NCBI GenBank assembly: GCA_947626845.1
Contig: CANQTW010000001.1
Coordinates: 62,001 to 126,000, forward strand
Origin: an uncultured Oscillospiraceae bacterium
GTDB taxonomy: Bacteria > Bacillota > Clostridia > Oscillospirales > Oscillospiraceae
DNA length: 64,000 nt
Reading direction: 5' to 3'
Shown here: in pieces, positions 1-64,000 of the stretch
How positions within the stretch are numbered: position 1 is the first letter of the stretch
Layout of the letters: each line of letters begins with the position of its first letter
Notes under the pieces: model-generated
The model's input: only the letters and a program-made list of their open reading frames with translations
Told to the model about the DNA's origin: nothing
Database searches by the model: none
Position numbers and translations under genes: made by a program

Positions 1-927
1 CCCCTGGCCCTGGTCATGCGGGGCGGGGCGCGGTTTACGGGACGGGGGCGGCTGATGGAGCGGCCCCAGGAGCCCTATTTCAACCTGTTTCGGGAGAAGG
101 GCGTCCACTTTGAGCGCGCCGGTCGGGCGCTGACCGTCATGGGGACGCTTCGCCCCGGCGTGTACGCCCTCCCCGGCGACGTGTCCAGCCAGTTCGTCAC
201 GGGCCTTCTCTACGCCCTGCCCCTGCTGTCGGGAGATTCCCGCATCGCCGTCACCTCCCCCTTAGAGAGTCGGGAGTATGTGACCATGACCGTGGATGTG
301 CTGAAGCAATACGGCATCGCCGTTGAAAATCGGGATTTCCGCGACTTTTTTACACCGGGGAACCAGAAATACGCCCCCTGCGCCTACACCGTGGAGGCCG
401 ACTGGTCCCAGGCGGGCTTCTGGTACGCCGCCCGCTTCGCCGGCGCGGCTGTCGCCCTCTCCGGCCTGGACGAAGCCTCCCCCCAGGGGGATAAGATCGT
501 GGCGGCGCTTTCGGACCGTCTGCGGGGCCGGGGAGATGTGGACATCGACCTGTCCCAAATTCCCGACCTTCTGCCCCCGCTGGCGGTGATGGCGGCCCTT
601 CGGGACGGGGAAAAGACCGTCTTTTCCCACGCCGCTCGTCTGCGCATGAAGGAATCGGACCGCATCGCCTCTACCGCCGCCATGCTTCGGGCCTTTGGGG
701 TCCAGTGCGCGGAGGGGCCGGAGAGCCTTACCGTCACCGGACGGGAGACCTTTTCCGGCTGTACCGTGGACGGGGCCAACGACCACCGCGTCGTCATGGC
801 CGCCGCCATCCTGGCCACACGGGCCGATGGGCCCGTCATTATCTCAGGGGCCGAGGCCGTGAACAAATCCTACCCCACCTTTTTTGAGGAATACAAGAGA
901 CTTGGAGGGATCGCCGATGTCCTCTGA
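1..927 (+). CDS. aroA: 3-phosphoshikimate 1-carboxyvinyltransferase (EPSP synthase), 5' end missing
   Basis: Joins phosphoenolpyruvate to shikimate-3-phosphate to give EPSP, the sixth step of the shikimate pathway, in the cytoplasm. The frame is open from base 1, so the gene starts before the window; about 308 of the usual 420-430 residues are visible. Family landmarks are present: LPGDVSSQF for substrate binding, the RMKESDR segment with its conserved Lys-Glu-Ser-Asp-Arg, DGANDHRVVMA, and a KSYPTFFEEY tail. The TGA stop overlaps the start of aroC by 11 nt, with the aroC ribosome site inside aroA, which indicates translational coupling. The identification is firm; only the N-terminal half cannot be judged. 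Confidence 0.95.
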   Translation, partial: PLALVMRGGARFTGRGRLMERPQEPYFNLFREKGVHFERAGRALTVMGTLRPGVYALPGDVSSQFVTGLLYALPLLSGDSRIAVTSPLESREYVTMTVDVLKQYGIAVENRDFRDFFTPGNQKYAPCAYTVEADWSQAGFWYAARFAGAAVALSGLDEASPQGDKIVAALSDRLRGRGDVDIDLSQIPDLLPPLAVMAALRDGEKTVFSHAARLRMKESDRIASTAAMLRAFGVQCAEGPESLTVTGRETFSGCTVDGANDHRVVMAAAILATRADGPVIISGAEAVNKSYPTFFEEYKRLGGIADVL

Positions 928-2011
928 ATTTGGAAAAATCCTGAAAATGCAGGTCTTCGGCCAGTCCCACGGCAGGGCCATCGGCGTGGTGCTGGACGGC
1001 CTGCCCGCCGGCTTCAAAATCGACGAGGAGGCCCTTTACGCCTTCCTGTCCCGCCGCAAGCCGGGGACCTCCCGCCTCTCCACCCAGCGGCAGGAGGCGG
1101 ACAAACCGGTCTTTCTCTCCGGTTTGGTAGACGGCGTCACCGCCGGTTCGCCCCTGTGCGCCGTCATTGAGAACACCGACACCCGCTCCGGCGACTACGC
1201 CGCGCTCACCGATCTGCCCCGCCCCTCCCACGCGGACCTCACCGCCCGTATACGGTACGGCGAGGCGGTGGATATGCGCGGCTCCGGACATTTTTCGGGC
1301 CGGCTCACAGCGCCCCTGTGCGTCGCCGGAGGCATCGCCAAACAGCTCCTGGCCCAAAAGGGCATCTACGTGGGTGCCCACCTTCTCAGCATCGAAAACG
1401 AATCCGACGAGGCTTTTCCGCTCCACCCGACCCCGGAGCTTTTCGCGGAGATTGCCGCAAAACCCATACCCGTTATCTCCGATGACGCCGGCGCGCGGAT
1501 GGCGGAGGCCGTGGAGCGGGCGCGGACGGAGGCGGACAGCGTGGGCGGCGTCATCGAGTGCGCCGCCGTGGGCCTGCCCGCGGGCCTGGGCTCCCCTATG
1601 TTCGACGGCATGGAGAACCGTCTGGCCGCCGCCCTCTTCGGGGTGCCGGCGGTGAAGGGCGTGGAGTTCGGCGCGGGCTTTGCCGCCGCCGGGATGCGCG
1701 GGAGCGCCCACAACGACCCGTATATCGTGGAAAACGGGGTCGTCAGGACCTCGAAAAACGACGCCGGAGGCATCCTCGGCGGCATCACCACCGGTATGCC
1801 GGTCATCGTGAAATGCGCCATGAAGCCCACCCCGTCCATCGGGAAAACACAGCGGACCGTCAGCCTCTCCCGGATGGAGCCGGCGGAGCTGGCGATCAAG
1901 GGCCGCCACGACCCGTGCGTGGCCATACGGGCCGTACCCGTCATCGAGGCCGTCACCGCCTTTACAGTATTAGACATTCTAATGGAGGGGAAAACTTATG
2001 GAAATGACTGA
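917..2011 (+). CDS. aroC: Chorismate synthase
   Basis: Converts EPSP to chorismate with reduced FMN as cofactor. The 364-residue length is normal. Start chosen at ATG 917 because MSSEFGKILKMQVFGQSHG matches the family N-terminus and GGAGG lies at 904-908; longer in-frame starts at 884 would add residues not seen in the family. Visible motifs are GQSHGRAIG near the start, PSHADLTARIRYG (FMN/EPSP site), GSGHFSGRLTAP and a C-terminal RHDPCVAIRAVPV segment, which are chorismate synthase signatures. It overlaps aroA by 11 nt and pheA by 14 nt, so the three are one translationally coupled unit. Confidence 0.97.
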   Translation: MSSEFGKILKMQVFGQSHGRAIGVVLDGLPAGFKIDEEALYAFLSRRKPGTSRLSTQRQEADKPVFLSGLVDGVTAGSPLCAVIENTDTRSGDYAALTDLPRPSHADLTARIRYGEAVDMRGSGHFSGRLTAPLCVAGGIAKQLLAQKGIYVGAHLLSIENESDEAFPLHPTPELFAEIAAKPIPVISDDAGARMAEAVERARTEADSVGGVIECAAVGLPAGLGSPMFDGMENRLAAALFGVPAVKGVEFGAGFAAAGMRGSAHNDPYIVENGVVRTSKNDAGGILGGITTGMPVIVKCAMKPTPSIGKTQRTVSLSRMEPAELAIKGRHDPCVAIRAVPVIEAVTAFTVLDILMEGKTYGND

Positions 2012-3140
2012 GATACGCCAGCGCATAGACAAAATCGACGATGAGTTCCTGCGGCTCTTTTTGGCGCGCATGGAGCTTTCCAAGTGCATCGCCGAGATCA
2101 AACGGCGGGACGGCCTGCCCGTCCTCAACAAGGAGCGGGAGCGGGAGATTCTCAGGGATGTCTCAGAAAAGTCCGGGGACTTCGATCTCTATTCCCACCG
2201 GCTCTTTTCCACGGTGCTGGAGCTGAGCCGCACCTACCAGCGGGGCATTTTAAAGACCGGCTCCGCGGTGCGGGAGTACATCGCCAGGTCCCTTACGGAC
2301 GTGCCTGAGCTTTTCCCGGAGAACGGCCTCATCGCCTGCCAGGGCGTGGAGGGGGCCTACTCCCAGATGGCCGCGGACCGGATGTTCCCCCGCGGCAACA
2401 TCCTCTACGTCAAGACCTTTGAGGCGGTGTTCGACGCGGTGCAGAGCGGCCTGTGCCAGTTCGGCATCGTCCCCATCGAGAACAGCTCCAACGGCTCCGT
2501 TCGGGCGGTCTACGACCTTTTGCAGACAAAGGAGCTGACCATCGTCCGCTCCGAGCGGCTGTGCATCGCCCATGAGCTGCTGGTCAAGCCGGGGGTGAAG
2601 CTCTCGGAGGTGAGGAAGATCGTCTCCCATGAGCAGGCCCTGGGCCAATGCAGCGTCTTTTTGAAGTCCCTGGGCGACAAGGTGGAGATCGAGAAGATGG
2701 ACAACACCGCCGTGGCCGCCAAATACGTGGCGGAGTGCCCGGACAGGTCCGTGGCGGCCCTGTCCAGCTCCAACTGCGCCGAGCTCTACGGCCTGGAGGC
2801 CCTGAGCTGCGGGCGCATCCAAAATTCCGACAACAACTACACCCGCTTTATCTGCCTGGCCCGCAAGCCGGTGGTCTACCCCGGTGCCAACCGCATCACC
2901 CTGGTGCTCTCCTGCGAGCACCGCCCCGGCGCCCTCTACGACGTGCTGAGCCATATCTCCGCCCTGGAGCTGAACCTCATTAAGCTGGAATCCTGCCCCA
3001 TGGTGGGCCACGACTTTGAGTTCCTGTTCTTCCTGGACATCGAGGCCAGCGTCCGTGACCCCAGGGTGGTGGACATGCTGGAGAGTCTGGAGCACTCGTG
3101 CAGGTCGTTGAGATACCTGGGGAATTACCAGGAGATATGA
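1998..3140 (+). CDS. pheA: Bifunctional chorismate mutase / prephenate dehydratase (P-protein)
   Basis: Takes chorismate through prephenate to phenylpyruvate for phenylalanine synthesis. Of 380 residues, about 1-85 form an AroQ-type chorismate mutase (RQRIDKIDDEFLRLFLARM with the usual basic residues), about 105-285 the prephenate dehydratase domain (QGVEGAYSQMAA; NYTRF with the catalytic Thr-Arg-Phe), and about 295-370 an ACT domain for feedback by phenylalanine. The ACT motif that is normally ESRP reads ESCP here (KLESCPMVG), so allosteric behaviour may differ; that is an inference. Start ATG 1998 has GGAGGGG at about 1984 and overlaps the aroC end. Confidence 0.95.
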   Translation: MEMTEIRQRIDKIDDEFLRLFLARMELSKCIAEIKRRDGLPVLNKEREREILRDVSEKSGDFDLYSHRLFSTVLELSRTYQRGILKTGSAVREYIARSLTDVPELFPENGLIACQGVEGAYSQMAADRMFPRGNILYVKTFEAVFDAVQSGLCQFGIVPIENSSNGSVRAVYDLLQTKELTIVRSERLCIAHELLVKPGVKLSEVRKIVSHEQALGQCSVFLKSLGDKVEIEKMDNTAVAAKYVAECPDRSVAALSSSNCAELYGLEALSCGRIQNSDNNYTRFICLARKPVVYPGANRITLVLSCEHRPGALYDVLSHISALELNLIKLESCPMVGHDFEFLFFLDIEASVRDPRVVDMLESLEHSCRSLRYLGNYQEI

Positions 3141-3190
3141 TTTCAAAAACAGTCCGTTCGCTTTGAAAAAAACACTGAGGGGGGAGCGTC

Positions 3191-4435
3191 ATGCGCAGGG
3201 TTTTCGGCCTTGTGGGCCGCAAGCTGGGCCACAGCCACTCGCCCGCCATCCACGCCATGCTGGGGTGCCGGGGATATAAGCTCTACGAGCTGGAGCCGGA
3301 GGAGCTGGGGGCCTTTCTGCGCCGTCCGGACCTGGGGGCGGTGAACGTGACCATCCCCTACAAGCGGGACGTGTTCGCCTTTCTCGATGTGATCGACCCC
3401 GCCGCCGCCCAGATCGGCGCGGTGAACACCGTGGTCAACCGAGGCGGGAAGCTCTACGGCTACAATACCGACAAGTACGGCCTGGAGTACGCCCTCAAGC
3501 GGGCGGGGCTGGAGCCGGCGGGAAAAAAGGTCGTTATTCTGGGCTCCGGCGGCACCTCCCACACCGCCGCCGCGGCGGCAAAGGCCCTGGGGGCCGGGGA
3601 GATCGTCATCATCTCCCGCTCCGGAGAAAATAACTACGGAAACCTGGAAAAAAACGCGGACGCGGAACTCCTCATCAACACCACGCCCGTGGGGATGAGC
3701 CCCAACTGCCCCGCCAAGCCCCTGGAGCTGACGGCCTTTCCCCGTCTTTCCGGGGTGATGGACGTGGTGTTCAACCCCCTGCGCACAGGGCTTCTCCAGG
3801 AGGCGGAGGAGCGGGGCATCCCCCACGCCGGCGGCCTGCCCATGCTGGTGGCCCAGGCCAAGCTGGCCGAGGAGCACTTCTTCGGCAAAAGGATCGACGA
3901 TAAGCGGATGGAGGACGTGGTCAACAGGCTCTGTCAGGACGTGACCAACATCGTCCTCATCGGTATGCCCGGCTGCGGCAAGACCACCGTCGGCAAATAT
4001 CTGGCCCGCCGCACGGGCCGTCCGCTGATAGACGTGGACAAGGAGATCACCGCCCGCACCGGCTCCCGCCCCGGCGACATCATCACCGGACAGGGAGAGG
4101 CGGCGTTCCGGAAGATCGAAACGGAGCTTCTGCGGGAGCTGTGCGCCGGAACGGGGCGGATCATCACCACCGGCGGCGGCTGTGTCACCGTCCCGGAGAA
4201 CTACCCCATCCTCCATGAGTCAGGCCGTATTTACCGGATCGACAGGGCCCTGGAGGCGCTCTCCACCCGTGGCCGGCCCCTCTCCGCCGGCGGCATTGAG
4301 GGGCTTCGGGCGCTCTTTGAAAAGCGGGACCCCCTGTACGCCCGCTTTGCCGACGCGACCATCACCAACGACGGCACTCTGGACGAGGCCGCCAGGAAGA
4401 TTTGGAGTGATTTTTGTGAAAATACTCGTGCTTAA
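3191..4435 (+). CDS. aroE-aroK: Fused shikimate dehydrogenase and shikimate kinase
   Basis: One 414-residue protein carries two consecutive pathway activities: reduction of 3-dehydroshikimate with NADPH (about residues 1-250) and ATP phosphorylation of shikimate (about 254-410). AroE marks: GHSHSPAIHAM, the TIPYK lysine, NTDKYGLEYAL, the GSGGTSHTA nucleotide loop, INTTPVGM and GLPMLVAQA. AroK marks: P-loop GMPGCGKTTVGKYLA, the DVD metal site, FRKIE, TTGGG and RGRPLS lid. No stop or frameshift separates the halves. Start ATG 3191 follows GGGGGAGCG at about 3180. The spacer after pheA is 50 nt; the aroQ start lies inside its 3' end. Both activities look intact. Confidence 0.95.
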   Translation: MRRVFGLVGRKLGHSHSPAIHAMLGCRGYKLYELEPEELGAFLRRPDLGAVNVTIPYKRDVFAFLDVIDPAAAQIGAVNTVVNRGGKLYGYNTDKYGLEYALKRAGLEPAGKKVVILGSGGTSHTAAAAAKALGAGEIVIISRSGENNYGNLEKNADAELLINTTPVGMSPNCPAKPLELTAFPRLSGVMDVVFNPLRTGLLQEAEERGIPHAGGLPMLVAQAKLAEEHFFGKRIDDKRMEDVVNRLCQDVTNIVLIGMPGCGKTTVGKYLARRTGRPLIDVDKEITARTGSRPGDIITGQGEAAFRKIETELLRELCAGTGRIITTGGGCVTVPENYPILHESGRIYRIDRALEALSTRGRPLSAGGIEGLRALFEKRDPLYARFADATITNDGTLDEAARKIWSDFCENTRA

Positions 4436-4847
4436 CGGCCCCAACCTGAATATGCTGGGTCTTCGGGAACCGGACATCTACGGGAAAAACACCTACGCGG
4501 ACCTGCTCTCTCTCATTTCGTCCGAAGCGGACAAGCTTGGGGTGGAGGTGGAATTTACCCAGTCCAATCACGAGGGCGCCCTTGTGGACGCCATTCAGGG
4601 GGCCTATGGGCGGGTGGACGGCATCATCATCAACCCCGGCGCCTATACCCACACCAGCGTGGCGCTTCTGGACGCGGTGAAGGCCGTGTCCATCCCCACC
4701 GTGGAGGTGCATATCTCCGACCCGGACACACGGGACGAATTTCGGAGGATAAGCTACATCCGGCAGGCCTGCGTCAAGACCGTCAAGGGCCTGGGCTTTG
4801 AGGGGTATTTAGTGGCGCTGCGGTATCTGGCGGAGAGCCTGAAATAA
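4416..4847 (+). CDS. aroQ: 3-dehydroquinate dehydratase, type II
   Basis: Dehydrates 3-dehydroquinate to 3-dehydroshikimate by the type II enolate route. The start is GTG 4416, chosen because VKILVLNGPNLNMLGLREP is the canonical N-terminus and GGAG at 4404-4407 sits eight bases before it; a longer frame upstream is only an overlap of the aroE-aroK end. The 143-residue length is typical. Motifs: LNGPNLN with the catalytic Tyr in the following loop, ESNHEG-type segment (QSNHEGALVD), NPGAYTHTS, and VEVHISDPDTRDEFR. It overlaps aroE-aroK by 20 nt and is the last gene of the operon. Confidence 0.96.
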   Translation: MKILVLNGPNLNMLGLREPDIYGKNTYADLLSLISSEADKLGVEVEFTQSNHEGALVDAIQGAYGRVDGIIINPGAYTHTSVALLDAVKAVSIPTVEVHISDPDTRDEFRRISYIRQACVKTVKGLGFEGYLVALRYLAESLK

Positions 4848-4870
4848 AGCTTTCCGTCCTGACATTGCGC

Positions 4871-4899
4871 ATTATAGCATTAATAATAAGCTTTGTCAA
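4871..4899 (-). promoter_or_regulatory. Perfect sigma-A promoter pointing back into aroQ
   Basis: On the minus strand TTGACA (4899-4894) and TATAAT (4876-4871) are separated by exactly 17 nt, with a very A/T-rich block upstream resembling an UP element. Transcription would start near 4864 and run antisense into aroQ. No gene on this strand fits it. Confidence 0.6.
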
Positions 4900-4959
4900 G
4901 TAATATTTTTAATTAATTTAAACTTTGCATTAATAATGATTGCTTTAGGCGCAAAGCAG

Positions 4960-4987
4960 GGGGCGGCAGGCCATAACCTGCCGCCCC
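4960..4987 (+). terminator. Hairpin after the aro operon
   Basis: Eleven-base-pair stem GGGGCGGCAGG / CCTGCCGCCCC with a 6-nt loop, 113 nt after the aroQ stop. The T-tract after it is poor (TTAGACTG), so termination may be completed at the second hairpin at 5032-5056. Confidence 0.55.
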
Positions 4988-4989
4988 TT

Positions 4990-5031
4990 AGACTGTCGGA
5001 AAAATATTGGATTTGAGTTTTTTGAAAAACC
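4990..5031 (+). repeat. Pre-terminator module, copy A
   Basis: Forty-two nt beginning AGACTGTCGGAAAAAT and ending TTTTTTGAAAAACC, directly before the hairpin at 5032. It matches the modules at 16672, 31831, 36398 and 54923 when each is read in the sense of its upstream gene. Most divergent of the good copies. Confidence 0.5.
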
Positions 5032-5056
5032 AAGGGGAACCGTCATGGTTCCCCTT
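5032..5056 (-). terminator. Terminator of the DUF4349 lipoprotein gene, probably bidirectional
   Basis: Ten-base-pair stem AAGGGGAACC / GGTTCCCCTT with a 5-nt loop. On the minus strand it follows the 5104 stop and is followed by GGTTTTTC. Confidence 0.65.
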
Positions 5057-5103
5057 CTGATTTGATGAGTGCGGCGGGGTCCGGCGGGCTCCGTCCCGTC
5101 AGG

Positions 5104-6084
5104 TCATTCGTCGTGCGGGGGGTCGTCATCGCGGGGGGCGGCGGGGGATTTTCCGGCGCGGGAGCGGCGGCGGATCAGGGCGGCAACGACAGCGGCAAGG
5201 ACGCCCAGGAACACCGCCAGCAGCAGAAGGGTGGGCAGATTCACCACCAGCCATTTGAACAGCGCCTTGAAGAAGTCCCCAATGTTCTCAAGGGTATCGC
5301 GGAGGCCGTCGCCGATCTGCTGCCAGTAGGTGCGCCGGGCCTCCACCACCTTTGTGTACTCCCGCACCTCGCTGACGGTCACGTTGACGGTGCTGTAATC
5401 CACCTGGTTCTGCCAGTTGCGCAGGGTGGATTCCAGGGCCTCCAACTGGTAACGCACCTCGGAGAGGCGGGACTCGATCTCGATCATCTCGGCGACGGTG
5501 GAGCATTTTTCCAGCATGGCCATCAGCCGCTCCTGCTCCACCCGGTAGGAATCCAGCCGAGACTGGGTGTCGTAATAGCGCTCGGTGATGTTTTCGGTGT
5601 AAGTATGGCGGTTTGTGACGTTGCCCACACTCTCCACGGCGGCGGTCATGTCGTTAAAGGCGCCCACGGGCACGCGGATGACAAACTTGGCGCTGCGGTA
5701 GACGGCCCGCTCATAGTAGGTATCCGACAAGCTCCTGCCGGAGACGCTGGAGGACTCCAGGAACGCGCCGTATTTGGTGAGCAAAGCCTCCACGCTGTCC
5801 ACGGCGGCGTCGAAGTCCACCGTCTCCACGGATATGTCGGCGGAGTAGATGATCTTCTCGGAAAGGCTGGTCTGGGGCCTGACGGCATCCTCCACCACGC
5901 CGTCCCAGCTCCCCTGATCCCAGCCGCCCGCGCCGCCGGGGGCCTCCGACATGTCCCCCGACACGCCGCCGGAGAAGGCGTCATTGTTCTCCGACATACC
6001 GCTGTCCTTCAACCCTCCGCAGGAGACCAGCAGCAGGGCCAGGGCCAGGAGCAGGGAACACAGGCATACGGTTTTCTTTTTCAT
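5104..6084 (-). CDS. DUF4349-family lipoprotein
   Basis: Predicted lipoprotein of 326 residues with unknown function. The signal peptide is MKKKTVCLCSLLLALALLLVSC, with a lipobox LVSC and Cys22 as the lipid site. A Ser/Gly/Asp-rich linker follows, then the DUF4349 body (SEKIIYSADISVETVDFDAAV and a VRVPVGAF-like strand), a long coiled coil (about residues 185-260, EQERLMAMLEKCSTVAEMIEIE), and a C-terminal membrane helix near 290-312 followed by RRRSR. It is therefore anchored at both ends. Start ATG 6084 has GGAGGG six bases upstream; an open frame continues upstream only because a GAAANA repeat there has no stops. Confidence 0.85.
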   Translation of the reverse strand: MKKKTVCLCSLLLALALLLVSCGGLKDSGMSENNDAFSGGVSGDMSEAPGGAGGWDQGSWDGVVEDAVRPQTSLSEKIIYSADISVETVDFDAAVDSVEALLTKYGAFLESSSVSGRSLSDTYYERAVYRSAKFVIRVPVGAFNDMTAAVESVGNVTNRHTYTENITERYYDTQSRLDSYRVEQERLMAMLEKCSTVAEMIEIESRLSEVRYQLEALESTLRNWQNQVDYSTVNVTVSEVREYTKVVEARRTYWQQIGDGLRDTLENIGDFFKALFKWLVVNLPTLLLLAVFLGVLAAVVAALIRRRSRAGKSPAAPRDDDPPHDE

Positions 6085-6160
6085 AACGATCCCTCCGTTT
6101 TTGTGTCTTACACCAAAGAGGACGACAAAAAGACGGGGATATGACGGCATATGCCCGCAA

Positions 6161-6228
6161 ACCCTTTTTTCGTTTCTATTTCTTTTTCTATTTCTTTTTC
6201 TATTCCTGTTTCTATTTCTGTTTCTATA
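6161..6228. repeat. Hexanucleotide tandem repeat
   Basis: About eleven imperfect copies of TTTCTN (GAAANA on the other strand) form a pure pyrimidine tract on the plus strand between eno and the DUF4349 gene. Such tracts can vary in length by slippage; here it lies about 77-144 nt upstream of the lipoprotein start. Confidence 0.8.
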
Positions 6229-6269
6229 GGCAATGCCACGGGTTATGCCACGGCATTGCCGTGGCATAA
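6229..6269 (-). terminator. Alternative hairpins after eno
   Basis: A perfect 12-bp stem TTATGCCACGGC / GCCGTGGCATAA (6243-6254 with 6258-6269, loop ATT) lies 18 nt after the eno stop. Its left part can instead pair GGCAATGCC (6229-6237) with GGCATTGCC (6252-6260), so two folds exclude each other. There is no T-tract, so a terminator role is only probable. Confidence 0.45.
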
Positions 6270-6287
6270 TCAATCGGTATTTTCAGC

Positions 6288-7541
6288 TTACAGTCCGTAC
6301 AGCGCGGCGGGGCCAAGGGCGGATTCGATCTTCATGAGGCGGTTATATTTGGCCGTCCGGTCCGTGCGGCTGGGGGCGCCGGTCTTGACCAGGGGCGCGT
6401 TGACGGCCACGGACAGGTCCGCCAGGGTGGTGTCCTCCGTCTCGCCGGAGCGGTGGGAGATCACCGGCGTCAGGCCGGCGTTTCTGGCGGTTTCGATGGC
6501 GAAGAGAGTGTCCGTCAGGGTGCCGATCTGGTTCATCTTGATCAGCACCGCGTTTCCCGCCTGGCGCTCCACGCCCTTTTTGATCCTGTCCGCGTTGGTG
6601 ACAAAGAGGTCGTCGCCCACAAGCCTGATCTGGCCGCCCAGCTCCTCCGTCATAGTGCGCCAGCCCTCCCAGTCCTCCTCCCCAAGGCCGTCCTCGATGG
6701 AGAAGATAGGGTATTTGTCGCAGAAGCCGTGCCAGCGGTCAATGAGCTGGCGGGCGGTGAGCTTTTCCTTTCGTTTGGGCAGGAAGTAGCCCTCTCCCGT
6801 CTGCCACTCGGAGGCGGCGGCGTCCAGGGCGAACAGGAAATCCCGCCCCGGCTCGAAGCCGGCGGCCTGAACGCCCTCGGTGAGTACCCGCAGGGCCGCC
6901 TCGTCGGATTCCAGCTCCGGCGCGTAGCCGCCCTCGTCCCCCACGCCGGAGGAGCGGATCACCTTTCTGAGGGTGTGGAACACCTGGGCGCACCAGCGCA
7001 CCGCCTCATGGAAGCTTTCCGCTCCCACGGGGACCAGCATGAATTCCTGGATGTCCACGTCGTTGCCGGCGTGGGCGCCGCCGTTCAAAACGTTCATCAT
7101 GGGCACCGGCAGCCGCCGGGCTCCCGCGCCGCCCAGATAGGCCCACAGGGGCAGGCCGCGGCTTTTGGCGGCGGCCCGCGCCACGGCCAGGGAGGCCGCC
7201 AGCACCCCGTTGGCCCCCAGGCGGGAGAGGTTGTCCGTCCCGTCCAGGGCTCTTAGCGTTATGTCAACCTGCGCCTGCTCCAGGGCGTTTTTTCCCCGTA
7301 GGGCGTCGGCGATCTCCCCGGAGACGCTCTCCGCGGCGCCCAGGACGCCCTTGCCCCCGTAGCGCTCCCCGCCGTCCCGACGCTCACAGGCCTCGAAGGT
7401 CCCCGTGGACGCCCCGGACGGCACGGCGGCCACGGCGCGGCTGCCGTCCTCCAGAACACATTCCGCCTCCACCGTGGGGTTGCCGCGGGAGTCCAAAATC
7501 TCCCGGCCTTTCAGAGAAACGATCCCAACAAATTCGTCCAT
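6288..7541 (-). CDS. eno: Enolase
   Basis: Interconverts 2-phosphoglycerate and phosphoenolpyruvate with magnesium in glycolysis. The protein has 417 residues, slightly shorter than the usual 425-435. Conserved sites are all present: SGASTG near the N-terminus, NVLNGGAHAGNDVDIQEFM, GDEGGYAP, SIEDGLGEEDWEGW and DDLFVTN metal ligands, the catalytic lysine in IKMNQIGTLT, and SHRSGETEDTT. Start ATG 7541 with AGGAGG six bases upstream; the open frame continues to 7664 but the extra residues are not enolase-like. It is separated from the pgk-tpiA-gpmI run by about 4 kb and stands as its own unit. Confidence 0.95.
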   Translation of the reverse strand: MDEFVGIVSLKGREILDSRGNPTVEAECVLEDGSRAVAAVPSGASTGTFEACERRDGGERYGGKGVLGAAESVSGEIADALRGKNALEQAQVDITLRALDGTDNLSRLGANGVLAASLAVARAAAKSRGLPLWAYLGGAGARRLPVPMMNVLNGGAHAGNDVDIQEFMLVPVGAESFHEAVRWCAQVFHTLRKVIRSSGVGDEGGYAPELESDEAALRVLTEGVQAAGFEPGRDFLFALDAAASEWQTGEGYFLPKRKEKLTARQLIDRWHGFCDKYPIFSIEDGLGEEDWEGWRTMTEELGGQIRLVGDDLFVTNADRIKKGVERQAGNAVLIKMNQIGTLTDTLFAIETARNAGLTPVISHRSGETEDTTLADLSVAVNAPLVKTGAPSRTDRTAKYNRLMKIESALGPAALYGL

Positions 7542-7667
7542 AGCGCGCCTCCTGACAGTTGATGGGATCAGTATTCCACCGGAACAGCGCGGTATACGGG
7601 AAAAGGGAAAGGGCGGTGAAAAAAGTGCGGCGGAAGCCGTAAAATTGATAAAATAGCGAACCATCCG

Positions 7668-7691
7668 CGGGCGGGTTTTTGAACCCGCCCG
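7668..7691 (-). terminator. GC hairpin between helical-repeat lipoprotein and eno
   Basis: Perfect stem CGGGCGGGTT / AACCCGCCCG with loop TTTG, 35 nt past the lipoprotein stop. It lacks a U-tract on the minus strand, so it could be a weak terminator or an mRNA-stabilising hairpin. Confidence 0.45.
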
Positions 7692-7725
7692 TACGGTGTA
7701 TAGCCTTTTTCCCCGCCCTATGGCT

Positions 7726-9096
7726 TCATCTGTGGAGGGTGTTTTCGTCAGGCTCTGTCAGGGGCTTTTCGTTGTATTTGGCGTGGAGGAGGGACATGTT
7801 GGGATTCACCCAGCCGGCGCCGTCCTCGAAAAGGGCGGATTCCAGCACCACCACGTAGCTGCTCAGCTCCTGTCTTTCCGCGAAGATCATAAATTCGGCC
7901 TCCTTGCGGATCAGGCCCGCGCCGGGCTTTAGAGGCTCGTAGTAGCCCAACTCCAGACAGTAGTCGTCAAAATCCACCATCACCGGCGCGCCCTCGCTGT
8001 TGTAGGCGTAGAGGCGGAAGGTGAACTCCTCTAAGGGCTTGTCCGACACGTTTCGGGCGTTCAGGATGAGCAGGGGGCCGCCCACCAGGGTCCTCCCCAT
8101 GGAGTAGCCGAGTATCCGCACCGGCGGACTGGCCAGGGCCTCCGCGGCCTGGGCGGAGGCGGCCTCCACCGCGCTGTAATTGCCGATCCGGCCCTGCTCC
8201 GCCTCCGAAAGGGCGTCGTACATGGCCTGGGCGGTCATCAGCTTCTCCCCGCTCTCCCCGTCCAGGGGGTGGCCGGCGATGTTGTCGTCGATGTAGGCGG
8301 TCAGCAGGCGCACCCGCAGGTCCGAAAGGCCGGCGCGGGCCGTCTCCAGCTTCTCCCGATTTCCCACCCGCAGGCGGAGGGTATCGGGGAGGGCGTCATA
8401 GGCCTCCCCGGCAGCTGTGACAGCCTCCGGCGCCCCGTCGGGCACGGCGTCCCCGGTGAGGTCAAAGGCCGCGGCGGCCTCGATCAGCTTCTCCACCGGG
8501 GCCACGTGGGCCTCCAGAAAGGCCCGCTCCGCCGCCGTGAACGCCTCGGCGTTGGGGACCAGCTCCCTCTGGCGGACGGTCAGGGCCTCCAGGGCCGCCT
8601 CCGCCGCCTCGATCTTCTCCCAGGCGGCAAGGCCGGCGGCGGGATCGATCCTGTCGATCAGCTCCTCCGCCTTCCCGGCCATCAGGCTGTCATAGGCCGC
8701 GGCGCTGTCCGTCAGGGTCCGGCTGTTGACCACCAGCGCCCGCTGGCCGCCGGTCAGGGCCTCAAAAGCCTCCTGGGCCGCCGCGACAGCGGGGCCGGAA
8801 CTCTCGTCCACAGGGCCGATCTTCAAAATCAGCGCGTCCACATCCCCGGCCAGCAGGGCGTCATAGGCCGCACGCGCCGCGGTCAGGGTCTCCGCGCCGT
8901 CCAAACGCTTCTTTTCCTTCTCCGTCAGGGCCTCCAGGGCCGCCTCCGCCGCCTGGATATCGCCGCCGCTGTCCCTGGCCACCTGGCCGATGTTGTCTAT
9001 CAGCGCGTCCACCGCCTCCGCCGCCGGACTCTTCCCGCAGGCGCAAAGGCACAGGCTCAGGCTCAGCGCCAGGAGCGCCGCCATGATTTTTCTCAT
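7726..9096 (-). CDS. Lipoprotein with tandem helical repeats, unknown function
   Basis: A 456-residue predicted surface lipoprotein. The signal peptide ends in the lipobox CACG (Cys20). Residues about 25-320 hold four to five repeats of roughly 57 residues with the pattern I-x-A-x3-Y/F-x-AL-x3-Q/K-x3-V-x-N-x3-L-x-A-x3-Y (for example EAFEALTGGQRALVVNS and QAMYDALSEAEQGRIGN). Residues about 320-456 look like a separate beta-rich domain (ILGYSMGRTLVGGPLLILNA). Start ATG 9096 follows AAAGAGGTC. Very Ala/Glu-rich. It is transcribed divergently from the BlaI gene from its own promoter, sharing a 250-nt spacer that contains BlaI-type operators, so co-regulation is possible but unproven. Confidence 0.75.
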   Translation of the reverse strand: MRKIMAALLALSLSLCLCACGKSPAAEAVDALIDNIGQVARDSGGDIQAAEAALEALTEKEKKRLDGAETLTAARAAYDALLAGDVDALILKIGPVDESSGPAVAAAQEAFEALTGGQRALVVNSRTLTDSAAAYDSLMAGKAEELIDRIDPAAGLAAWEKIEAAEAALEALTVRQRELVPNAEAFTAAERAFLEAHVAPVEKLIEAAAAFDLTGDAVPDGAPEAVTAAGEAYDALPDTLRLRVGNREKLETARAGLSDLRVRLLTAYIDDNIAGHPLDGESGEKLMTAQAMYDALSEAEQGRIGNYSAVEAASAQAAEALASPPVRILGYSMGRTLVGGPLLILNARNVSDKPLEEFTFRLYAYNSEGAPVMVDFDDYCLELGYYEPLKPGAGLIRKEAEFMIFAERQELSSYVVVLESALFEDGAGWVNPNMSLLHAKYNEKPLTEPDENTLHR

Positions 9097-9163
9097 CTGT
9101 TCGACCTCTTTTTATGAATCCGCAAGATACGCGGATTTTATGGTTGTGCATTTTCCATGGGGA

Positions 9164-9192
9164 ATTATAGGCTTTTTCGCCGGATATTTCAA
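9164..9192 (-). promoter_or_regulatory. Sigma-A promoter of the helical-repeat lipoprotein gene
   Basis: Minus-strand TTGAAA (9192-9187), 17-nt spacer, TATAAT (9169-9164), 68 nt before the start codon. Confidence 0.65.
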
Positions 9193-9256
9193 GAGAGAGA
9201 CGGGATTTTCCCGCCATTTGGGGGACTTTTTTGGAAAAAACAAAATTTTTCAAAAA

Positions 9257-9328
9257 ACTACCGCAGTAGTGTTGACAAATCCGCACGACTATGGTAGTAT
9301 GAGTGTGGGCCCAAACTACCATAGTCGT
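9257..9328 (+). promoter_or_regulatory. blaI promoter with three BlaI/MecI-type operators
   Basis: TTGACA (9272-9277), 17 nt, TAGTAT (9295-9300). Three sites carry the ACTAC/GTAGT half-site: ACTACCGCAGTAGT at 9257-9270 abutting the -35, ACGACTATGGTAGT at 9285-9298 covering the -10, and its exact reverse complement ACTACCATAGTCGT at 9315-9328. The last two are 30 bp apart, three helical turns. The arrangement fits autorepression by the BlaI homologue. Confidence 0.8.
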
Positions 9329-9346
9329 GTAAAGGAGCGTGAGCAG

Positions 9347-9706
9347 ATGGACTGCAAGCTTTATGATTCGGAGATCCGCGTGATGAACGTCCTCTGGCGG
9401 GAGGGGGAGGTCACGGCCAAGCACATCTCGGATGTGCTCAAGGACCAGGTGGGCTGGAACATGAACACCACCTACACCCTCATCAAACGGTGCATCGCCA
9501 AGGGGGCCATTGAGCGGCGGGAGCCGAACTTCCTCTGCCGCGCCCTGATCCCCAGGGAGGCCGTGCAGGAGGCGGAGACAAATGAGCTGATCGGGAAGCT
9601 GTACGACGGCGCGCCCGCCAAGCTTTTTGCCGCACTCCTGGGGAAAAAGGCGCTGACGGCGGAGCAGATCGAGAAGCTGAAATCCATTGTGGAGGAGTGG
9701 GAGTAA
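9347..9706 (+). CDS. BlaI/MecI/CopY-family transcriptional repressor
   Basis: A 119-residue winged-helix repressor. The N-terminal domain (about 1-75) is typical: DSEIRVMNVLWREGEVTAKHI, then NTTYTLIKRCIAKGAIERR; the C-terminal helices (about 80-119) form the dimer and contain the region cleaved in the family. Start ATG 9347 follows AAAGGAG with nine bases between; an open frame extends upstream to 8990 but lacks homology. It is followed after 3 nt by the M56 peptidase gene, the standard repressor-sensor pairing, and has ACTAC-type operators over its own promoter. Whether the signal is a beta-lactam is not known. Confidence 0.9.
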   Translation: MDCKLYDSEIRVMNVLWREGEVTAKHISDVLKDQVGWNMNTTYTLIKRCIAKGAIERREPNFLCRALIPREAVQEAETNELIGKLYDGAPAKLFAALLGKKALTAEQIEKLKSIVEEWE

Positions 9707-9709
9707 GCT

Positions 9710-11266
9710 ATGGAGATGACGCTTATGCGGATGAGTCTGGGCGGCGCGGTCCTCATCGCCCTCATCGTCCTGATCCGGTTCGCGGGGCTGAACAGGCTGC
9801 CCAAGCGGCTCTTTCCGGCGCTCTGGTGCCTGGCGCTGCTGCGGCTGCTGACGCCGCTGTCCGTGACCGTCCCGGCGGGTCTGGCGCTCCCCCTCCCGGA
9901 ACGGCCCATGGCGGCGCCCGCGGACACCTCCGCCCCGGTGATCCAGGGCGGGGCCCAGGGCGCGGAGGCGGTCCAGGGGACTGTCAGTCCGTCCCCCAGG
10001 CCGGCGGCATCGCCCTTTTCCGCGCCCCAGGGGGCGAAAAGCTTTCCCCTCCTCCCCACTGTCTGGGCGGCGGTGGGACTGGGGCTGGGGCTGTACTTTG
10101 TCCTCTCGCGGACGCGGTTCCGCCGGGAGCTGAGGACAGCCGTGCCGGTGGAAAATGAGTTCGCCGCCCGGTGGCTGGCGGAGCAAAGGCCCCGCCGCCG
10201 GGTGGAGCTGCGGGAGCTGGTGGGGCTGCCCTCGCCGCTGACCTATGGGATCGTAAGGCCGGTCATCCTTGTTCCGCGGGGATTCGACTGGTCGGACAGG
10301 GGCGGGGCGGAGTATGTCCTGTACCACGAATACACCCATATACGCCGGTTCGACGCGGCGCTGAAGCTTTTGATGGCGGCGGCACTGTGCCTGCACTGGT
10401 TCAACCCGCTGGTGTGGGTGATGTACTTCCTCTTTGACCGAGACCTGGAGCTGGCCTGTGACGAGGCCGTCCTGCGCCGCTTCGGCGCCGACAGGCGGCG
10501 GGACTACGCCGAGACCATCATCGGCATGGAGGAAAAGCGCGCTCTGCCCGCGCCCTTCGGGAGCTTTTTCAGTATGAATACCGCAGAGGAAAGGATACGA
10601 GCGATCATGAAATTCAATAAAAATTCCGTCATCGCCCTGACTCTGGCGCTGATGCTGGTCCTCGTCGGGACCATCACCGTCTTTGCCACGGCGGGCGGCG
10701 GGAATCAAACGCCTGACGAAAAGGATACTGCCGATACCACGGACGCCACGGATACGAACGATACCACCGATAATAACGATACCGCGGACGCCACGGATAC
10801 GAACGATACCGCCGACAATAACGATACCACGGATGCCATCGATACGAGCGACACCACGGACGCCATTGATACGAGCGACGCTGCCGGAAACACCGAGGCC
10901 CGCAGCCCCACCGGCGACACAACCCGTGAGTTCTCCATGGACTGGGCGATAGATCACACCGGGGAGCTTTCTGACCGAGAGCTGATCGTCTTCGCCGCCC
11001 GGTCCGACGGGGCCTACGCCGAGGCCGCGGAGTCCGAGCTGGCTCGGCGGTTCATCGCCGATCCCTACAGGCTTTTGAACGCCCTGGCGGCGGAACAGGA
11101 CGCCAACGTGGACAACGCCGTCTATCTTCTGGCGGGGGAGCTTTACTGGGAGGAGCGCGGCGACGCCCTGGACAGCGTGTCAAAGCCCGCCCTGACAGCC
11201 CAGGAGGTCGCGATCCTGGAGGCCATAACGGAACAGTACAACAAAATCGTGGAGATCAATCAATAG
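9710..11266 (+). CDS. BlaR1/MecR1-like M56 membrane metallopeptidase without a penicillin-binding sensor
   Basis: A 518-residue inner-membrane zinc protease expected to cleave the BlaI partner. Membrane segments lie near residues 10-25, 37-53, 117-135, 224-243 and 307-327. The zinc site is HEYTH (206-210) with the downstream Glu in DLELACDEAV. After the last membrane helix there is no beta-lactam-binding domain; instead an Asp/Thr/Asn tract (about 342-389) encoded by tandem repeats and a small alpha-helical domain of about 120 residues (WAIDHTGELSDRELIVFAAR onward). The extracellular sensor is thus different from classical BlaR1. Gene follows the repressor by 3 nt and ends at a strong terminator. 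Confidence 0.85.
   Translation: MEMTLMRMSLGGAVLIALIVLIRFAGLNRLPKRLFPALWCLALLRLLTPLSVTVPAGLALPLPERPMAAPADTSAPVIQGGAQGAEAVQGTVSPSPRPAASPFSAPQGAKSFPLLPTVWAAVGLGLGLYFVLSRTRFRRELRTAVPVENEFAARWLAEQRPRRRVELRELVGLPSPLTYGIVRPVILVPRGFDWSDRGGAEYVLYHEYTHIRRFDAALKLLMAAALCLHWFNPLVWVMYFLFDRDLELACDEAVLRRFGADRRRDYAETIIGMEEKRALPAPFGSFFSMNTAEERIRAIMKFNKNSVIALTLALMLVLVGTITVFATAGGGNQTPDEKDTADTTDATDTNDTTDNNDTADATDTNDTADNNDTTDAIDTSDTTDAIDTSDAAGNTEARSPTGDTTREFSMDWAIDHTGELSDRELIVFAARSDGAYAEAAESELARRFIADPYRLLNALAAEQDANVDNAVYLLAGELYWEERGDALDSVSKPALTAQEVAILEAITEQYNKIVEINQ
10733..10876 (+). repeat. In-frame tandem repeats inside the BlaR-like gene
   Basis: Two 45-bp units (10733-10777, 10778-10822; DTTDATDTNDTTDNN and DTADATDTNDTADNN) followed by two 27-bp units (10823-10849, 10850-10876; DTTDAIDTS twice). 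All units are multiples of three, so copy number can change without frameshift. Confidence 0.9.
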
Positions 11267-11276
11267 GGCAGCAGAA

Positions 11277-11310
11277 ACGGGCGGGGAAAACCCCGCCCGT
11301 GCTGTTTTTT
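11277..11310 (+). terminator. Terminator of the BlaI/BlaR pair
   Basis: Perfect 10-bp stem ACGGGCGGGG / CCCCGCCCGT, loop AAAA, then GCTGTTTTTT. Confidence 0.9.
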
Positions 11311-11328
11311 CCGGCAAGCCGCGTATGG

Positions 11329-11715
11329 TCATCTCACGCCAAATCTCTGCTTCAGGCCGTCCTGGAGGACTTGAGAGAAGCTGACTCCGGCCCGCTCCCC
11401 AAGCTCATTGAGATAACTGGGTATGGTCACGTTTTTCCTCACGGCACGCATATCGTTGGCGCGGCGGTAGGCGTCAAAATCCACTACCGCAAATACCGCT
11501 AACTCCCCAGCGCCGCACGCTGGGAGAACCGTGGACGCATCCGGCAGCTTCTTTCCCATGTCCTGCATGGTAATCCCCGTGAGGCTTATGGCGTCGGAGG
11601 CCATGGAAATCGCGTCGGCAATGGACGCGCCCTCTGTGTTGATGTCAAAATCAGGAACATAGACTAAATATCCCGTTTCCACAGGCGTCAAAATGATCGG
11701 ATAAGCTGTTTTCAT
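11329..11715 (-). CDS. Solitary HicB-like antitoxin-family protein
   Basis: 128 residues. The N-terminal part (MKTAYPIILTPVETGYLVYVPD, then SIADAISMASDAISL) is the degenerate RNase-H-like HicB domain, and the C-terminal part (VRKNVTIPSYLNELGERAG) is a ribbon-helix-helix or Arc-like DNA-binding domain. Start ATG 11715 is preferred over GTG 11724 because GAGAGG stands eight bases before it. HicB normally pairs with a HicA mRNA interferase of 60-80 residues; I found no HicA-like frame upstream or downstream, so it is an orphan antitoxin or has become a plain regulator. A consensus promoter with a palindrome in its spacer lies directly upstream. Confidence 0.8.
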   Translation of the reverse strand: MKTAYPIILTPVETGYLVYVPDFDINTEGASIADAISMASDAISLTGITMQDMGKKLPDASTVLPACGAGELAVFAVVDFDAYRRANDMRAVRKNVTIPSYLNELGERAGVSFSQVLQDGLKQRFGVR

Positions 11716-11735
11716 TGATATCACCTCTCGCCTAT

Positions 11736-11764
11736 ATCATACGCATAAAATGCGCATATGTCAA
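11736..11764 (-). promoter_or_regulatory. hicB-like promoter with internal palindrome
   Basis: Minus-strand TTGACA (11764-11759), 17 nt, TATGAT (11741-11736). ATACGCAT-AAA-ATGCGCAT at 11739-11757 is an inverted repeat (7 of 8 positions) lying between the two boxes, a natural operator for the ribbon-helix-helix product. Confidence 0.75.
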
Positions 11765-11897
11765 TGAAATATTCTGAAACTATGAAAAAGGCAGCCGCCA
11801 AATGGAAACGAGCAAAAAACAAACCACCCGCCCCTACGAAATGGTTCGGAAAATGTCTGTTTTAATTTAAACTTAATCGGTTTTATTTTTATCTCGT

Positions 11898-11922
11898 AGG
11901 GGAGGGTTCCAAACCCTCCCCT
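11898..11922 (-). terminator. Hairpin after gpmI
   Basis: Perfect stem AGGGGAGGGTT / AACCCTCCCCT six bases past the gpmI stop. The minus strand continues A-rich rather than U-rich, so efficiency is uncertain. Confidence 0.6.
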
Positions 11923-11927
11923 TGGGT

Positions 11928-13454
11928 TCAGTGCTCGATGAGGCTCTTGCCGGTCATCTCGGCGGGCTGGTCGATGCCCATCAGCTCCAGCATAGTGGGG
12001 CAGATGTCCGCCAGACGTCCGTTGTGGAGCTTTGTGCCTTCCGGCGCGCCCACGATGAAGAAGGGCACGGGGTTGGTGGTGTGGGCGGTGTGGGGCTCGC
12101 CGTCCTCGGCGATCATCTTGTCGGCGTTGCCGTGGTCCGCGGTGATGAGGCACACGCCGCCGGCCCGCGTCACGGCGTCCACCACCTTGCCAACGCACTC
12201 GTCCACGGTCTCCACGGCCTTGACGGCGGCGTCAAACACGCCGGTGTGGCCCACCATGTCGCAGTTGGCGAAGTTGAGGATGATGGCGTCGTACTTGCCG
12301 GTCTCGATGCGTTTGACGCACTCGTCCGCCACCTTTCGGGCGCTCATCTCCGGGATCAGGTCGTAGGTGGGGAACTCCTTGGGGGACGGGATCAGGGCAC
12401 GATCCTCGCCGTCGTAGACCTGCTCGGTGCCGCCGTTGAAGAAGAAGGTCACATGGGCGTACTTCTCGGTCTCGGCGATGCGCAGCTGCTTCATGCCGCG
12501 CTGGGCCAGGATCTCGCCGAAAGTGTTCTTCAGGTCCTCCGGCGGGAAGGCCACGGTGACATTGGGCATGGTGGCGTCGTACTGGGTGGTGCAGACGTAC
12601 TTGACGGGGAAGAACCCCTTTTTGCGCTCAAAGCCCTTGAAGTCGGGGTCCACGAAGGTGCGGGTGATCTCACGGGCCCTGTCGGGGCGGAAGTTGGTGA
12701 AGATAACGGAGTCGCCGGGCTTGACGGTGCCCTCCGGAGCGCAGACCGTGGGGACCACGAACTCATCGGTGACGCCGGCGTCGTAGCTGGCCTGCATGGT
12801 GTGGACGGGGTCAAGGTCGATATTCCCCTCGCCGCAGACCATGGCGTTATAGGCCTTCTCCACCCGGTCCCAGCGGTTGTCACGGTCCATGGCGTAGAAG
12901 CGTCCGGCGATGGTGGCGATCTTGCCTACGCCGATCTCAGCGCACTTGGCGACGCACTCCTCGATATACTCCTTGCCGGAGGAGGGGGGCACGTCGCGGC
13001 CATCCATAAAGCAGTGGATGTAGACCTTGTCCATGCCGCGGCGCTTGGCCATCTCCAGGAAGGCCCAGGTGTGGGTATTGTGGCTGTGGACGCCGCCGGG
13101 GGACATGAGGCCCATCAGGTGCAGGGCCCCGCCGGAGGCCTTGGCCGCGTCCATGGCGGCGATATACTCCGGGTTTTCAAAGAAGCTGCCGTCCCGAACG
13201 GCCACAGTGATGCGCAGAAGGCTCTGATACACGATCCTGCCGGCGCCGATGTTGGTGTGGCCCACCTCGGAGTTGCCCATCTGGCCGTCGGGCAGGCCTA
13301 CGTCCTCGCCGCTGGCCTGGAGCTGGCAGATGGGGCTGGAGGCGATGAGCCGGTCCAGGTTGGGCCTTTTGGCCGCGGCGATGGCGTTTATTTTCGGGTC
13401 CGGCTTGTCGATGCCGAAGCCGTCCATGATGATAAGAGTCACGGGTCTTTTCAT
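11928..13454 (-). CDS. gpmI: 2,3-bisphosphoglycerate-independent phosphoglycerate mutase
   Basis: Interconverts 3- and 2-phosphoglycerate using two metal ions (usually manganese) and a phosphoserine intermediate. The 508-residue length is usual. Visible sites: LIIMDGFGI metal Asp at the N-terminus, the nucleophile serine in GQMGNSEVGHTNIGAGR, HCFMDGRDVPP, AGRFYAMDRDNRWDR, NFRPDRAREITR, and the C-terminal metal set NCDMVGHTG and ITADHGNAD. Start ATG 13454 follows AATGGAGGT. It is the last gene of the run trmL-pgk-tpiA-gpmI on the minus strand, but a 246-nt spacer with three hairpins separates it from tpiA. Confidence 0.97.
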   Translation of the reverse strand: MKRPVTLIIMDGFGIDKPDPKINAIAAAKRPNLDRLIASSPICQLQASGEDVGLPDGQMGNSEVGHTNIGAGRIVYQSLLRITVAVRDGSFFENPEYIAAMDAAKASGGALHLMGLMSPGGVHSHNTHTWAFLEMAKRRGMDKVYIHCFMDGRDVPPSSGKEYIEECVAKCAEIGVGKIATIAGRFYAMDRDNRWDRVEKAYNAMVCGEGNIDLDPVHTMQASYDAGVTDEFVVPTVCAPEGTVKPGDSVIFTNFRPDRAREITRTFVDPDFKGFERKKGFFPVKYVCTTQYDATMPNVTVAFPPEDLKNTFGEILAQRGMKQLRIAETEKYAHVTFFFNGGTEQVYDGEDRALIPSPKEFPTYDLIPEMSARKVADECVKRIETGKYDAIILNFANCDMVGHTGVFDAAVKAVETVDECVGKVVDAVTRAGGVCLITADHGNADKMIAEDGEPHTAHTTNPVPFFIVGAPEGTKLHNGRLADICPTMLELMGIDQPAEMTGKSLIEH

Positions 13455-13483
13455 GAGGTTACCTCCATTTCAACTGTGCTAAT

Positions 13484-13585
13484 GGGGCCCCATCGGGCCG
13501 CTGCCCGATGGGGAGAGGAGGAGCGAAGCCTGCGCCTGAGCCCGAATACTTGGAGGGCGAGGTTAAGCGGCTTCCGCGACGACGA
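13484..13585 (+). repeat. Dispersed hairpin element, copy 1
   Basis: Begins GGGGCCCC, then a perfect 11-bp hairpin (13488-13498 with 13503-13513), AGAGGAGGAGCGAAGCC, a central region, and ends GCGGCTTCCGCGACGACGA. From 13521 to 13585 it is identical to copy 2 at 15830-15933; the first hairpin arms differ completely. Oriented opposite to the flanking genes. Confidence 0.85.
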
Positions 13586-13608
13586 GCGTGCGCGCAGGGC
13601 GACGGCAG

Positions 13609-13649
13609 GGGGAAATTTCTGAATTTCGCAAAATTCGGAAATTTTCCCC
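13609..13649. other. Long A/T-rich hairpin next to element copy 1
   Basis: Arms 13609-13626 and 13631-13649 pair over about 18 bp with one bulged base and one G-T pair, loop CGCA. No T-tract follows on either strand, so it is unlikely to be a simple terminator. Confidence 0.6.
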
Positions 13650-13666
13650 ACACGTTCCCTTTGGCA

Positions 13667-13690
13667 TCGAAAGCCCTTTCGGGCTTTCGA
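13667..13690 (-). terminator. Hairpin just after tpiA
   Basis: Perfect 10-bp stem TCGAAAGCCC / GGGCTTTCGA with loop TTTC, ten bases past the tpiA stop and without a U-tract. It may protect or partly end the pgk-tpiA message. Confidence 0.45.
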
Positions 13691-13700
13691 GCCAGTTATT

Positions 13701-14474
13701 TTATTCCTGATTGGCGGCGTTGATGATGGCGGCAAACTTTTCGGGGACAAGGGAGGCCCCGCCGATGAGGCCGCCGTCGATGTCCGGCTGGGAGAGAAGC
13801 TCATAGGCGTTCTTCTCGTTCATGGAGCCGCCGTAGAGGATGGTGGTGGCGCGGGCGGTGCGGGCGCCATAGAGGCCGCGGATGATGGAGCGGATGGTGC
13901 GGTTGACCTCGTTTGCCTGCTCGGCGGTGGCGGTGTTGCCGGTGCCGATGGCCCAGATGGGCTCGTAGGCGATGATGACCTTCCTGATCTGCTCCTCGTT
14001 GACGCCGGCCAGGGCAGCGCGTACCTGATAGTTGATAAGGGACTCGGTGAGGCCAAGCTCCCTCTGACGGGCGCTCTCGCCCACGCAGATGATGGGCTGG
14101 AGGCCCAGCTCAAGGGCGGCCTTGACCTTCTCGTTGACGGTAAGATCTGTCTCGCCAAAATACTGACGGCGCTCGGAGTGGCCGATGATGACGTACTTGA
14201 CCTTCAGATCCCGGAGCATCTCGCCGGACACCTCGCCGGTGTACGCTCCCTTGGGGTGCTCGCTCATGTTCTGCGCGCCTACGGAGATCCGAGCCTCCTT
14301 GAGGTATTTCATCCCCAAGGGCAGGTCCACAAAGGGGGCGCAGATGACGGTCTCACACCAGCGGGCGCGGGGGACCAGGGTCTTCATCTCCTCCGCGAAC
14401 TCGCGGATCTCGGAGGGGAGTTTGTTCATCTTGAAGTTGCCGGCGATGACGGTCTTGCGGTATTTTCTGTTCAT
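13701..14474 (-). CDS. tpiA: Triose-phosphate isomerase
   Basis: Interconverts dihydroxyacetone phosphate and glyceraldehyde-3-phosphate. At 257 residues it is standard. GNFKMN carries the Asn/Lys active-site pair, IIGHSERR the catalytic histidine, AYEPIWAIGTG the catalytic glutamate, and ILYGGSMNEKNA plus DGGLIGGASL the phosphate-gripping loops. Start ATG 14474 lies 17 nt after the pgk stop with GGAGAGGG upstream, so the two are co-transcribed. Confidence 0.98.
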   Translation of the reverse strand: MNRKYRKTVIAGNFKMNKLPSEIREFAEEMKTLVPRARWCETVICAPFVDLPLGMKYLKEARISVGAQNMSEHPKGAYTGEVSGEMLRDLKVKYVIIGHSERRQYFGETDLTVNEKVKAALELGLQPIICVGESARQRELGLTESLINYQVRAALAGVNEEQIRKVIIAYEPIWAIGTGNTATAEQANEVNRTIRSIIRGLYGARTARATTILYGGSMNEKNAYELLSQPDIDGGLIGGASLVPEKFAAIINAANQE

Positions 14475-14491
14475 GACGCTCTGCCCTCTCC

Positions 14492-15772
14492 TTATTTGTC
14501 GAGTAAGCAGGCTACGCCGGGAAGCTCCTTGCCCTCCAGGAACTCAAGGGAGGCGCCGCCGCCGGTGGAGATGTGGGTGATCTTATCGGCAAAGCCCAGC
14601 TGCTCGCAGGCCGCGGCGGAGTCGCCGCCGCCGACGATGGAGATGCAGTCGGACTCGGCCAGCGCGCGGGCCACGGCGATAGTGCCGGCGGCCAGGGTGG
14701 GATTCTCGAAAACGCCCATGGGGCCGTTCCACACCACGGTCTTGGCCTCCATGACGGCCTTGGCGAAGATCTCGCGGGTCTTTTCGCCGATGTCCAGGCC
14801 CATCTTGTCGGCGGGGATGGCCTCACTGGCCACGGTCTCAACGGCAACAGGCCCGTCGATGGGATCAGGGAAGGAGGCGGCCACAACGGTGTCCACAGGC
14901 AGGAGGAGCTTGACGCCCTTTTCCTCGGCCTTGGCCATCATGTCCTTGCAGTAGTCCAGCTTGTCGGTGTCCAGCAGGGAGGTGCCGACGGTATAGCCCT
15001 TGGCGGCCATGAAGGTGTAGGCCATGCCGCCGCCGATGATGAGGGTATCGACCTTCTCAAGAAGATTGGAGATGACATTGAGCTTATCGGAGACCTTGGC
15101 GCCGCCCAGGATGGCGACGAAGGGACGGTCAGGATTGGCAAGGGCCTTGCCCATGACGCCCAGCTCCTTCTCGATGAGGAAGCCGGAGACGGCGGGCAGA
15201 TAGGCGGCGACGCCGGCGGTGGAGGCGTGGGCGCGATGGACGGCGCCGAAGGCGTCGGACACATAGACATCAGCCAGGCTGGCCAGCTCTTTGGCAAACT
15301 CCGGGTCATTCTTCGTCTCACCCTTATTGAAGCGGGTGTTCTGAAGAAGCATGATCTCACCGGGCTTCAGCGCGGCGGCCTTGGCCTTGACGTCGTCATT
15401 CACTACATTGATGTCGCCGGCCAGGATCACTGGCTTACCCAGAAGCTCGGAGAGACGCTTGGCCACGGGCTCCATGCACAGAGCCTCCAGGGACTTGCGC
15501 CACTTGGCCTCGGTCAGCTCCTCAGGGGCCTTGCCCTTCTCGGCCTGCTTCTTGGCCCACTTGTCAAAGCTGGGTTCGGGCTTGCCCAGATGGCTGCAGG
15601 CGATGACGGCGCAGCCCTGCTCCAGCAGATACTTGATGGTGGGGACAGCCGCCACGATGCGCTTGTCGCTGGTGATGACGCCCGCCTTCAGGGGGACGTT
15701 GAAGTCACAGCGAAGAAGGACCTTCTTGCCGGCAAGGTCAATGTCACGGACCGATTTCTTGTTGTAGTTCAT
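14492..15772 (-). CDS. pgk: Phosphoglycerate kinase
   Basis: Makes ATP from 1,3-bisphosphoglycerate. The 426-residue chain is about 30 longer than most bacterial forms because of an insert around residues 65-95 ([20 protein letters not shown]). Conserved features are [10 protein letters not shown], the SHLGKP loop, [11 protein letters not shown], the GGAKVSDKL nucleotide region, the WNGPMGVFE segment and the GGGDSAAA hinge near the C-terminus. Start ATG 15772. The leader upstream contains dispersed element copy 2 in the sense orientation. No gapA is present in this window. Confidence 0.97.
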
Positions 15773-15829
15773 GTCAATACTCCAATCCTAAAAAATTTTA
15801 TTGATAAACCCATAAAGGGAGAATGCGCA

Positions 15830-15933
15830 TCGTCGTCGCGGAAGCCGCTTAACCTCGCCCTCCAAGTATTCGGGCTCAGGCGCAGGCTTCGCTCCTTCTC
15901 TCCCCGCAAAATCTATGATTTTGCGGGGGCCCC
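15830..15933 (-). repeat. Dispersed hairpin element, copy 2
   Basis: Same order as copy 1 read on the minus strand: GGGGCCCC, a perfect 12-bp hairpin (15928-15917 with 15913-15902, loop ATA), AGAGAAGGAGCGAAGCC, central region, GCGGCTTCCGCGACGACGA. It lies between trmL and pgk in the sense direction. A decayed partial copy sharing GGAGCGAAG and GCCTGAGCC may sit just before it at about 15940-15989. Confidence 0.85.
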
Positions 15934-15989
15934 ATTTTCGCGTGAGACGTTTTACGGCTCAGGCGTTGTGCTCGTTCTTTCTTCGCTCC

Positions 15990-16475
15990 TTATTCCCCGG
16001 CCATGCTGCCGGTGCCGGAAAGCTCCGGGAAGCCCTGCTGCCGGAGGGCCTCGTAGCAGAGAACGGCCACGGAATTGGCAAGGTTGAGGCTCCTGGCGTC
16101 CTCCCGCATGGGGATGCGGACGCACCTGTCGCGGTAACGCTCCCGGAAAAACGCGGGAAGTCCCGCCGTCTCCTTGCCGAAAACCAGCCAGCACCCGTCG
16201 TCGTACCGGGCCTGGTGATAGGCTCTGGGGGCCTTGGTGGTGGCCAGCCACAGATCGTCCCCGCCGTGCTTTTGGAGGAACTCGTCAAGGCTCTCATAGA
16301 CCGTGATGTCCACCATGGGCCAGTAGTCCAGCCCCGCCCGTTTTACCGCCCTGTCGGAGATGTCGAAGCCCAGGGGCCGCACCAGATGCAGGCGTGAGCG
16401 GGTGGCGGCGCAGGTGCGGGCGATGTTGCCGCAATTCTGGGGGATCTCCGGCTCCACCAGCACGATGTTGATCAA
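15990..16475 (-). CDS. trmL: tRNA (cytidine/uridine-34 2'-O)-methyltransferase TrmL
   Basis: A SPOUT methyltransferase of 161 residues that 2'-O-methylates the wobble base of tRNA-Leu isoacceptors with S-adenosylmethionine. Start set at TTG 16475: the family begins with a short LNIVL-type strand (here INIVLVEPEIPQNCGNIAR), and AGAGG lies seven bases before it, whereas GTG 16484 overlaps the ribosome site. The trefoil-knot motifs are FGKETAGLP and RIPMREDARSLNLANSVAV. It precedes pgk and has its own promoter at 16502-16530. Confidence 0.92.
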   Translation of the reverse strand: MINIVLVEPEIPQNCGNIARTCAATRSRLHLVRPLGFDISDRAVKRAGLDYWPMVDITVYESLDEFLQKHGGDDLWLATTKAPRAYHQARYDDGCWLVFGKETAGLPAFFRERYRDRCVRIPMREDARSLNLANSVAVLCYEALRQQGFPELSGTGSMAGE

Positions 16476-16501
16476 AGCTATCACCTCTTGCCAGTATCCC
16501 T

Positions 16502-16530
16502 ATTTTATAACTTCCCGCGGGAGTTTTCAA
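16502..16530 (-). promoter_or_regulatory. Promoter of trmL
   Basis: Minus-strand TTGAAA (16530-16525), 17 nt, TAAAAT (16507-16502). The spacer contains the palindrome TCCCGCGGGA, a possible operator. Confidence 0.65.
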
Positions 16531-16637
16531 TATAAATCGTTAAAAATCTCTCAAACTTTTTTACTTTTGGCCATTTGGCGAAAGTGAGGCCGGAAACGGC
16601 GATCTATTTTGGGAAAATCCGCGATATTTCCCCGTGA

Positions 16638-16671
16638 AAAAATCCGCCCGTTTTCTTACGGGCGGATTTTT
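16638..16671 (-). terminator. Terminator of the LEA-like gene
   Basis: Thirteen-base-pair stem AAAAATCCGCCCG / CGGGCGGATTTTT with an 8-nt loop; U-run on either strand, so probably bidirectional. Confidence 0.85.
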
Positions 16672-16711
16672 CGGTCTGTCAAAAGCGCAAATCCGAGTTT
16701 TTCCGGCGGTC
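16672..16711 (-). repeat. Pre-terminator module, copy C
   Basis: Read on the minus strand it runs AGACCGCCGGAAAAAC to GCTTTTGACAGACCG and joins the stop codon of the LEA-like gene (16712) to its terminator hairpin. Its last bases resemble the IS end at 23002. Confidence 0.6.
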
Positions 16712-17257
16712 TTACTCCTGCTTGCCGTTCATGGCGTCAACGGCGGCGTCGAACTCACGCTTGGCCTCGCTGGCGGCCTCCTCGGCGGCGTTGGCGGCCT
16801 CGGCGGCGGTCTGCTCCACGGTATGCTCGATCTCGTCCACCACCTGGTCCGCGGCCTCGGCGGCGGGGGCCTCGGCCTCCGGCTCCTCCTGGGCGGAGAG
16901 GCTCTCGATCTCGGCCTGCTTGGCCTCGATGGCCTCCAAGACGGTCTCGATGGCGGCGGTGGTCTCGGCAAAGTCGGGATCGGTGTGGCCGGCGTACTTT
17001 TCGTAGTAGAGCTTGCCCAGCTCGGTATACTTGTCTTTCAGGCCGCTGCGGGCGGAGGCGATCTCCGCGTTGAGCTTCGCCTTTTTCCCGGTGGTCTGGG
17101 CCTTGTCCGCCACGTCCTTGGCGGCGTCGGACACCTTGCCGGCCACATCCTTGGCGGCGTCCCCGGCCTTGCCGGCCATATCCTTGGCCAGCTCGGCGGC
17201 TTTGCCGGCGGCATGGGTGATTTTTTCCTTCAGGTCATCAAAATTAAAGCTTGCCAT
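16712..17257 (-). CDS. LEA/apolipoprotein-like helical repeat protein
   Basis: 181 residues, almost entirely helical. Residues about 12-50 carry 11-residue amphipathic repeats (AGKAGDAAKDVAGK, VSDAAKDVADKA) as in group 3 LEA and YtxH-type proteins; the centre (about 60-110) resembles a coiled coil with KYTELGKLYYEKYAGH; the end is an acidic Ala/Glu-rich helix. No signal peptide. Function unknown, possibly envelope or stress related. Start ATG 17257 follows GGAGGT with seven bases between. The frame is open upstream to ATG 17386, inside the lgt end, which would add 43 residues (MDEQELDEALEPLRELLRSR first); I consider the short form more likely because of the ribosome site. Confidence 0.75.
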   Translation of the reverse strand: MASFNFDDLKEKITHAAGKAAELAKDMAGKAGDAAKDVAGKVSDAAKDVADKAQTTGKKAKLNAEIASARSGLKDKYTELGKLYYEKYAGHTDPDFAETTAAIETVLEAIEAKQAEIESLSAQEEPEAEAPAAEAADQVVDEIEHTVEQTAAEAANAAEEAASEAKREFDAAVDAMNGKQE

Positions 17258-17378
17258 TAGTTTTACCTCCATTTGATTTTCATTTTTTGTTTTGACGGTT
17301 ATATGTCTGTTAAACGAGACAGCCTTGCGCGACCTCAACAGCTCCCGCAGCGGCTCCAGCGCCTCGTCAAGCTCCTGT

Positions 17379-18338
17379 TCATCCATGATCCTCACCGTTC
17401 CCGTCCCCCTCCGTCTCCTCCGGCGCGGGCGCCGCAGGCTCCGGCGCCTCCGGGCTTTCGGCCTCGGTCTCTTCAGCCGCGGCCAGGGCGGCCTTTTGGC
17501 GGTTCACGAACATCTTTTCCGGGTCCGGACGGCGAACAAATCTATTATACAGCAAAAGCGCCGCGGATGCAAGGAAAAGAATGAAGGACACTAACTGGCT
17601 GACGCGGATGCCCGTGTCAAAGAGGTAGAGGCTGTCGGTGCGCAGGCCCTCGACGAGCATCCTCCCGAAGCCGTACCAGCCCAGATACCACAGGAACACC
17701 TGCCCGTCGTACCGGCGGCGCTTTTTGGAGAGGAAATGCATCAGCGTAAAGCCGATAAGGTTCCACACCGACTCATAGAGGAAGGTGGGGTGGACGGCGT
17801 AGGCGGTGCCGTTGGGGAGGGTCAGCACCATGCGGCAGAAGATGTCCGTCTGGTAGCCGAAGGCCTCGCGGTTCATGAAGTTGCCCCACCGGCCCAGAGT
17901 CTGTCCGATGATGAAGCCGAAGCAGACCATATCCAGGAAGGCCAGCAGGCTCAGCTTCTTCCACCGGCAGTAGATGACCGTGGCCAGCACCGCGCCGATG
18001 ATCACGCCGTACATGCCCAGTCCCCCCTGCCAGATGTACAGGACGGAGATGGGATCGTCCGCGAAAAGGTCCCAGTGGAACAGGCAGAAATAGACGCGCG
18101 CGCCGATGATGGCCAGGGGGACGCCCAGGATGATCACGTCAAAGACGTTGTCCGGCGTCAGGCCGAACTCCTTGGAGCGCCTGGCGCAGTACAGCACCGC
18201 CAGCAGAAAGCCCGTGGCGATGATGACGCCGTACCAGTGGACGGTCAGCGGCCCGATCCGAATGACCGGCGAGGGGTTTATGGACCAGTCCCCCAGCATG
18301 GGGAAGGAGATGGATGCTTCAGGGTATGCTGTTTTCAT
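17379..18338 (-). CDS. lgt: Prolipoprotein diacylglyceryl transferase
   Basis: Transfers diacylglycerol from phosphatidylglycerol to the lipobox cysteine of prolipoproteins in the membrane; two lipoproteins in this window (5104, 7726) would be substrates. The 319-residue protein has about seven membrane helices and the family signature GRWGNFMNREAFG at about residues 150-162, plus HWYGVIIATGF and HPTFLYES. The C-terminal ~45 residues are an unusual Ala/Glu/Pro-rich cytosolic tail. Start ATG 18338 overlaps the YmfH stop in an ATGA junction, so translation is coupled. Confidence 0.95.
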   Translation of the reverse strand: MKTAYPEASISFPMLGDWSINPSPVIRIGPLTVHWYGVIIATGFLLAVLYCARRSKEFGLTPDNVFDVIILGVPLAIIGARVYFCLFHWDLFADDPISVLYIWQGGLGMYGVIIGAVLATVIYCRWKKLSLLAFLDMVCFGFIIGQTLGRWGNFMNREAFGYQTDIFCRMVLTLPNGTAYAVHPTFLYESVWNLIGFTLMHFLSKKRRRYDGQVFLWYLGWYGFGRMLVEGLRTDSLYLFDTGIRVSQLVSFILFLASAALLLYNRFVRRPDPEKMFVNRQKAALAAAEETEAESPEAPEPAAPAPEETEGDGNGEDHG

Positions 18339-19621
18339 GTGGATTGACCTTTCTTTGTGATGATGGAGATGGCGCATCTGTCCACGGTCATGTACTCGGC
18401 CAGGAAGGCCCTGACGTCCTCCGCCGTTACCGTGTTCAGCACCTCCACGGTGTTGAAATAATCGTAGCCGGAAAAGCCTCCGGCGGCCACGTTGCAGCAG
18501 ATGTTCTCAAAGGAGCCGGCTGCCCGGAGCGCCGCGCCCAGGGCCGTCTTTTTCCTGCGGGCGAAAAAGGCCGGGTCGATGCCGCGGGCGGCCAGGTCCG
18601 CCGCCTCCTCCAGCACCCGCATACACACATATTCCGGCTTCTGGGTCTCCCCGCCGAAGGACAGCTGGGAGTACCCGGCGGTGTTTTCAAAGTCGTAGCC
18701 GAAGGTCTCGTTGATGGCTCCGGCGTCGTAAAGCTCCCGGTAAAGGGGCGAGGCGGAGCCTAAGAGGGTGGACAGCGCCAGCGTGGCGGTCAGCTCGAAT
18801 TTAACGCTCTCCCGGCCCAGGAGCCCGCTCTTTGTCTTGGCGCCCGCCAGGAAAAGGGGCGCGCCCACGTCCATGGCCCGCTGATCGCTCATCTTCAGGG
18901 GCAGGGGCCCTTCGGGCTTTTCCGGTACCCGCACCGGCATGGGGGCGAAGGTCTCCGGCATCAGCTCCTCCGCCGTCTCCAGCACCCGCTTGGGGTCCTG
19001 GTCGCCCACCACCACCAGGGCCATGTTCCGGGGGGTGTAAAACGCCCTGTGGGCGGAGCGGAGCGTCTGGGCGGTGATGGCCGCGATGCTCTCCTCCGTT
19101 CCCGCCACGCTCTCCCGTAGGGCGGGGGCGGCATAGAGGCACCGCAGGAGCGCGTAGTATACAGCGTCCTCCGGGTCGTCCTCCATCATGCGGATCTCCT
19201 GGGCGATGATGGCCCGCTCCCGGTCCACGCCCTCGCCGGTAAAATAGGGCGTGGAGACGAATTGCAGCAGGAGCCGGAGATTTTCAAAAAAGGAGTCCGT
19301 ACACTCAAAATGATACGCCGTCATATCCGGCGAGGTGAAGGCGTTGGCGTTGGCGCCCCGCTCGGAGAGGGTGGTCAGGGCGTTGGCCTGGCCCTCCACC
19401 TCAAAGAGCCTGTGCTCCACAAAATGGGCGGTGCCGGAGGGGGTGGAAAACCGCTCCCCGGAGAGGGTAAATTCCCTGTCCGCGCCGCCGTAGTTGACGG
19501 CCAGGAACGCCATGGATTTGCGAAAACCGGGCTTCGGCACCACCGTCACCCGCAGTCCGGACTCCGTCTCGGCGGTAAAGGCGGTCTCTCCCACCAGGGC
19601 GTATTCCTTCTTTTTAAGCAT
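18335..19621 (-). CDS. M16-family zinc peptidase, YmfH-like
   Basis: 428 residues resembling the catalytic half of the YmfF/YmfH pair, which in Bacillus is linked to elongation factor P modification. The inverted zinc motif HFVEH with downstream Glu is intact, so it should be active. Start ATG 19621 (MLKKKEYALVGETAF) is used; the frame upstream is open but reads through the YmfF end. It overlaps ymfF by 8 nt and lgt by 4 nt. Two-domain M16 architecture with a GYDFENTAGYSQL-type second half. Confidence 0.88.
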   Translation of the reverse strand: MLKKKEYALVGETAFTAETESGLRVTVVPKPGFRKSMAFLAVNYGGADREFTLSGERFSTPSGTAHFVEHRLFEVEGQANALTTLSERGANANAFTSPDMTAYHFECTDSFFENLRLLLQFVSTPYFTGEGVDRERAIIAQEIRMMEDDPEDAVYYALLRCLYAAPALRESVAGTEESIAAITAQTLRSAHRAFYTPRNMALVVVGDQDPKRVLETAEELMPETFAPMPVRVPEKPEGPLPLKMSDQRAMDVGAPLFLAGAKTKSGLLGRESVKFELTATLALSTLLGSASPLYRELYDAGAINETFGYDFENTAGYSQLSFGGETQKPEYVCMRVLEEAADLAARGIDPAFFARRKKTALGAALRAAGSFENICCNVAAGGFSGYDYFNTVEVLNTVTAEDVRAFLAEYMTVDRCAISIITKKGQST

Positions 19622-20912
19622 CTCCGTCCGCCTCCGCCGTGAGAAAATAGGTATGCGTGAGCTTCGCCTCCGACGCGACGGCGGCCACATCCTCCGCCGT
19701 GACCAGCTCGCAAAGGGCGGCGAATTCCTCCGGCCCCGGCCGGCTGCCCAGGATGGCCCTGTCCAGATACAGTCCCTCCAGCCCCGTAGGCTCGTCCAGG
19801 GAGGCCAGCAGGGAGCCGATGACGCCCCGCTTGGCGGCCTCCAACTCCCAGGGCTCGATAAAGCCGTTGGCCAGAGAGGCCAGCTGGGAGAGGATCTCGT
19901 CGTGGACCTCATCGAACTTGTCCGGGTCGATCCCGGCGGAGACGAACATCGCCCCCTTGTTCCTGTCCACGGTGGAGCCGGCGTAGTAGCACAGGGCCAT
20001 CCGCTCCCGGACGTTCAGGAAGAGGCGTGAGGTGGCGGAGCCGCCGAAAAGGGCGTTGAACACCGCCAGGGCGGCGTACCGGGGCTCCTCCTGGGAGGCG
20101 GCCCGGTCCAGCCGGAAGCCCATCACCAGCCTGCCCTGGGTCACGTCCATGGTCTCCCGAAGGATCTTCTCCTTCACGTCCCCAAAGCCCGTCCGCACCT
20201 GGGTCGTGGGCATGGCAAACGCTCCGGTACGGGGCAGGGAGGCCAGCGCCTCCCGGAGCACACGCGCCACGCGCTCAGGCTCCTCCGCGCCGCAGTAGAA
20301 AAGCTCCAGCGGCGCCGTGGCGATCAGCTCCTTATAATATTTCGTCAGCGCGTAGGGGGAGATGGCGGCGGCGTCCGCCAGCGTCCCCAGCTTGCTGACG
20401 CCGTAGCTCTCGCCCCGGAACATGGCCTCCACCAGCTTTGTGGAGGCATAGGCGCGCTTGTCGTTGATCTCGGCGTTGATGTCGTCTATGAGGTTCTGCC
20501 GCTCGGAGCGCACATAGTCGCCTCTCAGCCGCCCGCCGCGGGTGGCCGGATTCAGCAGCAGCTCCCCCAAAAGGTACGCCGTCCCGGAGAGGATATCGGG
20601 CCTCCCCGGCAGGAAGGCCGCGTCGGGGAAATCGGCGCAGAAGCCCAGCGCCGCCACCTCGCCTCTCTTGCGGATGGCCGGCTCGATCCGCGCCCCGTAA
20701 AGCTCGTCCATGGCGGCGGCCAGGGACTCGCTGTCGGGACAGCGGGCGGTCCCCCGGCGCAGGACATAGGGCAGGATGGCGTTCAAAGACGCCGTTTTTT
20801 TCGTGTGCGGGGCCAAAAGCGTGGCGGACAGGCAGCCGGTCTTGAACCGGTCATCCCACACCGCCGTGAGCCTGACGCCCCGCGTCAGCGGTATCTCAAA
20901 TACGCCCTTCAA
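19614..20912 (-). CDS. M16-family non-catalytic partner, YmfF-like
   Basis: 432 residues of M16 fold whose N-terminal half lacks an HXXEH motif (SLNAILPYVLRRGT in its place), as expected for the inactive partner. The C-terminal half is well kept (QGRLVMGFRL, FNALFGGSATSRLFLNVRE, LCYYAGSTVD). Start set at TTG 20912 (LKGVFEIPLTRGVRL), which follows GGGGGTGAGG; an ATG further upstream at 20963 has no ribosome site and adds atypical residues. First gene of ymfF-ymfH-lgt-LEA-like, with a promoter at 20948-20976. Confidence 0.85.
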   Translation of the reverse strand: MKGVFEIPLTRGVRLTAVWDDRFKTGCLSATLLAPHTKKTASLNAILPYVLRRGTARCPDSESLAAAMDELYGARIEPAIRKRGEVAALGFCADFPDAAFLPGRPDILSGTAYLLGELLLNPATRGGRLRGDYVRSERQNLIDDINAEINDKRAYASTKLVEAMFRGESYGVSKLGTLADAAAISPYALTKYYKELIATAPLELFYCGAEEPERVARVLREALASLPRTGAFAMPTTQVRTGFGDVKEKILRETMDVTQGRLVMGFRLDRAASQEEPRYAALAVFNALFGGSATSRLFLNVRERMALCYYAGSTVDRNKGAMFVSAGIDPDKFDEVHDEILSQLASLANGFIEPWELEAAKRGVIGSLLASLDEPTGLEGLYLDRAILGSRPGPEEFAALCELVTAEDVAAVASEAKLTHTYFLTAEADGDA

Positions 20913-20947
20913 CGCCTCACCCCCTGTAAAATGCCGATATTTAGTAC

Positions 20948-20976
20948 AGTATATCATAGTATTCCGGAAAAAACAA
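20948..20976 (-). promoter_or_regulatory. Promoter of the ymfF operon
   Basis: Minus-strand TATACT (20953-20948) with TTGTTT (20976-20971) 17 nt upstream; the -35 is weak. Confidence 0.5.
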
Positions 20977-21077
20977 CACAATCCAAGGAAAAAATCTCCC
21001 CGTGGAGGGGAATTTTCGGAAATCCGACGCGCCCGCGGCCTTTTGCCCTTCTCCGGCATATACTGTCCTGAGAACAA

Positions 21078-21111
21078 CGGCGTTCACCATCGTGTGGACG
21101 CCGCATTTTTT
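21078..21111 (+). promoter_or_regulatory. Terminator-like hairpin immediately before the asnB ribosome site
   Basis: CGGCGTTCAC (21078-21087) pairs with GTGGACGCCG (21094-21103) over 10 bp with one G-U, loop of 6, then CATTTTTT. The U-run ends one base before GGAGG of asnB, so it can act as an intrinsic terminator in the leader, i.e. an attenuator. Confidence 0.5.
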
Positions 21112-21124
21112 GGAGGTATGCTCT

Positions 21125-22942
21125 ATGTGTGGGATCGCTGGGCAGATCGGCGGGGAAATCCGGCCTTTTCTGCCTGTTTTCAGGGATATGCAGGCTTCTC
21201 TCTCCCGTCGGGGGCCGGATCAGCGGGGGATGGCGCTTTCGGATACGGCGGCGCTCATCCACGCGCGGCTGGCGGTGATGGACCCGGAGAACGGGCGTCA
21301 GCCCATGGTCTACGGCCCCTTCACCCTCCTCTATAACGGGGAGCTCTACAACACGCCGGAGCTCCGGCGGGAACTTATGGCCCTGGGCCACGTCTTTGAG
21401 ACGCGCTCGGACACGGAGGTGCTGCTGCACGCCTTCGCCCAGTGGGGCGAGGCGGCGGCGGAGAAGCTCAACGGCATCTACGCCTTCACGGTGTGGGACG
21501 CTCAGCGCCGCCGGCTCTTTCTCTGTCGGGACCGGATGGGCGTCAAGCCCCTTTTCTACGCCCGCCGAAGGGGGGCGCTGCTGTTCGCCTCGGAGCTGAA
21601 GGCCCTGCTGCGCCACCCCTGGGTGGAGCCGGAGGTCACCCGCCAGGGTCTGGCGGAGGTCCTGCTGCTGGGGCCGGGTCGGGTACCGGGGAGCGGGGTC
21701 TTCAAGGATATCTTCGAGCTTCTGCCGGGCCAGTGCGGCTTCTTTGAGCCGGACGCCGGCACGCTGACCCTCCGCCGGTACTGGCGTCTCACCGACGCGC
21801 CCTGTCGGGATACCTTCCCGGAGGCGGCGGAGAAGGTGCGGTCACTGGTGACCGACGCCATAAAGCGCCAGCTGGTCTCCGACGTGCCGCTGTGCACCTT
21901 CCTGTCCGGCGGGCTGGACTCCTCCCTCATCTCCGCCGTGGCCGACGCGGAGTACGCCGCCGCGGGCCGCCGGCTGGACACCGTCTCGGTGGATTATCTG
22001 GACAACGCCCGGTATTTCAAGGCCGGCAAGTTCCAGCCCACCGCGGACCCGGCGTTCATTGAGATCATGGCGGATTTCCTGCGCGGACGCCACCACCTGA
22101 TCACCCTGGACACCCCGGAGCTGGTCTCGGCGCTCTATGAGGCCGTGGAGGCCAGGGACCTGCCGGGGATGGCGGACGTGGACTCGTCGCTCCTGCTCTT
22201 CTGTCGGGAGATCAAAAAGCTCGCCACCGTGGCTGTGTCCGGCGAGTGCGCCGATGAGATCTTCGGCGGCTACCCCTGGTATCGGGACCCCACGATCCGG
22301 GAGCGGGAGGGCTTCCCCTGGGCCCAGTCCACGGCCTGGCGGGCCTCCTTCCTGAAGGACGGCGTTCTGGACGTGGACCCCGCCGAGTTTGTGGACTTCT
22401 ATTACCGCAAGACCTGTCGGGAGAGCGACATCCTCCCCGGCACAGACCCCCTAGAGACGCGGATGAAGCAGATGATGAACCTGAACGTGGACTGGTTCAT
22501 GCAGACGCTCCTGGACCGCAAGGACCGCATGAGCATGTGGTCCAGCCTTGAGGTGCGCGTCCCCTTCTGCGACCACCGGATCGCCGAATATCTCTACACC
22601 GTCCCCTGGGCGTACAAGGACCACGGCGGCGTGGAAAAGGGCCTTTTGCGGGAAGCCATGCGGGGGATATTGCCGGAGGAGGTGCTCTGGCGCAAGAAAA
22701 GCCCCTACCCCAAGACCCACAACCCCGCCTACCTCCAGGCGGTGAACCGGGAGCTGGAGGCGGTCATCGCGGATAAAAGCCAGCCCCTCCACGACCTCGT
22801 CCGGGAGGACGCCCTGCGGGCGCTGATGGTCTCGGACCGGTCCGTCCCCTGGTACGGCCAGCTGATGACCACCCCCCAGACCGTGGCCTGGTTTTTGCAG
22901 CTGAACCACTGGCTGAAGGTCTATAAGGTAAAGATACTGTGA
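21125..22942 (+). CDS. asnB: Asparagine synthetase, glutamine-hydrolysing
   Basis: Makes asparagine from aspartate, ATP and glutamine. The start ATG 21125 gives Met-Cys, so Cys2 is the glutaminase nucleophile after Met removal; GGAGG precedes it. The N-terminal Ntn domain (about 1-205) has RRGPDQRG and YNGELYN; the synthetase domain (about 230-600) has the PP-loop FLSGGLDSS near residue 260, SGECADEIFGGY and DRKDRMSM. 605 residues is typical for clostridial AsnB. It is monocistronic, with a possible attenuator upstream and a terminator hairpin downstream that has been interrupted by an IS. Confidence 0.94.
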   Translation: MCGIAGQIGGEIRPFLPVFRDMQASLSRRGPDQRGMALSDTAALIHARLAVMDPENGRQPMVYGPFTLLYNGELYNTPELRRELMALGHVFETRSDTEVLLHAFAQWGEAAAEKLNGIYAFTVWDAQRRRLFLCRDRMGVKPLFYARRRGALLFASELKALLRHPWVEPEVTRQGLAEVLLLGPGRVPGSGVFKDIFELLPGQCGFFEPDAGTLTLRRYWRLTDAPCRDTFPEAAEKVRSLVTDAIKRQLVSDVPLCTFLSGGLDSSLISAVADAEYAAAGRRLDTVSVDYLDNARYFKAGKFQPTADPAFIEIMADFLRGRHHLITLDTPELVSALYEAVEARDLPGMADVDSSLLLFCREIKKLATVAVSGECADEIFGGYPWYRDPTIREREGFPWAQSTAWRASFLKDGVLDVDPAEFVDFYYRKTCRESDILPGTDPLETRMKQMMNLNVDWFMQTLLDRKDRMSMWSSLEVRVPFCDHRIAEYLYTVPWAYKDHGGVEKGLLREAMRGILPEEVLWRKKSPYPKTHNPAYLQAVNRELEAVIADKSQPLHDLVREDALRALMVSDRSVPWYGQLMTTPQTVAWFLQLNHWLKVYKVKIL

Positions 22943-22972
22943 TTCATTTACAAATTGATTGATTCACAAATT

Positions 22973-23001
22973 GGCGGCTCCCCTCTCCGAGGGGAGCCGC
23001 C
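22973..23001 (+). terminator. asnB terminator hairpin, left copy flanking the IS
   Basis: Twenty-nine nt: GGCGGCTCCCCTC, loop TCC, GAGGGGAGCCGCC, a perfect 13-bp stem. An identical 29-mer follows the IS at 24514-24542. It is preceded at 22950 by ACAAATTG...CACAAATT, similar to the pre-terminator modules elsewhere. Confidence 0.8.
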
Positions 23002-24513
23002 ACAGTCTGTCAAAAAACGTCCCATTTTCCCCTCAAATGTGGTAAAATAGTCCGAGAGGTGAGAAACATGGAGGAATGGAGCAAGGACGCGCGGCGGGAA
23101 GTTGTGCTGACGGACATAGACGCATTGGTGCCGAAGGACCATCTTCTGCGAAAAATAGAGAAGGTCATGGACTACGGCTGGATATACGAGCGGCTGGACC
23201 CGTATTACAAGCACGAGGGCAGGCCGCCGGTGGACCCGGTGGTGATCATCAAGATGGTGTTGCTGCAACACCTCTACGGCATACCGTCCCTGCGCCGTAC
23301 ATATGCCGAGATCGATGTCAATGTGGCGTACCGCTGGTTTTTAGGATACAACCTCCTTGATCGCATCCCCCACTTTGCCACGGTGAGCTATGCCTTCTGC
23401 AACAGATTTCCCGCGTCACTTACGGAGGAGATATTCGAGCACATTCTGAACAAAGCCATCAACAACAGGATGGTGGACCCCAGCGCGGTATTCATAGACG
23501 GGACACACATAAAAGCGTCAGCGAATAAGAAGAAATTCCAGAAGGAACAGGTAAAGAAAGTTGCGAAGATATATGACGAGCAGCTCCGGCAGGAAGTGAA
23601 CGAGGAACGGGAGAAGCTGGGGAAGAAGCCAATCAATGATGACGATGACGACAGCGATGACAGCAATGACGGAGGGACAGTAGAGAAGACAGTCTCCACC
23701 ACGGACCCGGAGTGCGGGATGTTCGTAAAGGGAGAGCATGAGAGGCAATTCGCGTATGAGGCGCACACGGCATGCGATGAGAACGGGTTTATCTTAGGTG
23801 TAGAAGTAACAGCGGGAAATGTGAGTGACAGTGTGGCGTGGGACAAGGTGTATGAAGAGGTAACAGAGAGATTTCCTGAGAGCAAATACATAGTGATGGA
23901 CGCGGGATACAAGACGCCGTGGATAGCTAAGAGGACGTTGGAGGATGACAGGATACCGGTATTGCCGTATACGAGGAAGAACTACAAGGAAGGGACATAC
24001 AGGCCGTGGGAATACACCTACGACCCGGTGACAGACAGCTTCACCTGCCCCCACGGAGGGATACTGAGGCATACCACCACGGATAAGGACGGCAGGAGGA
24101 CATACAGGACGGAGCCCAATAAATGCAAGGACTGCCCGTACAAGGCAGAGTGCGGGGCAAATGAGAAGGGGCAGAAGGTCCTGCAGACGCACATTTGGCA
24201 GGAGTATCTGGACATAGTGGAGCAGGTACGACTGAATCCACTTGGCAAAGCACTGTATGCCAAGCGAAAAGAGACGATAGAGCGCGTGTTTGCGGACGCG
24301 AAGGAAAAGCACGCGATGAGATATACGCACCACCGAAGTCTGGCCCGCGTAGAACGCTGGGTGAGGCTTAAATTTGCCGCGATGAATCTGAAAAAGCTGG
24401 CGAATTGGAGTTGGAAGAACTCCGCCTCGCCAGCCAGCACTACCATATTTGCCATTTTCAGCCACCCATACGCCCGCTTACGCCGGGCGTGAGGTGGTTT
24501 TTTGACAGACTGT
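23002..24513 (+). mobile_element. IS1182-like insertion sequence (1512 bp)
   Basis: Outer ends are exact 17-bp inverted repeats, ACAGTCTGTCAAAAAAC at 23002-23018 and its complement at 24497-24513. One transposase gene fills the element. Both sides are flanked by the same 29-bp hairpin, either a long target duplication or two halves of a hairpin target. The element looks complete and recent, because flanks and repeats show no mismatches. Confidence 0.88.
23068..24492 (+). CDS. IS1182-family DDE transposase
   Basis: 474-residue DDE (RNase-H-like) transposase. N-terminal DUF772-type region: DALVPKDHLLRKI, then HEGRPPVDPVVIIKMVLLQ and RFLGYNLLDRIP-like segment. Catalytic candidates: Asp in FIDGTHIKASANK, Asp in VMDAGYKTPWI, Glu in KRKETIERVFADAKEKH. 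A Cys cluster CKDCPYKAECG lies near residue 360. An acidic low-complexity insert (DDDDDSDDSNDGG) occurs near 195. Start ATG 23068 follows GAGAGGTG; GTG 23059 overlaps that site. No frameshift or stop, so the enzyme should be functional. Confidence 0.92.
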   Translation: MEEWSKDARREVVLTDIDALVPKDHLLRKIEKVMDYGWIYERLDPYYKHEGRPPVDPVVIIKMVLLQHLYGIPSLRRTYAEIDVNVAYRWFLGYNLLDRIPHFATVSYAFCNRFPASLTEEIFEHILNKAINNRMVDPSAVFIDGTHIKASANKKKFQKEQVKKVAKIYDEQLRQEVNEEREKLGKKPINDDDDDSDDSNDGGTVEKTVSTTDPECGMFVKGEHERQFAYEAHTACDENGFILGVEVTAGNVSDSVAWDKVYEEVTERFPESKYIVMDAGYKTPWIAKRTLEDDRIPVLPYTRKNYKEGTYRPWEYTYDPVTDSFTCPHGGILRHTTTDKDGRRTYRTEPNKCKDCPYKAECGANEKGQKVLQTHIWQEYLDIVEQVRLNPLGKALYAKRKETIERVFADAKEKHAMRYTHHRSLARVERWVRLKFAAMNLKKLANWSWKNSASPASTTIFAIFSHPYARLRRA

Positions 24514-24542
24514 GGCGGCTCCCCTCTCCGAGGGGAGCCGCC
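24514..24542 (-). terminator. Terminator hairpin, right copy flanking the IS
   Basis: Identical to 22973-23001. Read on the minus strand it would serve trkH, which ends 162 nt away, and is preceded there by GATTCGACAGACT, like module copy C. Confidence 0.75.
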
Positions 24543-24641
24543 AGTCTGTCGAATCTTTAATGATAACCTTCGCGGCGAACATGCCGTCGGGAAGATTTTA
24601 TTTTGTTTACAAAAAATTAATTATTTTTATCGTATTTTTAC

Positions 24642-24670
24642 TTGACAAGCGGAAAAATGTATGGTATACT
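24642..24670 (+). promoter_or_regulatory. Near-consensus promoter pointing into the 3' end of trkH
   Basis: TTGACA (24642-24647), 17 nt, TATACT (24665-24670), preceded by an A/T-rich stretch. Transcription would begin near 24677 and enter trkH antisense 28 nt later. No plus-strand gene follows. Confidence 0.55.
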
Positions 24671-24704
24671 CCGAAGCGTACAGGCATTGGGCCCCGCTCA
24701 GCGG

Positions 24705-26144
24705 TCACTTTCTCCAGGTGGCGGGGCGGAGCATCAGCAGGAGGGGGAATATCTCCAGGCGTCCGGCCAGCATATCGAACATGAGCACAAATTTGGACAG
24801 GGCCGAATAGTCGCCGAAGTTGCCGGAGGGCCCCACCAGGCTCAGGCCGGGGCCGATATTGTTGAGGGTCGCGGCCACGGCGGAGAAGTTGGTGGTGAAA
24901 TCGAAGTTATCCAGGCTGATGACCAGCATGGAGCCGAAGAACACGGCGATATACGCCAAAAGCCAGCTGTTGACGGAGTGGATCATCCGGCTCTCCAGGG
25001 CCTTGCCGTCCAGGCGCACCACGGTGACGGAGCGGGGGTGGATCATCCGCCGCAGCTCCCTGCCGATGCTCTTGAAATACATCAGCACCCGACTGACCTT
25101 GATGCCGCCGCCGGTGGAGCCGGCGCAGGCGCCCACGAACATGAGGCATATGAGCACCGTCTTGGAGAAGGTGGGCCACAGGTCAAAATCCACGCTGGTA
25201 AAGCCCGTGGTGGTCATGATGGACGAGCACTGGAACGCCGCGTGGAGCAGGGCGTAGCCGAAGCCGGTGCCCCCCTGGGTCATCAGATTCACCGTCACCA
25301 GCGCCATGGCGGCCAGGAAGATGAGGAGATATCCCCGCACCTCCTCCATGGCCAGGGCGGAGCGGACCTTGCGGATCAGCAGGAAGAAGTAGAAGTTGAA
25401 ATTGACGCCGAAGGCGAACATAAAGACCGTCACCACGATCTGCACAAAGGGGGAGTAGCTGGCAAAGGAGTCGTTGAGAAGGCCGAAGCCGCCGGTACCG
25501 GCGGTGCCGAAGGAGATGCAGAAGGCGGAAAAGAGGTCCAGCTTCCCCAGCAGGAGGATGACCACCTCCAAAAGCGTCATGCCCAGATAGATGCCGTAGA
25601 GGTACACGGCGGTCTTCTGGAGCCGCGGCACCAGCTTGCCCACACTGGGGCCGGGGGACTCTGCGCGCATGATGAGGATGCTCTGGCCGCCGGCCATAGG
25701 CAGCAGCGCCAGCAGGAACACTAAGACGCCCATGCCGCCGATCCAGTGGGTGAAGCTCCTCCAGAAGAGGAGCGAGCGGGGCATGGACTCCACATCGGAG
25801 AGGATGGACGCGCCGGTGGTGGTAAAGCCGGAGACCACCTCAAAGAGGGCGTCCACGAAGTTGGGGATACACCCGGAGATGAAGAAGGGCAGCGCCCCGG
25901 CCAGGGACAGGAATATCCACGAAAGCGCCGTGGCCACAAAGCCCTCGCGGGCGTAAAACGCCTGATTTTTCGGCCTCTTGGCGGCCATCGCCACACCCGG
26001 CACGGCCGTGGCGGCGATGGCGATGAGGTAGGTCACGGCATAGGGCTCGCCGTACCCCAGGCACAGCGCCAGGGGGATCAGCAGGAAGGCCGCCTCGATG
26101 CACAGCACCCAGCCCACCAGCCAGCGGATAAAGGAGTAGTTCAT
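24705..26144 (-). CDS. trkH: TrkH/KtrB-type potassium transporter membrane subunit
   Basis: 479-residue membrane protein that, with TrkA, takes up potassium. It has the four-fold M1-P-M2 design; the pore-loop glycines are visible in FTTTGAS, GTAGTGGFG, MTTTGFTS and NNIGPGLS. HWIGGMGVLVF precedes the first filter region. Its stop is 162 nt from the IS-flanking hairpin. It lies 13 nt after trkA, so both are one operon. Ends naturally at ...LRPATWRK, so the insertion did not truncate it. Confidence 0.93.
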   Translation of the reverse strand: MNYSFIRWLVGWVLCIEAAFLLIPLALCLGYGEPYAVTYLIAIAATAVPGVAMAAKRPKNQAFYAREGFVATALSWIFLSLAGALPFFISGCIPNFVDALFEVVSGFTTTGASILSDVESMPRSLLFWRSFTHWIGGMGVLVFLLALLPMAGGQSILIMRAESPGPSVGKLVPRLQKTAVYLYGIYLGMTLLEVVILLLGKLDLFSAFCISFGTAGTGGFGLLNDSFASYSPFVQIVVTVFMFAFGVNFNFYFFLLIRKVRSALAMEEVRGYLLIFLAAMALVTVNLMTQGGTGFGYALLHAAFQCSSIMTTTGFTSVDFDLWPTFSKTVLICLMFVGACAGSTGGGIKVSRVLMYFKSIGRELRRMIHPRSVTVVRLDGKALESRMIHSVNSWLLAYIAVFFGSMLVISLDNFDFTTNFSAVAATLNNIGPGLSLVGPSGNFGDYSALSKFVLMFDMLAGRLEIFPLLLMLRPATWRK

Positions 26145-26157
26145 ATCTCTCTCCGCC

Positions 26158-27528
26158 TCACTTCAGGATATCGTTGATGGACTGGAGCTTTCGGGCGGTG
26201 GTGACCAGCACCACGGTATCGCCCCGGCGGAGCTGGTCGTTGCCGCGGGGGATGATGAGCTGGCCGCCCCGGTAGATACAGCAGATGAGCAGGTCGGGGA
26301 TCATTCGGGGGCGCAGCTCGGAGAGGGGGATGTTGGTGACGGCGCTGTCGGCCTTGATGTGAAATTCCAGTGCCTCCACGCGCCTGTTCGCCAGGTAGTA
26401 GAGGGACTCGATGTTGCTGGAGTCGGAGGAGTTGGACATGGCCCGCACATACCGGAGGATGCTGTACGCCGTGATCTCCTTGGGGTTGATGATGCTCCCT
26501 ACGGGCAGCTCCTCGGTGACCTCGGTAAAGCCGAAGGTGGAGACCTTTGTAATGGCCCGCACCTGGGATATCTTTTTGGCGTACAGCGCCAGGAGGATAT
26601 TTTCCTCGTCCATATCCGTCAGAGGCACGAACACGTCCTCGCCGGCGATGCCCTCCTCCAGCAAAAGCTGGCGGTCAATGGCGTCGCCGCAGATGATCTC
26701 CGCGCCGGGCAGCTGGGCGGAGAGGCCCTCGCATACCGCCCTGTTCTTCTCGATGATCTTCACCCGACTGCCGGAGGCCAACAGCATGTCGGCCAGATAG
26801 TAGCCCGTCCTGCCCCCGCCGATGATCATCACGTTCCGGGTGGGCCTTGTCTGAAAGCCCAGCCGTTTGAAAAGCGTCGCCATCTCCTGGGGCGGGGTGA
26901 TGATGTATATCCGGTCCCCGGCCTTCAGCACCGTGTCGCCGCGGGGGATCTCCACCTCGCGGGTACGGCCCCGCTCCAGAATGCAGATCAGCGTCCCCTT
27001 GGAAATCTTGCCGGGGAAGTCCATTACCTTGATGTTGTCCGCCGGAGACCCCTCCGGGATGATGATCTCGATCATATTCACCCGTCCCTTGGCAAAGGAC
27101 TCGTGGGTCTGGGCGCCGGGGATCTGGATAAGGTCGAAGATCTCCCCGGCGGTGGCGGACTCCGGGTTGATGGCCATGGAGAGGCCCAGCTCGTCCTTGA
27201 TCATGTTGATCTCCCGGAAATAGACGGGGTTGCGCACACGGGCGATGGTCTGACAGCCGGAGAGCTTCTTGGCCATGAGACAGCAGAGCATGTTGACCTC
27301 GTCCTGGTCGGTGACGGCGATCAGCAGATGCGCGGAGGCGACCCCCGCCTCCTCCAGGACCTCGTGACTGACGCCGTTTCCGGCGATGCCCTGCACGTCT
27401 ATTTTCTCCAGCGCGGAGTTGAGCCTTTCGGCGTTGGTGTCGATCAGGGTGATCTGATGCCCCTCGGCGTTGAGATTGTCCGCCAGCGAATAACCCACGC
27501 CGCCGGCCCCCACAATGATGATGTTCAA
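26158..27528 (-). CDS. trkA: Trk system potassium uptake protein TrkA
   Basis: 456-residue cytosolic gating subunit with two RCK_N/RCK_C modules. Nucleotide-binding loops are NIIIVGAGGVGYSLADNL at the start and VMIIGGGRTGYYLA near residue 235; acidic ends IDTNAERL and the second-domain KIIEKNRAVCEGL fit NAD(H)/ATP binding. RCK_C domains occupy about 140-220 and 370-450. Start is TTG 27528, with AGGAGG eight bases upstream; no ATG is available near the conserved N-terminus. Confidence 0.93.
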   Translation of the reverse strand: MNIIIVGAGGVGYSLADNLNAEGHQITLIDTNAERLNSALEKIDVQGIAGNGVSHEVLEEAGVASAHLLIAVTDQDEVNMLCCLMAKKLSGCQTIARVRNPVYFREINMIKDELGLSMAINPESATAGEIFDLIQIPGAQTHESFAKGRVNMIEIIIPEGSPADNIKVMDFPGKISKGTLICILERGRTREVEIPRGDTVLKAGDRIYIITPPQEMATLFKRLGFQTRPTRNVMIIGGGRTGYYLADMLLASGSRVKIIEKNRAVCEGLSAQLPGAEIICGDAIDRQLLLEEGIAGEDVFVPLTDMDEENILLALYAKKISQVRAITKVSTFGFTEVTEELPVGSIINPKEITAYSILRYVRAMSNSSDSSNIESLYYLANRRVEALEFHIKADSAVTNIPLSELRPRMIPDLLICCIYRGGQLIIPRGNDQLRRGDTVVLVTTARKLQSINDILK

Positions 27529-27566
27529 GGAAAATTCCTCCTGAAGCGCACATTTTTCTATGTTGG

Positions 27567-27594
27567 ATTGTAACACAAAACAAAAATATTTCAA
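27567..27594 (-). promoter_or_regulatory. Promoter of trkA-trkH
   Basis: Minus-strand TTGAAA (27594-27589), 16 nt, TACAAT (27572-27567), 39 nt before the TTG start. Confidence 0.55.
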
Positions 27595-27597
27595 CCC

Positions 27598-27625
27598 TTG
27601 ACGCCTGTTTTTGCGGGTGTAAAAT
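27598..27625 (+). promoter_or_regulatory. Promoter of sfsA
   Basis: TTGACG (27598-27603), 16 nt, TAAAAT (27620-27625); back-to-back with the trkA promoter, -35 boxes only 3 nt apart. Confidence 0.6.
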
Positions 27626-27663
27626 ACAAATTGACCACAGATCGCACAAAGGAGGCGCGGGCC

Positions 27664-28344
27664 ATGCGGTACGAAAATATACGCCAGGGCGTTTTCCTCA
27701 GCCGCCCCAATCGGTTCATCGCCCATGTGGAGACCGGCGGCGGCGTGGAGGTCTGCCATGTGAAAAACACGGGCCGCTGCCGGGAGCTTCTTGTGCCGGG
27801 CGCCCCCGTGTGGCTGACGGAGAGCGCCAACCCGGCCCGCAGGACCCGCTTTGACCTGGTGGCCGTACAAAAGGGGGACCGGCTCATCAACATGGACGCC
27901 GCCGCGCCCAATCGGGTCTTCGGGGAAGTTCTGGCCGCCGGCCTCCTGCTCCCCTCCCCCACCCTCATCCGCCCTGAGACCCGCTTCGGGGATTCGCGGC
28001 TGGACTTCTACGTGGAAAACCGCTCCTCGCGCGCTTTCTGCGAGGTCAAGGGTGTGACGCTGGAGCAGGACGGCGTCGCCCTCTTCCCCGACGCGCCCAC
28101 CGAGCGGGGCGTGAAGCACTTAAAGGAGCTTGTCAAATGCGTGGAGGCCGGTTTTTCGGCCTGGGCCGTGTTTATCGTACAGATGCGGGACGTCCGTTAC
28201 TTCACCCCCAACAGGGCCACCCACCCCGCCTTTGCCGACGCCCTGAGAGCCGCCTCCGACGCCGGCGTCCGCCTCCTCTGCCTGGACTGCCGCGTCACGC
28301 CGGACAGTATAACGGCCCGCGGGGAGGTCAAAATCGTCCTGTGA
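27664..28344 (+). CDS. sfsA: SfsA-family protein (DNA-binding / nuclease-like fold)
   Basis: 226 residues. SfsA is named from sugar fermentation stimulation in E. coli; its biochemical role is not settled. Family motifs: RFIAHVE, HVKNTGRCRELLVPG, PNRVFGEVLA, GDSRLDFYVE, CEVKGVTLE, FPDAPTERGVKHL. The D-E-K-like arrangement resembles restriction-nuclease folds. Start ATG 27664 with AGGAGG upstream; an earlier frame start at 27598 lies inside the promoter. Confidence 0.9.
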   Translation: MRYENIRQGVFLSRPNRFIAHVETGGGVEVCHVKNTGRCRELLVPGAPVWLTESANPARRTRFDLVAVQKGDRLINMDAAAPNRVFGEVLAAGLLLPSPTLIRPETRFGDSRLDFYVENRSSRAFCEVKGVTLEQDGVALFPDAPTERGVKHLKELVKCVEAGFSAWAVFIVQMRDVRYFTPNRATHPAFADALRAASDAGVRLLCLDCRVTPDSITARGEVKIVL

Positions 28345-28498
28345 TCCGCCTTTTCTTCGGGCGCGAAAAGGTTTTTTCTGTCAAAAAATTATCAAATACT
28401 TCCATCCATCACTTTTTTGTCGGCCTTTCCTGCGAAAAAGCGCAAAAAAAGTCCCTTTTTGGCAGCTTTCGCGCCGAAAATGTTTCATGTGGCGCAAA

Positions 28499-28547
28499 AC
28501 CCTGTATATTGTGTTATGCCAAATGTCAAAAACACAATATATGCTGT
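28499..28547 (+). promoter_or_regulatory. Two NrdR boxes upstream of nrdD
   Basis: ACCCTGTATATTGTGT (28499-28514) and ACACAATATATGCTGT (28532-28547) each match the palindromic NrdR consensus acaCwATATATwGtgt at 14 of 16 positions. Their centres are 33 bp apart, three helical turns, as is usual for NrdR pairs. The second ends 8 bp before the -35. Confidence 0.88.
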
Positions 28548-28554
28548 TTTGTTC

Positions 28555-28583
28555 TTGACAACCCCCCAAAACCGTGCTATAGT
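28555..28583 (+). promoter_or_regulatory. nrdD promoter
   Basis: TTGACA (28555-28560), 17 nt, TATAGT (28578-28583). Confidence 0.85.
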
Positions 28584-28685
28584 TTATTCTGCTCCGGCTT
28601 CGGCAGAGCCGTAAGCCGTCACAACGCCTATTCCGCATCTTAGCGTGCCGGAAATAAGAAACGACCTACAAAAGGGGAGACAGAT

Positions 28686-30884
28686 ATGAAGATCATCAAG
28701 CGAAACGGCGCGGAGATGGAGTTTGACATCAAGAAGATCGAGAACGCCATCAGCAAGGCCAATATGTCCGTGGAGGAAGCGTCCCGCATGACGCCCCTTC
28801 AGATCAGGCGCATTTCCGAATCCGTGGCCCTGGACTGCGAGAACATGGGCCGGAGCCCCTCCGTGGAGGAGATTCAGGACCTGGTAGAGAAGCAGATCAT
28901 GGCCCACGGGGCCTTTGAGGTGGCCAAGAACTACATCACCTACCGCTACACCCGCTCCCTGGTCCGCCAGAGCAACACCACCGACGAGAAGATCCTCTCC
29001 CTCATCGAGTGCTGCAACGAGGAGGCCAAGCAGGAGAACTCCAACAAGAATCCTGTGGTCAACTCCACCCAGCGGGACTACATGGCCGGCGAAGTAAGCC
29101 GCGACCTTTCCGAGCGCATCCTTCTCCCCCGTGACATCGTGGAGGCCCACGAGGCCGGCATCATCCACTTCCACGACACCGACTATTACGCCCAGCACAT
29201 GCACAACTGCGACCTGGTGAACTTAGAGGACATGCTTCAGAACGGCACCGTCATCACCGGCACCCTCATCGAGCGTCCTCACAGCTTCTCCACCGCCTGC
29301 AACATCGCCACGCAAATCATCGCCCAGGTGGCCTCCAACCAGTACGGCGGCCAGTCCATCTCCCTCACGCACCTGGCCCCCTTCGTGGACATCTCCCGCA
29401 GGAAGATCCGCAAGGTCGTGGAGCAGGAGCTGGTGACCCTGGGCGTCAACCCCACCGAGGAAAAAATCCAGAAGATCGTGGAGGGCCGCCTTCTTGAGGA
29501 GATCCGACGGGGCGTCCAGACCATCCAGTACCAGGTGGTCACCCTCCTCACCACCAACGGACAGGCCCCCTTCGTCACCGTCTTCATGTACCTGGGCGAG
29601 GCCCGCAACGAGCGGGAGCGGGAAGACCTGGCCCTCATCATCCGGGAGGTCCTGGAGCAGCGTTACGAGGGCACCAAGAACGAGGACGGCGTCTGGGTCA
29701 CCCCCGCCTTCCCCAAGCTCATCTACGTCCTGGAGGAGGACAACATCACCGAGGGGTCCCGGTATTGGGAGCTTACCAAGCTGGCCGCCAAGTGCACCGC
29801 CCGCAGGATGGTGCCCGACTACATCAGCGAGAAGAAGATGCTGGAGCTGAAGGGTGACGTCTACACCTGCATGGGCTGCCGCTCCTTCCTGACCCCTGAC
29901 CGCTTCACCGACGCGGGCGTGGGCAACATCGCCAACGCCGGCAACTACGAGCCGGGCAAGCACAAGTACTATGGCCGCTTCAACCAGGGCGTGGTCACCA
30001 TCAATCTCCCCGACGTGGCCCTCTCCTCCGGCGGCAATATGGATAAATTCTGGAGAATCTTCGAGGACCGTCTGGAGCTGTGCCACCGGGCCCTCCGGTG
30101 CCGCCACGAGCGCCTTCTGGGCACCCCCTCCGACGTGGCCCCCATCCTCTGGCAGCACGGCGCCCTGGCGCGTCTCGCCAAGGGCGAGCCCATCGACAAG
30201 CTCCTCTACGGCGGCTACTCCACCATCAGCCTGGGCTACGCCGGCCTTTACGAGTGCGTCAAGTACATGACCGGCAAGTCCCACACCGATCCTGAGGCCA
30301 CCCCCTTCGCCCTCTCGGTCATGCAGAAGATGAACGACAAGTGCAAGGAGTGGAAGCTGGCGGAGAACATCGACTACTCCCTCTACGGCACGCCCCTGGA
30401 GTCCACCACCTACAAATTCGCCAAGTGCCTCCAGCGCCGCTTCGGCATCATCGAGGGCATCACCGACAAGGGCTACATCACCAACTCCTACCACGTCCAC
30501 GTCACCGAGCAGATCGACGCCTTCACCAAGCTCAAATTCGAGTCCGAATTCCAGGCCCTCTCCCCCGGCGGCGCCATCAGCTACGTGGAGGTCCCGGACA
30601 TGCAGAACAACTTGGAGGCCGTGCTGCAGGTGATGAAGTTCATCTACGACAACATCATCTACGCCGAGCTGAACACCAAGTCCGACTACTGCCAGTGCTG
30701 CGGCTGGGACGGCGAGATCGACATCGTCGAGGAGGACGGCAAGCTCATCTGGAAATGCCCCAAGTGCGGCAACACCGACCAGAACAAGATGAACGTGGCC
30801 CGACGCACCTGCGGCTACATCGGCACTCAGTTCTGGAACCAGGGCCGGACCCAGGAGATCAGGGACCGGGTTTTACACCTGTAA
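28686..30884 (+). CDS. nrdD: Anaerobic (class III) ribonucleoside-triphosphate reductase
   Basis: Reduces ribonucleoside triphosphates to deoxy forms using a glycyl radical, so it works without oxygen. 732 residues: ATP-cone at about 1-95 (IIKRNGAEMEFDIKKIENAI), catalytic barrel with GIIHFHDTDYYA and STACNIAT, then a zinc site CQCCG and CPKCG near 665-695, and the glycyl radical loop RRTCGYIGTQ close to the end. Start ATG 28686 follows AAAGGGGAG. Activated by NrdG encoded 414 nt downstream; NrdR boxes indicate repression when dNTP/ATP is high. Confidence 0.97.
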   Translation: MKIIKRNGAEMEFDIKKIENAISKANMSVEEASRMTPLQIRRISESVALDCENMGRSPSVEEIQDLVEKQIMAHGAFEVAKNYITYRYTRSLVRQSNTTDEKILSLIECCNEEAKQENSNKNPVVNSTQRDYMAGEVSRDLSERILLPRDIVEAHEAGIIHFHDTDYYAQHMHNCDLVNLEDMLQNGTVITGTLIERPHSFSTACNIATQIIAQVASNQYGGQSISLTHLAPFVDISRRKIRKVVEQELVTLGVNPTEEKIQKIVEGRLLEEIRRGVQTIQYQVVTLLTTNGQAPFVTVFMYLGEARNEREREDLALIIREVLEQRYEGTKNEDGVWVTPAFPKLIYVLEEDNITEGSRYWELTKLAAKCTARRMVPDYISEKKMLELKGDVYTCMGCRSFLTPDRFTDAGVGNIANAGNYEPGKHKYYGRFNQGVVTINLPDVALSSGGNMDKFWRIFEDRLELCHRALRCRHERLLGTPSDVAPILWQHGALARLAKGEPIDKLLYGGYSTISLGYAGLYECVKYMTGKSHTDPEATPFALSVMQKMNDKCKEWKLAENIDYSLYGTPLESTTYKFAKCLQRRFGIIEGITDKGYITNSYHVHVTEQIDAFTKLKFESEFQALSPGGAISYVEVPDMQNNLEAVLQVMKFIYDNIIYAELNTKSDYCQCCGWDGEIDIVEEDGKLIWKCPKCGNTDQNKMNVARRTCGYIGTQFWNQGRTQEIRDRVLHL

Positions 30885-30894
30885 AAATAATATT

Positions 30895-30918
30895 TCCCCG
30901 AGGCCGACGCCTCGGGGA
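30895..30918 (+). terminator. Hairpin between nrdD and the downstream genes
   Basis: Stem TCCCCGAGGC / GCCTCGGGGA with loop CGAC, then TAGTTTTA. It may lower transcription into the small gene and nrdG. Confidence 0.7.
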
Positions 30919-30952
30919 TAGTTTTACGGGAACAGCAAAGGAGGCGTAGGCC

Positions 30953-31276
30953 ATGGAAACACTGTCGAGGATTCCCTGGACCTGGGAGGTCCCCCTGGCG
31001 GACGCAAAGATTACGGGCCTTACGCGGGAGGGCAAAAGCCTCATCCTGTCCCTGGACTGCTCCTGGACGGCGCTGAACAGGGCACGGCACATTAAAAGGC
31101 TCATCTTTGAAAACTGCTCATCGGTTCCCCCAGGGGATATCGCGGGGCGCTTCTGGTTCCGGGAACGTGTCACGCGAGTCGGGGCGAGGCAGAGGCTCTG
31201 CCTCACTACCGCCGACGCCAGGGACCACAAGCGTGACTATGAATTTGAGTTTTCCAGCGTGACAGCGGAAAAATAG
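30953..31276 (+). CDS. Small unknown protein between nrdD and nrdG
   Basis: 107 residues, not recognised. No signal peptide, membrane helix or cysteine motif is apparent; the chain is rich in Arg and has alternating strands (WTWEVPLADAKITGL, LILSLDCSW, DYEFEFSSV) suggesting a small beta protein. GGAGG lies nine bases upstream of ATG 30953, and it ends 21 nt before nrdG, so it is real and co-translated. Position suggests a link to the reductase or its activase, but nothing in the sequence shows it. Confidence 0.65.
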   Translation: METLSRIPWTWEVPLADAKITGLTREGKSLILSLDCSWTALNRARHIKRLIFENCSSVPPGDIAGRFWFRERVTRVGARQRLCLTTADARDHKRDYEFEFSSVTAEK

Positions 31277-31297
31277 CGGAGAAGGAGCAAAAACACC

Positions 31298-31831
31298 ATG
31301 AATTACGGCGAGATCAAAAACTGCGATATAGCCGACGGGCAGGGGGTACGGGTGACGCTCTTCGTCTCCGGCTGTACCAACCACTGCGAGGGGTGCTTCC
31401 AGCCCCAGACCTGGGATTTCGGCTTCGGCCAACCCTTCACGGGGGAGACGGAGGAGGCGCTTATGGAGATGCTCGCCCCCGGCTACATCAACGGCCTGAC
31501 GCTCTTGGGCGGCGAGCCCATGGAGCCAGAAAACCAGCGGGCGCTCCTGCCCTTCGTCCGGCGGGTCCGAAAGACCTATCCCGAAAAGACCATCTGGTGC
31601 TACTCCGGCTTCACCTTAGAGGAGCTTCTCACCGACGGCTCCCACCCCCGGTGCGAGGCGACGGACGAGCTTTTGTCCTATATCGACGTCTTAGTGGACG
31701 GCAAGTTCGTCCTGGCGCTGAAGGACATCTCCCTGCGCTTTCGCGGCTCCCGAAACCAGCGGATCATCGCCCTGCCCGAAACGCTGAAAACCGGCCAGAT
31801 CTGCCTGTGGGATGACCATATGGGCAAATAA
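31298..31831 (+). CDS. nrdG: Anaerobic ribonucleotide reductase activating protein
   Basis: Radical SAM activase that places the glycyl radical on NrdD. 177 residues. The cluster motif is CTNHCEGC (CxxxCxxC), followed by LTLLGGEPME for SAM binding and a typical VDGKFVLALKDISLRFRGSRNQR C-terminal part. Start ATG 31298 follows GGAGAAGGAG. It ends at a module-plus-terminator unit. Confidence 0.95.
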   Translation: MNYGEIKNCDIADGQGVRVTLFVSGCTNHCEGCFQPQTWDFGFGQPFTGETEEALMEMLAPGYINGLTLLGGEPMEPENQRALLPFVRRVRKTYPEKTIWCYSGFTLEELLTDGSHPRCEATDELLSYIDVLVDGKFVLALKDISLRFRGSRNQRIIALPETLKTGQICLWDDHMGK

Positions 31832-31867
31832 CCGCCGGTATCCGTCAAATTGTTTTTCGGCAAACTG
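31831..31867 (+). repeat. Pre-terminator module, copy E
   Basis: ACCGCCGGTATCCG...TTTTTCGGCAAACTG between the nrdG stop and its terminator; the CAAACTG end matches copies B and D exactly at the same position relative to the hairpin. Confidence 0.5.
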
Positions 31868-31905
31868 ATCCCCGTGGCCAACAGGTTGGTCACGGGGATT
31901 TTCTT
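31868..31905 (+). terminator. nrdG terminator
   Basis: Fourteen-base-pair stem ATCCCCGTGGCCAA / TTGGTCACGGGGAT (one G-U) followed by TTTTCTTATTTT. Confidence 0.9.
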
Positions 31906-31908
31906 ATT

Positions 31909-32709
31909 TTATTCCTTGTCCTTCCGCTCTTTCGGCATCTCTTTTGGCGACGCGGCGGACAGCAGGCTCACAAGGTCGAGGGCGGTGTACGCCGCCAAAA
32001 GCACAAGCGGCGCCCGCAGGGTCAGGGGCGCGGGGTCCGCCGCGGCCACCGGCAGAAGAAATACGGACACGGTACTCATAAAGAGCGCGCCGGCCAGGTT
32101 CCGCCGGCCAAAGGCGTACCCGGCGCGGTTGAAGCCGCTGACGGCCATGGAGGCCAGCGCCAGGCACCGGAAGATGTACTCCGACATGACCGGGTTCCCG
32201 GCGTTCTGCCGATAGCACGACACCATCCAGTAACAGCACAGAAGCGCCGGCATGACGCTTCCGGGCCGCAGATACGGCGACTCCTTGCGGGTGTAGGAGG
32301 CGTGGGCCATAGCGGCCATTCCAAAGCCCGCCAGCGCCAGGAGAATGAGAAAGGCCCATCTGGCGTTGCCCTCCATACCCATGATTTCCGTGCCAGACAG
32401 CAGGAGCAGCAGGGCGCAGGCCATAACGGCGAAGCCCATCAGGGCCTTGGCGGCAAAGAGGCCGTACTCCCGGACGGGGAACGCCTTTCTGTAGCTCCCC
32501 TCCGCCTCATAGCCCCTGGCCGCCAGACGCAGGGCCAGGGCGATGGCCACGGCCAGGACGGTCAGCATGACAAGGGCGACGCTGGCCGCCGCACCGCGCC
32601 GGGGGAGGCCGGACGGGTCGAAAGCCGTTTTCAGTTCCACATGCCTTATAAAGGCCCCCAGGAACCCCAGCAGGAGCACCGCTATGGGGACGAGCCGTAT
32701 TTTTCGCAT
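31909..32709 (-). CDS. Unknown integral membrane protein
   Basis: 266 residues with about seven hydrophobic helices (near 5-22, 42-62, 85-106, 118-137, 150-165, 178-192 and 205-240) and a charged C-terminal tail (PKEMPKERKDKE). No catalytic motif or known family was recognised. ATG 32709 is chosen over GTG 32718 because AGGTG sits in front of it. It is monocistronic, converges on nrdG and is divergent from spoIID. Confidence 0.7.
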   Translation of the reverse strand: MRKIRLVPIAVLLLGFLGAFIRHVELKTAFDPSGLPRRGAAASVALVMLTVLAVAIALALRLAARGYEAEGSYRKAFPVREYGLFAAKALMGFAVMACALLLLLSGTEIMGMEGNARWAFLILLALAGFGMAAMAHASYTRKESPYLRPGSVMPALLCCYWMVSCYRQNAGNPVMSEYIFRCLALASMAVSGFNRAGYAFGRRNLAGALFMSTVSVFLLPVAAADPAPLTLRAPLVLLAAYTALDLVSLLSAASPKEMPKERKDKE

Positions 32710-32801
32710 ATTCCGCACCTGGCCTCAATAAAATCTGATTGGACATGCATCCGTTGTTATTTTACAACATCAAACCCTTTCAGTCAAGATGGAGGCGCGC
32801 T

Positions 32802-33824
32802 GTGAAAGTCATCACTATCGTATCCGTTCTATTGGTGCTTTTCGCCCTGATTTTTCCCATTGCGGCATGTTGGGACAGGACCGAGCCGACCGGCGGCGAC
32901 CTGTCCGCCCCCGACGCCCCCGCCGGAGACGGGGCGGACTCCCTTTTCTATGTCCCGCCCCCGAAGCCCCAGACCGTGCGCGACGCCGAGGCCCAAATAA
33001 CGCTCCTTTTGGACGGCGAGACCCGCGATGTCTCCGTCCACGACTATCTCATCGGCTCCGTGGCGGCGGAGATGCCCGCCTCCTTCGAGCCGGAGGCCCT
33101 GAAGGCCCAGGCCGTGGCGCTGAGGACGTATCTGGCCCGCAAGCTCCTGCACCCCTCCTCGGCCCACCCGGAGGCGGACATCTGCGCCGATTCCGGCTGC
33201 TGCGCCGCCTGGCGGAGCGAGGACCAGCTGCGGGAGAAATGGGGCGACGCCTTTGAGGCCAATCTCGCCCGCGTCACCGCCGCCGTGGAGGATACCGACG
33301 GGATGATCCTGAGCTTCGACGGTGAGCCGATCCTGGCGGTGTTCCATTCCTCCTCCGCGGGGAGGACCGAGGACGCCTCGGAGGTCTGGCAGAGCTCCCT
33401 GCCCTATCTCGTCAGTGTGGAGAGCCCCGAAAGCGCCGAAACCGTGCCCAATTACGTGGTCTCCGTCACCTTCTCCCCCGACGAATTTCGTGAGGTCCTT
33501 ACCGCCGCCCACCCGGAGGCGTCGTTTTCCGATCAGCCGGAGACCTGGATCACCGATCCCGTGCTGACCCCCTCCGGACGCCTTGACCGGGTGACCGTCG
33601 GCGGCGTCACCCTGGCGGGCCGGGAGCTTCGCTCCCTCTTCGGCCTGCGCAGTACCGCCGTCACCTTCGACGTCACAGCGGACGCGGTGACCGTCACCTC
33701 CACCGGCTACGGCCATGGCGTGGGGATGAGCCAATACGGCGCCCAGACCATGGCCCTGGGGGGCGACGGCTTTGAGGACATCCTGGCGGCCTATTACCCC
33801 GGCGCCGAACTGGTCACCCCCTGA
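32802..33824 (+). CDS. spoIID: Stage II sporulation protein D (SpoIID-type lytic transglycosylase)
   Basis: 340 residues. One N-terminal membrane helix (VKVITIVSVLLVLFALIFP) anchors it; the rest is outside. SpoIID cleaves peptidoglycan glycan strands during engulfment. The catalytic glutamate is in VAAEMPASFEPEALKAQAVA; other family marks are DICADSGCCAAW, FHSSSAGRTEDASEVW, and GYGHGVGMSQYGAQ. Start GTG 32802 with GGAGG six bases upstream; ATG at 32739 has no ribosome site. Implies an endospore-forming host, or one of recent descent. Confidence 0.9.
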   Translation: MKVITIVSVLLVLFALIFPIAACWDRTEPTGGDLSAPDAPAGDGADSLFYVPPPKPQTVRDAEAQITLLLDGETRDVSVHDYLIGSVAAEMPASFEPEALKAQAVALRTYLARKLLHPSSAHPEADICADSGCCAAWRSEDQLREKWGDAFEANLARVTAAVEDTDGMILSFDGEPILAVFHSSSAGRTEDASEVWQSSLPYLVSVESPESAETVPNYVVSVTFSPDEFREVLTAAHPEASFSDQPETWITDPVLTPSGRLDRVTVGGVTLAGRELRSLFGLRSTAVTFDVTADAVTVTSTGYGHGVGMSQYGAQTMALGGDGFEDILAAYYPGAELVTP

Positions 33825-33836
33825 GGGCGGTCCGGC

Positions 33837-35027
33837 TCAAAGCACCACGGGGCTTGTCACCCATTCCAAGCCGCCCCGGCGTTCCGCGGGATTTTTGAAG
33901 GTCAGGGCGTAAATATCCCCCGCCCGCGCCTCCAGGGCGAAGACTTTCCCGGCCTCCTCCGGCAGGAGTCTGGCCGCGGCGGGTTTGGTGAGGATGGGCA
34001 GGCGGGTATGGCCCTTGATCTCCCGCAGGGTCTCCCGGCCCCGCCGGCCCACGGCCAGTACCCGCAGATAGGGCGGCTCGCCGGCCTGCGTCTCCGCCGT
34101 GACGCCCAGGAGCGCCGCCAGGACCATCCTTCTGAGGCGCGCGTAGGCGTAGCGCTTGGTCTTGACGCTGTCCAGCACCGCCTTCACCGTGGTCTCCGCG
34201 AGGGCCGCGCGGGCCAGCCGCGCCCCCAGCCCCTCCCCCGCGTCCGGCAGGCTCTGAAACGCCTCCGGCCCCATGGTCCGAAGCCTGTACATGGTCATAC
34301 TGTCCAGTATGTTCGGGTCCGGCGTTCTGCCCGCCTCCAGCTCCCGGCGCAAAAGCGCCGCCGCGGTCACGGGCATGAATTTGGCGTAGTCCCCGCCGGC
34401 GGCGGCCAGGGCGCGGATATGGGAGGCCCCGGCCCAGTCCCCCTGGGGCCCGCCGTCATGTCCGGCGAAGGCCCGCTCCACCGGCAGGGGCGTCATCCCC
34501 GACCCGCGCCGCTCCATGGCCGTCAAATATTCCACGGCCAGGATGTTGTTGGGTTCCCTGAGCAGCAGCGCGTCCTCCCCCGCCAGCTTCTCCGCCGCCC
34601 GCTCACGGGCCGCGGCGTAGGAGATCCCCGCGGCCATTCCCGCGCGGATCAGGGCGTCGCAGGCCCCGTCCGCCAGGATACGCGCCAGTCCGGAAAGCTT
34701 TTGGATATCGGGGCACTCGGCGCCAAAGGAGATAAAATCCGCGCCGATGCCGTCCAGGAGTGCCACGCCCCCCGCGGCAAACCGGCGGGCGGAGGCCACG
34801 GCCCAGGGCACCGGCAGCTCCAGCACCAGATCAGCGCCGTTTTGAACCGCCATAGCGGCCCGGACATGCTTGGAGATCAGGGCCGGCTCCCCCCGCTGGA
34901 CGAAATTGCCCCCCATGACGCACACCAGGGCGCAGTCCTCCCCCGCCAGCTCCCTTGCCCTCCGGAGCTGGAGCGCGTGGCCGGAGTGGAAGGGGTTATA
35001 CTCGCAGATGACGCCGACGAGCTTCAC
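33837..35027 (-). CDS. tmcAL: tRNA(Met) cytidine acetate ligase
   Basis: ATP- and acetate-dependent enzyme that forms N4-acetylcytidine at the wobble position of elongator tRNA-Met (YlbM/TmcAL family). 396 residues. The nucleotidyltransferase N-terminus KLVGVICEYNPFHSGH, MGGNFVQRGEPA and the ISFGAECPD segment are diagnostic; C-terminal part has EPNNILAVEYL and KTKRYAYARLRR. Start GTG 35027 is chosen because family members begin directly before this strand and GGGGGTGA lies nine bases upstream; GTG 35039 overlaps that site. It precedes ackA divergently, an apt neighbour since acetate is a substrate. Confidence 0.92.
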   Translation of the reverse strand: MKLVGVICEYNPFHSGHALQLRRARELAGEDCALVCVMGGNFVQRGEPALISKHVRAAMAVQNGADLVLELPVPWAVASARRFAAGGVALLDGIGADFISFGAECPDIQKLSGLARILADGACDALIRAGMAAGISYAAARERAAEKLAGEDALLLREPNNILAVEYLTAMERRGSGMTPLPVERAFAGHDGGPQGDWAGASHIRALAAAGGDYAKFMPVTAAALLRRELEAGRTPDPNILDSMTMYRLRTMGPEAFQSLPDAGEGLGARLARAALAETTVKAVLDSVKTKRYAYARLRRMVLAALLGVTAETQAGEPPYLRVLAVGRRGRETLREIKGHTRLPILTKPAAARLLPEEAGKVFALEARAGDIYALTFKNPAERRGGLEWVTSPVVL

Positions 35028-35061
35028 GGCAATTTTCACCCCCGAAAAATGAAATTGGGAC

Positions 35062-35090
35062 TTGAGATATCCACCGATATGGATTAAAAT
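35062..35090 (+). promoter_or_regulatory. ackA promoter
   Basis: TTGAGA (35062-35067), 17 nt, TAAAAT (35085-35090), about 50 nt before the start codon. Confidence 0.7.
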
Positions 35091-35142
35091 AGATATGTGT
35101 ATTTTAAACCCTCGCCAATAATTTTACAAGGGAGTAAGAAAA

Positions 35143-36336
35143 ATGAAAATTCTTGTTATCAACGCGGGCTCCTCGTCACTGAAGTATCAGCTCATGGATT
35201 CCGATTCCGGCAAGGTCTATGCCAAGGGCCTGTGTGAGCGCATCGGCATCGACGGGCGTCTGACCCACAAGGTACCGGGCCGTGACGACGTGAAGAACGA
35301 CATCCCCATGCCCACCCACAACGAGGCCATCAAGGCCGTCATGGACGCCCTTGTTGACCCGGCGTGCGGCGTCATCAAGTCCACCGACGAGATCGACGCC
35401 GTGGGCCACCGTGTCGTCCACGGCGGCGCGGAGTTCGCGGCCAGCTGCGTCATCGACGACAACGTGATCGCCGCCATCGAGCGGTGCATCCCCTTCGGGC
35501 CCCTCCACAACCCCGCCAACCTTATGGGCATCCGCGCCTGCATGGAGGCCATGCCCGGCAAGAAGCAGGTGGCCGTCTTCGACACCGCCTTCCACCAGAC
35601 AATGCCCCCCAAGGCCTATATCTACGCCCTGCCCTATGAGTACTACGAGAAGGACGGCGTCCGCCGCTACGGCTTCCACGGCACCTCCCATAAGTACATC
35701 GCCGGCCAGGCCCTTCGGGCCCTTGGCAAAGAGGGCCATCCCGAAGGGACCAAGATCATCTCCTGCCACCTGGGCAACGGCTCCTCCCTGGCCGCCATCA
35801 TGGACGGCAAGGTGGTGGACACCTCCATGGGCCTGGGGCCTCTCGCCGGCTTCCCCATGGGCACCCGCTCCGGCGACATCGACCCCACCATCATGGAGTA
35901 TTTGATGGGCCGCTACGGCTGGGACATCAAGGAAATGCTGAACGTCCTCAATAAAAAGTCCGGCGTCCTGGGCATCTCCGGCGTCTCCTCCGACTTCCGC
36001 GACCTGTCCGCCGCGGCCAAAGAGGGCAACGAGCGCGCCGCCCTGGCCCTTGACAAGTTCGCCTACGAGGTAAAGAAGTACATCGGCGCTTATGCCGCCG
36101 CTATGGGCGGCGTGGACGCCATCGTCTTCACCGCCGGCGTGGGTGAGAACGACGCCGACATGCGCCTGCGCATCGCCTCCGGCCTTGAGTACATGGGCGT
36201 GAAGATTTGCCCCCACTGCAACGCCACCCGCGGCAAGGAGGAGATCTCCGCCGCCGATTCCAAGGTCAAGGTCTTCGTCATCCCCACCAACGAGGAGCTC
36301 ATGATCGCCATGGACACCGCGGAGCTTTGCAAATAA
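35143..36336 (+). CDS. ackA: Acetate kinase
   Basis: Converts acetyl phosphate and ADP to acetate and ATP, the energy-yielding step of acetate fermentation. 397 residues. Signature ILVINAGSSSLKYQL at the start and VGHRVVHGG, the FDTAFHQTMP segment, RYGFHGTSHKYI, HLGNGSSL, DTSMGLGPLAGFPMGTRSGDIDP, and FTAGVGEND. Start ATG 35143 with GGGAG upstream. No phosphotransacetylase gene is adjacent in the window. Confidence 0.97.
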   Translation: MKILVINAGSSSLKYQLMDSDSGKVYAKGLCERIGIDGRLTHKVPGRDDVKNDIPMPTHNEAIKAVMDALVDPACGVIKSTDEIDAVGHRVVHGGAEFAASCVIDDNVIAAIERCIPFGPLHNPANLMGIRACMEAMPGKKQVAVFDTAFHQTMPPKAYIYALPYEYYEKDGVRRYGFHGTSHKYIAGQALRALGKEGHPEGTKIISCHLGNGSSLAAIMDGKVVDTSMGLGPLAGFPMGTRSGDIDPTIMEYLMGRYGWDIKEMLNVLNKKSGVLGISGVSSDFRDLSAAAKEGNERAALALDKFAYEVKKYIGAYAAAMGGVDAIVFTAGVGENDADMRLRIASGLEYMGVKICPHCNATRGKEEISAADSKVKVFVIPTNEELMIAMDTAELCK

Positions 36337-36340
36337 ACCG

Positions 36341-36359
36341 AAAAGGCCGCGGGCCTTTT
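36341..36359 (+). terminator. ackA terminator
   Basis: AAAAGGCC / GGCCTTTT stem with a 3-nt loop, four bases after the ackA stop. It is followed by CCGACAGTCT and then the opposing hairpin at 36370. Confidence 0.75.
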
Positions 36360-36369
36360 CCGACAGTCT

Positions 36370-36397
36370 AAAAGGAGCGCCAGACGGCGCTCCTTTT
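36370..36397 (-). terminator. Terminator of the wall-polymer operon
   Basis: Perfect 12-bp stem AAAAGGAGCGCC / GGCGCTCCTTTT with a 4-nt loop; works in both directions between converging transcripts. Confidence 0.9.
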
Positions 36398-36439
36398 CAG
36401 TTTGCCAAAAAGCTCAATTCCAATTTTTCCGGCAGTCTC
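36398..36439 (-). repeat. Pre-terminator module, copy B
   Basis: On the minus strand AGACTGCCGGAAAAATTGG ... GCTTTTTGGCAAACTG fills the space between the M16C stop (36440) and the hairpin at 36370. Best representative of the module; its A5 and T5 blocks and GCC/GGC can pair. Confidence 0.65.
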
Positions 36440-39334
36440 TTACTGGACGCTCTCCACCTTATCCAGCTTCTCCCCGCAGGCGTCCAGGACCGGCTGGGCG
36501 GCCACGACGCAGACGGAGGCGGTGGCGGACAGCTTGTCCAGGGTGTCCGCAAAAGCCAGCAGCTCCTCCGGCGTGGTGTGGAGCACCTGGGAGCGGAGCC
36601 TGCTCAGGTCCGCCTGTCCGCGGCCCGTGAAGTGCAGGTTGGCGTTGAGGCCCAGCTCCTGCCGCGGGGTCATGATGGGCTCCAGACTGCCGATGGAGGA
36701 GATGATGAATTTATCCAGCTTCACGCCGGAGGCAACGAAGTCCCGCAGGGCCTTCCCGCACTGGGCGAAGGCGTCCAGGCTGCCGGCGCAGTGGGGATCG
36801 CGGAAGCTGGAGAAGCCCACCGTCCCCACAAAGCCCACGTTCATGTTGACGCCGTAAGCGCCGCCCTTGACGCGGACGCTGTTCCACAGGTGATCCAGGG
36901 TCAGGATATTGGAGGCCACCAGCATCGCGCCGGAATACTCCGCTCCGGCGTCGGAGAGCCGCAGGGCGCGGCCCGCGAAGCCGATGGCGGCGGGGATCAC
37001 AAAGCCCTCGGCGCCGTGGCTTTCGGTATTGTAGACGGCGGGGGCTCCCATCTCCCCGTAGGGGAACATCCCGACGACGTCCTGAAGCCACTTCTCCTCC
37101 GGCTCGCCGCTGACGGACAGGGTCAGGCGGGACCGGATCAGGAGCTTTTTGCGCAGAGCGTCAAAGCCGGCCAACAGGGCGTCCCGGCGCTCCTCGAACT
37201 CCCTCTCTGTCCTCTGGAGGAACCGCAGCTGTCCGATGCCGCACATGGCGTCGTCCAGGGCGGCGGCGGGGAACAGCGCGGAGGCCGCCCTGGTGACCGC
37301 CACGGAGTTGCCCGCGTTCATGGCCTTCTGCTCCAGGGCGATGCGCCCCTGGCGCAGGATGTTGTAAACGGCGGCGGGGTCGTTGAAATCCGTGGTGAAC
37401 AGGATCTCCCGCACCAGCCCCAGGGCCTCCTCCTTCCGTTCAGGAAGCACCGCCATGGACACGGTGAATACCGGCGTCACCTTGCCCTCCCTGCTGGGAT
37501 AGACGGAGTAATTGACGGTGAAGCGCCCTATCTTCTCCCGGACCAGCGTGGCGATCTCCAGGGCCGAATGTTTCTCCGTGGCAAGGTTCCCGTAAAGGGC
37601 GCAGATGGACGGGAGCCTGGTCAGCTCCGCCGGGGTCAGGTCGCCGGCGGTGAAGTGCATATCCAGATAGACGATGCCGCCGGTCTCCACCTCGGCGCGC
37701 AGCAGGGGCACGCCCTTATAGTCCCCCTTGGAATAGGGCTTGTCCGGCGCCGTTTCGGGGATATCGGACAGGGACAGCATGGGCAGGCTGGCCAGCGCCT
37801 CCGGGCTGTCCTCCTGGGACTGGTGGCGGCGAAGCTCGCCAAACTCGCGGATAACGGCCTCCGTCTGCTCCCTTGTCCAGCCCTTCCTGACAGCCTCCAG
37901 CTGGGCCTTGTTCCTGGCCTCCCGCTCCTGTCCCACCGTGTTGGAGGGCAGCAGCACCACCCTGGCGGTGTGGGGATTGGTCAGGAAGACCTCCTCCAGC
38001 AGCTTTTCAAACCAGCCCTCGTCGATCTTTTCCCGCAGGGAGGCGTAGACCGCGCCGGAGCACAGGTTCTGGGCGGGATCGCCGCCGTAGAGCCAGGATT
38101 CCAGGCTCACCATGGCGAACACAAGGCCCCTGGGCATCCGCCCGAAGTCCTTCTCGCGGTTGGCAAACTCCACCTGGTTCAGGATGGCGTTCAGCTCCTT
38201 GTGGTCAAGGCCCTCCGCCTGCCGGCGCAGTACCTCGTAGACCGTCTTTACAAGCTCGTCCTTCCTGGCAAGGCTGGTGTTCTTGACGGACATGAAGAGG
38301 TAGTTCTGCTGGATGCCGTCATAGGCGTGGATCTCCACGTCCTGGGCCAGCCCCTTCTCCAGCAGGGCCTTTTTCAGGGGCGACTCGTTGGTGCCGCACA
38401 GGGCCCGCGCCAGCACCGAGCAGGCCGCGGCCCGCTCCGGCTCGTCGAACCGGCCCGTGACCCAGCCCTCGCCCACCAGCACCTTGTCCGTGCCGTCCTC
38501 CTCCGGACCGATCTCATAGGAGGCGGTGATCTCGTCGGGGTGTACGGGCTTCTGCAGGGGGATATCCGCGTCCACCTGGATGCGGTCATAGGCGCAGAGG
38601 TAGGAATCCAGCTTCGCCAGCACCGCGTCCAACTCTATCTCGCCGTCCAGGAAGATATAGGCGTTGGAGGGGCTGTAATAGCGGTGGTGGTTCTCCAGAT
38701 ATTTTTCATAGGTCAGCTCCGGGATATGCTCCGGGTGGCCGCCGGACTCATAGCCGTAGCAGTTGTCCGGGAACAGGGCGCGCCCCAGCTCATAGGACAG
38801 CACCTCGTCCGGGTCGCCGAAGGCGCCTTTCATTTCGTTGAAAACCACGCCGTTGCGGATAAGCTCTCCCTCCGGGGCATCCAGCTCATAGTGCCAGCCC
38901 TCCTGTAAAAAGGCCATGGGATTCTCCACGGAGAGGGGGTGGAGCACCGCGTCCATATACACGTCGATCAGGTTCAGGAAATCCTGATCGTTCCGGCTGG
39001 ACAGGGGGTAGATGGTCTTGTCCGGGAAGGTCATGGCGTTGAGGAAGGTCTGCAAGGAGCTCTTGATCAGCTCCACAAAGGGCTCCCGTACCGGGTATTT
39101 ATGGCTGCCGCACAGCACGGAATGTTCCAGGATGTGGAATACGCCCGTGTCGTCGGAGGGGATGGTCTTGAAGCCGATGGAGAAGGTCTTGTTATCATCC
39201 GGCCTCTCCAGCCAGACAAGGTCGGCGCCGTTTTTCACATACTCCATCCGGTGAAGGGTGGCCTTCAGTTCGGGGAGCTCCTTGGAATAACGGACTTCAA
39301 AGCCGTGCAGTTTTGCGCCTTTTTCAAGATTCAT
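36440..39334 (-). CDS. M16C presequence-protease-type metallopeptidase
   Basis: 964-residue single-chain M16C enzyme (PreP/Cym1/falcilysin type), expected to degrade peptides in a closed chamber made by its two halves. The zinc motif HILEH at about residues 67-71 is intact, with the downstream Glu in NEMKGAFGD. The second half carries the RVKGGAYGVNMN arginine/tyrosine pair. Cytosolic, no signal peptide. Start ATG 39334 (MNLEKGAKLHGFEV); the frame upstream is open through the previous gene. It overlaps the CsaB fusion by 11 nt, so it is translated with the polymer genes although its function seems unrelated. Confidence 0.92.
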   Translation of the reverse strand: MNLEKGAKLHGFEVRYSKELPELKATLHRMEYVKNGADLVWLERPDDNKTFSIGFKTIPSDDTGVFHILEHSVLCGSHKYPVREPFVELIKSSLQTFLNAMTFPDKTIYPLSSRNDQDFLNLIDVYMDAVLHPLSVENPMAFLQEGWHYELDAPEGELIRNGVVFNEMKGAFGDPDEVLSYELGRALFPDNCYGYESGGHPEHIPELTYEKYLENHHRYYSPSNAYIFLDGEIELDAVLAKLDSYLCAYDRIQVDADIPLQKPVHPDEITASYEIGPEEDGTDKVLVGEGWVTGRFDEPERAAACSVLARALCGTNESPLKKALLEKGLAQDVEIHAYDGIQQNYLFMSVKNTSLARKDELVKTVYEVLRRQAEGLDHKELNAILNQVEFANREKDFGRMPRGLVFAMVSLESWLYGGDPAQNLCSGAVYASLREKIDEGWFEKLLEEVFLTNPHTARVVLLPSNTVGQEREARNKAQLEAVRKGWTREQTEAVIREFGELRRHQSQEDSPEALASLPMLSLSDIPETAPDKPYSKGDYKGVPLLRAEVETGGIVYLDMHFTAGDLTPAELTRLPSICALYGNLATEKHSALEIATLVREKIGRFTVNYSVYPSREGKVTPVFTVSMAVLPERKEEALGLVREILFTTDFNDPAAVYNILRQGRIALEQKAMNAGNSVAVTRAASALFPAAALDDAMCGIGQLRFLQRTEREFEERRDALLAGFDALRKKLLIRSRLTLSVSGEPEEKWLQDVVGMFPYGEMGAPAVYNTESHGAEGFVIPAAIGFAGRALRLSDAGAEYSGAMLVASNILTLDHLWNSVRVKGGAYGVNMNVGFVGTVGFSSFRDPHCAGSLDAFAQCGKALRDFVASGVKLDKFIISSIGSLEPIMTPRQELGLNANLHFTGRGQADLSRLRSQVLHTTPEELLAFADTLDKLSATASVCVVAAQPVLDACGEKLDKVESVQ

Positions 39335-41810
39335 GGTTCTCGTCCTTTCCTGTTGTTTCATGATCCGTCTCAGCGTCCTCCGCCGCGTCGGGAGCGCCGC
39401 CGGGGATGATCTCAAATTCCGCGAAATCCGCCAGGGCGGAGTAAAGCTCCTCCTTGGGGTCCGCCTTGGGGGGCGCCGGAAGCCCCTCCGTCTCCTGGGT
39501 GCCCGCGTCTTCCGTCTCGGATACGGTCTCCGCCGGCTCCTGTCCGGCGTCCCCGTCCCTGTCCGAAACGCTTCGGGCGGCGGGCTCCTCCTCCGGGGCG
39601 GATTCCGCCGCGCCGGTCCCCTCCAAAAGCCTCCGAAGCTCCTCATTGGCCCTGGAGGCCATGCGCCTCACCCGCTCCACGTTGTCCCGCAGGCTGTCCA
39701 CCAGCTCCTCCCGGTGGGCGACCATCACGTCCACGGCCTGCAGTACCTTTTCCACATCCATATCCGCGATGGACTCCACCAGCGGCAGTCTCAGCATCTG
39801 GGCACAGCTCTTCACCTTGGGGTCGTAGTCAAAGCCCAGGGTGGGGGTGCAGGCGCAGGCGGCGAAGATCAGGGCGTGCAGGCGCATGGCCAGGGCCAGA
39901 CGTCCCTCCCCTATAATGCCCATCACGTCCAGGGGCGTATAGCTGCCGGTGAGGACGGTGGCGGGCGAGCGCATGGCCTCCTTCACGTCCCAGCACACCG
40001 GCTCGTCCAGCTTCGGCTGCATGGGGATCAGGATGATCTTGAAGCCGTAGCGCTCATAGATGCCGTCGCACAGGGCGGCGAACCTGTCGATATAGTCCGG
40101 CGCGCCGCTGACGGGCCGCACCGCCACGGTGACGAAGGGCCCCTCCACGCCGATGATGGACAGCTCCTTCTGGGCGGCGGTGTGGCTGGGCTCCGGCATG
40201 GTATACACCGGGTCGGCGCTCTCGATCAGGTCCTGCCTCGTCACGCCTATATCCCGCAGCAGGGCCACGGAATCCGGGTCCCGCAGCACCACGCTGTCCA
40301 CCAGCTCCACGATCTTCCGCACCCGCCGCCGGTTGCCCGTCTTCCACAGGGGCCCCACGCCGTTGGCGTACAGCATGGTCCTCTTCCCCATCCTGTGGGC
40401 CAGCCATATGACGGACAGGTAATAAAGCAGTGAGCGGGTGGAGGTGTTGTCCTGCAAAAGGCTCCCGCCGCCGGACACCAGAAGCTCGCACCGGCGCAGG
40501 GCCCGCCACACGGCGAAGGGCGAAAATCTCTGCACCGCCCTGCAGTCGTGGTTCGCCTCCGTAAAGGCGGGGTTCTTGGACAGCACCACCACCTCGATCT
40601 TGGGGTCGATGCCGTGGATGGACCGGCACAGGGACTCTAAGATCGCCTCGTCCCCAAAATTGTTGAAGCCGTAATAGCCGCTCAGGGCAACGCGGCGGGG
40701 GGGCTTGGCAATCTCGTAGGCCGTCAGGGTGTCCCGCACCATCCGTTCCACTGAGAAATTGTCGATCACCGTCTGCCTGCCGAAGTCCGACAGGTGCCGG
40801 CGCCGGTCATAGCTCAGGGTGAGGGCGTCGGTCACGTCGTCCAGAAGGCGTCCGCTCTCGATGACGCCGTTGCCGCGTCCGCAGAAGTTGGTCTTGATGC
40901 ACTCCTCCAGCTTATCCTCGTCATAGAGGCCCACATAGCCCTGGTTCCCCGCGATGACCGTGGGGAGCCCCGCGGCCATGGCCTCCAGGGCGGCCCTGGA
41001 CACGCCCACAAAGGCGTCGCCCACGGAGCACAGCTCGTCCACATCGGTCCTGGGGCCGGTGAAGATAAGGCACCTGCGGCCCATTCTGAGGTTGATCTCG
41101 TCCGCCCGGTTCCTCAGCTCCTCCAGGGTCTTGCCCCCGCCCACGGTCAGGATGACCACCCCCGGCACACGCTTGGCCAGCGTGGGCGCGAAGTCCATCA
41201 TAGTCTCGATAGCCTTGGAGGTGGCGCTCTCCAGACGGGTCACGTGAAGCAGTACCGGGGCGGAGGCCGGGATGCCCAGCTCCCGGCGCAGTCTCGTCCC
41301 GTCCCCGCCGGGGCGGAAATTCTCGGTGTTGATCCCGTTGATGGTGGTGATGATGCGCTCGTTCCTCAGCTCGTAATTCTCCCTGAGGTACTCGGTGATA
41401 TCCTCGGAGACGGCCATGGTCACGTCCCCCCACTCCGTCAGCTCCTTCAGGAGCCAGGAGGTGTCAAAAACGCCGTGGGCCGTGGTGACCAGGGGAAAAT
41501 CCATCAGCCTCTTGAGGATGCCGCACAAAAACGCGGGTATGCGCGCGTGGGCGTGGACCATGTCGGGCCGTTCTCGCTTGATGACACGGTGCAGCTTGAT
41601 GAGGCCTCTGGTCATGGCGAAGATGTTCCGCCTGTTCAGCGGCGCTTTCACATGACGCACCCCGTAGGACTCCAGCACGGGCACATACTCGCCGCCGTTT
41701 GAGACGATGGTCACCTCATGGCCGCGCAGTACCAGCTCCCGCGCCAGCTCCACGATATGGGTCTCCGCGCCGCCGATATCCAGGCCCATGGCGGCCATCA
41801 GTATTTTCAT
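39324..41810 (-). CDS. csaB: Fused glycosyltransferase (GT4) and polysaccharide pyruvyl transferase (CsaB)
   Basis: 828 residues in three parts. About 1-375 is a GT-B glycosyltransferase of family 4 (GLDIGGAETHIVELARELV; HAHARIPAF; the retaining-enzyme SRAALEAMAAGLP motif). About 383-720 is a CsaB-type pyruvyl transferase (LSGYYGFNNFGDEAILE, LLVSGGGSLLQDNTS, ANGVGPL, AMRLHALIFAA). About 725-828 is a Pro/Glu-rich acidic tail. CsaB adds ketal pyruvate to the secondary cell wall polymer, the ligand of SLH domains; the fused GT may add the sugar that is pyruvylated. Start ATG 41810 with GAGGAG upstream; 4-nt ATGA overlap with the DUF4330 gene. Confidence 0.9.
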   Translation of the reverse strand: MKILMAAMGLDIGGAETHIVELARELVLRGHEVTIVSNGGEYVPVLESYGVRHVKAPLNRRNIFAMTRGLIKLHRVIKRERPDMVHAHARIPAFLCGILKRLMDFPLVTTAHGVFDTSWLLKELTEWGDVTMAVSEDITEYLRENYELRNERIITTINGINTENFRPGGDGTRLRRELGIPASAPVLLHVTRLESATSKAIETMMDFAPTLAKRVPGVVILTVGGGKTLEELRNRADEINLRMGRRCLIFTGPRTDVDELCSVGDAFVGVSRAALEAMAAGLPTVIAGNQGYVGLYDEDKLEECIKTNFCGRGNGVIESGRLLDDVTDALTLSYDRRRHLSDFGRQTVIDNFSVERMVRDTLTAYEIAKPPRRVALSGYYGFNNFGDEAILESLCRSIHGIDPKIEVVVLSKNPAFTEANHDCRAVQRFSPFAVWRALRRCELLVSGGGSLLQDNTSTRSLLYYLSVIWLAHRMGKRTMLYANGVGPLWKTGNRRRVRKIVELVDSVVLRDPDSVALLRDIGVTRQDLIESADPVYTMPEPSHTAAQKELSIIGVEGPFVTVAVRPVSGAPDYIDRFAALCDGIYERYGFKIILIPMQPKLDEPVCWDVKEAMRSPATVLTGSYTPLDVMGIIGEGRLALAMRLHALIFAACACTPTLGFDYDPKVKSCAQMLRLPLVESIADMDVEKVLQAVDVMVAHREELVDSLRDNVERVRRMASRANEELRRLLEGTGAAESAPEEEPAARSVSDRDGDAGQEPAETVSETEDAGTQETEGLPAPPKADPKEELYSALADFAEFEIIPGGAPDAAEDAETDHETTGKDENHES

Positions 41811-42319
41811 GACTGACTCCTCTCGTCCACGTCCCATATGACTCCCGTGGTGGAGACATATTTGCTGTAAAACGCGATCTGTCCGTTGACGCCCAGCTCA
41901 AAGGTCCTGCCGGCGTAATATCTGTCGCCGTTGACGGAGCCGTCGGCGGTGACGGTGAGAAGGACCTCTACGTAATTTTCCGCCACCATGTTCCTGACCT
42001 GCCCGTCCGAGGTCTCCGTGGCCAACACGGCGGGGCTGACCTCAATGCTCCGGATGACGCCCATGTCCTCGCCGCTGTCCGACCAGAGCCTGTCATCCAC
42101 CCGGAAGGCCTGGGCGGTGAACTCCCGCACCTTGCCCAGCTTGATCTGATAGGTCACGGGTACGAAGTGGTCCTCGGAGACATTCGCCTCCCCGCCGGAG
42201 AAAAACCGCATATACGCCATGACCAGCAGCGCCGCCGCCAGCAGTACCGCCAGGATATCCACGGCGCTTATAACGCCGAAGAGCCTGCCGCGCTCGTCGA
42301 TGAGTTTTCTCTTCTTCAC
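41807..42319 (-). CDS. DUF4330 membrane-anchored protein (1)
   Basis: 170 residues. N-terminus KLIDERGRLFGVISAVDIL leads into one membrane helix (about 18-37); the rest is predicted extracytoplasmic with strands such as VPVTYQIKLGKVREF and YYAGRTFELGVNGQIAFYS. DUF4330 has no assigned function. Overlaps its neighbours by 4 nt on both sides and is paired with a second DUF4330 gene, so it likely serves polymer export or assembly; that is inferred from position only. Confidence 0.8.
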   Translation of the reverse strand: MKKRKLIDERGRLFGVISAVDILAVLLAAALLVMAYMRFFSGGEANVSEDHFVPVTYQIKLGKVREFTAQAFRVDDRLWSDSGEDMGVIRSIEVSPAVLATETSDGQVRNMVAENYVEVLLTVTADGSVNGDRYYAGRTFELGVNGQIAFYSKYVSTTGVIWDVDERSQS

Positions 42320-42831
42320 TGGGCGTCACCCCTCTCTATCCCTATGATATATCCCTGGGCGTTCAGGCCGGGGATGCGCACGTTCACCGGGAGGCCCACC
42401 TTGATGACATAGCCGCCGTCCACGATGATGTCCGCAGCCGTCTCGGCGGCCTCCGCCGTGATGACCACCACAGCCGACTCCTGACCGGGCACAACGGCGG
42501 AGGCCACCACATCCCTGGTCTCGTCGGGAACATCCTTGACCGTGGGGGCGACGGTGACGGATTCCACCGTCCCCATGCTGTATTTCTTGATCTTGTCCAC
42601 CACCGGCGCGCCGGGCTTGATGCGGGAGGCCGCGCCGTTCTCAATGGCCGTCAGCTCAATGGTGTAGCGCACCTGTATCCTGGTCTGGCTCTCCCCGGTG
42701 ATGGCGCCGGAGGTGCCGGTATCCCGGCTCAGAAAGAGCACCGCCCCGATGAGGACCGCGATGACGATGAGCGCCAGGTCAAAGAGATTGAATATCCTGG
42801 GCAGTCCCTTTTTCTTCTTATTTTCTTCCAT
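42316..42831 (-). CDS. DUF4330-like membrane-anchored protein (2)
   Basis: 171 residues with the same plan as its neighbour: short basic N-terminus (MEENKKKKGLPRIFNLFDL), membrane helix about 19-38, external beta-rich domain (RIQVRYTIELTAIENG, VIKVGLPVNVRIPGL). The shared NLFDL/AVDIL plus helix suggests duplication followed by divergence. Start ATG 42831 follows TTGGAGG. Overlaps: 4 nt with the next gene, 14 nt with the glycosyltransferase before it. Confidence 0.78.
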   Translation of the reverse strand: MEENKKKKGLPRIFNLFDLALIVIAVLIGAVLFLSRDTGTSGAITGESQTRIQVRYTIELTAIENGAASRIKPGAPVVDKIKKYSMGTVESVTVAPTVKDVPDETRDVVASAVVPGQESAVVVITAEAAETAADIIVDGGYVIKVGLPVNVRIPGLNAQGYIIGIERGDAQ

Positions 42832-43945
42832 GCCGCGCCTCCAATGTCTTTCGGTAGATCTCCTCGATCCGTCCGGCGAAGATCTCGCCGGTGAACCGGT
42901 TCTCATATTCCCTCCTGGCGCCCAGTCCCAGCCGCTCCCGCAGGGCCGGGTCATCCGCCAGCGTCCTGATCTTCTCCGCCAGGCCCTCCACGTCCCTGGT
43001 CTTATAGAGAAGGCCGCTGACGCCGTCGCTGACCAGGTACGGGTTGCCGCCGTAGTCGCTGACCACCGCCGGCACCCCCATGCTGAACCCCTCCAGCACG
43101 GAGAGACTGGAGGTCTCCGTCCCCCAGGAGGCGTTCAGCTGTACGTCCAGGACGCTGAGCACCGGTGCCACGTCGGACTGAAAGCCCAGAAAGACCACCC
43201 TGTCGGTAAGGCCCAGCTGCGCTGTCCGCCGTTTGACCTCCTCCTCGTAGGAGCCGGTCCCGGCCACCAAGAGCTTCAGCCCCGGCCTCTCCGGCAGGAG
43301 CTTCGCCATGGCCTCCAGGATGTCCGTATGGCCCTTGTAGTCCTCGATCCTGGCCACGATTCCCATGACGAAATCCGAGGGCGTGATGCCGTGCTGTGCC
43401 CGAAAGGCCGCGCAGGCCTCCGGGGAGAGCCGTTTCACCGGCTCCACGCCGTTCATCATGATCTCGATCATGCGGGGGGAGACGCCGCCGTCGGTGAGGT
43501 TCTCCGCCGCCGCCGGGGAGACGGCGATGATGGCGTCGGCGTAGTGCTCGTTCAGGAACTTGTTGGCCCACATGCCGGGGCCTTTTTTCATGTAGGGCTT
43601 CACCGGAAAGGCCGAATGGCGGGTGAAGATCACCGTTTTCCCGCACTGTTTTCCGGCGATGCGTCCGGTGAGGGAACCGTGGGTGTGGACGATGTCCGGG
43701 TCCACCTGCCGGATGAGCTTTTTCAGGCTTCCAAGGCAGGCCAGGTCCAGGGACTTGTCCGCCATGCCGTCCACCTCATGGACGGCGGCGCCCCCCGCCG
43801 CCAGAGGCTCCGCCAGGAGGCTCCCCCGCGGGACGGCGGCGTGGATTTCAAAGCCTGTCCTGTCGGCGTATTTCAGGTAGTTGAGAAGCACCCGTCCCGC
43901 GCCGCCGATGTTGGTGTCGGAGATGATATTCAGTACACGGATCAT
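42818..43945 (-). CDS. Glycosyltransferase family 4
   Basis: 375-residue GT-B fold enzyme. Donor-side glycine loop NIISDTNIGGAGRVLLNYL, acceptor-side DIVHTHGSLTGRIAG and FTRHSAF, and the EX7E-type region in ETSSLSVLEGFSMGVPAVVSD. The sugar and acceptor cannot be told. Start ATG 43945 (MIRVLNI) overlaps the ligase stop by 4 nt. Confidence 0.9.
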   Translation of the reverse strand: MIRVLNIISDTNIGGAGRVLLNYLKYADRTGFEIHAAVPRGSLLAEPLAAGGAAVHEVDGMADKSLDLACLGSLKKLIRQVDPDIVHTHGSLTGRIAGKQCGKTVIFTRHSAFPVKPYMKKGPGMWANKFLNEHYADAIIAVSPAAAENLTDGGVSPRMIEIMMNGVEPVKRLSPEACAAFRAQHGITPSDFVMGIVARIEDYKGHTDILEAMAKLLPERPGLKLLVAGTGSYEEEVKRRTAQLGLTDRVVFLGFQSDVAPVLSVLDVQLNASWGTETSSLSVLEGFSMGVPAVVSDYGGNPYLVSDGVSGLLYKTRDVEGLAEKIRTLADDPALRERLGLGARREYENRFTGEIFAGRIEEIYRKTLEARHGRK

Positions 43946-45360
43946 TCCCTGGCCTCCTTTTTCACAATGGCGTAGAGCGCCGCGGTGACGCCCACCACCG
44001 TCCAGAACATCAGCGCCACCCGAAAGTTGTAAAACGAGTGATCCGTCATGCTCTGCACGGCAAAGCCGGCGCCGGACGCCATCAGCGCCGCGGCCTGTAC
44101 CTTTGTCCGTTTGTCCTTTGCCGCCGTCATGGTCCTGCCCAGGCACAGCGCCGCCGAGCAGAAGCTGCCCAGCAGGGCGATGATGCCCAGAATGCCGTTT
44201 TCGCAGAAGGTCTGCAGGAAGAGATTGTGGGAGTGGGGGGCGAAGACGGCGTTGAAGCTGTAATGGGGATAGACCGCCTGGAAGGCCGGGACCCCCGTGC
44301 CGAAGCCGCTGATCCAGTAGTCCTTCAGCATATCAAGGCAGGCCATCCAGATGTACACCCGGTAGGAGGTGGAGCTGTCGGCCATGTCCCCCACGCTCAT
44401 GAGCCGCGCCAGGATGGAGTCGGGCATGATCACCAGAAGCCCCACGGCGCCCACAAGTCCCAGGGGGATGAACCGCCTGTCCATCAGCACCAGGAACAGC
44501 GCCGCGGCCACGGCCAGTCCCAGCCAGCCGCCCCGCGACCAGGTCAGCATAAGACACAAAAGCATCGCCGCGGCCCCCAGGCCGGAGGCCAGCTTCCCTA
44601 TCCGGCTTTTGGCGGTGTAGACCCCCGCCGCCGCCAGAGGGATCACCAGCAGAAGATATTCACTGAGCACGTTGGGGTTTTCCAGGGTGGACCAGACACG
44701 CAGGGAGATATTGGAGAACTCCACCTCGTCTATCCACACCAGGTTCCCCTCCACGCCGATCACCGCCTGGGCCACGCCGGCCAGCGCCACCAGGGCACCC
44801 GACGCGATCATGATCCCCAGGAGCCTGTCCAGCTCCCGCCGCTCCCGGCACACGTCCGGGACCGTCAGGGCAAACAGCGTGAAGGCCGCCATCAGGAGGC
44901 CCGTGCGCAGGCTCTCCCGCATGGTCACCGAGAGGAGCGTGGAGCCCAGCTCCACCCCGGCGAACAGAAGCACCCACTTGACAAGGGGCGTGTGTACCGC
45001 CCGCCGCTCCCGGTTTTTTCCGTACACCAGGAAGAGCGAGCCGAAGGCCAGGAGCGCCAGCGCCAGCACCGCCATGGTGGGCAGGATAGGCCCCCAAAAG
45101 ACCGTCAGGGCCACCCAGAAGAAGGCCCGCTGGGTGACGGAACCCTCCAACGCCCGGTCCAGCCTCAGCGCCTCAAAGCTCCGGCACAGGCCCATATGGG
45201 CCTTGTGGGCCAGGGCGGCCAGGACGCCTGTGCCGCCCCGCTCCCCCTTGGGGAGGGTGAACAGGCGGGAGAGGAAGCTTTTGCGCCACTGGCGGTCTAT
45301 CCAGTTGGCCGCCGCCGTCAGGAGCCGGTAGAGGAGGCTCCCCTCCAGGATTTTTCTCAT
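43942..45360 (-). CDS. O-antigen ligase / polymerase family (Wzy_C) membrane protein
   Basis: 472 residues with about eleven membrane helices. The large external loop holds GVAQAVIG, STLENPNVLSEYL and, near residue 350, a segment ending APHSHNLFLQTFCENG whose His-Ser-His is typical of the Wzy_C/WaaL family. Such proteins polymerise or attach lipid-linked glycans on the outer face of the membrane. With an upstream flippase and downstream glycosyltransferases it fits wall-polymer assembly. Start ATG 45360 overlaps the murJ-like stop by 4 nt. Confidence 0.85.
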   Translation of the reverse strand: MRKILEGSLLYRLLTAAANWIDRQWRKSFLSRLFTLPKGERGGTGVLAALAHKAHMGLCRSFEALRLDRALEGSVTQRAFFWVALTVFWGPILPTMAVLALALLAFGSLFLVYGKNRERRAVHTPLVKWVLLFAGVELGSTLLSVTMRESLRTGLLMAAFTLFALTVPDVCRERRELDRLLGIMIASGALVALAGVAQAVIGVEGNLVWIDEVEFSNISLRVWSTLENPNVLSEYLLLVIPLAAAGVYTAKSRIGKLASGLGAAAMLLCLMLTWSRGGWLGLAVAAALFLVLMDRRFIPLGLVGAVGLLVIMPDSILARLMSVGDMADSSTSYRVYIWMACLDMLKDYWISGFGTGVPAFQAVYPHYSFNAVFAPHSHNLFLQTFCENGILGIIALLGSFCSAALCLGRTMTAAKDKRTKVQAAALMASGAGFAVQSMTDHSFYNFRVALMFWTVVGVTAALYAIVKKEARE

Positions 45361-46910
45361 TGGCTCTCCCCCCTTCCCAGCTTGTTTTTGATGATCCCGA
45401 CGACGCCCCTGGCCTCGTCGGTTTTCAGGCAGACAGTCAGAAGGCCGTATACCGCCGCGCCCACGGCCACCGGCGTCAGGAGCGTAAGGAGCTTCCCCGT
45501 CCGCCCGTCAAGGGCCCGCAGCGTCAGATACGCCGCCCCGGCCATCACGGCGGCGCTGAGCAGCTGTTTTCCGAGATTCAGGAAGAACGCCCTGTCGAAA
45601 AAGCCCATATTCCGCTTTTTCATGGGAACAGCCAGCACCAGGGCGCTGAGGGTGAAGGAGACGGCGGAGGCGATGGCGATGCCCGCCACGTCCAGCCGCG
45701 GGGCCAGGAGCATGCTCAGGAGGATGTTGGCCCCGATGGAGACGAGGCCGGAGAGCAGGGGGACGATCCCCGACTGGCCGGCAAAATACGCCCTGGACAG
45801 CACGAACTGCGCCGCGTACCCCACCATGCCCAGGCTCATATACCGGAGGGCGCGGGAGGTGATGCCGATGGAGAAGTCGTCAAACCGGCCTCCCCCGTAG
45901 ATAAAGGCCACCACGGGCCTTGCCATGATGAACAGGCCCGCCGTCATGGGGATCACCACAAAGAGCGTTATCCCCAGGGACGAGCGCAGCGTCTCCCGCA
46001 TCTTCTCCGGCCCGCCGGAGGCGTTTTCGCGGGAGAGGCGCGGGAAGATGTAGTTGGCCAGCTGAATGACGAAAATGCCGGCGATGACGGTGTAAAGGTT
46101 GAAGGCGTACTCGATGGCGGAGACGCCGGCGCCGCCAAAGAGACGGGAGCCGAAGCGGGAGTTGATGGTCTGGTTGATGGGCAGGACCCAGGTGCTGACC
46201 ATCACGGGCAGCAGGAGCTTCCCCACCTTGCCCATCTCAGGGTTGCGCAGGGACAGGGAGGGATAGAATTTAAAGCCCTTTTTCACCAGGGACGGCACCT
46301 GCACCAGCGCCTGAACGGCCCAGGAGACGAGGAACGCCACCGCCAGGCCGTAGATGCCGAAGCGCCGGTTGAGGGTGAAATAATAGGCGATGACGAACAC
46401 GTTGGAGATGAGGCTGATGGCCGCCGGCACGTTGAATTCGTCCAGGGACTGCAATATCCCCACGAAGGAATAGGCCACTCCGGCAAAGAGCACCATGGGC
46501 ATCATGATCCGGGTAAGCTCGGTACACAGCGCCGCCGTGGGCGCGTCGTAGCCGTCGGCGAAAAGCCAGGTCAACGGGCCGGCAAAGACCGTCCCCAGCA
46601 CCGTCATAAGGGCGCAGAGCGTACACATGGCGGTCATAAAATTTCCGGCGAAGCGCATGGCGTCCTTTTTGCCGCGTTTCTCCAGCACCTCCCCCATCAC
46701 CGGGATCAGGCAGGCGCTGATGGCGGAGGAGAAGACGGTATCGAAAAACACCCGCGGTATCCGGGAGGCGGTGAGGAAGGCGTTGGCCTCCATGCCGCTG
46801 CCGTAATTGACCGTCAGCATCCTGTCGCGCACCAGCCCCAGGAGCTTGCCGGCGAAGGTGATGGCCACCATCAGGCCCACCGTGCGGACAGCGCCTTTTT
46901 TCTTCTCCAA
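45357..46910 (-). CDS. murJ: MurJ/MviN-type lipid flippase
   Basis: 517 residues, about 14 membrane helices, MOP superfamily. TFAGKLLGLVRDRML and the SRIPRVFFDTVFSSAISACLIP segment with its Arg, Asp and Pro are MurJ landmarks. It flips lipid II, or in this setting perhaps a lipid-linked wall-polymer unit. Start is TTG 46910, with AGAGAGGTG upstream. First gene of a seven-gene run in which every junction overlaps by 4-14 nt. Confidence 0.88.
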   Translation of the reverse strand: MEKKKGAVRTVGLMVAITFAGKLLGLVRDRMLTVNYGSGMEANAFLTASRIPRVFFDTVFSSAISACLIPVMGEVLEKRGKKDAMRFAGNFMTAMCTLCALMTVLGTVFAGPLTWLFADGYDAPTAALCTELTRIMMPMVLFAGVAYSFVGILQSLDEFNVPAAISLISNVFVIAYYFTLNRRFGIYGLAVAFLVSWAVQALVQVPSLVKKGFKFYPSLSLRNPEMGKVGKLLLPVMVSTWVLPINQTINSRFGSRLFGGAGVSAIEYAFNLYTVIAGIFVIQLANYIFPRLSRENASGGPEKMRETLRSSLGITLFVVIPMTAGLFIMARPVVAFIYGGGRFDDFSIGITSRALRYMSLGMVGYAAQFVLSRAYFAGQSGIVPLLSGLVSIGANILLSMLLAPRLDVAGIAIASAVSFTLSALVLAVPMKKRNMGFFDRAFFLNLGKQLLSAAVMAGAAYLTLRALDGRTGKLLTLLTPVAVGAAVYGLLTVCLKTDEARGVVGIIKNKLGRGESQ

Positions 46911-46967
46911 CGCTTCTCACCTCTCTTTCTTTGCCGATCAACCGAAAATATTTTTAACCAATTTTAT

Positions 46968-46996
46968 ATTTTAGCACATCTTGCGTAAAATATCAA
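46968..46996 (-). promoter_or_regulatory. Promoter of the wall-polymer operon
   Basis: Minus-strand TTGATA (46996-46991), 17 nt, TAAAAT (46973-46968), 58 nt before the TTG start. Confidence 0.65.
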
Positions 46997-47062
46997 CCAT
47001 AATACTCCATATTGTATAGGAATCCCCGTAAACATTTTGTGAATGGCCCTCCCCCGGCGCTC

Positions 47063-47091
47063 TTGAAAAACGGGGCGGTTTCTGGTATGAT
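47063..47091 (+). promoter_or_regulatory. obgE promoter
   Basis: TTGAAA (47063-47068), 17 nt, TATGAT (47086-47091). Confidence 0.75.
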
Positions 47092-47135
47092 AAGGGCGTC
47101 AATACAGGGAACCTTCGGGAAAAGGATGAATTTTT

Positions 47136-48410
<1,275 letters not shown>

Positions 48411-48461
48411 CCTAAAAAAGACAACAGTTCCCCGGCGCGGTGCCAAAAAGGCCCCGCGCTA

Positions 48462-48490
48462 TTGACAATTCCTGTGTAAAAGACTAAAAT
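48462..48490 (+). promoter_or_regulatory. Promoter of xpaC-telA operon
   Basis: TTGACA (48462-48467), 17 nt, TAAAAT (48485-48490). An imperfect GCGCGG/CCGCGC hairpin just upstream may terminate obgE. Confidence 0.8.
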
Positions 48491-48540
48491 AATGAATAAG
48501 TAGACCCATTCTCAGGGGGTGCGTTATTCTGAAAAAGACC

Positions 48541-49176
48541 GTGAAAGTCCGTTCCGCCGTGCCGTTTTATGGGACGGCGGCTGTGTGCGTTCTCTGGTGC
48601 CTCCTTTTGCCCCTCTATAAGCTGTGGCACTTCCTGCTGTTCCTGGCCGTGCTTCTGGGGGCGTATTTTCTTTTGCAAAAGCTCTTTCCCGGCACGGAGA
48701 AGGTCGTTGACGTGCCCGAACCGGAGCCTGAACCCACCGGCGATCCTGAAGTGGACGCCCTGACGCGGGAGGGAAGGAAGGCCGTGGCGGAGCTTCAACG
48801 CCTGCGCGGCTCCATCCGGGAGCCGTCGGTCCGGTCCCGCGTGGACGAGATCACCGCCCTGACGGAGAAGATCTTCGCGGATATCGTCGAGGACCCCAAG
48901 GACGTGCCCCAGGTCAAGCGCTTCGCCGGGTACTATCTGCCCACCACCATGAAGCTCCTGAACGCCTATGACCGCATGAGCGGCGAGGGCTCCGGGGAGA
49001 ACGTCAGCGGCACCCTGAAGCGCATCGAGGACATACTGGATACCACCGTGACCGCCTACCGGAAGCAGTACGACGCCCTGTTCGCCAACGAGGCGCTGGA
49101 TATCGAGACGGATATCACCGTGCTGGAGTCCATGCTGAAGCGCGAGGGCCTGAGCGGGAAGGATTTTGACGTGTGA
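48541..49176 (+). CDS. XpaC-family protein (5-bromo-4-chloroindolyl phosphate hydrolysis family)
   Basis: About 211 residues. Two membrane helices near the N-terminus (about 10-45; FYGTAAVCVLWCLLLPLYKLW, HFLLFLAVLLGAYFLL) and a helical cytosolic domain (EVDALTREGRKAVAEL, KRFAGYYLPTTMKLLNAYDRM). The exact function is unknown; XpaC commonly precedes TelA. The start is ambiguous: GTG 48541 is the first standard codon, but GGGGGTG at 48515-48521 is too far from it; in-frame CTG 48529 (LKKTVKVRS) is at ideal distance and gives a better basic N-terminus. Confidence 0.85.
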   Translation: MKVRSAVPFYGTAAVCVLWCLLLPLYKLWHFLLFLAVLLGAYFLLQKLFPGTEKVVDVPEPEPEPTGDPEVDALTREGRKAVAELQRLRGSIREPSVRSRVDEITALTEKIFADIVEDPKDVPQVKRFAGYYLPTTMKLLNAYDRMSGEGSGENVSGTLKRIEDILDTTVTAYRKQYDALFANEALDIETDITVLESMLKREGLSGKDFDV

Positions 49177-49194
49177 TCTCTCCCCACTGTGCGT

Positions 49195-49223
49195 ATTATA
49201 CCACATGTCGAAGCAAATGTCAA
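49195..49223 (-). promoter_or_regulatory. Perfect sigma-A promoter pointing back into xpaC
   Basis: Minus-strand TTGACA (49223-49218), 17 nt, TATAAT (49200-49195), with an A/T-only block upstream. It would start transcription near 49188 and run antisense through xpaC. Confidence 0.6.
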
Positions 49224-49298
49224 GCATTATTTTAATTATTTTTTATTATTTTTTTAGCCGCGCAAAACGGCTGAGACAAACAGAAAGGGAGTAATGAC

Positions 49299-50480
49299 AT
49301 GAACGAGCAGGAATACGTACCCACCTTGACCTTTGATTCCACCCCCGCAGCCCCTGTGACCCCGGCGGACCAGCAGGCAGCCGCCCAGGCCGCCGCCGCG
49401 CAGGCCGCCGCGGAGCCGGAGGCGCCCGTAGTCACCGCCACCCAGCATGAGGAGAGCCAGCTTACGGAGGCGGAGCTGAAGGCGGTGGAGGAGTTCTCCA
49501 AGAAGATCGACATCACCGATTCCAACGCCGTTTTACAGTACGGCGCGGCCAGCCAGAAGAACATCGCCGACTTCTCCGGCACCACCCTGCAGAACGTGCG
49601 CACCAAGGACATGGGCGAGGTGGGCGACATGCTCTCCGACCTGGTGGTGGAGCTGAAGGGCTTCAACTACGACGAGGAGGAGAAGCGGGGCCTCTTCGGC
49701 TTCAAGCGCAAGATGGAGAAGCAGATCGCGTCCCTCAAGGCCCAGTATGACAAGGCGGAGGTGAACGTGGACAAGATCGCCGGAATGCTGGAGCAGCACC
49801 AGCTCACCCTCCTGAAGGACGTGGCGACCCTGGATAAGATGTACGACCTGAACCTGGCCTATTATAAAGAGCTGACCATGTACATCCTCGCCGGCAAGAA
49901 GAAGCTGAAGGAGTGCGAGGAGGTGGAGCTTCCCAAGCTCCAGGAGAAGGCCAGGACCTCCGGCCTGCCTGAGGACGCCCAGGCGGTGAACGACTACCAG
50001 AACATGATCACCCGCTTTGACAAGAAGCTCCACGACCTGGAGCTGACGAGGATGATCTCCGTTCAGATGTCCCCCCAGATCCGCCTGATCCAGAATAACG
50101 ACACCCTGATGGTAGAAAAGATACAGACGTCCCTGGTGAACACCATCCCCCTGTGGAAGAGCCAGATGGTGCTGGCTCTGGGGCAGGCCCACTCCCAGCA
50201 AGCCATGCAGGCCCAGCGGGAGGTCACCAACATGACCAACGAGCTTCTCCGGAAGAACGCCGAGAAGCTGAAGATGGGCTCCGTGGAGATCGCCCGCGAG
50301 TCCGAGCGGGGCATCGTGGATATCGAGACCCTGAAGGCCACCAACCAGTCCCTCATCGAGACGCTGGAGGAGGTGCGCACCATCCAGGTGGAGGGCGCCG
50401 CCAAGCGCCGTCAGGCGGAGGCCGAGCTGGGCAAGATCGAGTCCGACCTGAAGGCCAAGCTCCTGGAGATCAATAAATGA
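49299..50480 (+). CDS. telA: TelA-family toxic anion resistance protein
   Basis: 393 residues, mostly helical, with the TelA body at about 55-390 (FSKKIDITDSNAVLQYG, ELTRMISVQMSPQIRLIQ, NTIPLWKSQMVLALGQ). The N-terminal 50 residues are Ala/Pro-rich. The family was named for tellurite resistance; actual roles in envelope stress are not settled. Start ATG 49299 follows AAAGGGAG. Pairs with xpaC upstream and overlaps the LemA-like gene by 4 nt. Confidence 0.92.
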   Translation: MNEQEYVPTLTFDSTPAAPVTPADQQAAAQAAAAQAAAEPEAPVVTATQHEESQLTEAELKAVEEFSKKIDITDSNAVLQYGAASQKNIADFSGTTLQNVRTKDMGEVGDMLSDLVVELKGFNYDEEEKRGLFGFKRKMEKQIASLKAQYDKAEVNVDKIAGMLEQHQLTLLKDVATLDKMYDLNLAYYKELTMYILAGKKKLKECEEVELPKLQEKARTSGLPEDAQAVNDYQNMITRFDKKLHDLELTRMISVQMSPQIRLIQNNDTLMVEKIQTSLVNTIPLWKSQMVLALGQAHSQQAMQAQREVTNMTNELLRKNAEKLKMGSVEIARESERGIVDIETLKATNQSLIETLEEVRTIQVEGAAKRRQAEAELGKIESDLKAKLLEINK

Positions 50481-51076
50481 GCGCCGCCCAGGCAAAGGCG
50501 ACCCACCCCATCCCGGAGGGCGCCGCCCTTCTCAAAAACCGACGCTTCGCCGCCGGCATCTTGGCGGCGGCGGTGATCCTCGGCGTCCCGCTGGGCTCCG
50601 CCAGGAGCCTCCGGCACGCCGTCAACCGGGTGGAGAAGCAGTTCTTCACCGGCGTGGAGGGCCGCGGGGCCATCGCCGACTACCTGAAGGACGCCGTTGA
50701 CGCCGCCCTGGGCCTTGTGACCGTGGGCGCCAAATACGACGCCGCCCTGGAGGAGACGGGGGAGCTGCGGTTTGACCGGTCCTGCCTCCTGGACGCCATG
50801 GAGGGGAAGAATGTCGCCGAATACGCCGCCGCCAACGCCCTGGTGGTCAAGTCCTTCGGGGCGCTGAAGGATAAGCTCTGGAGCCTGGAGCTTTCGGAGC
50901 AGGACGCCGCCGACGTGGAGTATTACGCCAACCAGTTCGAGGGCGCCCAGGGGGCCGTCAACCACGCCGGCTACAACGAGGCGGTAGAGGACTTTACGGA
51001 AAAGACCTATGACCGGTTCCCGGCCAGCCTGTTTGCCGGTCTTATGGGCGTGGAACCGCCTGAAAAGTTTGAATAA
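50477..51076 (+). CDS. LemA-like protein
   Basis: 199 residues with one membrane helix near 27-45 (AAGILAAAVILGVPLGSA) and a helical bundle. The C-terminal pattern GYNEAVEDFTEKTYDRFPASLFAGLMG matches the LemA motif YNxxVxxYNxxixxFPxxxxAxxxG in spacing, though the N-terminal half is divergent. LemA and TPM-domain proteins often occur together, as here. Function unknown. The ATGA overlap with telA shows coupling. Confidence 0.75.
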   Translation: MSAAQAKATHPIPEGAALLKNRRFAAGILAAAVILGVPLGSARSLRHAVNRVEKQFFTGVEGRGAIADYLKDAVDAALGLVTVGAKYDAALEETGELRFDRSCLLDAMEGKNVAEYAAANALVVKSFGALKDKLWSLELSEQDAADVEYYANQFEGAQGAVNHAGYNEAVEDFTEKTYDRFPASLFAGLMGVEPPEKFE

Positions 51077-51096
51077 TCAGTAATGAGGTGTATGCC

Positions 51097-52050
51097 TTGA
51101 AAAAAGCTTTATCCCTGGCGCTTCTCCTGATTTTGTGCCTGTGCCTTACCGTCCCCGCCCTGGCGCTGACCCAGGGGGACAGCTTCTACGTCACCGACGA
51201 GACGGGCTCTCTGAGCCAGGACACGGTGGACCAGGTGGTGCGGATCAACGGGGAGCTGGAGGAGAACTATGAGGCCCACATCGTCGTGGCGTTTGTGGAC
51301 TATTTCGGTGACAGGTACGCCGACGAGTACGCGGTGAGTCTCTTCAACGAGTGGAGCCTCTCGCCCCGCGGGATGCTCCTGGTGGTCTCCCCCAAGGAGG
51401 GCCGCGGCGGCATGACGGTAGGGTCGGAGATCACGGACGTCTTTACCTCCGACGATATGAACAGCTATCTGGACCGGTACTTCTGGGACGATTTTGACAA
51501 GGGGAAGTACGACAAGGCCGTGACGAGGCTGGTGGAGAAGCTCTCCGACTGGTATGAGGACTACTACGGCCCCGTCTCCGGCGGCAGTCAGGCCGCGCCC
51601 GGCGGAAGCTCCGCCTCCGGAGCGCTGGCGGGACTGGGCATTTTAGGCGTCATTCTGGGCTTTATCCTCAGAAATATTTTCGTCATCCTGCTCTTCGTAG
51701 TGATCCTCGTCCTGATCGTTTTGGCGGACAGGCGGAGATACAGAAGCTATTACATGTCCATCGGAATGCCGATCCCACGGTATTACCCCTGGTATATGTT
51801 CACCTCCCGTCCCTACCGGGCCTACCGGCGGCCCAGGCCCCCGCGGCCTCCCGCGCCGCCCCGCGGCGGCGGGTACAGGCCCCCGACGAGACCTGCCTCC
51901 CGGCCCGCGCCGCGTCCCTCGCGTCCCTCCCGCCCCAGCGGCGGCGGACATTCCGGCGGGAGCTTCGGAGGCCGGGGCGGAAGTTCCGGCGGCTTCGGCG
52001 GACATTCCGGCGGCGGCCGCAGCGGCGGAAGCTTCGGCGGGAGGCGGTAA
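51097..52050 (+). CDS. TPM-domain (TLP18.3/Psb32/MOLO-1) membrane protein with Gly-rich tail
   Basis: 317 residues. Signal peptide LKKALSLALLLILCLCLTVPALA, TPM domain about 28-160 (YVTDETGSLSQDTVDQVVRI, RGMLLVVSPKEGRGGMTVG), one membrane helix about 185-212, then an Arg/Pro-rich segment and a repetitive Gly-Ser-Phe tail (GGHSGGSFGGRGG). Start TTG 51097 is taken because GAGGTG lies six bases before it; the GTG of that site is less likely. Last gene of the xpaC operon. Confidence 0.85.
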   Translation: MKKALSLALLLILCLCLTVPALALTQGDSFYVTDETGSLSQDTVDQVVRINGELEENYEAHIVVAFVDYFGDRYADEYAVSLFNEWSLSPRGMLLVVSPKEGRGGMTVGSEITDVFTSDDMNSYLDRYFWDDFDKGKYDKAVTRLVEKLSDWYEDYYGPVSGGSQAAPGGSSASGALAGLGILGVILGFILRNIFVILLFVVILVLIVLADRRRYRSYYMSIGMPIPRYYPWYMFTSRPYRAYRRPRPPRPPAPPRGGGYRPPTRPASRPAPRPSRPSRPSGGGHSGGSFGGRGGSSGGFGGHSGGGRSGGSFGGRR

Positions 52051-52057
52051 AAATCAA

Positions 52058-52103
52058 GGGGCTATGAAAAGCCGAGCTTATATCTGCTCTTTTTCACAGC
52101 CCC
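52058..52103 (+). terminator. Hairpin after the TPM gene
   Basis: GGGGCTATGAAAAG pairs with CTTTTTCACAGCCCC (one mismatch, one extra T) across a 17-nt loop, immediately after the stop. Confidence 0.55.
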
Positions 52104-52144
52104 GTCATATTCAACGGCGGCGAAGCCGCAACCTTTTTGATCGG

Positions 52145-52210
52145 CGGCGTTTCGGGAATTCGACGGCGCGTCGGGCCAACTCCGGCGGCGACTTCGGAGG
52201 AAGAAAATAA
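52145..52210 (+). pseudogene. Remnant of a second TPM-type gene 3' end
   Basis: Frame ending TAA at 52208-52210 encodes ...ANSGGDFGGRK, like the GGSFGGRR end of the gene just upstream, and both are followed by TAAAAATCAAG plus a hairpin. No start or upstream domain remains, so it looks like the leftover of a tandem duplication. Confidence 0.5.
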
Positions 52211-52216
52211 AAATCA

Positions 52217-52246
52217 AGAGGGCAGGATTTTTCCTGTCCTCTTTTT
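52217..52246 (+). terminator. Terminator after the TPM remnant
   Basis: AGAGGGCAGGA / TCCTGTCCTCT (one G-U), loop TTTT, then TTTTT. Confidence 0.85.
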
Positions 52247-52254
52247 ATGATTCT

Positions 52255-52869
52255 TTATATTTCCTTCAGCTCCTGGTCGGTATCCAGGATGAAGTGGTCG
52301 CAGCCGTTGATGACGGTGGTGGTCCGGTAGCGGCTGACCTGGGGGAGGTTGACGCCGTAGCTGCGGTGGATATGGCCGTGGATGAAATACCGGGGGCGGT
52401 ATTTTTCGATCAGCTCCTGAAAGCACTCAAAGCCCCGATGGGTCAGGGTGTCGAAGTCGTTGACGCCCCGTATGGGGGCGTGGGCCACGATGATGTCCAC
52501 CCCGCCGGCGCGGCGGAGCTTCCAGCGCAGCTTGTGGATGCGCTTTTCCATCTGGCGCTCGTTGTACATGCTCCTCCCGGTCTTTTTGTACCGGTAGGAG
52601 CCGCCCAGGCCCAGGATGCGCAGGCCGTTGACGGTGATGATGGTGTCCTCCAGGCACTCGCACCCCTCCGGGGGCTTGTCGATGAGGGCGTCATCGTGGT
52701 TGCCCCGCACATACAAAAGGGGGCAGTGGGCCATGGTCACCAGAAATTCCAGGTAGTTACGGCTCAGATCCCCGCAGGAGATGATGAGGTCAAATTCGTC
52801 CAGCTTGCCGGGGCGGTAGTAGTCGTAATAGACCGGGGCAGGATCGTCGGATACGACCAGTATCTTCAT
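52255..52869 (-). CDS. Calcineurin-like metallophosphoesterase
   Basis: 204 residues. Phosphoesterase motifs in order: VVSDDPAPVYY at the N-terminus (the usual DxH is altered, Asp-Asp-Pro), ISCGDLSRNYL, YVRGNHDD, IVAHAPIRG, and GHIHRSYG. The metal ligands of motifs II-V are present; the substrate is unknown. Start ATG 52869 lies one base after the stop of the BMP-domain gene, so they form a two-gene operon. Confidence 0.85.
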   Translation of the reverse strand: MKILVVSDDPAPVYYDYYRPGKLDEFDLIISCGDLSRNYLEFLVTMAHCPLLYVRGNHDDALIDKPPEGCECLEDTIITVNGLRILGLGGSYRYKKTGRSMYNERQMEKRIHKLRWKLRRAGGVDIIVAHAPIRGVNDFDTLTHRGFECFQELIEKYRPRYFIHGHIHRSYGVNLPQVSRYRTTTVINGCDHFILDTDQELKEI

Positions 52870-52870
52870 A

Positions 52871-54817
52871 TCACGCTTCCCCTCCGGCTTCCTTCTCCGG
52901 CTTTTTGGCGCTCTCCACGCCCACGCTCTCCACGGTGGCCTTGCCGGTGGGAGAAAGCTCCTCATAGACGGGGATGCGGCCCTCCACGTTCTCCACCAGG
53001 TAGTCCATGGCGGCGATCTCCTCCATCTCCAGGGGCTTGCCCGCCTCGCCCACGGTGGAGCCGCCCTGGATATGGATGGGGCCGATGAAGGGGTCGACGA
53101 TCCAGCGGGAGATGCCGGCGCGCATGTAGCCCGCCAGGCGGCGGGTGCTCTCAGGCACCTCGTCGGTGAGCATCACGTCCACCGCCCCGGCGGACATGCC
53201 CCAGTAGTAGTTGATGGCCTTGCTGGAGCTTTCATATTCGGCCTGAAGGGTGCCGTTGAACACCTGGCGCAAAAGGCCCTCGTAGTAGACGCCCCAGTTC
53301 CAGATGGGGGCGGCGATGAGCTTTTTCGTGTCGCCGTTTATGTAGGAGAGGCCCAGGGCCTGGCCCGGCTCGTAGAGGCGGGCGTTGTCCATGGAGCTGA
53401 TGAGGGTGATGCCGTTTTTCGTAAGCCTGGACATGGCGGCGCTCCGTCCGCCCACGCTGGACCACTCCAGTTGGACCCTGGCGCGGGGATTGACCATGCG
53501 GGCGCCCAGGGCGAAGGCATTGATGCCGGCGATCTGCCCGAAGATGGGGTAGTCGCACACGTAGCCGATCCGCCCGTTCTCCGCCAGCGCCCCGGCCACC
53601 GCGCCGATGATGAATTTGGCCTCGTACATCCGGGCGTAGTAGGTGCGCACATAGCGGTGGGATTTGTTGATGGAGCAGTTCATGATCAGCTTGTCGGGGT
53701 TTTCCACCGCCGTCCGCAGAGAGGCGGGCAGCAGCACCGGAGAGGTGGTGAAGATCACGTCGCACAGCTCCTTCACCGCCTGGTTGATGGTCTCCTGGGG
53801 CCCCTCGTCCATGGCGTTGAAGTAGGAGACGGTCTCGATCCTGTCCCCGAAGCGCCTGTCCACATGCTGACGGCCCTGCTCATGGCCGTAGGTCCAGCCG
53901 GAGGTCACCGGGTCCTTGTCGTGGACAAAGCCCACCTTCAGGCCGCGGACGGCGTTGGTGTTGATGATGACCTTGGATAAAAGGCCGCCCTTGGGCTCCA
54001 TGGGGGCGGGCTTCAGCTCGATGGGCTCCTTCTCCTGCTGGAGCATCAGCTCCTCCCACAGCCTGGACACGGACTTTCTCAGCTCCGTAGGCCCCTGCTC
54101 GCTGAGGTCCTCGAAGGAGTAGACCTTCATGTACGCCAAAAGGGCGTCGCCCACGGCGGAGGGGGGCATGGTCTTGCCGGCCCTGTCCTCGAAGGCCTCC
54201 CGGAAGTAGTGGTAGACCGTGGAGAATTTGCGCCGCTCCTCCTCCGTCCAGTAGGCCTCCGGATCGCGGCCCAGGAGCTTCAGAAGCTCCTTGTAGCCGC
54301 CCCGCTTGCTGAACTCCAGGAAGTTGACCTTGGTGTATTTGTAAAATTCCACATACTCGTAGTATATATCCGTCTCGATGCCCGTCCCGCGTTCCGGGAG
54401 GACGCGGGTCACCTCGGCCTGGATGCTCACGGCGCCGAAGAACTTGAGGACGCTGACGCGCTTGTTGCCCTCCTGGACATAGTAGCGGTTCATGTATTCG
54501 TAGACCTTGATGGGGTCCCGAATGCCGTCCCGCAGATGGCTTTCGCACAGGGCGATCCACTTGCCCGCGAACTCGCTGGTCTCGGACAGCACCGGCATGA
54601 AATTCCTGGCGAAGCTGTTGGTACGGCCACGGGTCTTGGTGCCCACGATGAACTCCACGGGGATGGACACGGTGCCCAGCTTGATCCCCAGGTTCACCCG
54701 CTCGTCGGCCACAAAATCGTCCAGCACCGGCAGGACGGGGCTGATGCCCTTGGCCACGCAGGCGCGGTATTCCTTCTGGCCAAGCTTCATGGCCTCTCTG
54801 TAATACTGATCAGACAT
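52871..54817 (-). CDS. Cytosolic BMP (PnrA-like) domain protein with a ParB-like N-terminal segment
   Basis: 648 residues and no signal peptide or lipobox. About 285-590 is a BMP/PnrA nucleoside-binding domain (KVGFVHDKDPVTSGWTYGHE, NCSINKSHRYVRTYYARMYE, GRIGYVCDYPIFGQIAGINAFALGARM) normally found in lipoproteins that feed purine ABC transporters. Residues about 70-150 resemble the ParB/sulfiredoxin nucleotide-binding motif (PIKVYEYMNRYYVQEGNKR). So it is probably an intracellular ligand sensor rather than a transporter subunit; the ligand is unproven. Start ATG 54817 follows AAGGAG. Confidence 0.8.
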   Translation of the reverse strand: MSDQYYREAMKLGQKEYRACVAKGISPVLPVLDDFVADERVNLGIKLGTVSIPVEFIVGTKTRGRTNSFARNFMPVLSETSEFAGKWIALCESHLRDGIRDPIKVYEYMNRYYVQEGNKRVSVLKFFGAVSIQAEVTRVLPERGTGIETDIYYEYVEFYKYTKVNFLEFSKRGGYKELLKLLGRDPEAYWTEEERRKFSTVYHYFREAFEDRAGKTMPPSAVGDALLAYMKVYSFEDLSEQGPTELRKSVSRLWEELMLQQEKEPIELKPAPMEPKGGLLSKVIINTNAVRGLKVGFVHDKDPVTSGWTYGHEQGRQHVDRRFGDRIETVSYFNAMDEGPQETINQAVKELCDVIFTTSPVLLPASLRTAVENPDKLIMNCSINKSHRYVRTYYARMYEAKFIIGAVAGALAENGRIGYVCDYPIFGQIAGINAFALGARMVNPRARVQLEWSSVGGRSAAMSRLTKNGITLISSMDNARLYEPGQALGLSYINGDTKKLIAAPIWNWGVYYEGLLRQVFNGTLQAEYESSSKAINYYWGMSAGAVDVMLTDEVPESTRRLAGYMRAGISRWIVDPFIGPIHIQGGSTVGEAGKPLEMEEIAAMDYLVENVEGRIPVYEELSPTGKATVESVGVESAKKPEKEAGGEA

Positions 54818-54899
54818 GGGAAAACTCCTTTTCGCTGTTGTCAGCGCCATTCTATCACGGATGAGCGGAAGTGGCAAGATGGTTTACGAAAATTTAAAA

Positions 54900-54922
54900 C
54901 GGGCCGGCTTTCAGCCGGCCCG
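54900..54922 (-). terminator. icd terminator
   Basis: Perfect stem CGGGCCGGCT / AGCCGGCCCG, loop of 3, then TTTTAAATTTT on the minus strand. Confidence 0.85.
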
Positions 54923-54963
54923 CCAGTTTGTAAAAAAGCTCCAATTCATTTTTCCGGCGGCAT
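54923..54963 (-). repeat. Pre-terminator module, copy D
   Basis: Minus-strand ATGCCGCCGGAAAAAT ... GCTTTTTTACAAACTGG lies 20 nt after the icd stop and abuts the terminator hairpin. Confidence 0.6.
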
Positions 54964-54983
54964 GTACGTCGGAAAAAACCGTC

Positions 54984-56183
54984 TTACGCCTCCAGCTGCT
55001 CCCTGACGGCGCGGATGAAGCCGGCAGTGGTGACCTTTTTCACGTCGGGATCGGGGCACAGGAGGGCCAGATCGCCGGTCATGACGCCGGCGTTGATGGT
55101 GTCCAGCACGGCCTTTTCCAGTCTGTCCGCGAAGGCGGACAGCTCCCCGTTCCCGTCCAGCTCCCCGCGCTTTCTGAGGGCGCCGGACCAGGCGAAGATG
55201 GTGGCCACGGGGTTGGTGGAGGTCTGCTCGCCCTTTAAGTACCTGTAATAGTGCCGCGTCACCGTGCCGTGGGCGGCCTCGTACTCGAAATTCCCGTCGG
55301 GACTGACCAGCACCGAGGTCATCATGGCCAAGGAGCCGAAGGCGGTGGAGACCATGTCGCTCATCACGTCGCCGTCGTAGTTCTTGCAGGCCCAGATGAA
55401 CCCGCCCTTGCTGCGGATGACCCTGGCCACGGCGTCGTCGATGAGGGTGTAGAAGTACTCGATCCCCGCGGCGGCGAATTTCTCCGCGTATTCCGCGTCG
55501 AAGATGCGCTGGAAGATGAATTTGAAGGTCTGGTCGTACTGCTTGGAGATGGTGTCCTTGGTGGAGAACCAGAGGTCCTGCCGGACGGAGAGGGCGTACT
55601 CAAAGCAGCTGCGGGCAAAGGCCTCGATGGAGGAGTCCTTGTTGAACATGGACTGCAAAACGCCGGGGCACTCGTAATCGTACACCGTCTGGCGGAAGCT
55701 CTCGCCCTTCTCGCCGGTGAAGACAAGCTCCGCCTTGCCGGGGCCGGGGACCCGGTACTCCGTGGCCTTGTAAACGTCGCCGTAGGCGTGGCGGGCGATG
55801 GTGATTGGCTTCTCCCAGGTGCTGACCACGGGCTTGATGCGGCTGGTCATGATGGGCGCACGGAAGACCGTGCCGTCCAGGGCGGCGCGGATGGTGGCGT
55901 TGGGACTTTTCCACATCTCGTGGAGCTTATACTCCTCCACCCGCTGGGCGTTGGGGGTGATGGTGGCGCACTTGACGGCCACGTGGAGCCTTTTGGCGGC
56001 CTCGGCGGCGTCCACGGTCACCTGGTCGCGGGTGGCGTCGCGGCTGGGAAGGCCCAGGTCGTAATATTCCGTGTTCAGCTCCACGAAGGGACTTAGAAGC
56101 TCATCCTTGATCTCCTGCCAGATGATCCTGGTCATCTCGTCCCCGTCCATCTCCACGATGGGGTTCATTTTTATCTTTGCCAT
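54984..56183 (-). CDS. icd: NADP-dependent isocitrate dehydrogenase, eukaryote-like (type II)
   Basis: Oxidative decarboxylation of isocitrate to 2-oxoglutarate. 399 residues that align in style with the homodimeric eukaryotic/type II group: MAKIKMNPIVEMDGDEMTRIIW, KCATITPNAQRVEEY, SPNATIRAALDGTVFR (substrate serine/asparagine), TIARHAYGDVY, NYDGDVMSDM (metal Asp), EAAHGTVTRHYY (NADP site). Start ATG 56183 with GAGG seven bases upstream. It follows acn on the same strand; the 107-nt gap holds dispersed element copy 3. Confidence 0.95.
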   Translation of the reverse strand: MAKIKMNPIVEMDGDEMTRIIWQEIKDELLSPFVELNTEYYDLGLPSRDATRDQVTVDAAEAAKRLHVAVKCATITPNAQRVEEYKLHEMWKSPNATIRAALDGTVFRAPIMTSRIKPVVSTWEKPITIARHAYGDVYKATEYRVPGPGKAELVFTGEKGESFRQTVYDYECPGVLQSMFNKDSSIEAFARSCFEYALSVRQDLWFSTKDTISKQYDQTFKFIFQRIFDAEYAEKFAAAGIEYFYTLIDDAVARVIRSKGGFIWACKNYDGDVMSDMVSTAFGSLAMMTSVLVSPDGNFEYEAAHGTVTRHYYRYLKGEQTSTNPVATIFAWSGALRKRGELDGNGELSAFADRLEKAVLDTINAGVMTGDLALLCPDPDVKKVTTAGFIRAVREQLEA

Positions 56184-56209
56184 ATCTATACCTCGTTCAT
56201 TCAAGTTTT

Positions 56210-56314
56210 GGGGCCCCGCGCGATCCCACTCGCGTGGGGAGAGGAGGAGCGAAGCCGGCGCGTGAGCCGCAACGCGCGCGTTGCGGGGAGTTATCGCGGC
56301 TTCCGCGACGACGA
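56210..56314 (+). repeat. Dispersed hairpin element, copy 3
   Basis: GGGGCCCC, hairpin CCCCGCGCGA / TCGCGTGGGG (56214-56223 with 56230-56239), AGAGGAGGAGCGAAGCC, a second hairpin CCGCAACGCG / CGCGTTGCGG that replaces the CCGA/TTGG hairpin of copies 1-2, and GCGGCTTCCGCGACGACGA. It overlaps the last eight codons of acn on the opposite strand. Confidence 0.8.
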
Positions 56315-58525
56315 ATACCAATTCATGAGACAGCCTGTCAGAATGATCTCCCGCTCTTTCTGCGTCAGCTCCGGGAGCTTCAGGGTGATCTCCGTCACCT
56401 TGCCGCCGGACAGCACCTTGGCGGGCACCTCCCGCGCCCCATACCGGACCGCCTGGCGGATGCCGGGGACGTAGATAAGATCGCCCACCTCATAGGGGAA
56501 GTCGGTATTCTCGTCTATGTTGAAGGGCAGTATGCCCCAGTTGATGCAGTTGGAGCGGTAGCGCTTGGTGGCGTACTCGTAGCAGATGTTGGCCCCGCCG
56601 CCCAGTACACGCTGGCAGGAGGCCGCCTGCTCACGGGCGGAGCCGTCGCCGGGGCGGTTGGCGAAAATCGCGGAGGCCAGGGCGGTATGCTCCACGTCTG
56701 CGACGCCGAGCCGCTCATAGGCCGCCAAAAGCTCCCCGTCCGGGGCCTTGCTCCCCCGCTCCCGGATGGCGTTGGCCCTGCCCACATAGGCGGGGTCGCG
56801 GCGCGAGAGGGCAAAGGTGGCAAGCTTCAAGGGATTTGACCGGTAGCTGGAGGTGTCGCCGGAGGGGATCAGCTCGTCGGTGGTGGTCACCGGGTCCCGC
56901 AGGACGCTGGCCAGCTCCAGGACGATATTCTCCTCCAGCGCCGGGATAGCCGGCCATTCGGTGATGTTGGGGCCGAGCTTCAGCTCCTCCTCCGGATGGG
57001 GATCGCCGAAGCCGTTATACACGCGCCTGTCGTAGGCGCTCCTGTCATATTTCCGCTCCACGCTTTCGGGAGGCGTGTAGTCTATCTCGTCCGCGCCGGT
57101 GAGCACGCCGCCGTTGCGGGCGGTGGCGGCGATGGAGCGGGCGTCCATCAGGGCCACGCAGGAAAGCTGGCCCTCCGCGGGCTTTGAGCCCTCCCGGTTG
57201 GGGAAGTTGCGGGTGCAGTGGCGGACAGAGAGGCCGCCGTTGGCCGGCACGTCCCCGGCCCCGAAGCAGGGTCCGCAGAAGCAGGGCTTGAACACCGCGC
57301 CCATAGCCGTCAGGCGCTGGGTCACGCCGTTGTTCATAAGCTCCATGGCCACGGGCAGGCTGGGCGGGTACACCGTCAGGCCGAAATACCCCGCGCCGAT
57401 GCTGCCGGCCTCCAAAATGGCCGCGGCCTCGGCGATATTGTCGTACATGCCCCCGGAGCATCCGGCGATGACGCCCTGATCCACGTGGAGCTGGCCGTCC
57501 TTCACCTTGCTCAGAAGGTCCAGCTTCACCTTGCCCTTGAATTTCCCCTCCGCGGACTTTTCCGTCTCGCGGAGGATGTCGGTGAGGTTCGCCTTCAGCT
57601 CCCGGATGGTGTACGCCTCGCTGGGGTGGAAGGGCAGGGCGATCATGGGCTCCACGGTGGACAGATCGATCTCCACACAGGCGTCGTACCAGGCGCCCTC
57701 CCCCGGCTCCATGGGCTTATAGTCCTCCGGCCTGCCGTGGACGCGGTAATATTCCTCCACCTTCTCGTCGGTCTGCCAGATGGAGCTCAGGCAGGCGGTC
57801 TCGGTGGTCATCACGTCGATGCCGATGCGGAAATCCATAGGCAGATTTCTGACGCCGGGGCCGGCAAACTCTAAGACGGAGTTCAGAACGAAGTTGTTCT
57901 TATAGGTCGCCCCGCACAGGGCGATGGCCACGTCCTGGGGGCCCACGCCGCGCCTGGGCGCGCCGGTGAGATACACCAGCACCGTCCGGGGATAGGCCAC
58001 GTCGTAGGTGGCCTCCAAAAGCTGCTTGACGATCTCCGGGCCGCCCTCGCCCACGCCCATGGTGCCGAGGGCGCCGTAGCGGGTGTGGCTGTCGGAGCCC
58101 AGGATCATCCTGCCGCAGCCGGCCAGCTCCTCACGGGCGTACTGGTGGATGACGGCGAAGGAGGGGGGCACGAAGATGCCGCCGTATTTCCGGGCCGCCG
58201 ACAGGCCGAAGGCGTGGTCATCGGCGTTGATGGTACCGCCCACGGCGCAAAGGCTGTTGTGGCAGTTGGTCATGACGTAGGGCACCGGGAATTTTTCAAG
58301 GCCGGACCCCTTGGCCGTCTGGATGATGCCAACATAGGTGATGTCGTGGGAGATCAGGCTGTCAAAGGAGATCCGCAGATTTTTTCCGCCGGTCCCCCTG
58401 TCGTGGGCGGATAAAACAGAGTAGGCGACGGTCTTTTTCCGCCCCTCCTCCGCGTCCTGGCCGGGAGCGTCAAAGACGGGCCTGCCGCCAAGATAAAAGG
58501 TTCCCTTGTCGTGTAATGTGACCAT
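56291..58525 (-). CDS. acn: Aconitate hydratase
   Basis: Isomerises citrate to isocitrate with a 4Fe-4S cluster. 744 residues. Cluster cysteines are in TETACLSS-like and FCGPCFGAGD contexts; other marks are VMTNCHNSLCAVGG, GSDSHTRYGALGTMGVGEGG, RNFPNREG, and the swivel domain ERLGV to YRSNCINWGILPF. It belongs to the clostridial hydratase group of the aconitase family, so related hydratases are a lesser possibility. The last residues SSSRKPR come from the dispersed element. Start ATG 58525 follows GAGGTG. Confidence 0.88.
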   Translation of the reverse strand: MVTLHDKGTFYLGGRPVFDAPGQDAEEGRKKTVAYSVLSAHDRGTGGKNLRISFDSLISHDITYVGIIQTAKGSGLEKFPVPYVMTNCHNSLCAVGGTINADDHAFGLSAARKYGGIFVPPSFAVIHQYAREELAGCGRMILGSDSHTRYGALGTMGVGEGGPEIVKQLLEATYDVAYPRTVLVYLTGAPRRGVGPQDVAIALCGATYKNNFVLNSVLEFAGPGVRNLPMDFRIGIDVMTTETACLSSIWQTDEKVEEYYRVHGRPEDYKPMEPGEGAWYDACVEIDLSTVEPMIALPFHPSEAYTIRELKANLTDILRETEKSAEGKFKGKVKLDLLSKVKDGQLHVDQGVIAGCSGGMYDNIAEAAAILEAGSIGAGYFGLTVYPPSLPVAMELMNNGVTQRLTAMGAVFKPCFCGPCFGAGDVPANGGLSVRHCTRNFPNREGSKPAEGQLSCVALMDARSIAATARNGGVLTGADEIDYTPPESVERKYDRSAYDRRVYNGFGDPHPEEELKLGPNITEWPAIPALEENIVLELASVLRDPVTTTDELIPSGDTSSYRSNPLKLATFALSRRDPAYVGRANAIRERGSKAPDGELLAAYERLGVADVEHTALASAIFANRPGDGSAREQAASCQRVLGGGANICYEYATKRYRSNCINWGILPFNIDENTDFPYEVGDLIYVPGIRQAVRYGAREVPAKVLSGGKVTEITLKLPELTQKEREIILTGCLMNWYSSSRKPR

Positions 58526-58554
58526 TTCATCACCTCATAAAAGTATCTATGGAA

Positions 58555-58583
58555 AGTATACCAGCTTTTTTCCCTCGTTTCAA
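58555..58583 (-). promoter_or_regulatory. Promoter of acn-icd
   Basis: Minus-strand TTGAAA (58583-58578), 17 nt, TATACT (58560-58555). Confidence 0.75.
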
Positions 58584-58667
58584 TACCCCCGCTTTGGTTG
58601 TTTGCATAAAAGTTGCCTGTTTATCTCTCCCCGCTTTTGGTCAAAGATGAATTTTTGAATATAAAAC

Positions 58668-58696
58668 TTGCAATTTGCCCCATGGGGGATTATAAT
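58668..58696 (+). promoter_or_regulatory. citZ promoter
   Basis: TTGCAA (58668-58673), 17 nt, TATAAT (58691-58696). The spacer holds the palindrome CCCCATGGGG, a possible operator. Confidence 0.75.
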
Positions 58697-58759
58697 AAAT
58701 CCTGTATCCGGTGGGAAATCGCCGGTGGTAACCTTCGGAAAATGAAAGAAGGAGTCATT

Positions 58760-60121
58760 TTGGATTCAAATTTGACGGCTTCGCGGGAATATGCGGATCT
58801 GATAACCGGCAACCTGTTGAATCATTACCGCATCCCCGGCACGGCCTATGACGAAAATGTCAAGCGGGGGCTTCGGAACGCCGACGGCTCCGGCGTCATC
58901 GCCGGCATCTCCAAGATCGGCTCCGTCCGGGGCTACTACATCGAGGACGGCCAGCGGGTCCCCCATGAGGGCAAGCTCTTTTACCGGGGCTACGACGTGG
59001 AGGACATCGTCAACGCCCACCGCAAGGCGGACACCTTCGGCTATGAGGAGGTGGCCTATCTCCTGCTGTGCGGCTCTCTGCCCACCCGCGCCCAGCAGGA
59101 TCAGTTTGTGGAGATTCTCTCCGCGGCCAAGACCCTCCCCGACGGCTTTTTTGAGAACGAGCTGATGAAGCGGCCCAGCCCCAACATCATGAACGCCATC
59201 TCACGGGCGGTAGTCAGTCTCTATGCCTACGACGACAACCCGGATGACACCTCCGTAGTGAACGTCCTCCGTCAGTCCATTGAGCTGATCGCCCGGATGC
59301 CCACCATCGTGGCCCACACCTATGCCATGAAGCGCCACTACTACGACGGGGCGTCCCTCTACATCCACAACCCCAAATCCGACCTGACGCTGGCGGAGAA
59401 CTTTCTGCGGCTGGCGCGGCGCGATAAGAGCTACACGGACAAGGAGGCCAAGCTCCTGGACTGCCTGATGATGCTCCACGCCGAGCACTCCGGCGGCAAC
59501 AACTCCACCTTTGTATGCCGCGCCGTCACCTCCACCGGCGCCGACACCTACGGCGCCATCGCCGCGGCCATCAATTCCCTGAAAGGCCCTCTGCACGGCG
59601 GCGCTAACGAGGCCGTCATGCACATGGTAGCGGACATTCTGGAGCACGTCAAGGACCCCAAGGACGATGACGAGGTGGGCGCGTATCTGGACAAGATTCT
59701 GGACGGTCAGGCCAATGACCGCTCCGGCAAGCTCTACGGTCTGGGCCACGCGGTCTACACCATCTCCGATCCCCGCGCGGTGACCATCAAGGAGCTGATC
59801 GCCGAGATGGCCGAAACCAAGGGATACAGCGACGAATTTCTCATCGCCGAGCGGGTGGAACGCCTGGGCGTTTCCAAGCTCATGGCCCGCAAGGGCAAGT
59901 CCATGCCCATCCCCGCCAACGTGGACCTCTACTCCGGCATCGTCTATAAGATGCTGGGTATCCCGGAGGACCTTTACACGCCGCTGTTTGCCGTCTCCCG
60001 CATCTCCGGCTGGTGCGCCCACCGTCTGGAGGAGCTGATCACCTCCGGACGCATCATGCGCCCCGCCTACCGCTCCGCCGCCACAAGGCAGAAATATATC
60101 CCCATAAACGAGCGCAAATAA
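58760..60121 (+). CDS. citZ: Citrate synthase
   Basis: Condenses oxaloacetate and acetyl-CoA. 453 residues from TTG 58760, which has AAGAAGGAG with five bases between; ATG 58742 in the same frame would add six residues but lacks a good ribosome site. Catalytic residues: His in LHAEHSGG, His in GLGHAVYTISDPR and an Asp further on; PLHGGANEAV binds CoA/substrate. Long N-terminal part with KLFYRGYDVEDIV is typical of clostridial forms. Transcribed away from acn-icd, giving a divergent citrate-to-2-oxoglutarate module. Confidence 0.94.
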   Translation: MDSNLTASREYADLITGNLLNHYRIPGTAYDENVKRGLRNADGSGVIAGISKIGSVRGYYIEDGQRVPHEGKLFYRGYDVEDIVNAHRKADTFGYEEVAYLLLCGSLPTRAQQDQFVEILSAAKTLPDGFFENELMKRPSPNIMNAISRAVVSLYAYDDNPDDTSVVNVLRQSIELIARMPTIVAHTYAMKRHYYDGASLYIHNPKSDLTLAENFLRLARRDKSYTDKEAKLLDCLMMLHAEHSGGNNSTFVCRAVTSTGADTYGAIAAAINSLKGPLHGGANEAVMHMVADILEHVKDPKDDDEVGAYLDKILDGQANDRSGKLYGLGHAVYTISDPRAVTIKELIAEMAETKGYSDEFLIAERVERLGVSKLMARKGKSMPIPANVDLYSGIVYKMLGIPEDLYTPLFAVSRISGWCAHRLEELITSGRIMRPAYRSAATRQKYIPINERK

Positions 60122-60140
60122 CCACATAAACCCCCTCACA

Positions 60141-60169
60141 GGGCCGCCGGTTTTCCGGCGGCCCTTTTT
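60141..60169 (+). terminator. citZ terminator
   Basis: Perfect stem GGGCCGCCGG / CCGGCGGCCC, loop TTTT, then TTTTT. Confidence 0.95.
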
Positions 60170-60210
60170 GTCCCCGCGGCGGGGAGAAATGATGGAAGGA
60201 TAAAATTTTA

Positions 60211-60240
60211 ATTATAACATACTGATTCTTATTTTGTCAA
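60211..60240 (-). promoter_or_regulatory. Consensus promoter pointing back toward citZ
   Basis: Minus-strand TTGACA (60240-60235), 18 nt, TATAAT (60216-60211). It faces the citZ terminator and 3' end; no minus-strand gene is seen. Confidence 0.5.
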
Positions 60241-60262
60241 TTTTTTGCCAGTTCCTTACAAA
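60234..60262 (+). promoter_or_regulatory. Possible promoter of the SLH-domain protein gene
   Basis: TTGTCA (60234-60239), 17 nt, TACAAA (60257-60262), leaving a leader of about 135 nt. Overlaps the opposing promoter, so only one may be real. Confidence 0.35.
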
Positions 60263-60403
60263 GACACGCGCAAGACACAGGGAGTTTTGAAAAACGGGGA
60301 AAATGTTCGGAAAAGGTGGTTTGATTTGCTGGCTTTTGCTTTTTGCGCGTGCTTTATCGTCTGCTTTAGATGCTTCACGATGTTATTAAGGAGGAAACAC
60401 TAC

Positions 60404-63400
60404 ATGAAGACTCTGAAGAAGACCCTGTGCCTGGTCTTGGCGGTAGTCATGGTAGTCGGCGTTCTTGTCTTGCCTGCCAACGCGGCGACAACGACAGCTG
60501 CGGACGCTGAAGCCACGGCGGCCTTCAATACCCTGAACGAGTACGGTGTCATGTACGGCGTGGACGCCAACAATACGCCCGCGCTGAACAGAAACATCAA
60601 CCGTCAGGATATGGCCGCTATCATCTACCGCGTCATGACGGGCGACACGACGGACACTTACGTGGGCAACTACGTCGGTTCCGCCGCCAAATTCGCGGAC
60701 AGCGCCACGTTTGCCACATGGGCAAAGGGCTACATTGGCTATGTCCGTGAGCGCGAAATTTTCATGGGCGACAACAACGGCAACTTTAAGCCCACCGAGG
60801 AGATCAAGGGCAGCGATGTCCTGACCGTCCTGCTCCGCTGCATCGGCTATGGCAAGAACGGCGAGTTCACCGGCGCTGGCTATGCCGAGGCTGCCCAGAC
60901 CCAAGCTGCCCAGATTCACATGTTCGGCGGCGCTACTGGCTACAAGGATGTCAAGGCCGACATGTCCAAGGTCATCAACCGCGGCGTCGTGGCCAAGCTG
61001 GTTTACAATGCCGTCAAGGCCCCCATGGTGACCTACCTGAACGGCAACTATAGTCCCTATACCAGCTATGGTCTGCCCGTGGCTCCCAACACTCCGGGTG
61101 CCCAGACGAATCCTTCTCTGATTAGCTATAAGGACAACGCAGATCCTAAAACGCATACCCAGTACGGCATTGAGGCCACGAGGATTTACCCCACTGCCAC
61201 CTTCAATTCTCCTGTGAGCGCTGTGACCAAGTATCTTCCCACCGACGTCCGTTATGAGGCGCCCGTGAAGGAGTACTGGACTGCCGTTACCCACTGCCAG
61301 GTGGCTCAGGATCTTGGCTTCCCCAGCACCCTCACAATCGACACCGTTTACACCAACGGCGCTCAGAACACCACCTCTGTGACCCTCAACGCCACCAACA
61401 CCCAGGCGACAATCGGCGCTCAGGGCCGTCACACCCTCTTCTTTGACCGCGATCCCTATGACACCAGACCTGCTGATACCATCGTGTACATCGACACCCT
61501 GTTGGCTAAGGTCGATAATGTCACGCCCGCCAGCTTCGACGCTGCCGGCCATCTGAAGACTCCCTCCTCGATAACCCTGAACGTTTATGATGCCAATAGT
61601 CATACCTCTGTTGTGACCAAGAAGAACGGCGCTACCAATTACGCCTACACCGCCGGTCAGTACCTGCTGGTGAACGCCGTTCATATGTCGGCTGCTTCCG
61701 GCCTGTTCTCCGCTAGCCAGATCATGCCCTATGCTGGTCCTTCTTACACTGATGAGAACGGTAGAGTTTGCATTGATCAGAAGACCGACAAGGATGTGAA
61801 GGGCAGCGCTGACGACGTTGGCAGCGGCTACCTGGTTGAGATCGTTGGCGTGGCCACCTCCATCAGCGGCGCCCAGTCCAAGGTTTGGGTCAACGTTGAT
61901 GTTGACAAGCACACCATCACCGGCACCGACTACAACGACAACAACCGCTTCCATCTGGATGCGGCTGGCAATGATACCAATGGCAGCTACACCTGGTTCT
62001 TCGACGAGAAGGGCAACCTGATCGGCGATGTGAAGAACGCCACCGCTCACACCTATGGCGTTATCACCTCCATGTGGAGTTCCGTTAACTCCGCCGACGG
62101 TACCTCCAAGGTGCTTGCCAATGTGACTTACATGGACGGCACTACGGAGACTCTGACTGTGGGTAAAGTGACTGTCAGCACGGCCACGGCCGGTAATCCC
62201 TACCAGACTGTTGCCGGTACGGCTACTCAGCAGGGCAATGGCGACACGGCTATGGCGTTCAAGACTGTCGATAGTGTGACTTATCTCTGCGTGAACGAGG
62301 CCGCCGCTACCAACAAAGCTGCCGACCTTGATACAAATCCCGCCAACGTTAATCCCGGCCACGGCATCATCTACGACAACCTGTTCCAGATCACCACTGG
62401 CAGCAACGGCGTGAGCGACTTCGTCGAGGTCGCCGGTAACGGCGCTTCCGCCAGCTCTGATGACTACAAGCCCCTGTACAATGTAAAAGCCGAAGTCAAG
62501 AAGGGCGTTGTGGGCACTGGAACGCTGAAGATTACCGACAGCACCCAGTTCCTGATTGGCTCCATTGTTAACGGCAACTATGTGTTCACTACGGTCACCG
62601 GCTACAAGAACATTGTAAACTACAAGGATACTAAAGAGACCGACTTCGTTGATGTCAACGGCGACGGCTATGCCGAATATGTTTACATCACTGCTCCTGC
62701 TGCGGATTCCACCGGTTGGCACATCTTCTACGCCGACGCTAAGGTCGTCAGCGACAAGACAGTTGACGCGCCTCAGATGCGTTACTCCAAGGACACCTCC
62801 ACCACCACCGTGTACGGCTGGCTGGACGGCGTCGAGGGCAGCGTGACCATTCGGAACAGCAACACTACTCCTTACACGAGCTTCGTGAATGATGACAACG
62901 GCCACACCCTCTGGTTTGTCAAGATTGTGAACGGTTATGTGGAAGAAGTCGATGGCGCGCGCACCGACAATAAGGCTGTCAACGACAAGACCAACAACGG
63001 TTACACCGCATACCAGGGCGGCGTTGCGCTGAACAATAACGCGAACGGTATGGAGAGCACCAACATCCTGACCGGCACTTATAAGGATCTCTCCATCATC
63101 GTACTCTCCGGCGATAAGGACAACAGGAAGGTCAGCGAAGGGTTGTACAACATCGGCGGCAAAGACTACACCACCGACGACAAGACTGTTGTGATCGATG
63201 GTACCATGGACGATATCAAAAATGAGGATGCTACCCTCATCATCGTCTACGACGGCAGGACCGACAAGAACAACCTGATTGCTCAGATGTATGTCATCGA
63301 CGACGCTGCCGGCACTGAGTATGATCCGGGCACTGGTGACCCTGAGTACAGCGCGACTGTTTCAGTGAATGGCATCATAGCTGTCAGCTGCGAGACCGAC

Positions 63401-64000
63401 GACGAGATCGATGTTTCCTCCGGCACCCTCAAGTTCACCGCGAAGGTTGCCCATGGCACTGAATTCAACGTGGTCGTTTCAAACAAGGCGACTAGTAGTA
63501 GTCTGACATGCACCGCCACGGCCAAGAAGCACCTCGACGACACCACCACTGCTCAGGACATCTACACCGTGACCATCACCGGCATCACCGAGAGCATCGA
63601 TGTGAAGCTGAGCCCCAAGACTCCTGTCACAGCTGAAGCTGCCCCCGGTGCATATGATACTGCTGCTGGTAGCGGTTCCGGTTCGGCGGGCGACACCGCT
63701 CATGCGCCTATCGATGGTCTGAACAGCTTGTATTCGACTGCAGGTATCAATATTTCCAGCTCCGGTTCCAAGATCACTGTGAAGATCAATGGGAACACAC
63801 TTAAGGATGACAGAAATGCCTATCAGATGAAGGGCGGCTGCTTTGGTAAGAGCTTGACTGATGCGAAGATGGCAAAAGACGACATCGGCTATGTGGGCGT
63901 GACCTTCAAGCCCGGCACTGATGAGACTTTCGCGGACTTCAAAGTTGGCGAGACCGAGTATGGCGCCCATACCGAGGCGTTCGACATCTATCTGCCCATC
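60404..64000 (+). CDS. SLH-domain S-layer-like surface protein, 3' end beyond window
   Basis: 1199 codons are open to the last base with no stop. Signal peptide of about 27 residues (MKTLKKTLCLVLAVVMVVGV, then cleavage after PANA). SLH-type repeats at about 37-80 (FNTLNEYGVMYGV...INRQDMAAIIYRVM), 95-150 (ADSATFATWAKGYIGYVRER, PTEEIKGSDVLTVLLRCIGYG) and 170-205 (KDVKADMSKVINRGVVAKLVYNA). The remainder is Thr/Asn/Asp-rich beta structure with few cysteines, as in S-layer proteins. AAGGAGG stands nine bases before ATG 60404. Codon use is less GC-biased than its neighbours (many GCT, GTT, ATT), which fits high expression. SLH domains bind pyruvylated wall polymer, the product of the csaB locus. 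Confidence 0.88.
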   Translation, partial: MKTLKKTLCLVLAVVMVVGVLVLPANAATTTAADAEATAAFNTLNEYGVMYGVDANNTPALNRNINRQDMAAIIYRVMTGDTTDTYVGNYVGSAAKFADSATFATWAKGYIGYVREREIFMGDNNGNFKPTEEIKGSDVLTVLLRCIGYGKNGEFTGAGYAEAAQTQAAQIHMFGGATGYKDVKADMSKVINRGVVAKLVYNAVKAPMVTYLNGNYSPYTSYGLPVAPNTPGAQTNPSLISYKDNADPKTHTQYGIEATRIYPTATFNSPVSAVTKYLPTDVRYEAPVKEYWTAVTHCQVAQDLGFPSTLTIDTVYTNGAQNTTSVTLNATNTQATIGAQGRHTLFFDRDPYDTRPADTIVYIDTLLAKVDNVTPASFDAAGHLKTPSSITLNVYDANSHTSVVTKKNGATNYAYTAGQYLLVNAVHMSAASGLFSASQIMPYAGPSYTDENGRVCIDQKTDKDVKGSADDVGSGYLVEIVGVATSISGAQSKVWVNVDVDKHTITGTDYNDNNRFHLDAAGNDTNGSYTWFFDEKGNLIGDVKNATAHTYGVITSMWSSVNSADGTSKVLANVTYMDGTTETLTVGKVTVSTATAGNPYQTVAGTATQQGNGDTAMAFKTVDSVTYLCVNEAAATNKAADLDTNPANVNPGHGIIYDNLFQITTGSNGVSDFVEVAGNGASASSDDYKPLYNVKAEVKKGVVGTGTLKITDSTQFLIGSIVNGNYVFTTVTGYKNIVNYKDTKETDFVDVNGDGYAEYVYITAPAADSTGWHIFYADAKVVSDKTVDAPQMRYSKDTSTTTVYGWLDGVEGSVTIRNSNTTPYTSFVNDDNGHTLWFVKIVNGYVEEVDGARTDNKAVNDKTNNGYTAYQGGVALNNNANGMESTNILTGTYKDLSIIVLSGDKDNRKVSEGLYNIGGKDYTTDDKTVVIDGTMDDIKNEDATLIIVYDGRTDKNNLIAQMYVIDDAAGTEYDPGTGDPEYSATVSVNGIIAVSCETDDEIDVSSGTLKFTAKVAHGTEFNVVVSNKATSSSLTCTATAKKHLDDTTTAQDIYTVTITGITESIDVKLSPKTPVTAEAAPGAYDTAAGSGSGSAGDTAHAPIDGLNSLYSTAGINISSSGSKITVKINGNTLKDDRNAYQMKGGCFGKSLTDAKMAKDDIGYVGVTFKPGTDETFADFKVGETEYGAHTEAFDIYLPI

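Follow-up and report, generated by a model that had tools for sequence, protein, structure and literature searches.

The window analysed here, a stretch of 64,000 nucleotides from the genome of an uncultured Oscillospiraceae bacterium, carries three copies of a hairpin-rich element of roughly 104 bp. The initial annotation, made from the sequence alone, described hairpins that differ in sequence between copies and still pair, and proposed selection on a folded RNA or single-stranded DNA, with a mobile element favoured. The locus raises the question of whether these copies belong to a wider family with a conserved fold and, if so, of what kind of element they represent and how it spreads.

Three copies and a fold with a G.A zipper

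Copy 1 (13484-13585, plus strand, 102 bp) lies in the gap between tpiA (13701-14474, minus strand) and gpmI (11928-13454, minus strand), antisense relative to both genes; copy 2 (15830-15933, minus strand, 104 bp) lies in sense orientation 57 bp upstream of the start of pgk (14492-15772, minus strand) and downstream of a trmL-like gene; and copy 3 (56210-56314, plus strand, 105 bp) lies antisense in the gap between icd (54984-56183, minus strand) and acn (56291-58525, minus strand). From reading their translations, we take the products of these genes to be TpiA, GpmI, Pgk, a TrmL-like protein, isocitrate dehydrogenase and aconitase. The positions and strands of the copies, together with the common motifs named in the initial annotation, were all confirmed, and the likeness between the three is not due to chance: with a covariance model built from 38 copies, of which these three are themselves members, they score E-values of 1.7e-21, 1.7e-19 and 6.5e-17, respectively, and the next match in the window has an E-value of 0.49. 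Allowing up to 3 mismatches, the right-hand motif occurs 4 times in the window against 0.42 expected; the left-hand motif, with 2 mismatches at most, is found 3 times where 3.42 are expected, which is unremarkable on its own. The fold z-scores of copies 1, 2 and 3 are -3.0, -4.1 and -0.8, so that copy 3 alone is unexceptional for its composition.

The element is an asymmetric unit of about 102-106 bp with two hairpins, the first formed by P1 and the second by the zipper, P2 and P3. Along the plus strand, it runs through GGGG, P1, an A, GAGGAGGA, P2, a short asymmetric loop and half of a tandem G.A step, and then through the variable apical P3, the second half of the G.A step, the 3' side of P2, which carries one bulged base, and GACGACGA. 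In copy 1 (all plus strand), P1 spans 13488-13513 (arms 13488-13498 and 13503-13513, CCCCATCGGGC/GCCCGATGGGG), the zipper is formed by 13515-13522 (GAGGAGGA) and 13578-13585 (GACGACGA), the 5' side of P2 at 13523-13530 pairs with 13569-13577 around one bulged C, and P3 occupies 13540-13558, with 13538-13539 and 13559-13560 forming the tandem G.A step around it. P1 of copy 2 lies at 15902-15928 on the minus strand (arms 15917-15928 and 15902-15913, CCCCGCAAAATC/GATTTTGCGGGG) and that of copy 3 at 56214-56239 on the plus strand (arms 56214-56223 and 56230-56239, CCCCGCGCGA/TCGCGTGGGG). The arms are perfect complements in copies 1 and 2, as originally claimed, and the claim is slightly overstated for copy 3, which has one G.U pair; the rest of the description holds, including an inner hairpin in copy 3 (P3, 56267-56286, plus strand, arms 56267-56274 and 56279-56286) that differs from those of the other copies and is nonetheless self-complementary.

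A feature absent from the initial annotation is the zipper of tandem G.A steps itself, formed by 5'-GAGGAGGA against GACGACGA-3', whose strands oppose each other beneath P2 as A.G, G.A, G-C, A.G, G.A and G-C. Of the 38 seed sequences, 35-38 keep each of the five inner column pairs as G.A and 16 the outermost, and in two seeds the Watson-Crick pair between the G.A steps has changed on both sides from G-C to C-G. Among 225 distinct elements collected with a regular expression that fixes the G.A letters and leaves the middle pair alone free, this internal pair is standard in 223 (201 G-C, 13 C-G, 7 G-U and 2 A-U), compared to a mean of 196.9 and a maximum of 205 in shuffled controls. When 100 distinct sequences were aligned to the model, the two steps retained G.A and A.G in 88 and 94 of them, and at least 6 carry two Watson-Crick pairs in place of the inner step. 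Standard pairs fill 89.9% of the cells in this alignment (63.7% when shuffled), 860 cells are changed on both sides (247 when shuffled), and the covariation score drops from 0.577 to at most 0.097 when partners are slid by 1-3 columns; these pairing and covariation figures are upper bounds, since the alignment leans towards the model and some of the genomes had supplied model sequences. G.U cells outnumber A.C cells by 172 to 64 (128 to 64 when one column pair is left out), an excess in favour of the plus strand as the folded form. The folded strand is conserved through compensatory change, in line with the original proposal of a conserved structure with changing sequence, and these fold tests are compatible with RNA and single-stranded DNA alike.

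A dispersed family in gut Clostridia

Searches with Rfam 15 at the gathering threshold returned no match in the window and nothing that overlaps the element in another 20 loci, and a permissive search of 13440-16000 (E-value ≤10) gave only matches below threshold. The covariance model, by contrast, finds 91 matches at an E-value of up to 0.1 in the 2.58-Mb host genome (G000), of which 75 score at least 70 bits; blastn with copy 1 finds 68, including arm-only matches, and inspection of these 68 by eye revealed none with a gene between the hairpins, as an autonomous form would have. Within the genus, 29 of 34 genomes have matches at an E-value of up to 1e-4, with 0-81 copies per genome when at most 117 candidates were scored in each. 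Across a sample of the class, searched with stricter filters and with 10 candidates scored per genome, so that per-genome counts are lower bounds, matches at an E-value of up to 1e-5 occur in 22 of 391 genomes and 18 of 222 genera, the host genome and one congener included. A pattern scan over one genome per species collected at least 116 stretches, 113 of which match the model at an E-value of up to 0.01 (77 of 80 in one batch and 36 of 36 in the other). Most of the pattern-scan loci listed are labelled Oscillospiraceae, Ruminococcus or Clostridia, and the cultured hosts among the matches listed include the commensals Pseudoflavonifractor phocaeensis An858 and Oscillibacter valericigenes An411, Sellimonas caecigallum and Flavonifractor plautii. 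The pattern is also present in 32 viral contigs; a blastn search of phage and plasmid records gave no match to the element, and four of the loci (L312, L317, L319 and L332) look to us like parts of ICEs. Further copies, with complementarity kept, were found in both the genome and its relatives, and the three copies of the window are members of a large family dispersed between the genes of gut Clostridia.

We analysed gene context for 86 of the 91 matches (after a score cut) using our own gene caller, with the window as its training set, and none of the 86 lies within a called gene. The 77 copies with a gene on both sides fall into 29 convergent, 42 tandem and 6 divergent gaps, as compared to 6, 16 and 7 among the window gaps of at least 20 bases, a small control, and copies in tandem gaps are in sense orientation in 19 cases and antisense in 23. 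Copies are intergenic, favour the 3' ends of genes and show no clear orientation bias, which agrees with the mixed orientation seen in the initial three. Orientation relative to replication was dropped, as the GC skew of the window is weak and changes sign.

Some copies are placed with great precision. Among 26 class loci, the 3' end of the element abuts (within 1 base), convergently, the 3' end of tRNA-Met (L320), tRNA-Ala (L323) and tRNA-Val (L333) genes and, likewise, that of tmRNA (L327 and L337), and in L329, whose flanks are identical to those of L336, the element lies directly against the 5' end of 23S rRNA, in sense orientation. In the host genome, copies adjoin, exactly or almost so, tRNA-Gln and tRNA-Arg (L225) and tRNA-Met (L245, at a distance of two bases), and the end of one copy is the start of tmRNA (L239). 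Elements of the IS1397 type insert into the loops of palindromes, and some copies of our element do lie within the loops of other palindromic repeats, of several families, and three kinds lie within the P3 loop of another copy. As a general rule this was rejected, the enrichment being absent in one set of independent flank clusters (3 of 34 against 8.7% in the control) and weak in a second (48 of 119 against 29%). The left flanks lean towards A/T, with A at position -3 in 54% of 152 clusters; apart from this weak lean the flanks have no common promoter-like sequence, and no target duplication was seen in those compared by eye.

The 91 matches in the host genome, the variation from 0 to 81 copies within the genus and the filled and empty sites described below, together with the intergenic placement, the kept fold, the G.U excess, the mixing of modules between copies and the lack of a visible target duplication or of terminal inverted repeats, lead us to favour, at somewhat better than even confidence, a dispersed mobile element, non-autonomous and recognised through its plus strand folded as a single strand. 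That the family is mobile is very likely, and so, with slightly less assurance, is the folded plus strand as the form recognised; we lean narrowly towards single-stranded DNA rather than RNA, and the involvement of an HUH-type enzyme is possible but doubtful. An enzyme acting in trans would bind the folded strand, the zipper, with GGAGGA at 5' facing GACGACGA at 3', would sit where the IS200/IS605 and RAYT enzymes have their guide and cleavage site, insertion would proceed without target duplication, and gene conversion may later swap P1, P2 and P3 among copies. The REP-like dispersal initially proposed is supported. The nearly even split between orientations in tandem gaps counts against the mobile reading, as strand-specific transposition of single-stranded DNA might give a bias.

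Fixed sites and module mixing

At the site of copy 3, between icd and acn, the element is present in 7 of 29 loci (G000, G011, G018, G022, G004, G009 and G024). The seven elements form one site-specific subtype and, as this is common to all filled loci, likely descend from a single old insertion; comparison of filled and empty flanks by eye revealed no target duplication. They differ by 10-46 columns per pair of sequences, and still 213 of 238 cells are paired (shuffle mean 83.7%, maximum 87.0%), with both sides changed in 9 of 34 pairs; at one P2 pair, two sequences have C-G, four have U-A and G011 has a C.A mismatch. Two inner-stem pairs of the model are formed in only one of the seven sequences and one P3 pair in none, so the inner part of the model misfits this subtype, whose inner stem, as read by eye, appears to be in a shifted register. 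In the window, the element provides the C-terminus and the stop codon of the aconitase-like gene (56291-56314, read on the minus strand), and in several species the C-terminus of aconitase comes from the element: its tails read, for instance, MNWYSSSRKPR or MNWYASSRKSR at filled sites and MNWYAAQKK, MNWYASHKK or MNWYSANRKKG at empty ones.

The site of copy 2, between trmL and pgk, is filled in 5 of 30 loci, with 2 loci too short to judge, and G019 and G004 retain a remnant resembling GGGGCCCC or GGGGTCTC. Here, 148 of 164 cells are paired and both sides have changed in 17 of 34 pairs, as counted after leaving out two of the seven alignment rows, which come from other sites. Both fixed sites combine compensated differences among element-bearing species with an empty site in others.

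An insertion that was simply inert would not need to keep its pairing at an old fixed site, which counts against the mobile reading and brings in its main rival, a class of structured RNA that acts after read-through transcription, in processing, stability or protein binding, and is selected site by site, its dispersal being secondary. The compensated changes at the two sites (9 and 17 of 34 pairs), the G011 mismatch as a state between C-G and U-A, the elaborate non-canonical parts and the exact abutment to tRNA, tmRNA and 23S ends all speak for such a role; antisense copies as common as sense ones (23 and 19), flanks that share no promoter-like sequence beyond the weak A/T lean, and copy numbers that range from 0 to 81 within one genus speak against it, and we consider it rather unlikely. 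A tentative variant, which we hold to be equally unlikely, unites both aspects in a class-wide structured RNA with a G.A-zipper core that spreads and, once inserted, comes under selection for function; it would be a mobile module for processing or regulation with its own putative binding or mobilising protein, and would settle within operons and flush with tRNA, tmRNA and 23S gene ends.

The claim that the first-hairpin arms are fully different between copies needs a distinction. Compensated change is real at the fixed sites, but the difference between copies 1 and 2 is largely an exchange of whole modules: their last 67 bases are identical and their P1 hairpins unrelated, and the copy 2 arm GCAAAATC is found identically at the same site in G022 and G012, with different right parts. 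Copy 2 therefore joins its site's own P1 to a right part common with copy 1. Genome-wide, the P1 types ATCGGGC and GCCGAAC are each found alongside P2 types CGAACA and CCAAGC as well as two P3 types, a pattern that requires recombination or gene conversion; some of the conflicts between P1, P2 and P3 alleles are frame variants of one allele and were discounted. Unlike arms with kept pairing among the repeats of one genome are hence no proof, on their own, of fast compensatory evolution. The mixing of modules, real as it is and embodied in copy 2, could also point to mutational upkeep of pairing (by quasi-palindrome correction, template switching or gene conversion) rather than to upkeep by function or mobility; this we find improbable, as it leaves unexplained both the retention of the two G.A steps in 88 and 94 sequences out of 100 and the joint change from G.A to Watson-Crick pairs in at least 6.

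Candidate mobilising genes and comparison with known systems

The host genome contains a RAYT-like gene (L063) and GTAG-type repeats, and genomes of the genus with more Y1 genes tend weakly to have more copies (Spearman 0.38, p 0.025), as would suit an ordinary REP or REPIN mobilised by a RAYT. However, the element has no GTAG tag, only 1 of 30 Y1 loci in the genus has a match within about 1.5 kb, and 5 of the 17 genomes with at least 20 copies have no detected Y1 gene. The RAYT link raised by the initial annotation is not supported, RAYT and IS200 were rejected as movers for the weak correlation and the lack of adjacency, and we regard this origin as highly improbable. A miniature derivative of an IS110-type element, which would have no inverted repeats and a structured end RNA, is scarcely more than a faint prospect: IS110 matches correlate with copy number at a Spearman coefficient of 0.70 (0.46 once genome size is taken into account), but the genomes, being related, are not independent, larger ones being richer in both, none of the 25 IS110 loci tested in the genus carries the element, and 4 of the 17 high-copy genomes have no IS110 over the cut-off. 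IS110 is thus a lead only. TnpB was rejected as a mover, with matches in 7 of 34 genomes and none in the host genome, and with none of 8 loci in the genus carrying the element. An intrinsic terminator was set aside because no U-run follows P1 on either strand, by eye, in copies 1-3. The Y1, TnpB and IS110 loci without adjacent copies, and G005, where 66 copies occur and none of these three gene types was detected, count against the mobile reading.

With this element, abundant gut Clostridia gain a REP-like family with a distinctive fold and hundreds of natural variants, and the pairs of filled and empty sites, together with these variants, allow its mover or binder to be sought directly. If the fold works as RNA, it would represent a widespread class of RNA absent from Rfam. 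The G.A zipper, the class-wide spread and the compensated divergence at fixed sites are what make the element worth following. A search of open-licence papers found no description of it, and it is apparently undescribed.

Several known systems invite comparison. Classical MITEs differ, as GGGGCCCC and GACGACGA are not mutual inverted repeats and no duplication was seen between icd and acn. Miniature elements derived from IS200/IS605 have hairpins near both ends and make no target duplication. Our element resembles them in its hairpins near the ends, in the lack of a visible target duplication and in a sequence 5' of a hairpin that faces one 3' of it, as in the guide and cleavage-site rule outlined in part of PMC8266576. 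It differs in that its ends were not seen together with a TnpA or TnpB gene (among 8 TnpB and 30 Y1 loci, with one Y1 match). As regards the strand-specific insertion 3' of a fixed short target that marks such elements, the left flank leans towards A/T and, by eye, there is no duplication.

CGTC-tagged REPs, according to Di Nocera (2013, PMC3733652), are intergenic, lie near gene 3' ends, have no known transposase and, in some families, sit inside palindromes; they are 20-40 bp long and form a single hairpin with a stem of 8-9 bp, a loop of 4-5 bases and a short tail. In the main text of that article, neither 'Firmicutes' nor 'Clostridi' occurs. The 3' GACG of our element is, in the seed alignment, the reverse complement of CGTC, its reverse reading starts with TCGTCGTC, and it too is intergenic, close to gene 3' ends, sometimes within palindromes and has no known transposase; with its length of 102-106 bp, its pair of hairpins and its G.A zipper, it departs from them in size and build. 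REPINs and GTAG REPs associated with RAYTs are portrayed, in parts of PMC3116915 and PMC8266576, as intergenic, high-copy repeats with a variable self-complementary middle and compensatory changes, all of which, along with a comparable length, our element shares with REPINs as portrayed there. It has no GTAG tag at the hairpin foot, its conserved feet being GGAGGAGC and GACGACGA, and unlike the REPINs of these accounts it is not a symmetrical doublet and has no RAYT beside its copies. The bcr repeats of the Bacillus cereus group, as described in PMC3446304, are dispersed and intergenic, some being MITE-like, some having a conserved secondary structure and about half being transcribed; our element is likewise a dispersed intergenic structured repeat, in other hosts. 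The element thus fails the defining tests of GTAG REPs, CGTC REPs (in size and build), IS605-derived elements and MITEs, and it is best read as REP-, REPIN- or bcr-like in its behaviour.

Sequence variation and taxonomic reach

Within the element, we observe a subfamily (loci L068, L082, L092, L112, L140 and L143, among others) in which the apical CCCAGC..GCGGG of the first hairpin, P1, is constant, while the outer P1 arms are variable yet complementary. A match of 47 bits was also found at locus L076, on a contig labelled as Paludibacteraceae (JAKSNJ010000004.1), which reflects either transfer or mis-binning.

Nested, decayed and tRNA-fused copies

At several positions in the source genome, G000 (contig:position C1:51034, C16:8165, C8:77144 and C1:30006), the loop of the variable apical hairpin, P3, of a partly decayed copy holds another copy of the element. 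Immediately upstream of copy 2 (window 15830-15933, minus strand), the sequence GGAGCGAAG...GCCTGAGCC at window 15955-15990 (-) looks like a decayed fragment of an additional copy. Other copies are fused to tRNA 3'-end sequence, as at L231 (G000:C28:19618) and L236 (G000:C27:11417 and 12806), and across one of these ARAGORN called a tRNA-Cys.

Association with other palindromic repeats

Other palindromic repeat families, TTGTCGCACAA... and GTCCAGAGGGGG..., are found at L253, L254 and paralogous loci, where they occur both in empty form and carrying the element inside the loop. The RAYT-like Y1 gene at L063 (G000:C12:30486-30773 region) contains the palindromes GGGCCGCC...GGCGGCCC within its reading frame, apparently another repeat inserted in-frame. 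Among the G000 copies of the element with the 3' flank GTAGGGGC, many have a GTAG-type repeat directly 3' or 5' of them, forming composite units.
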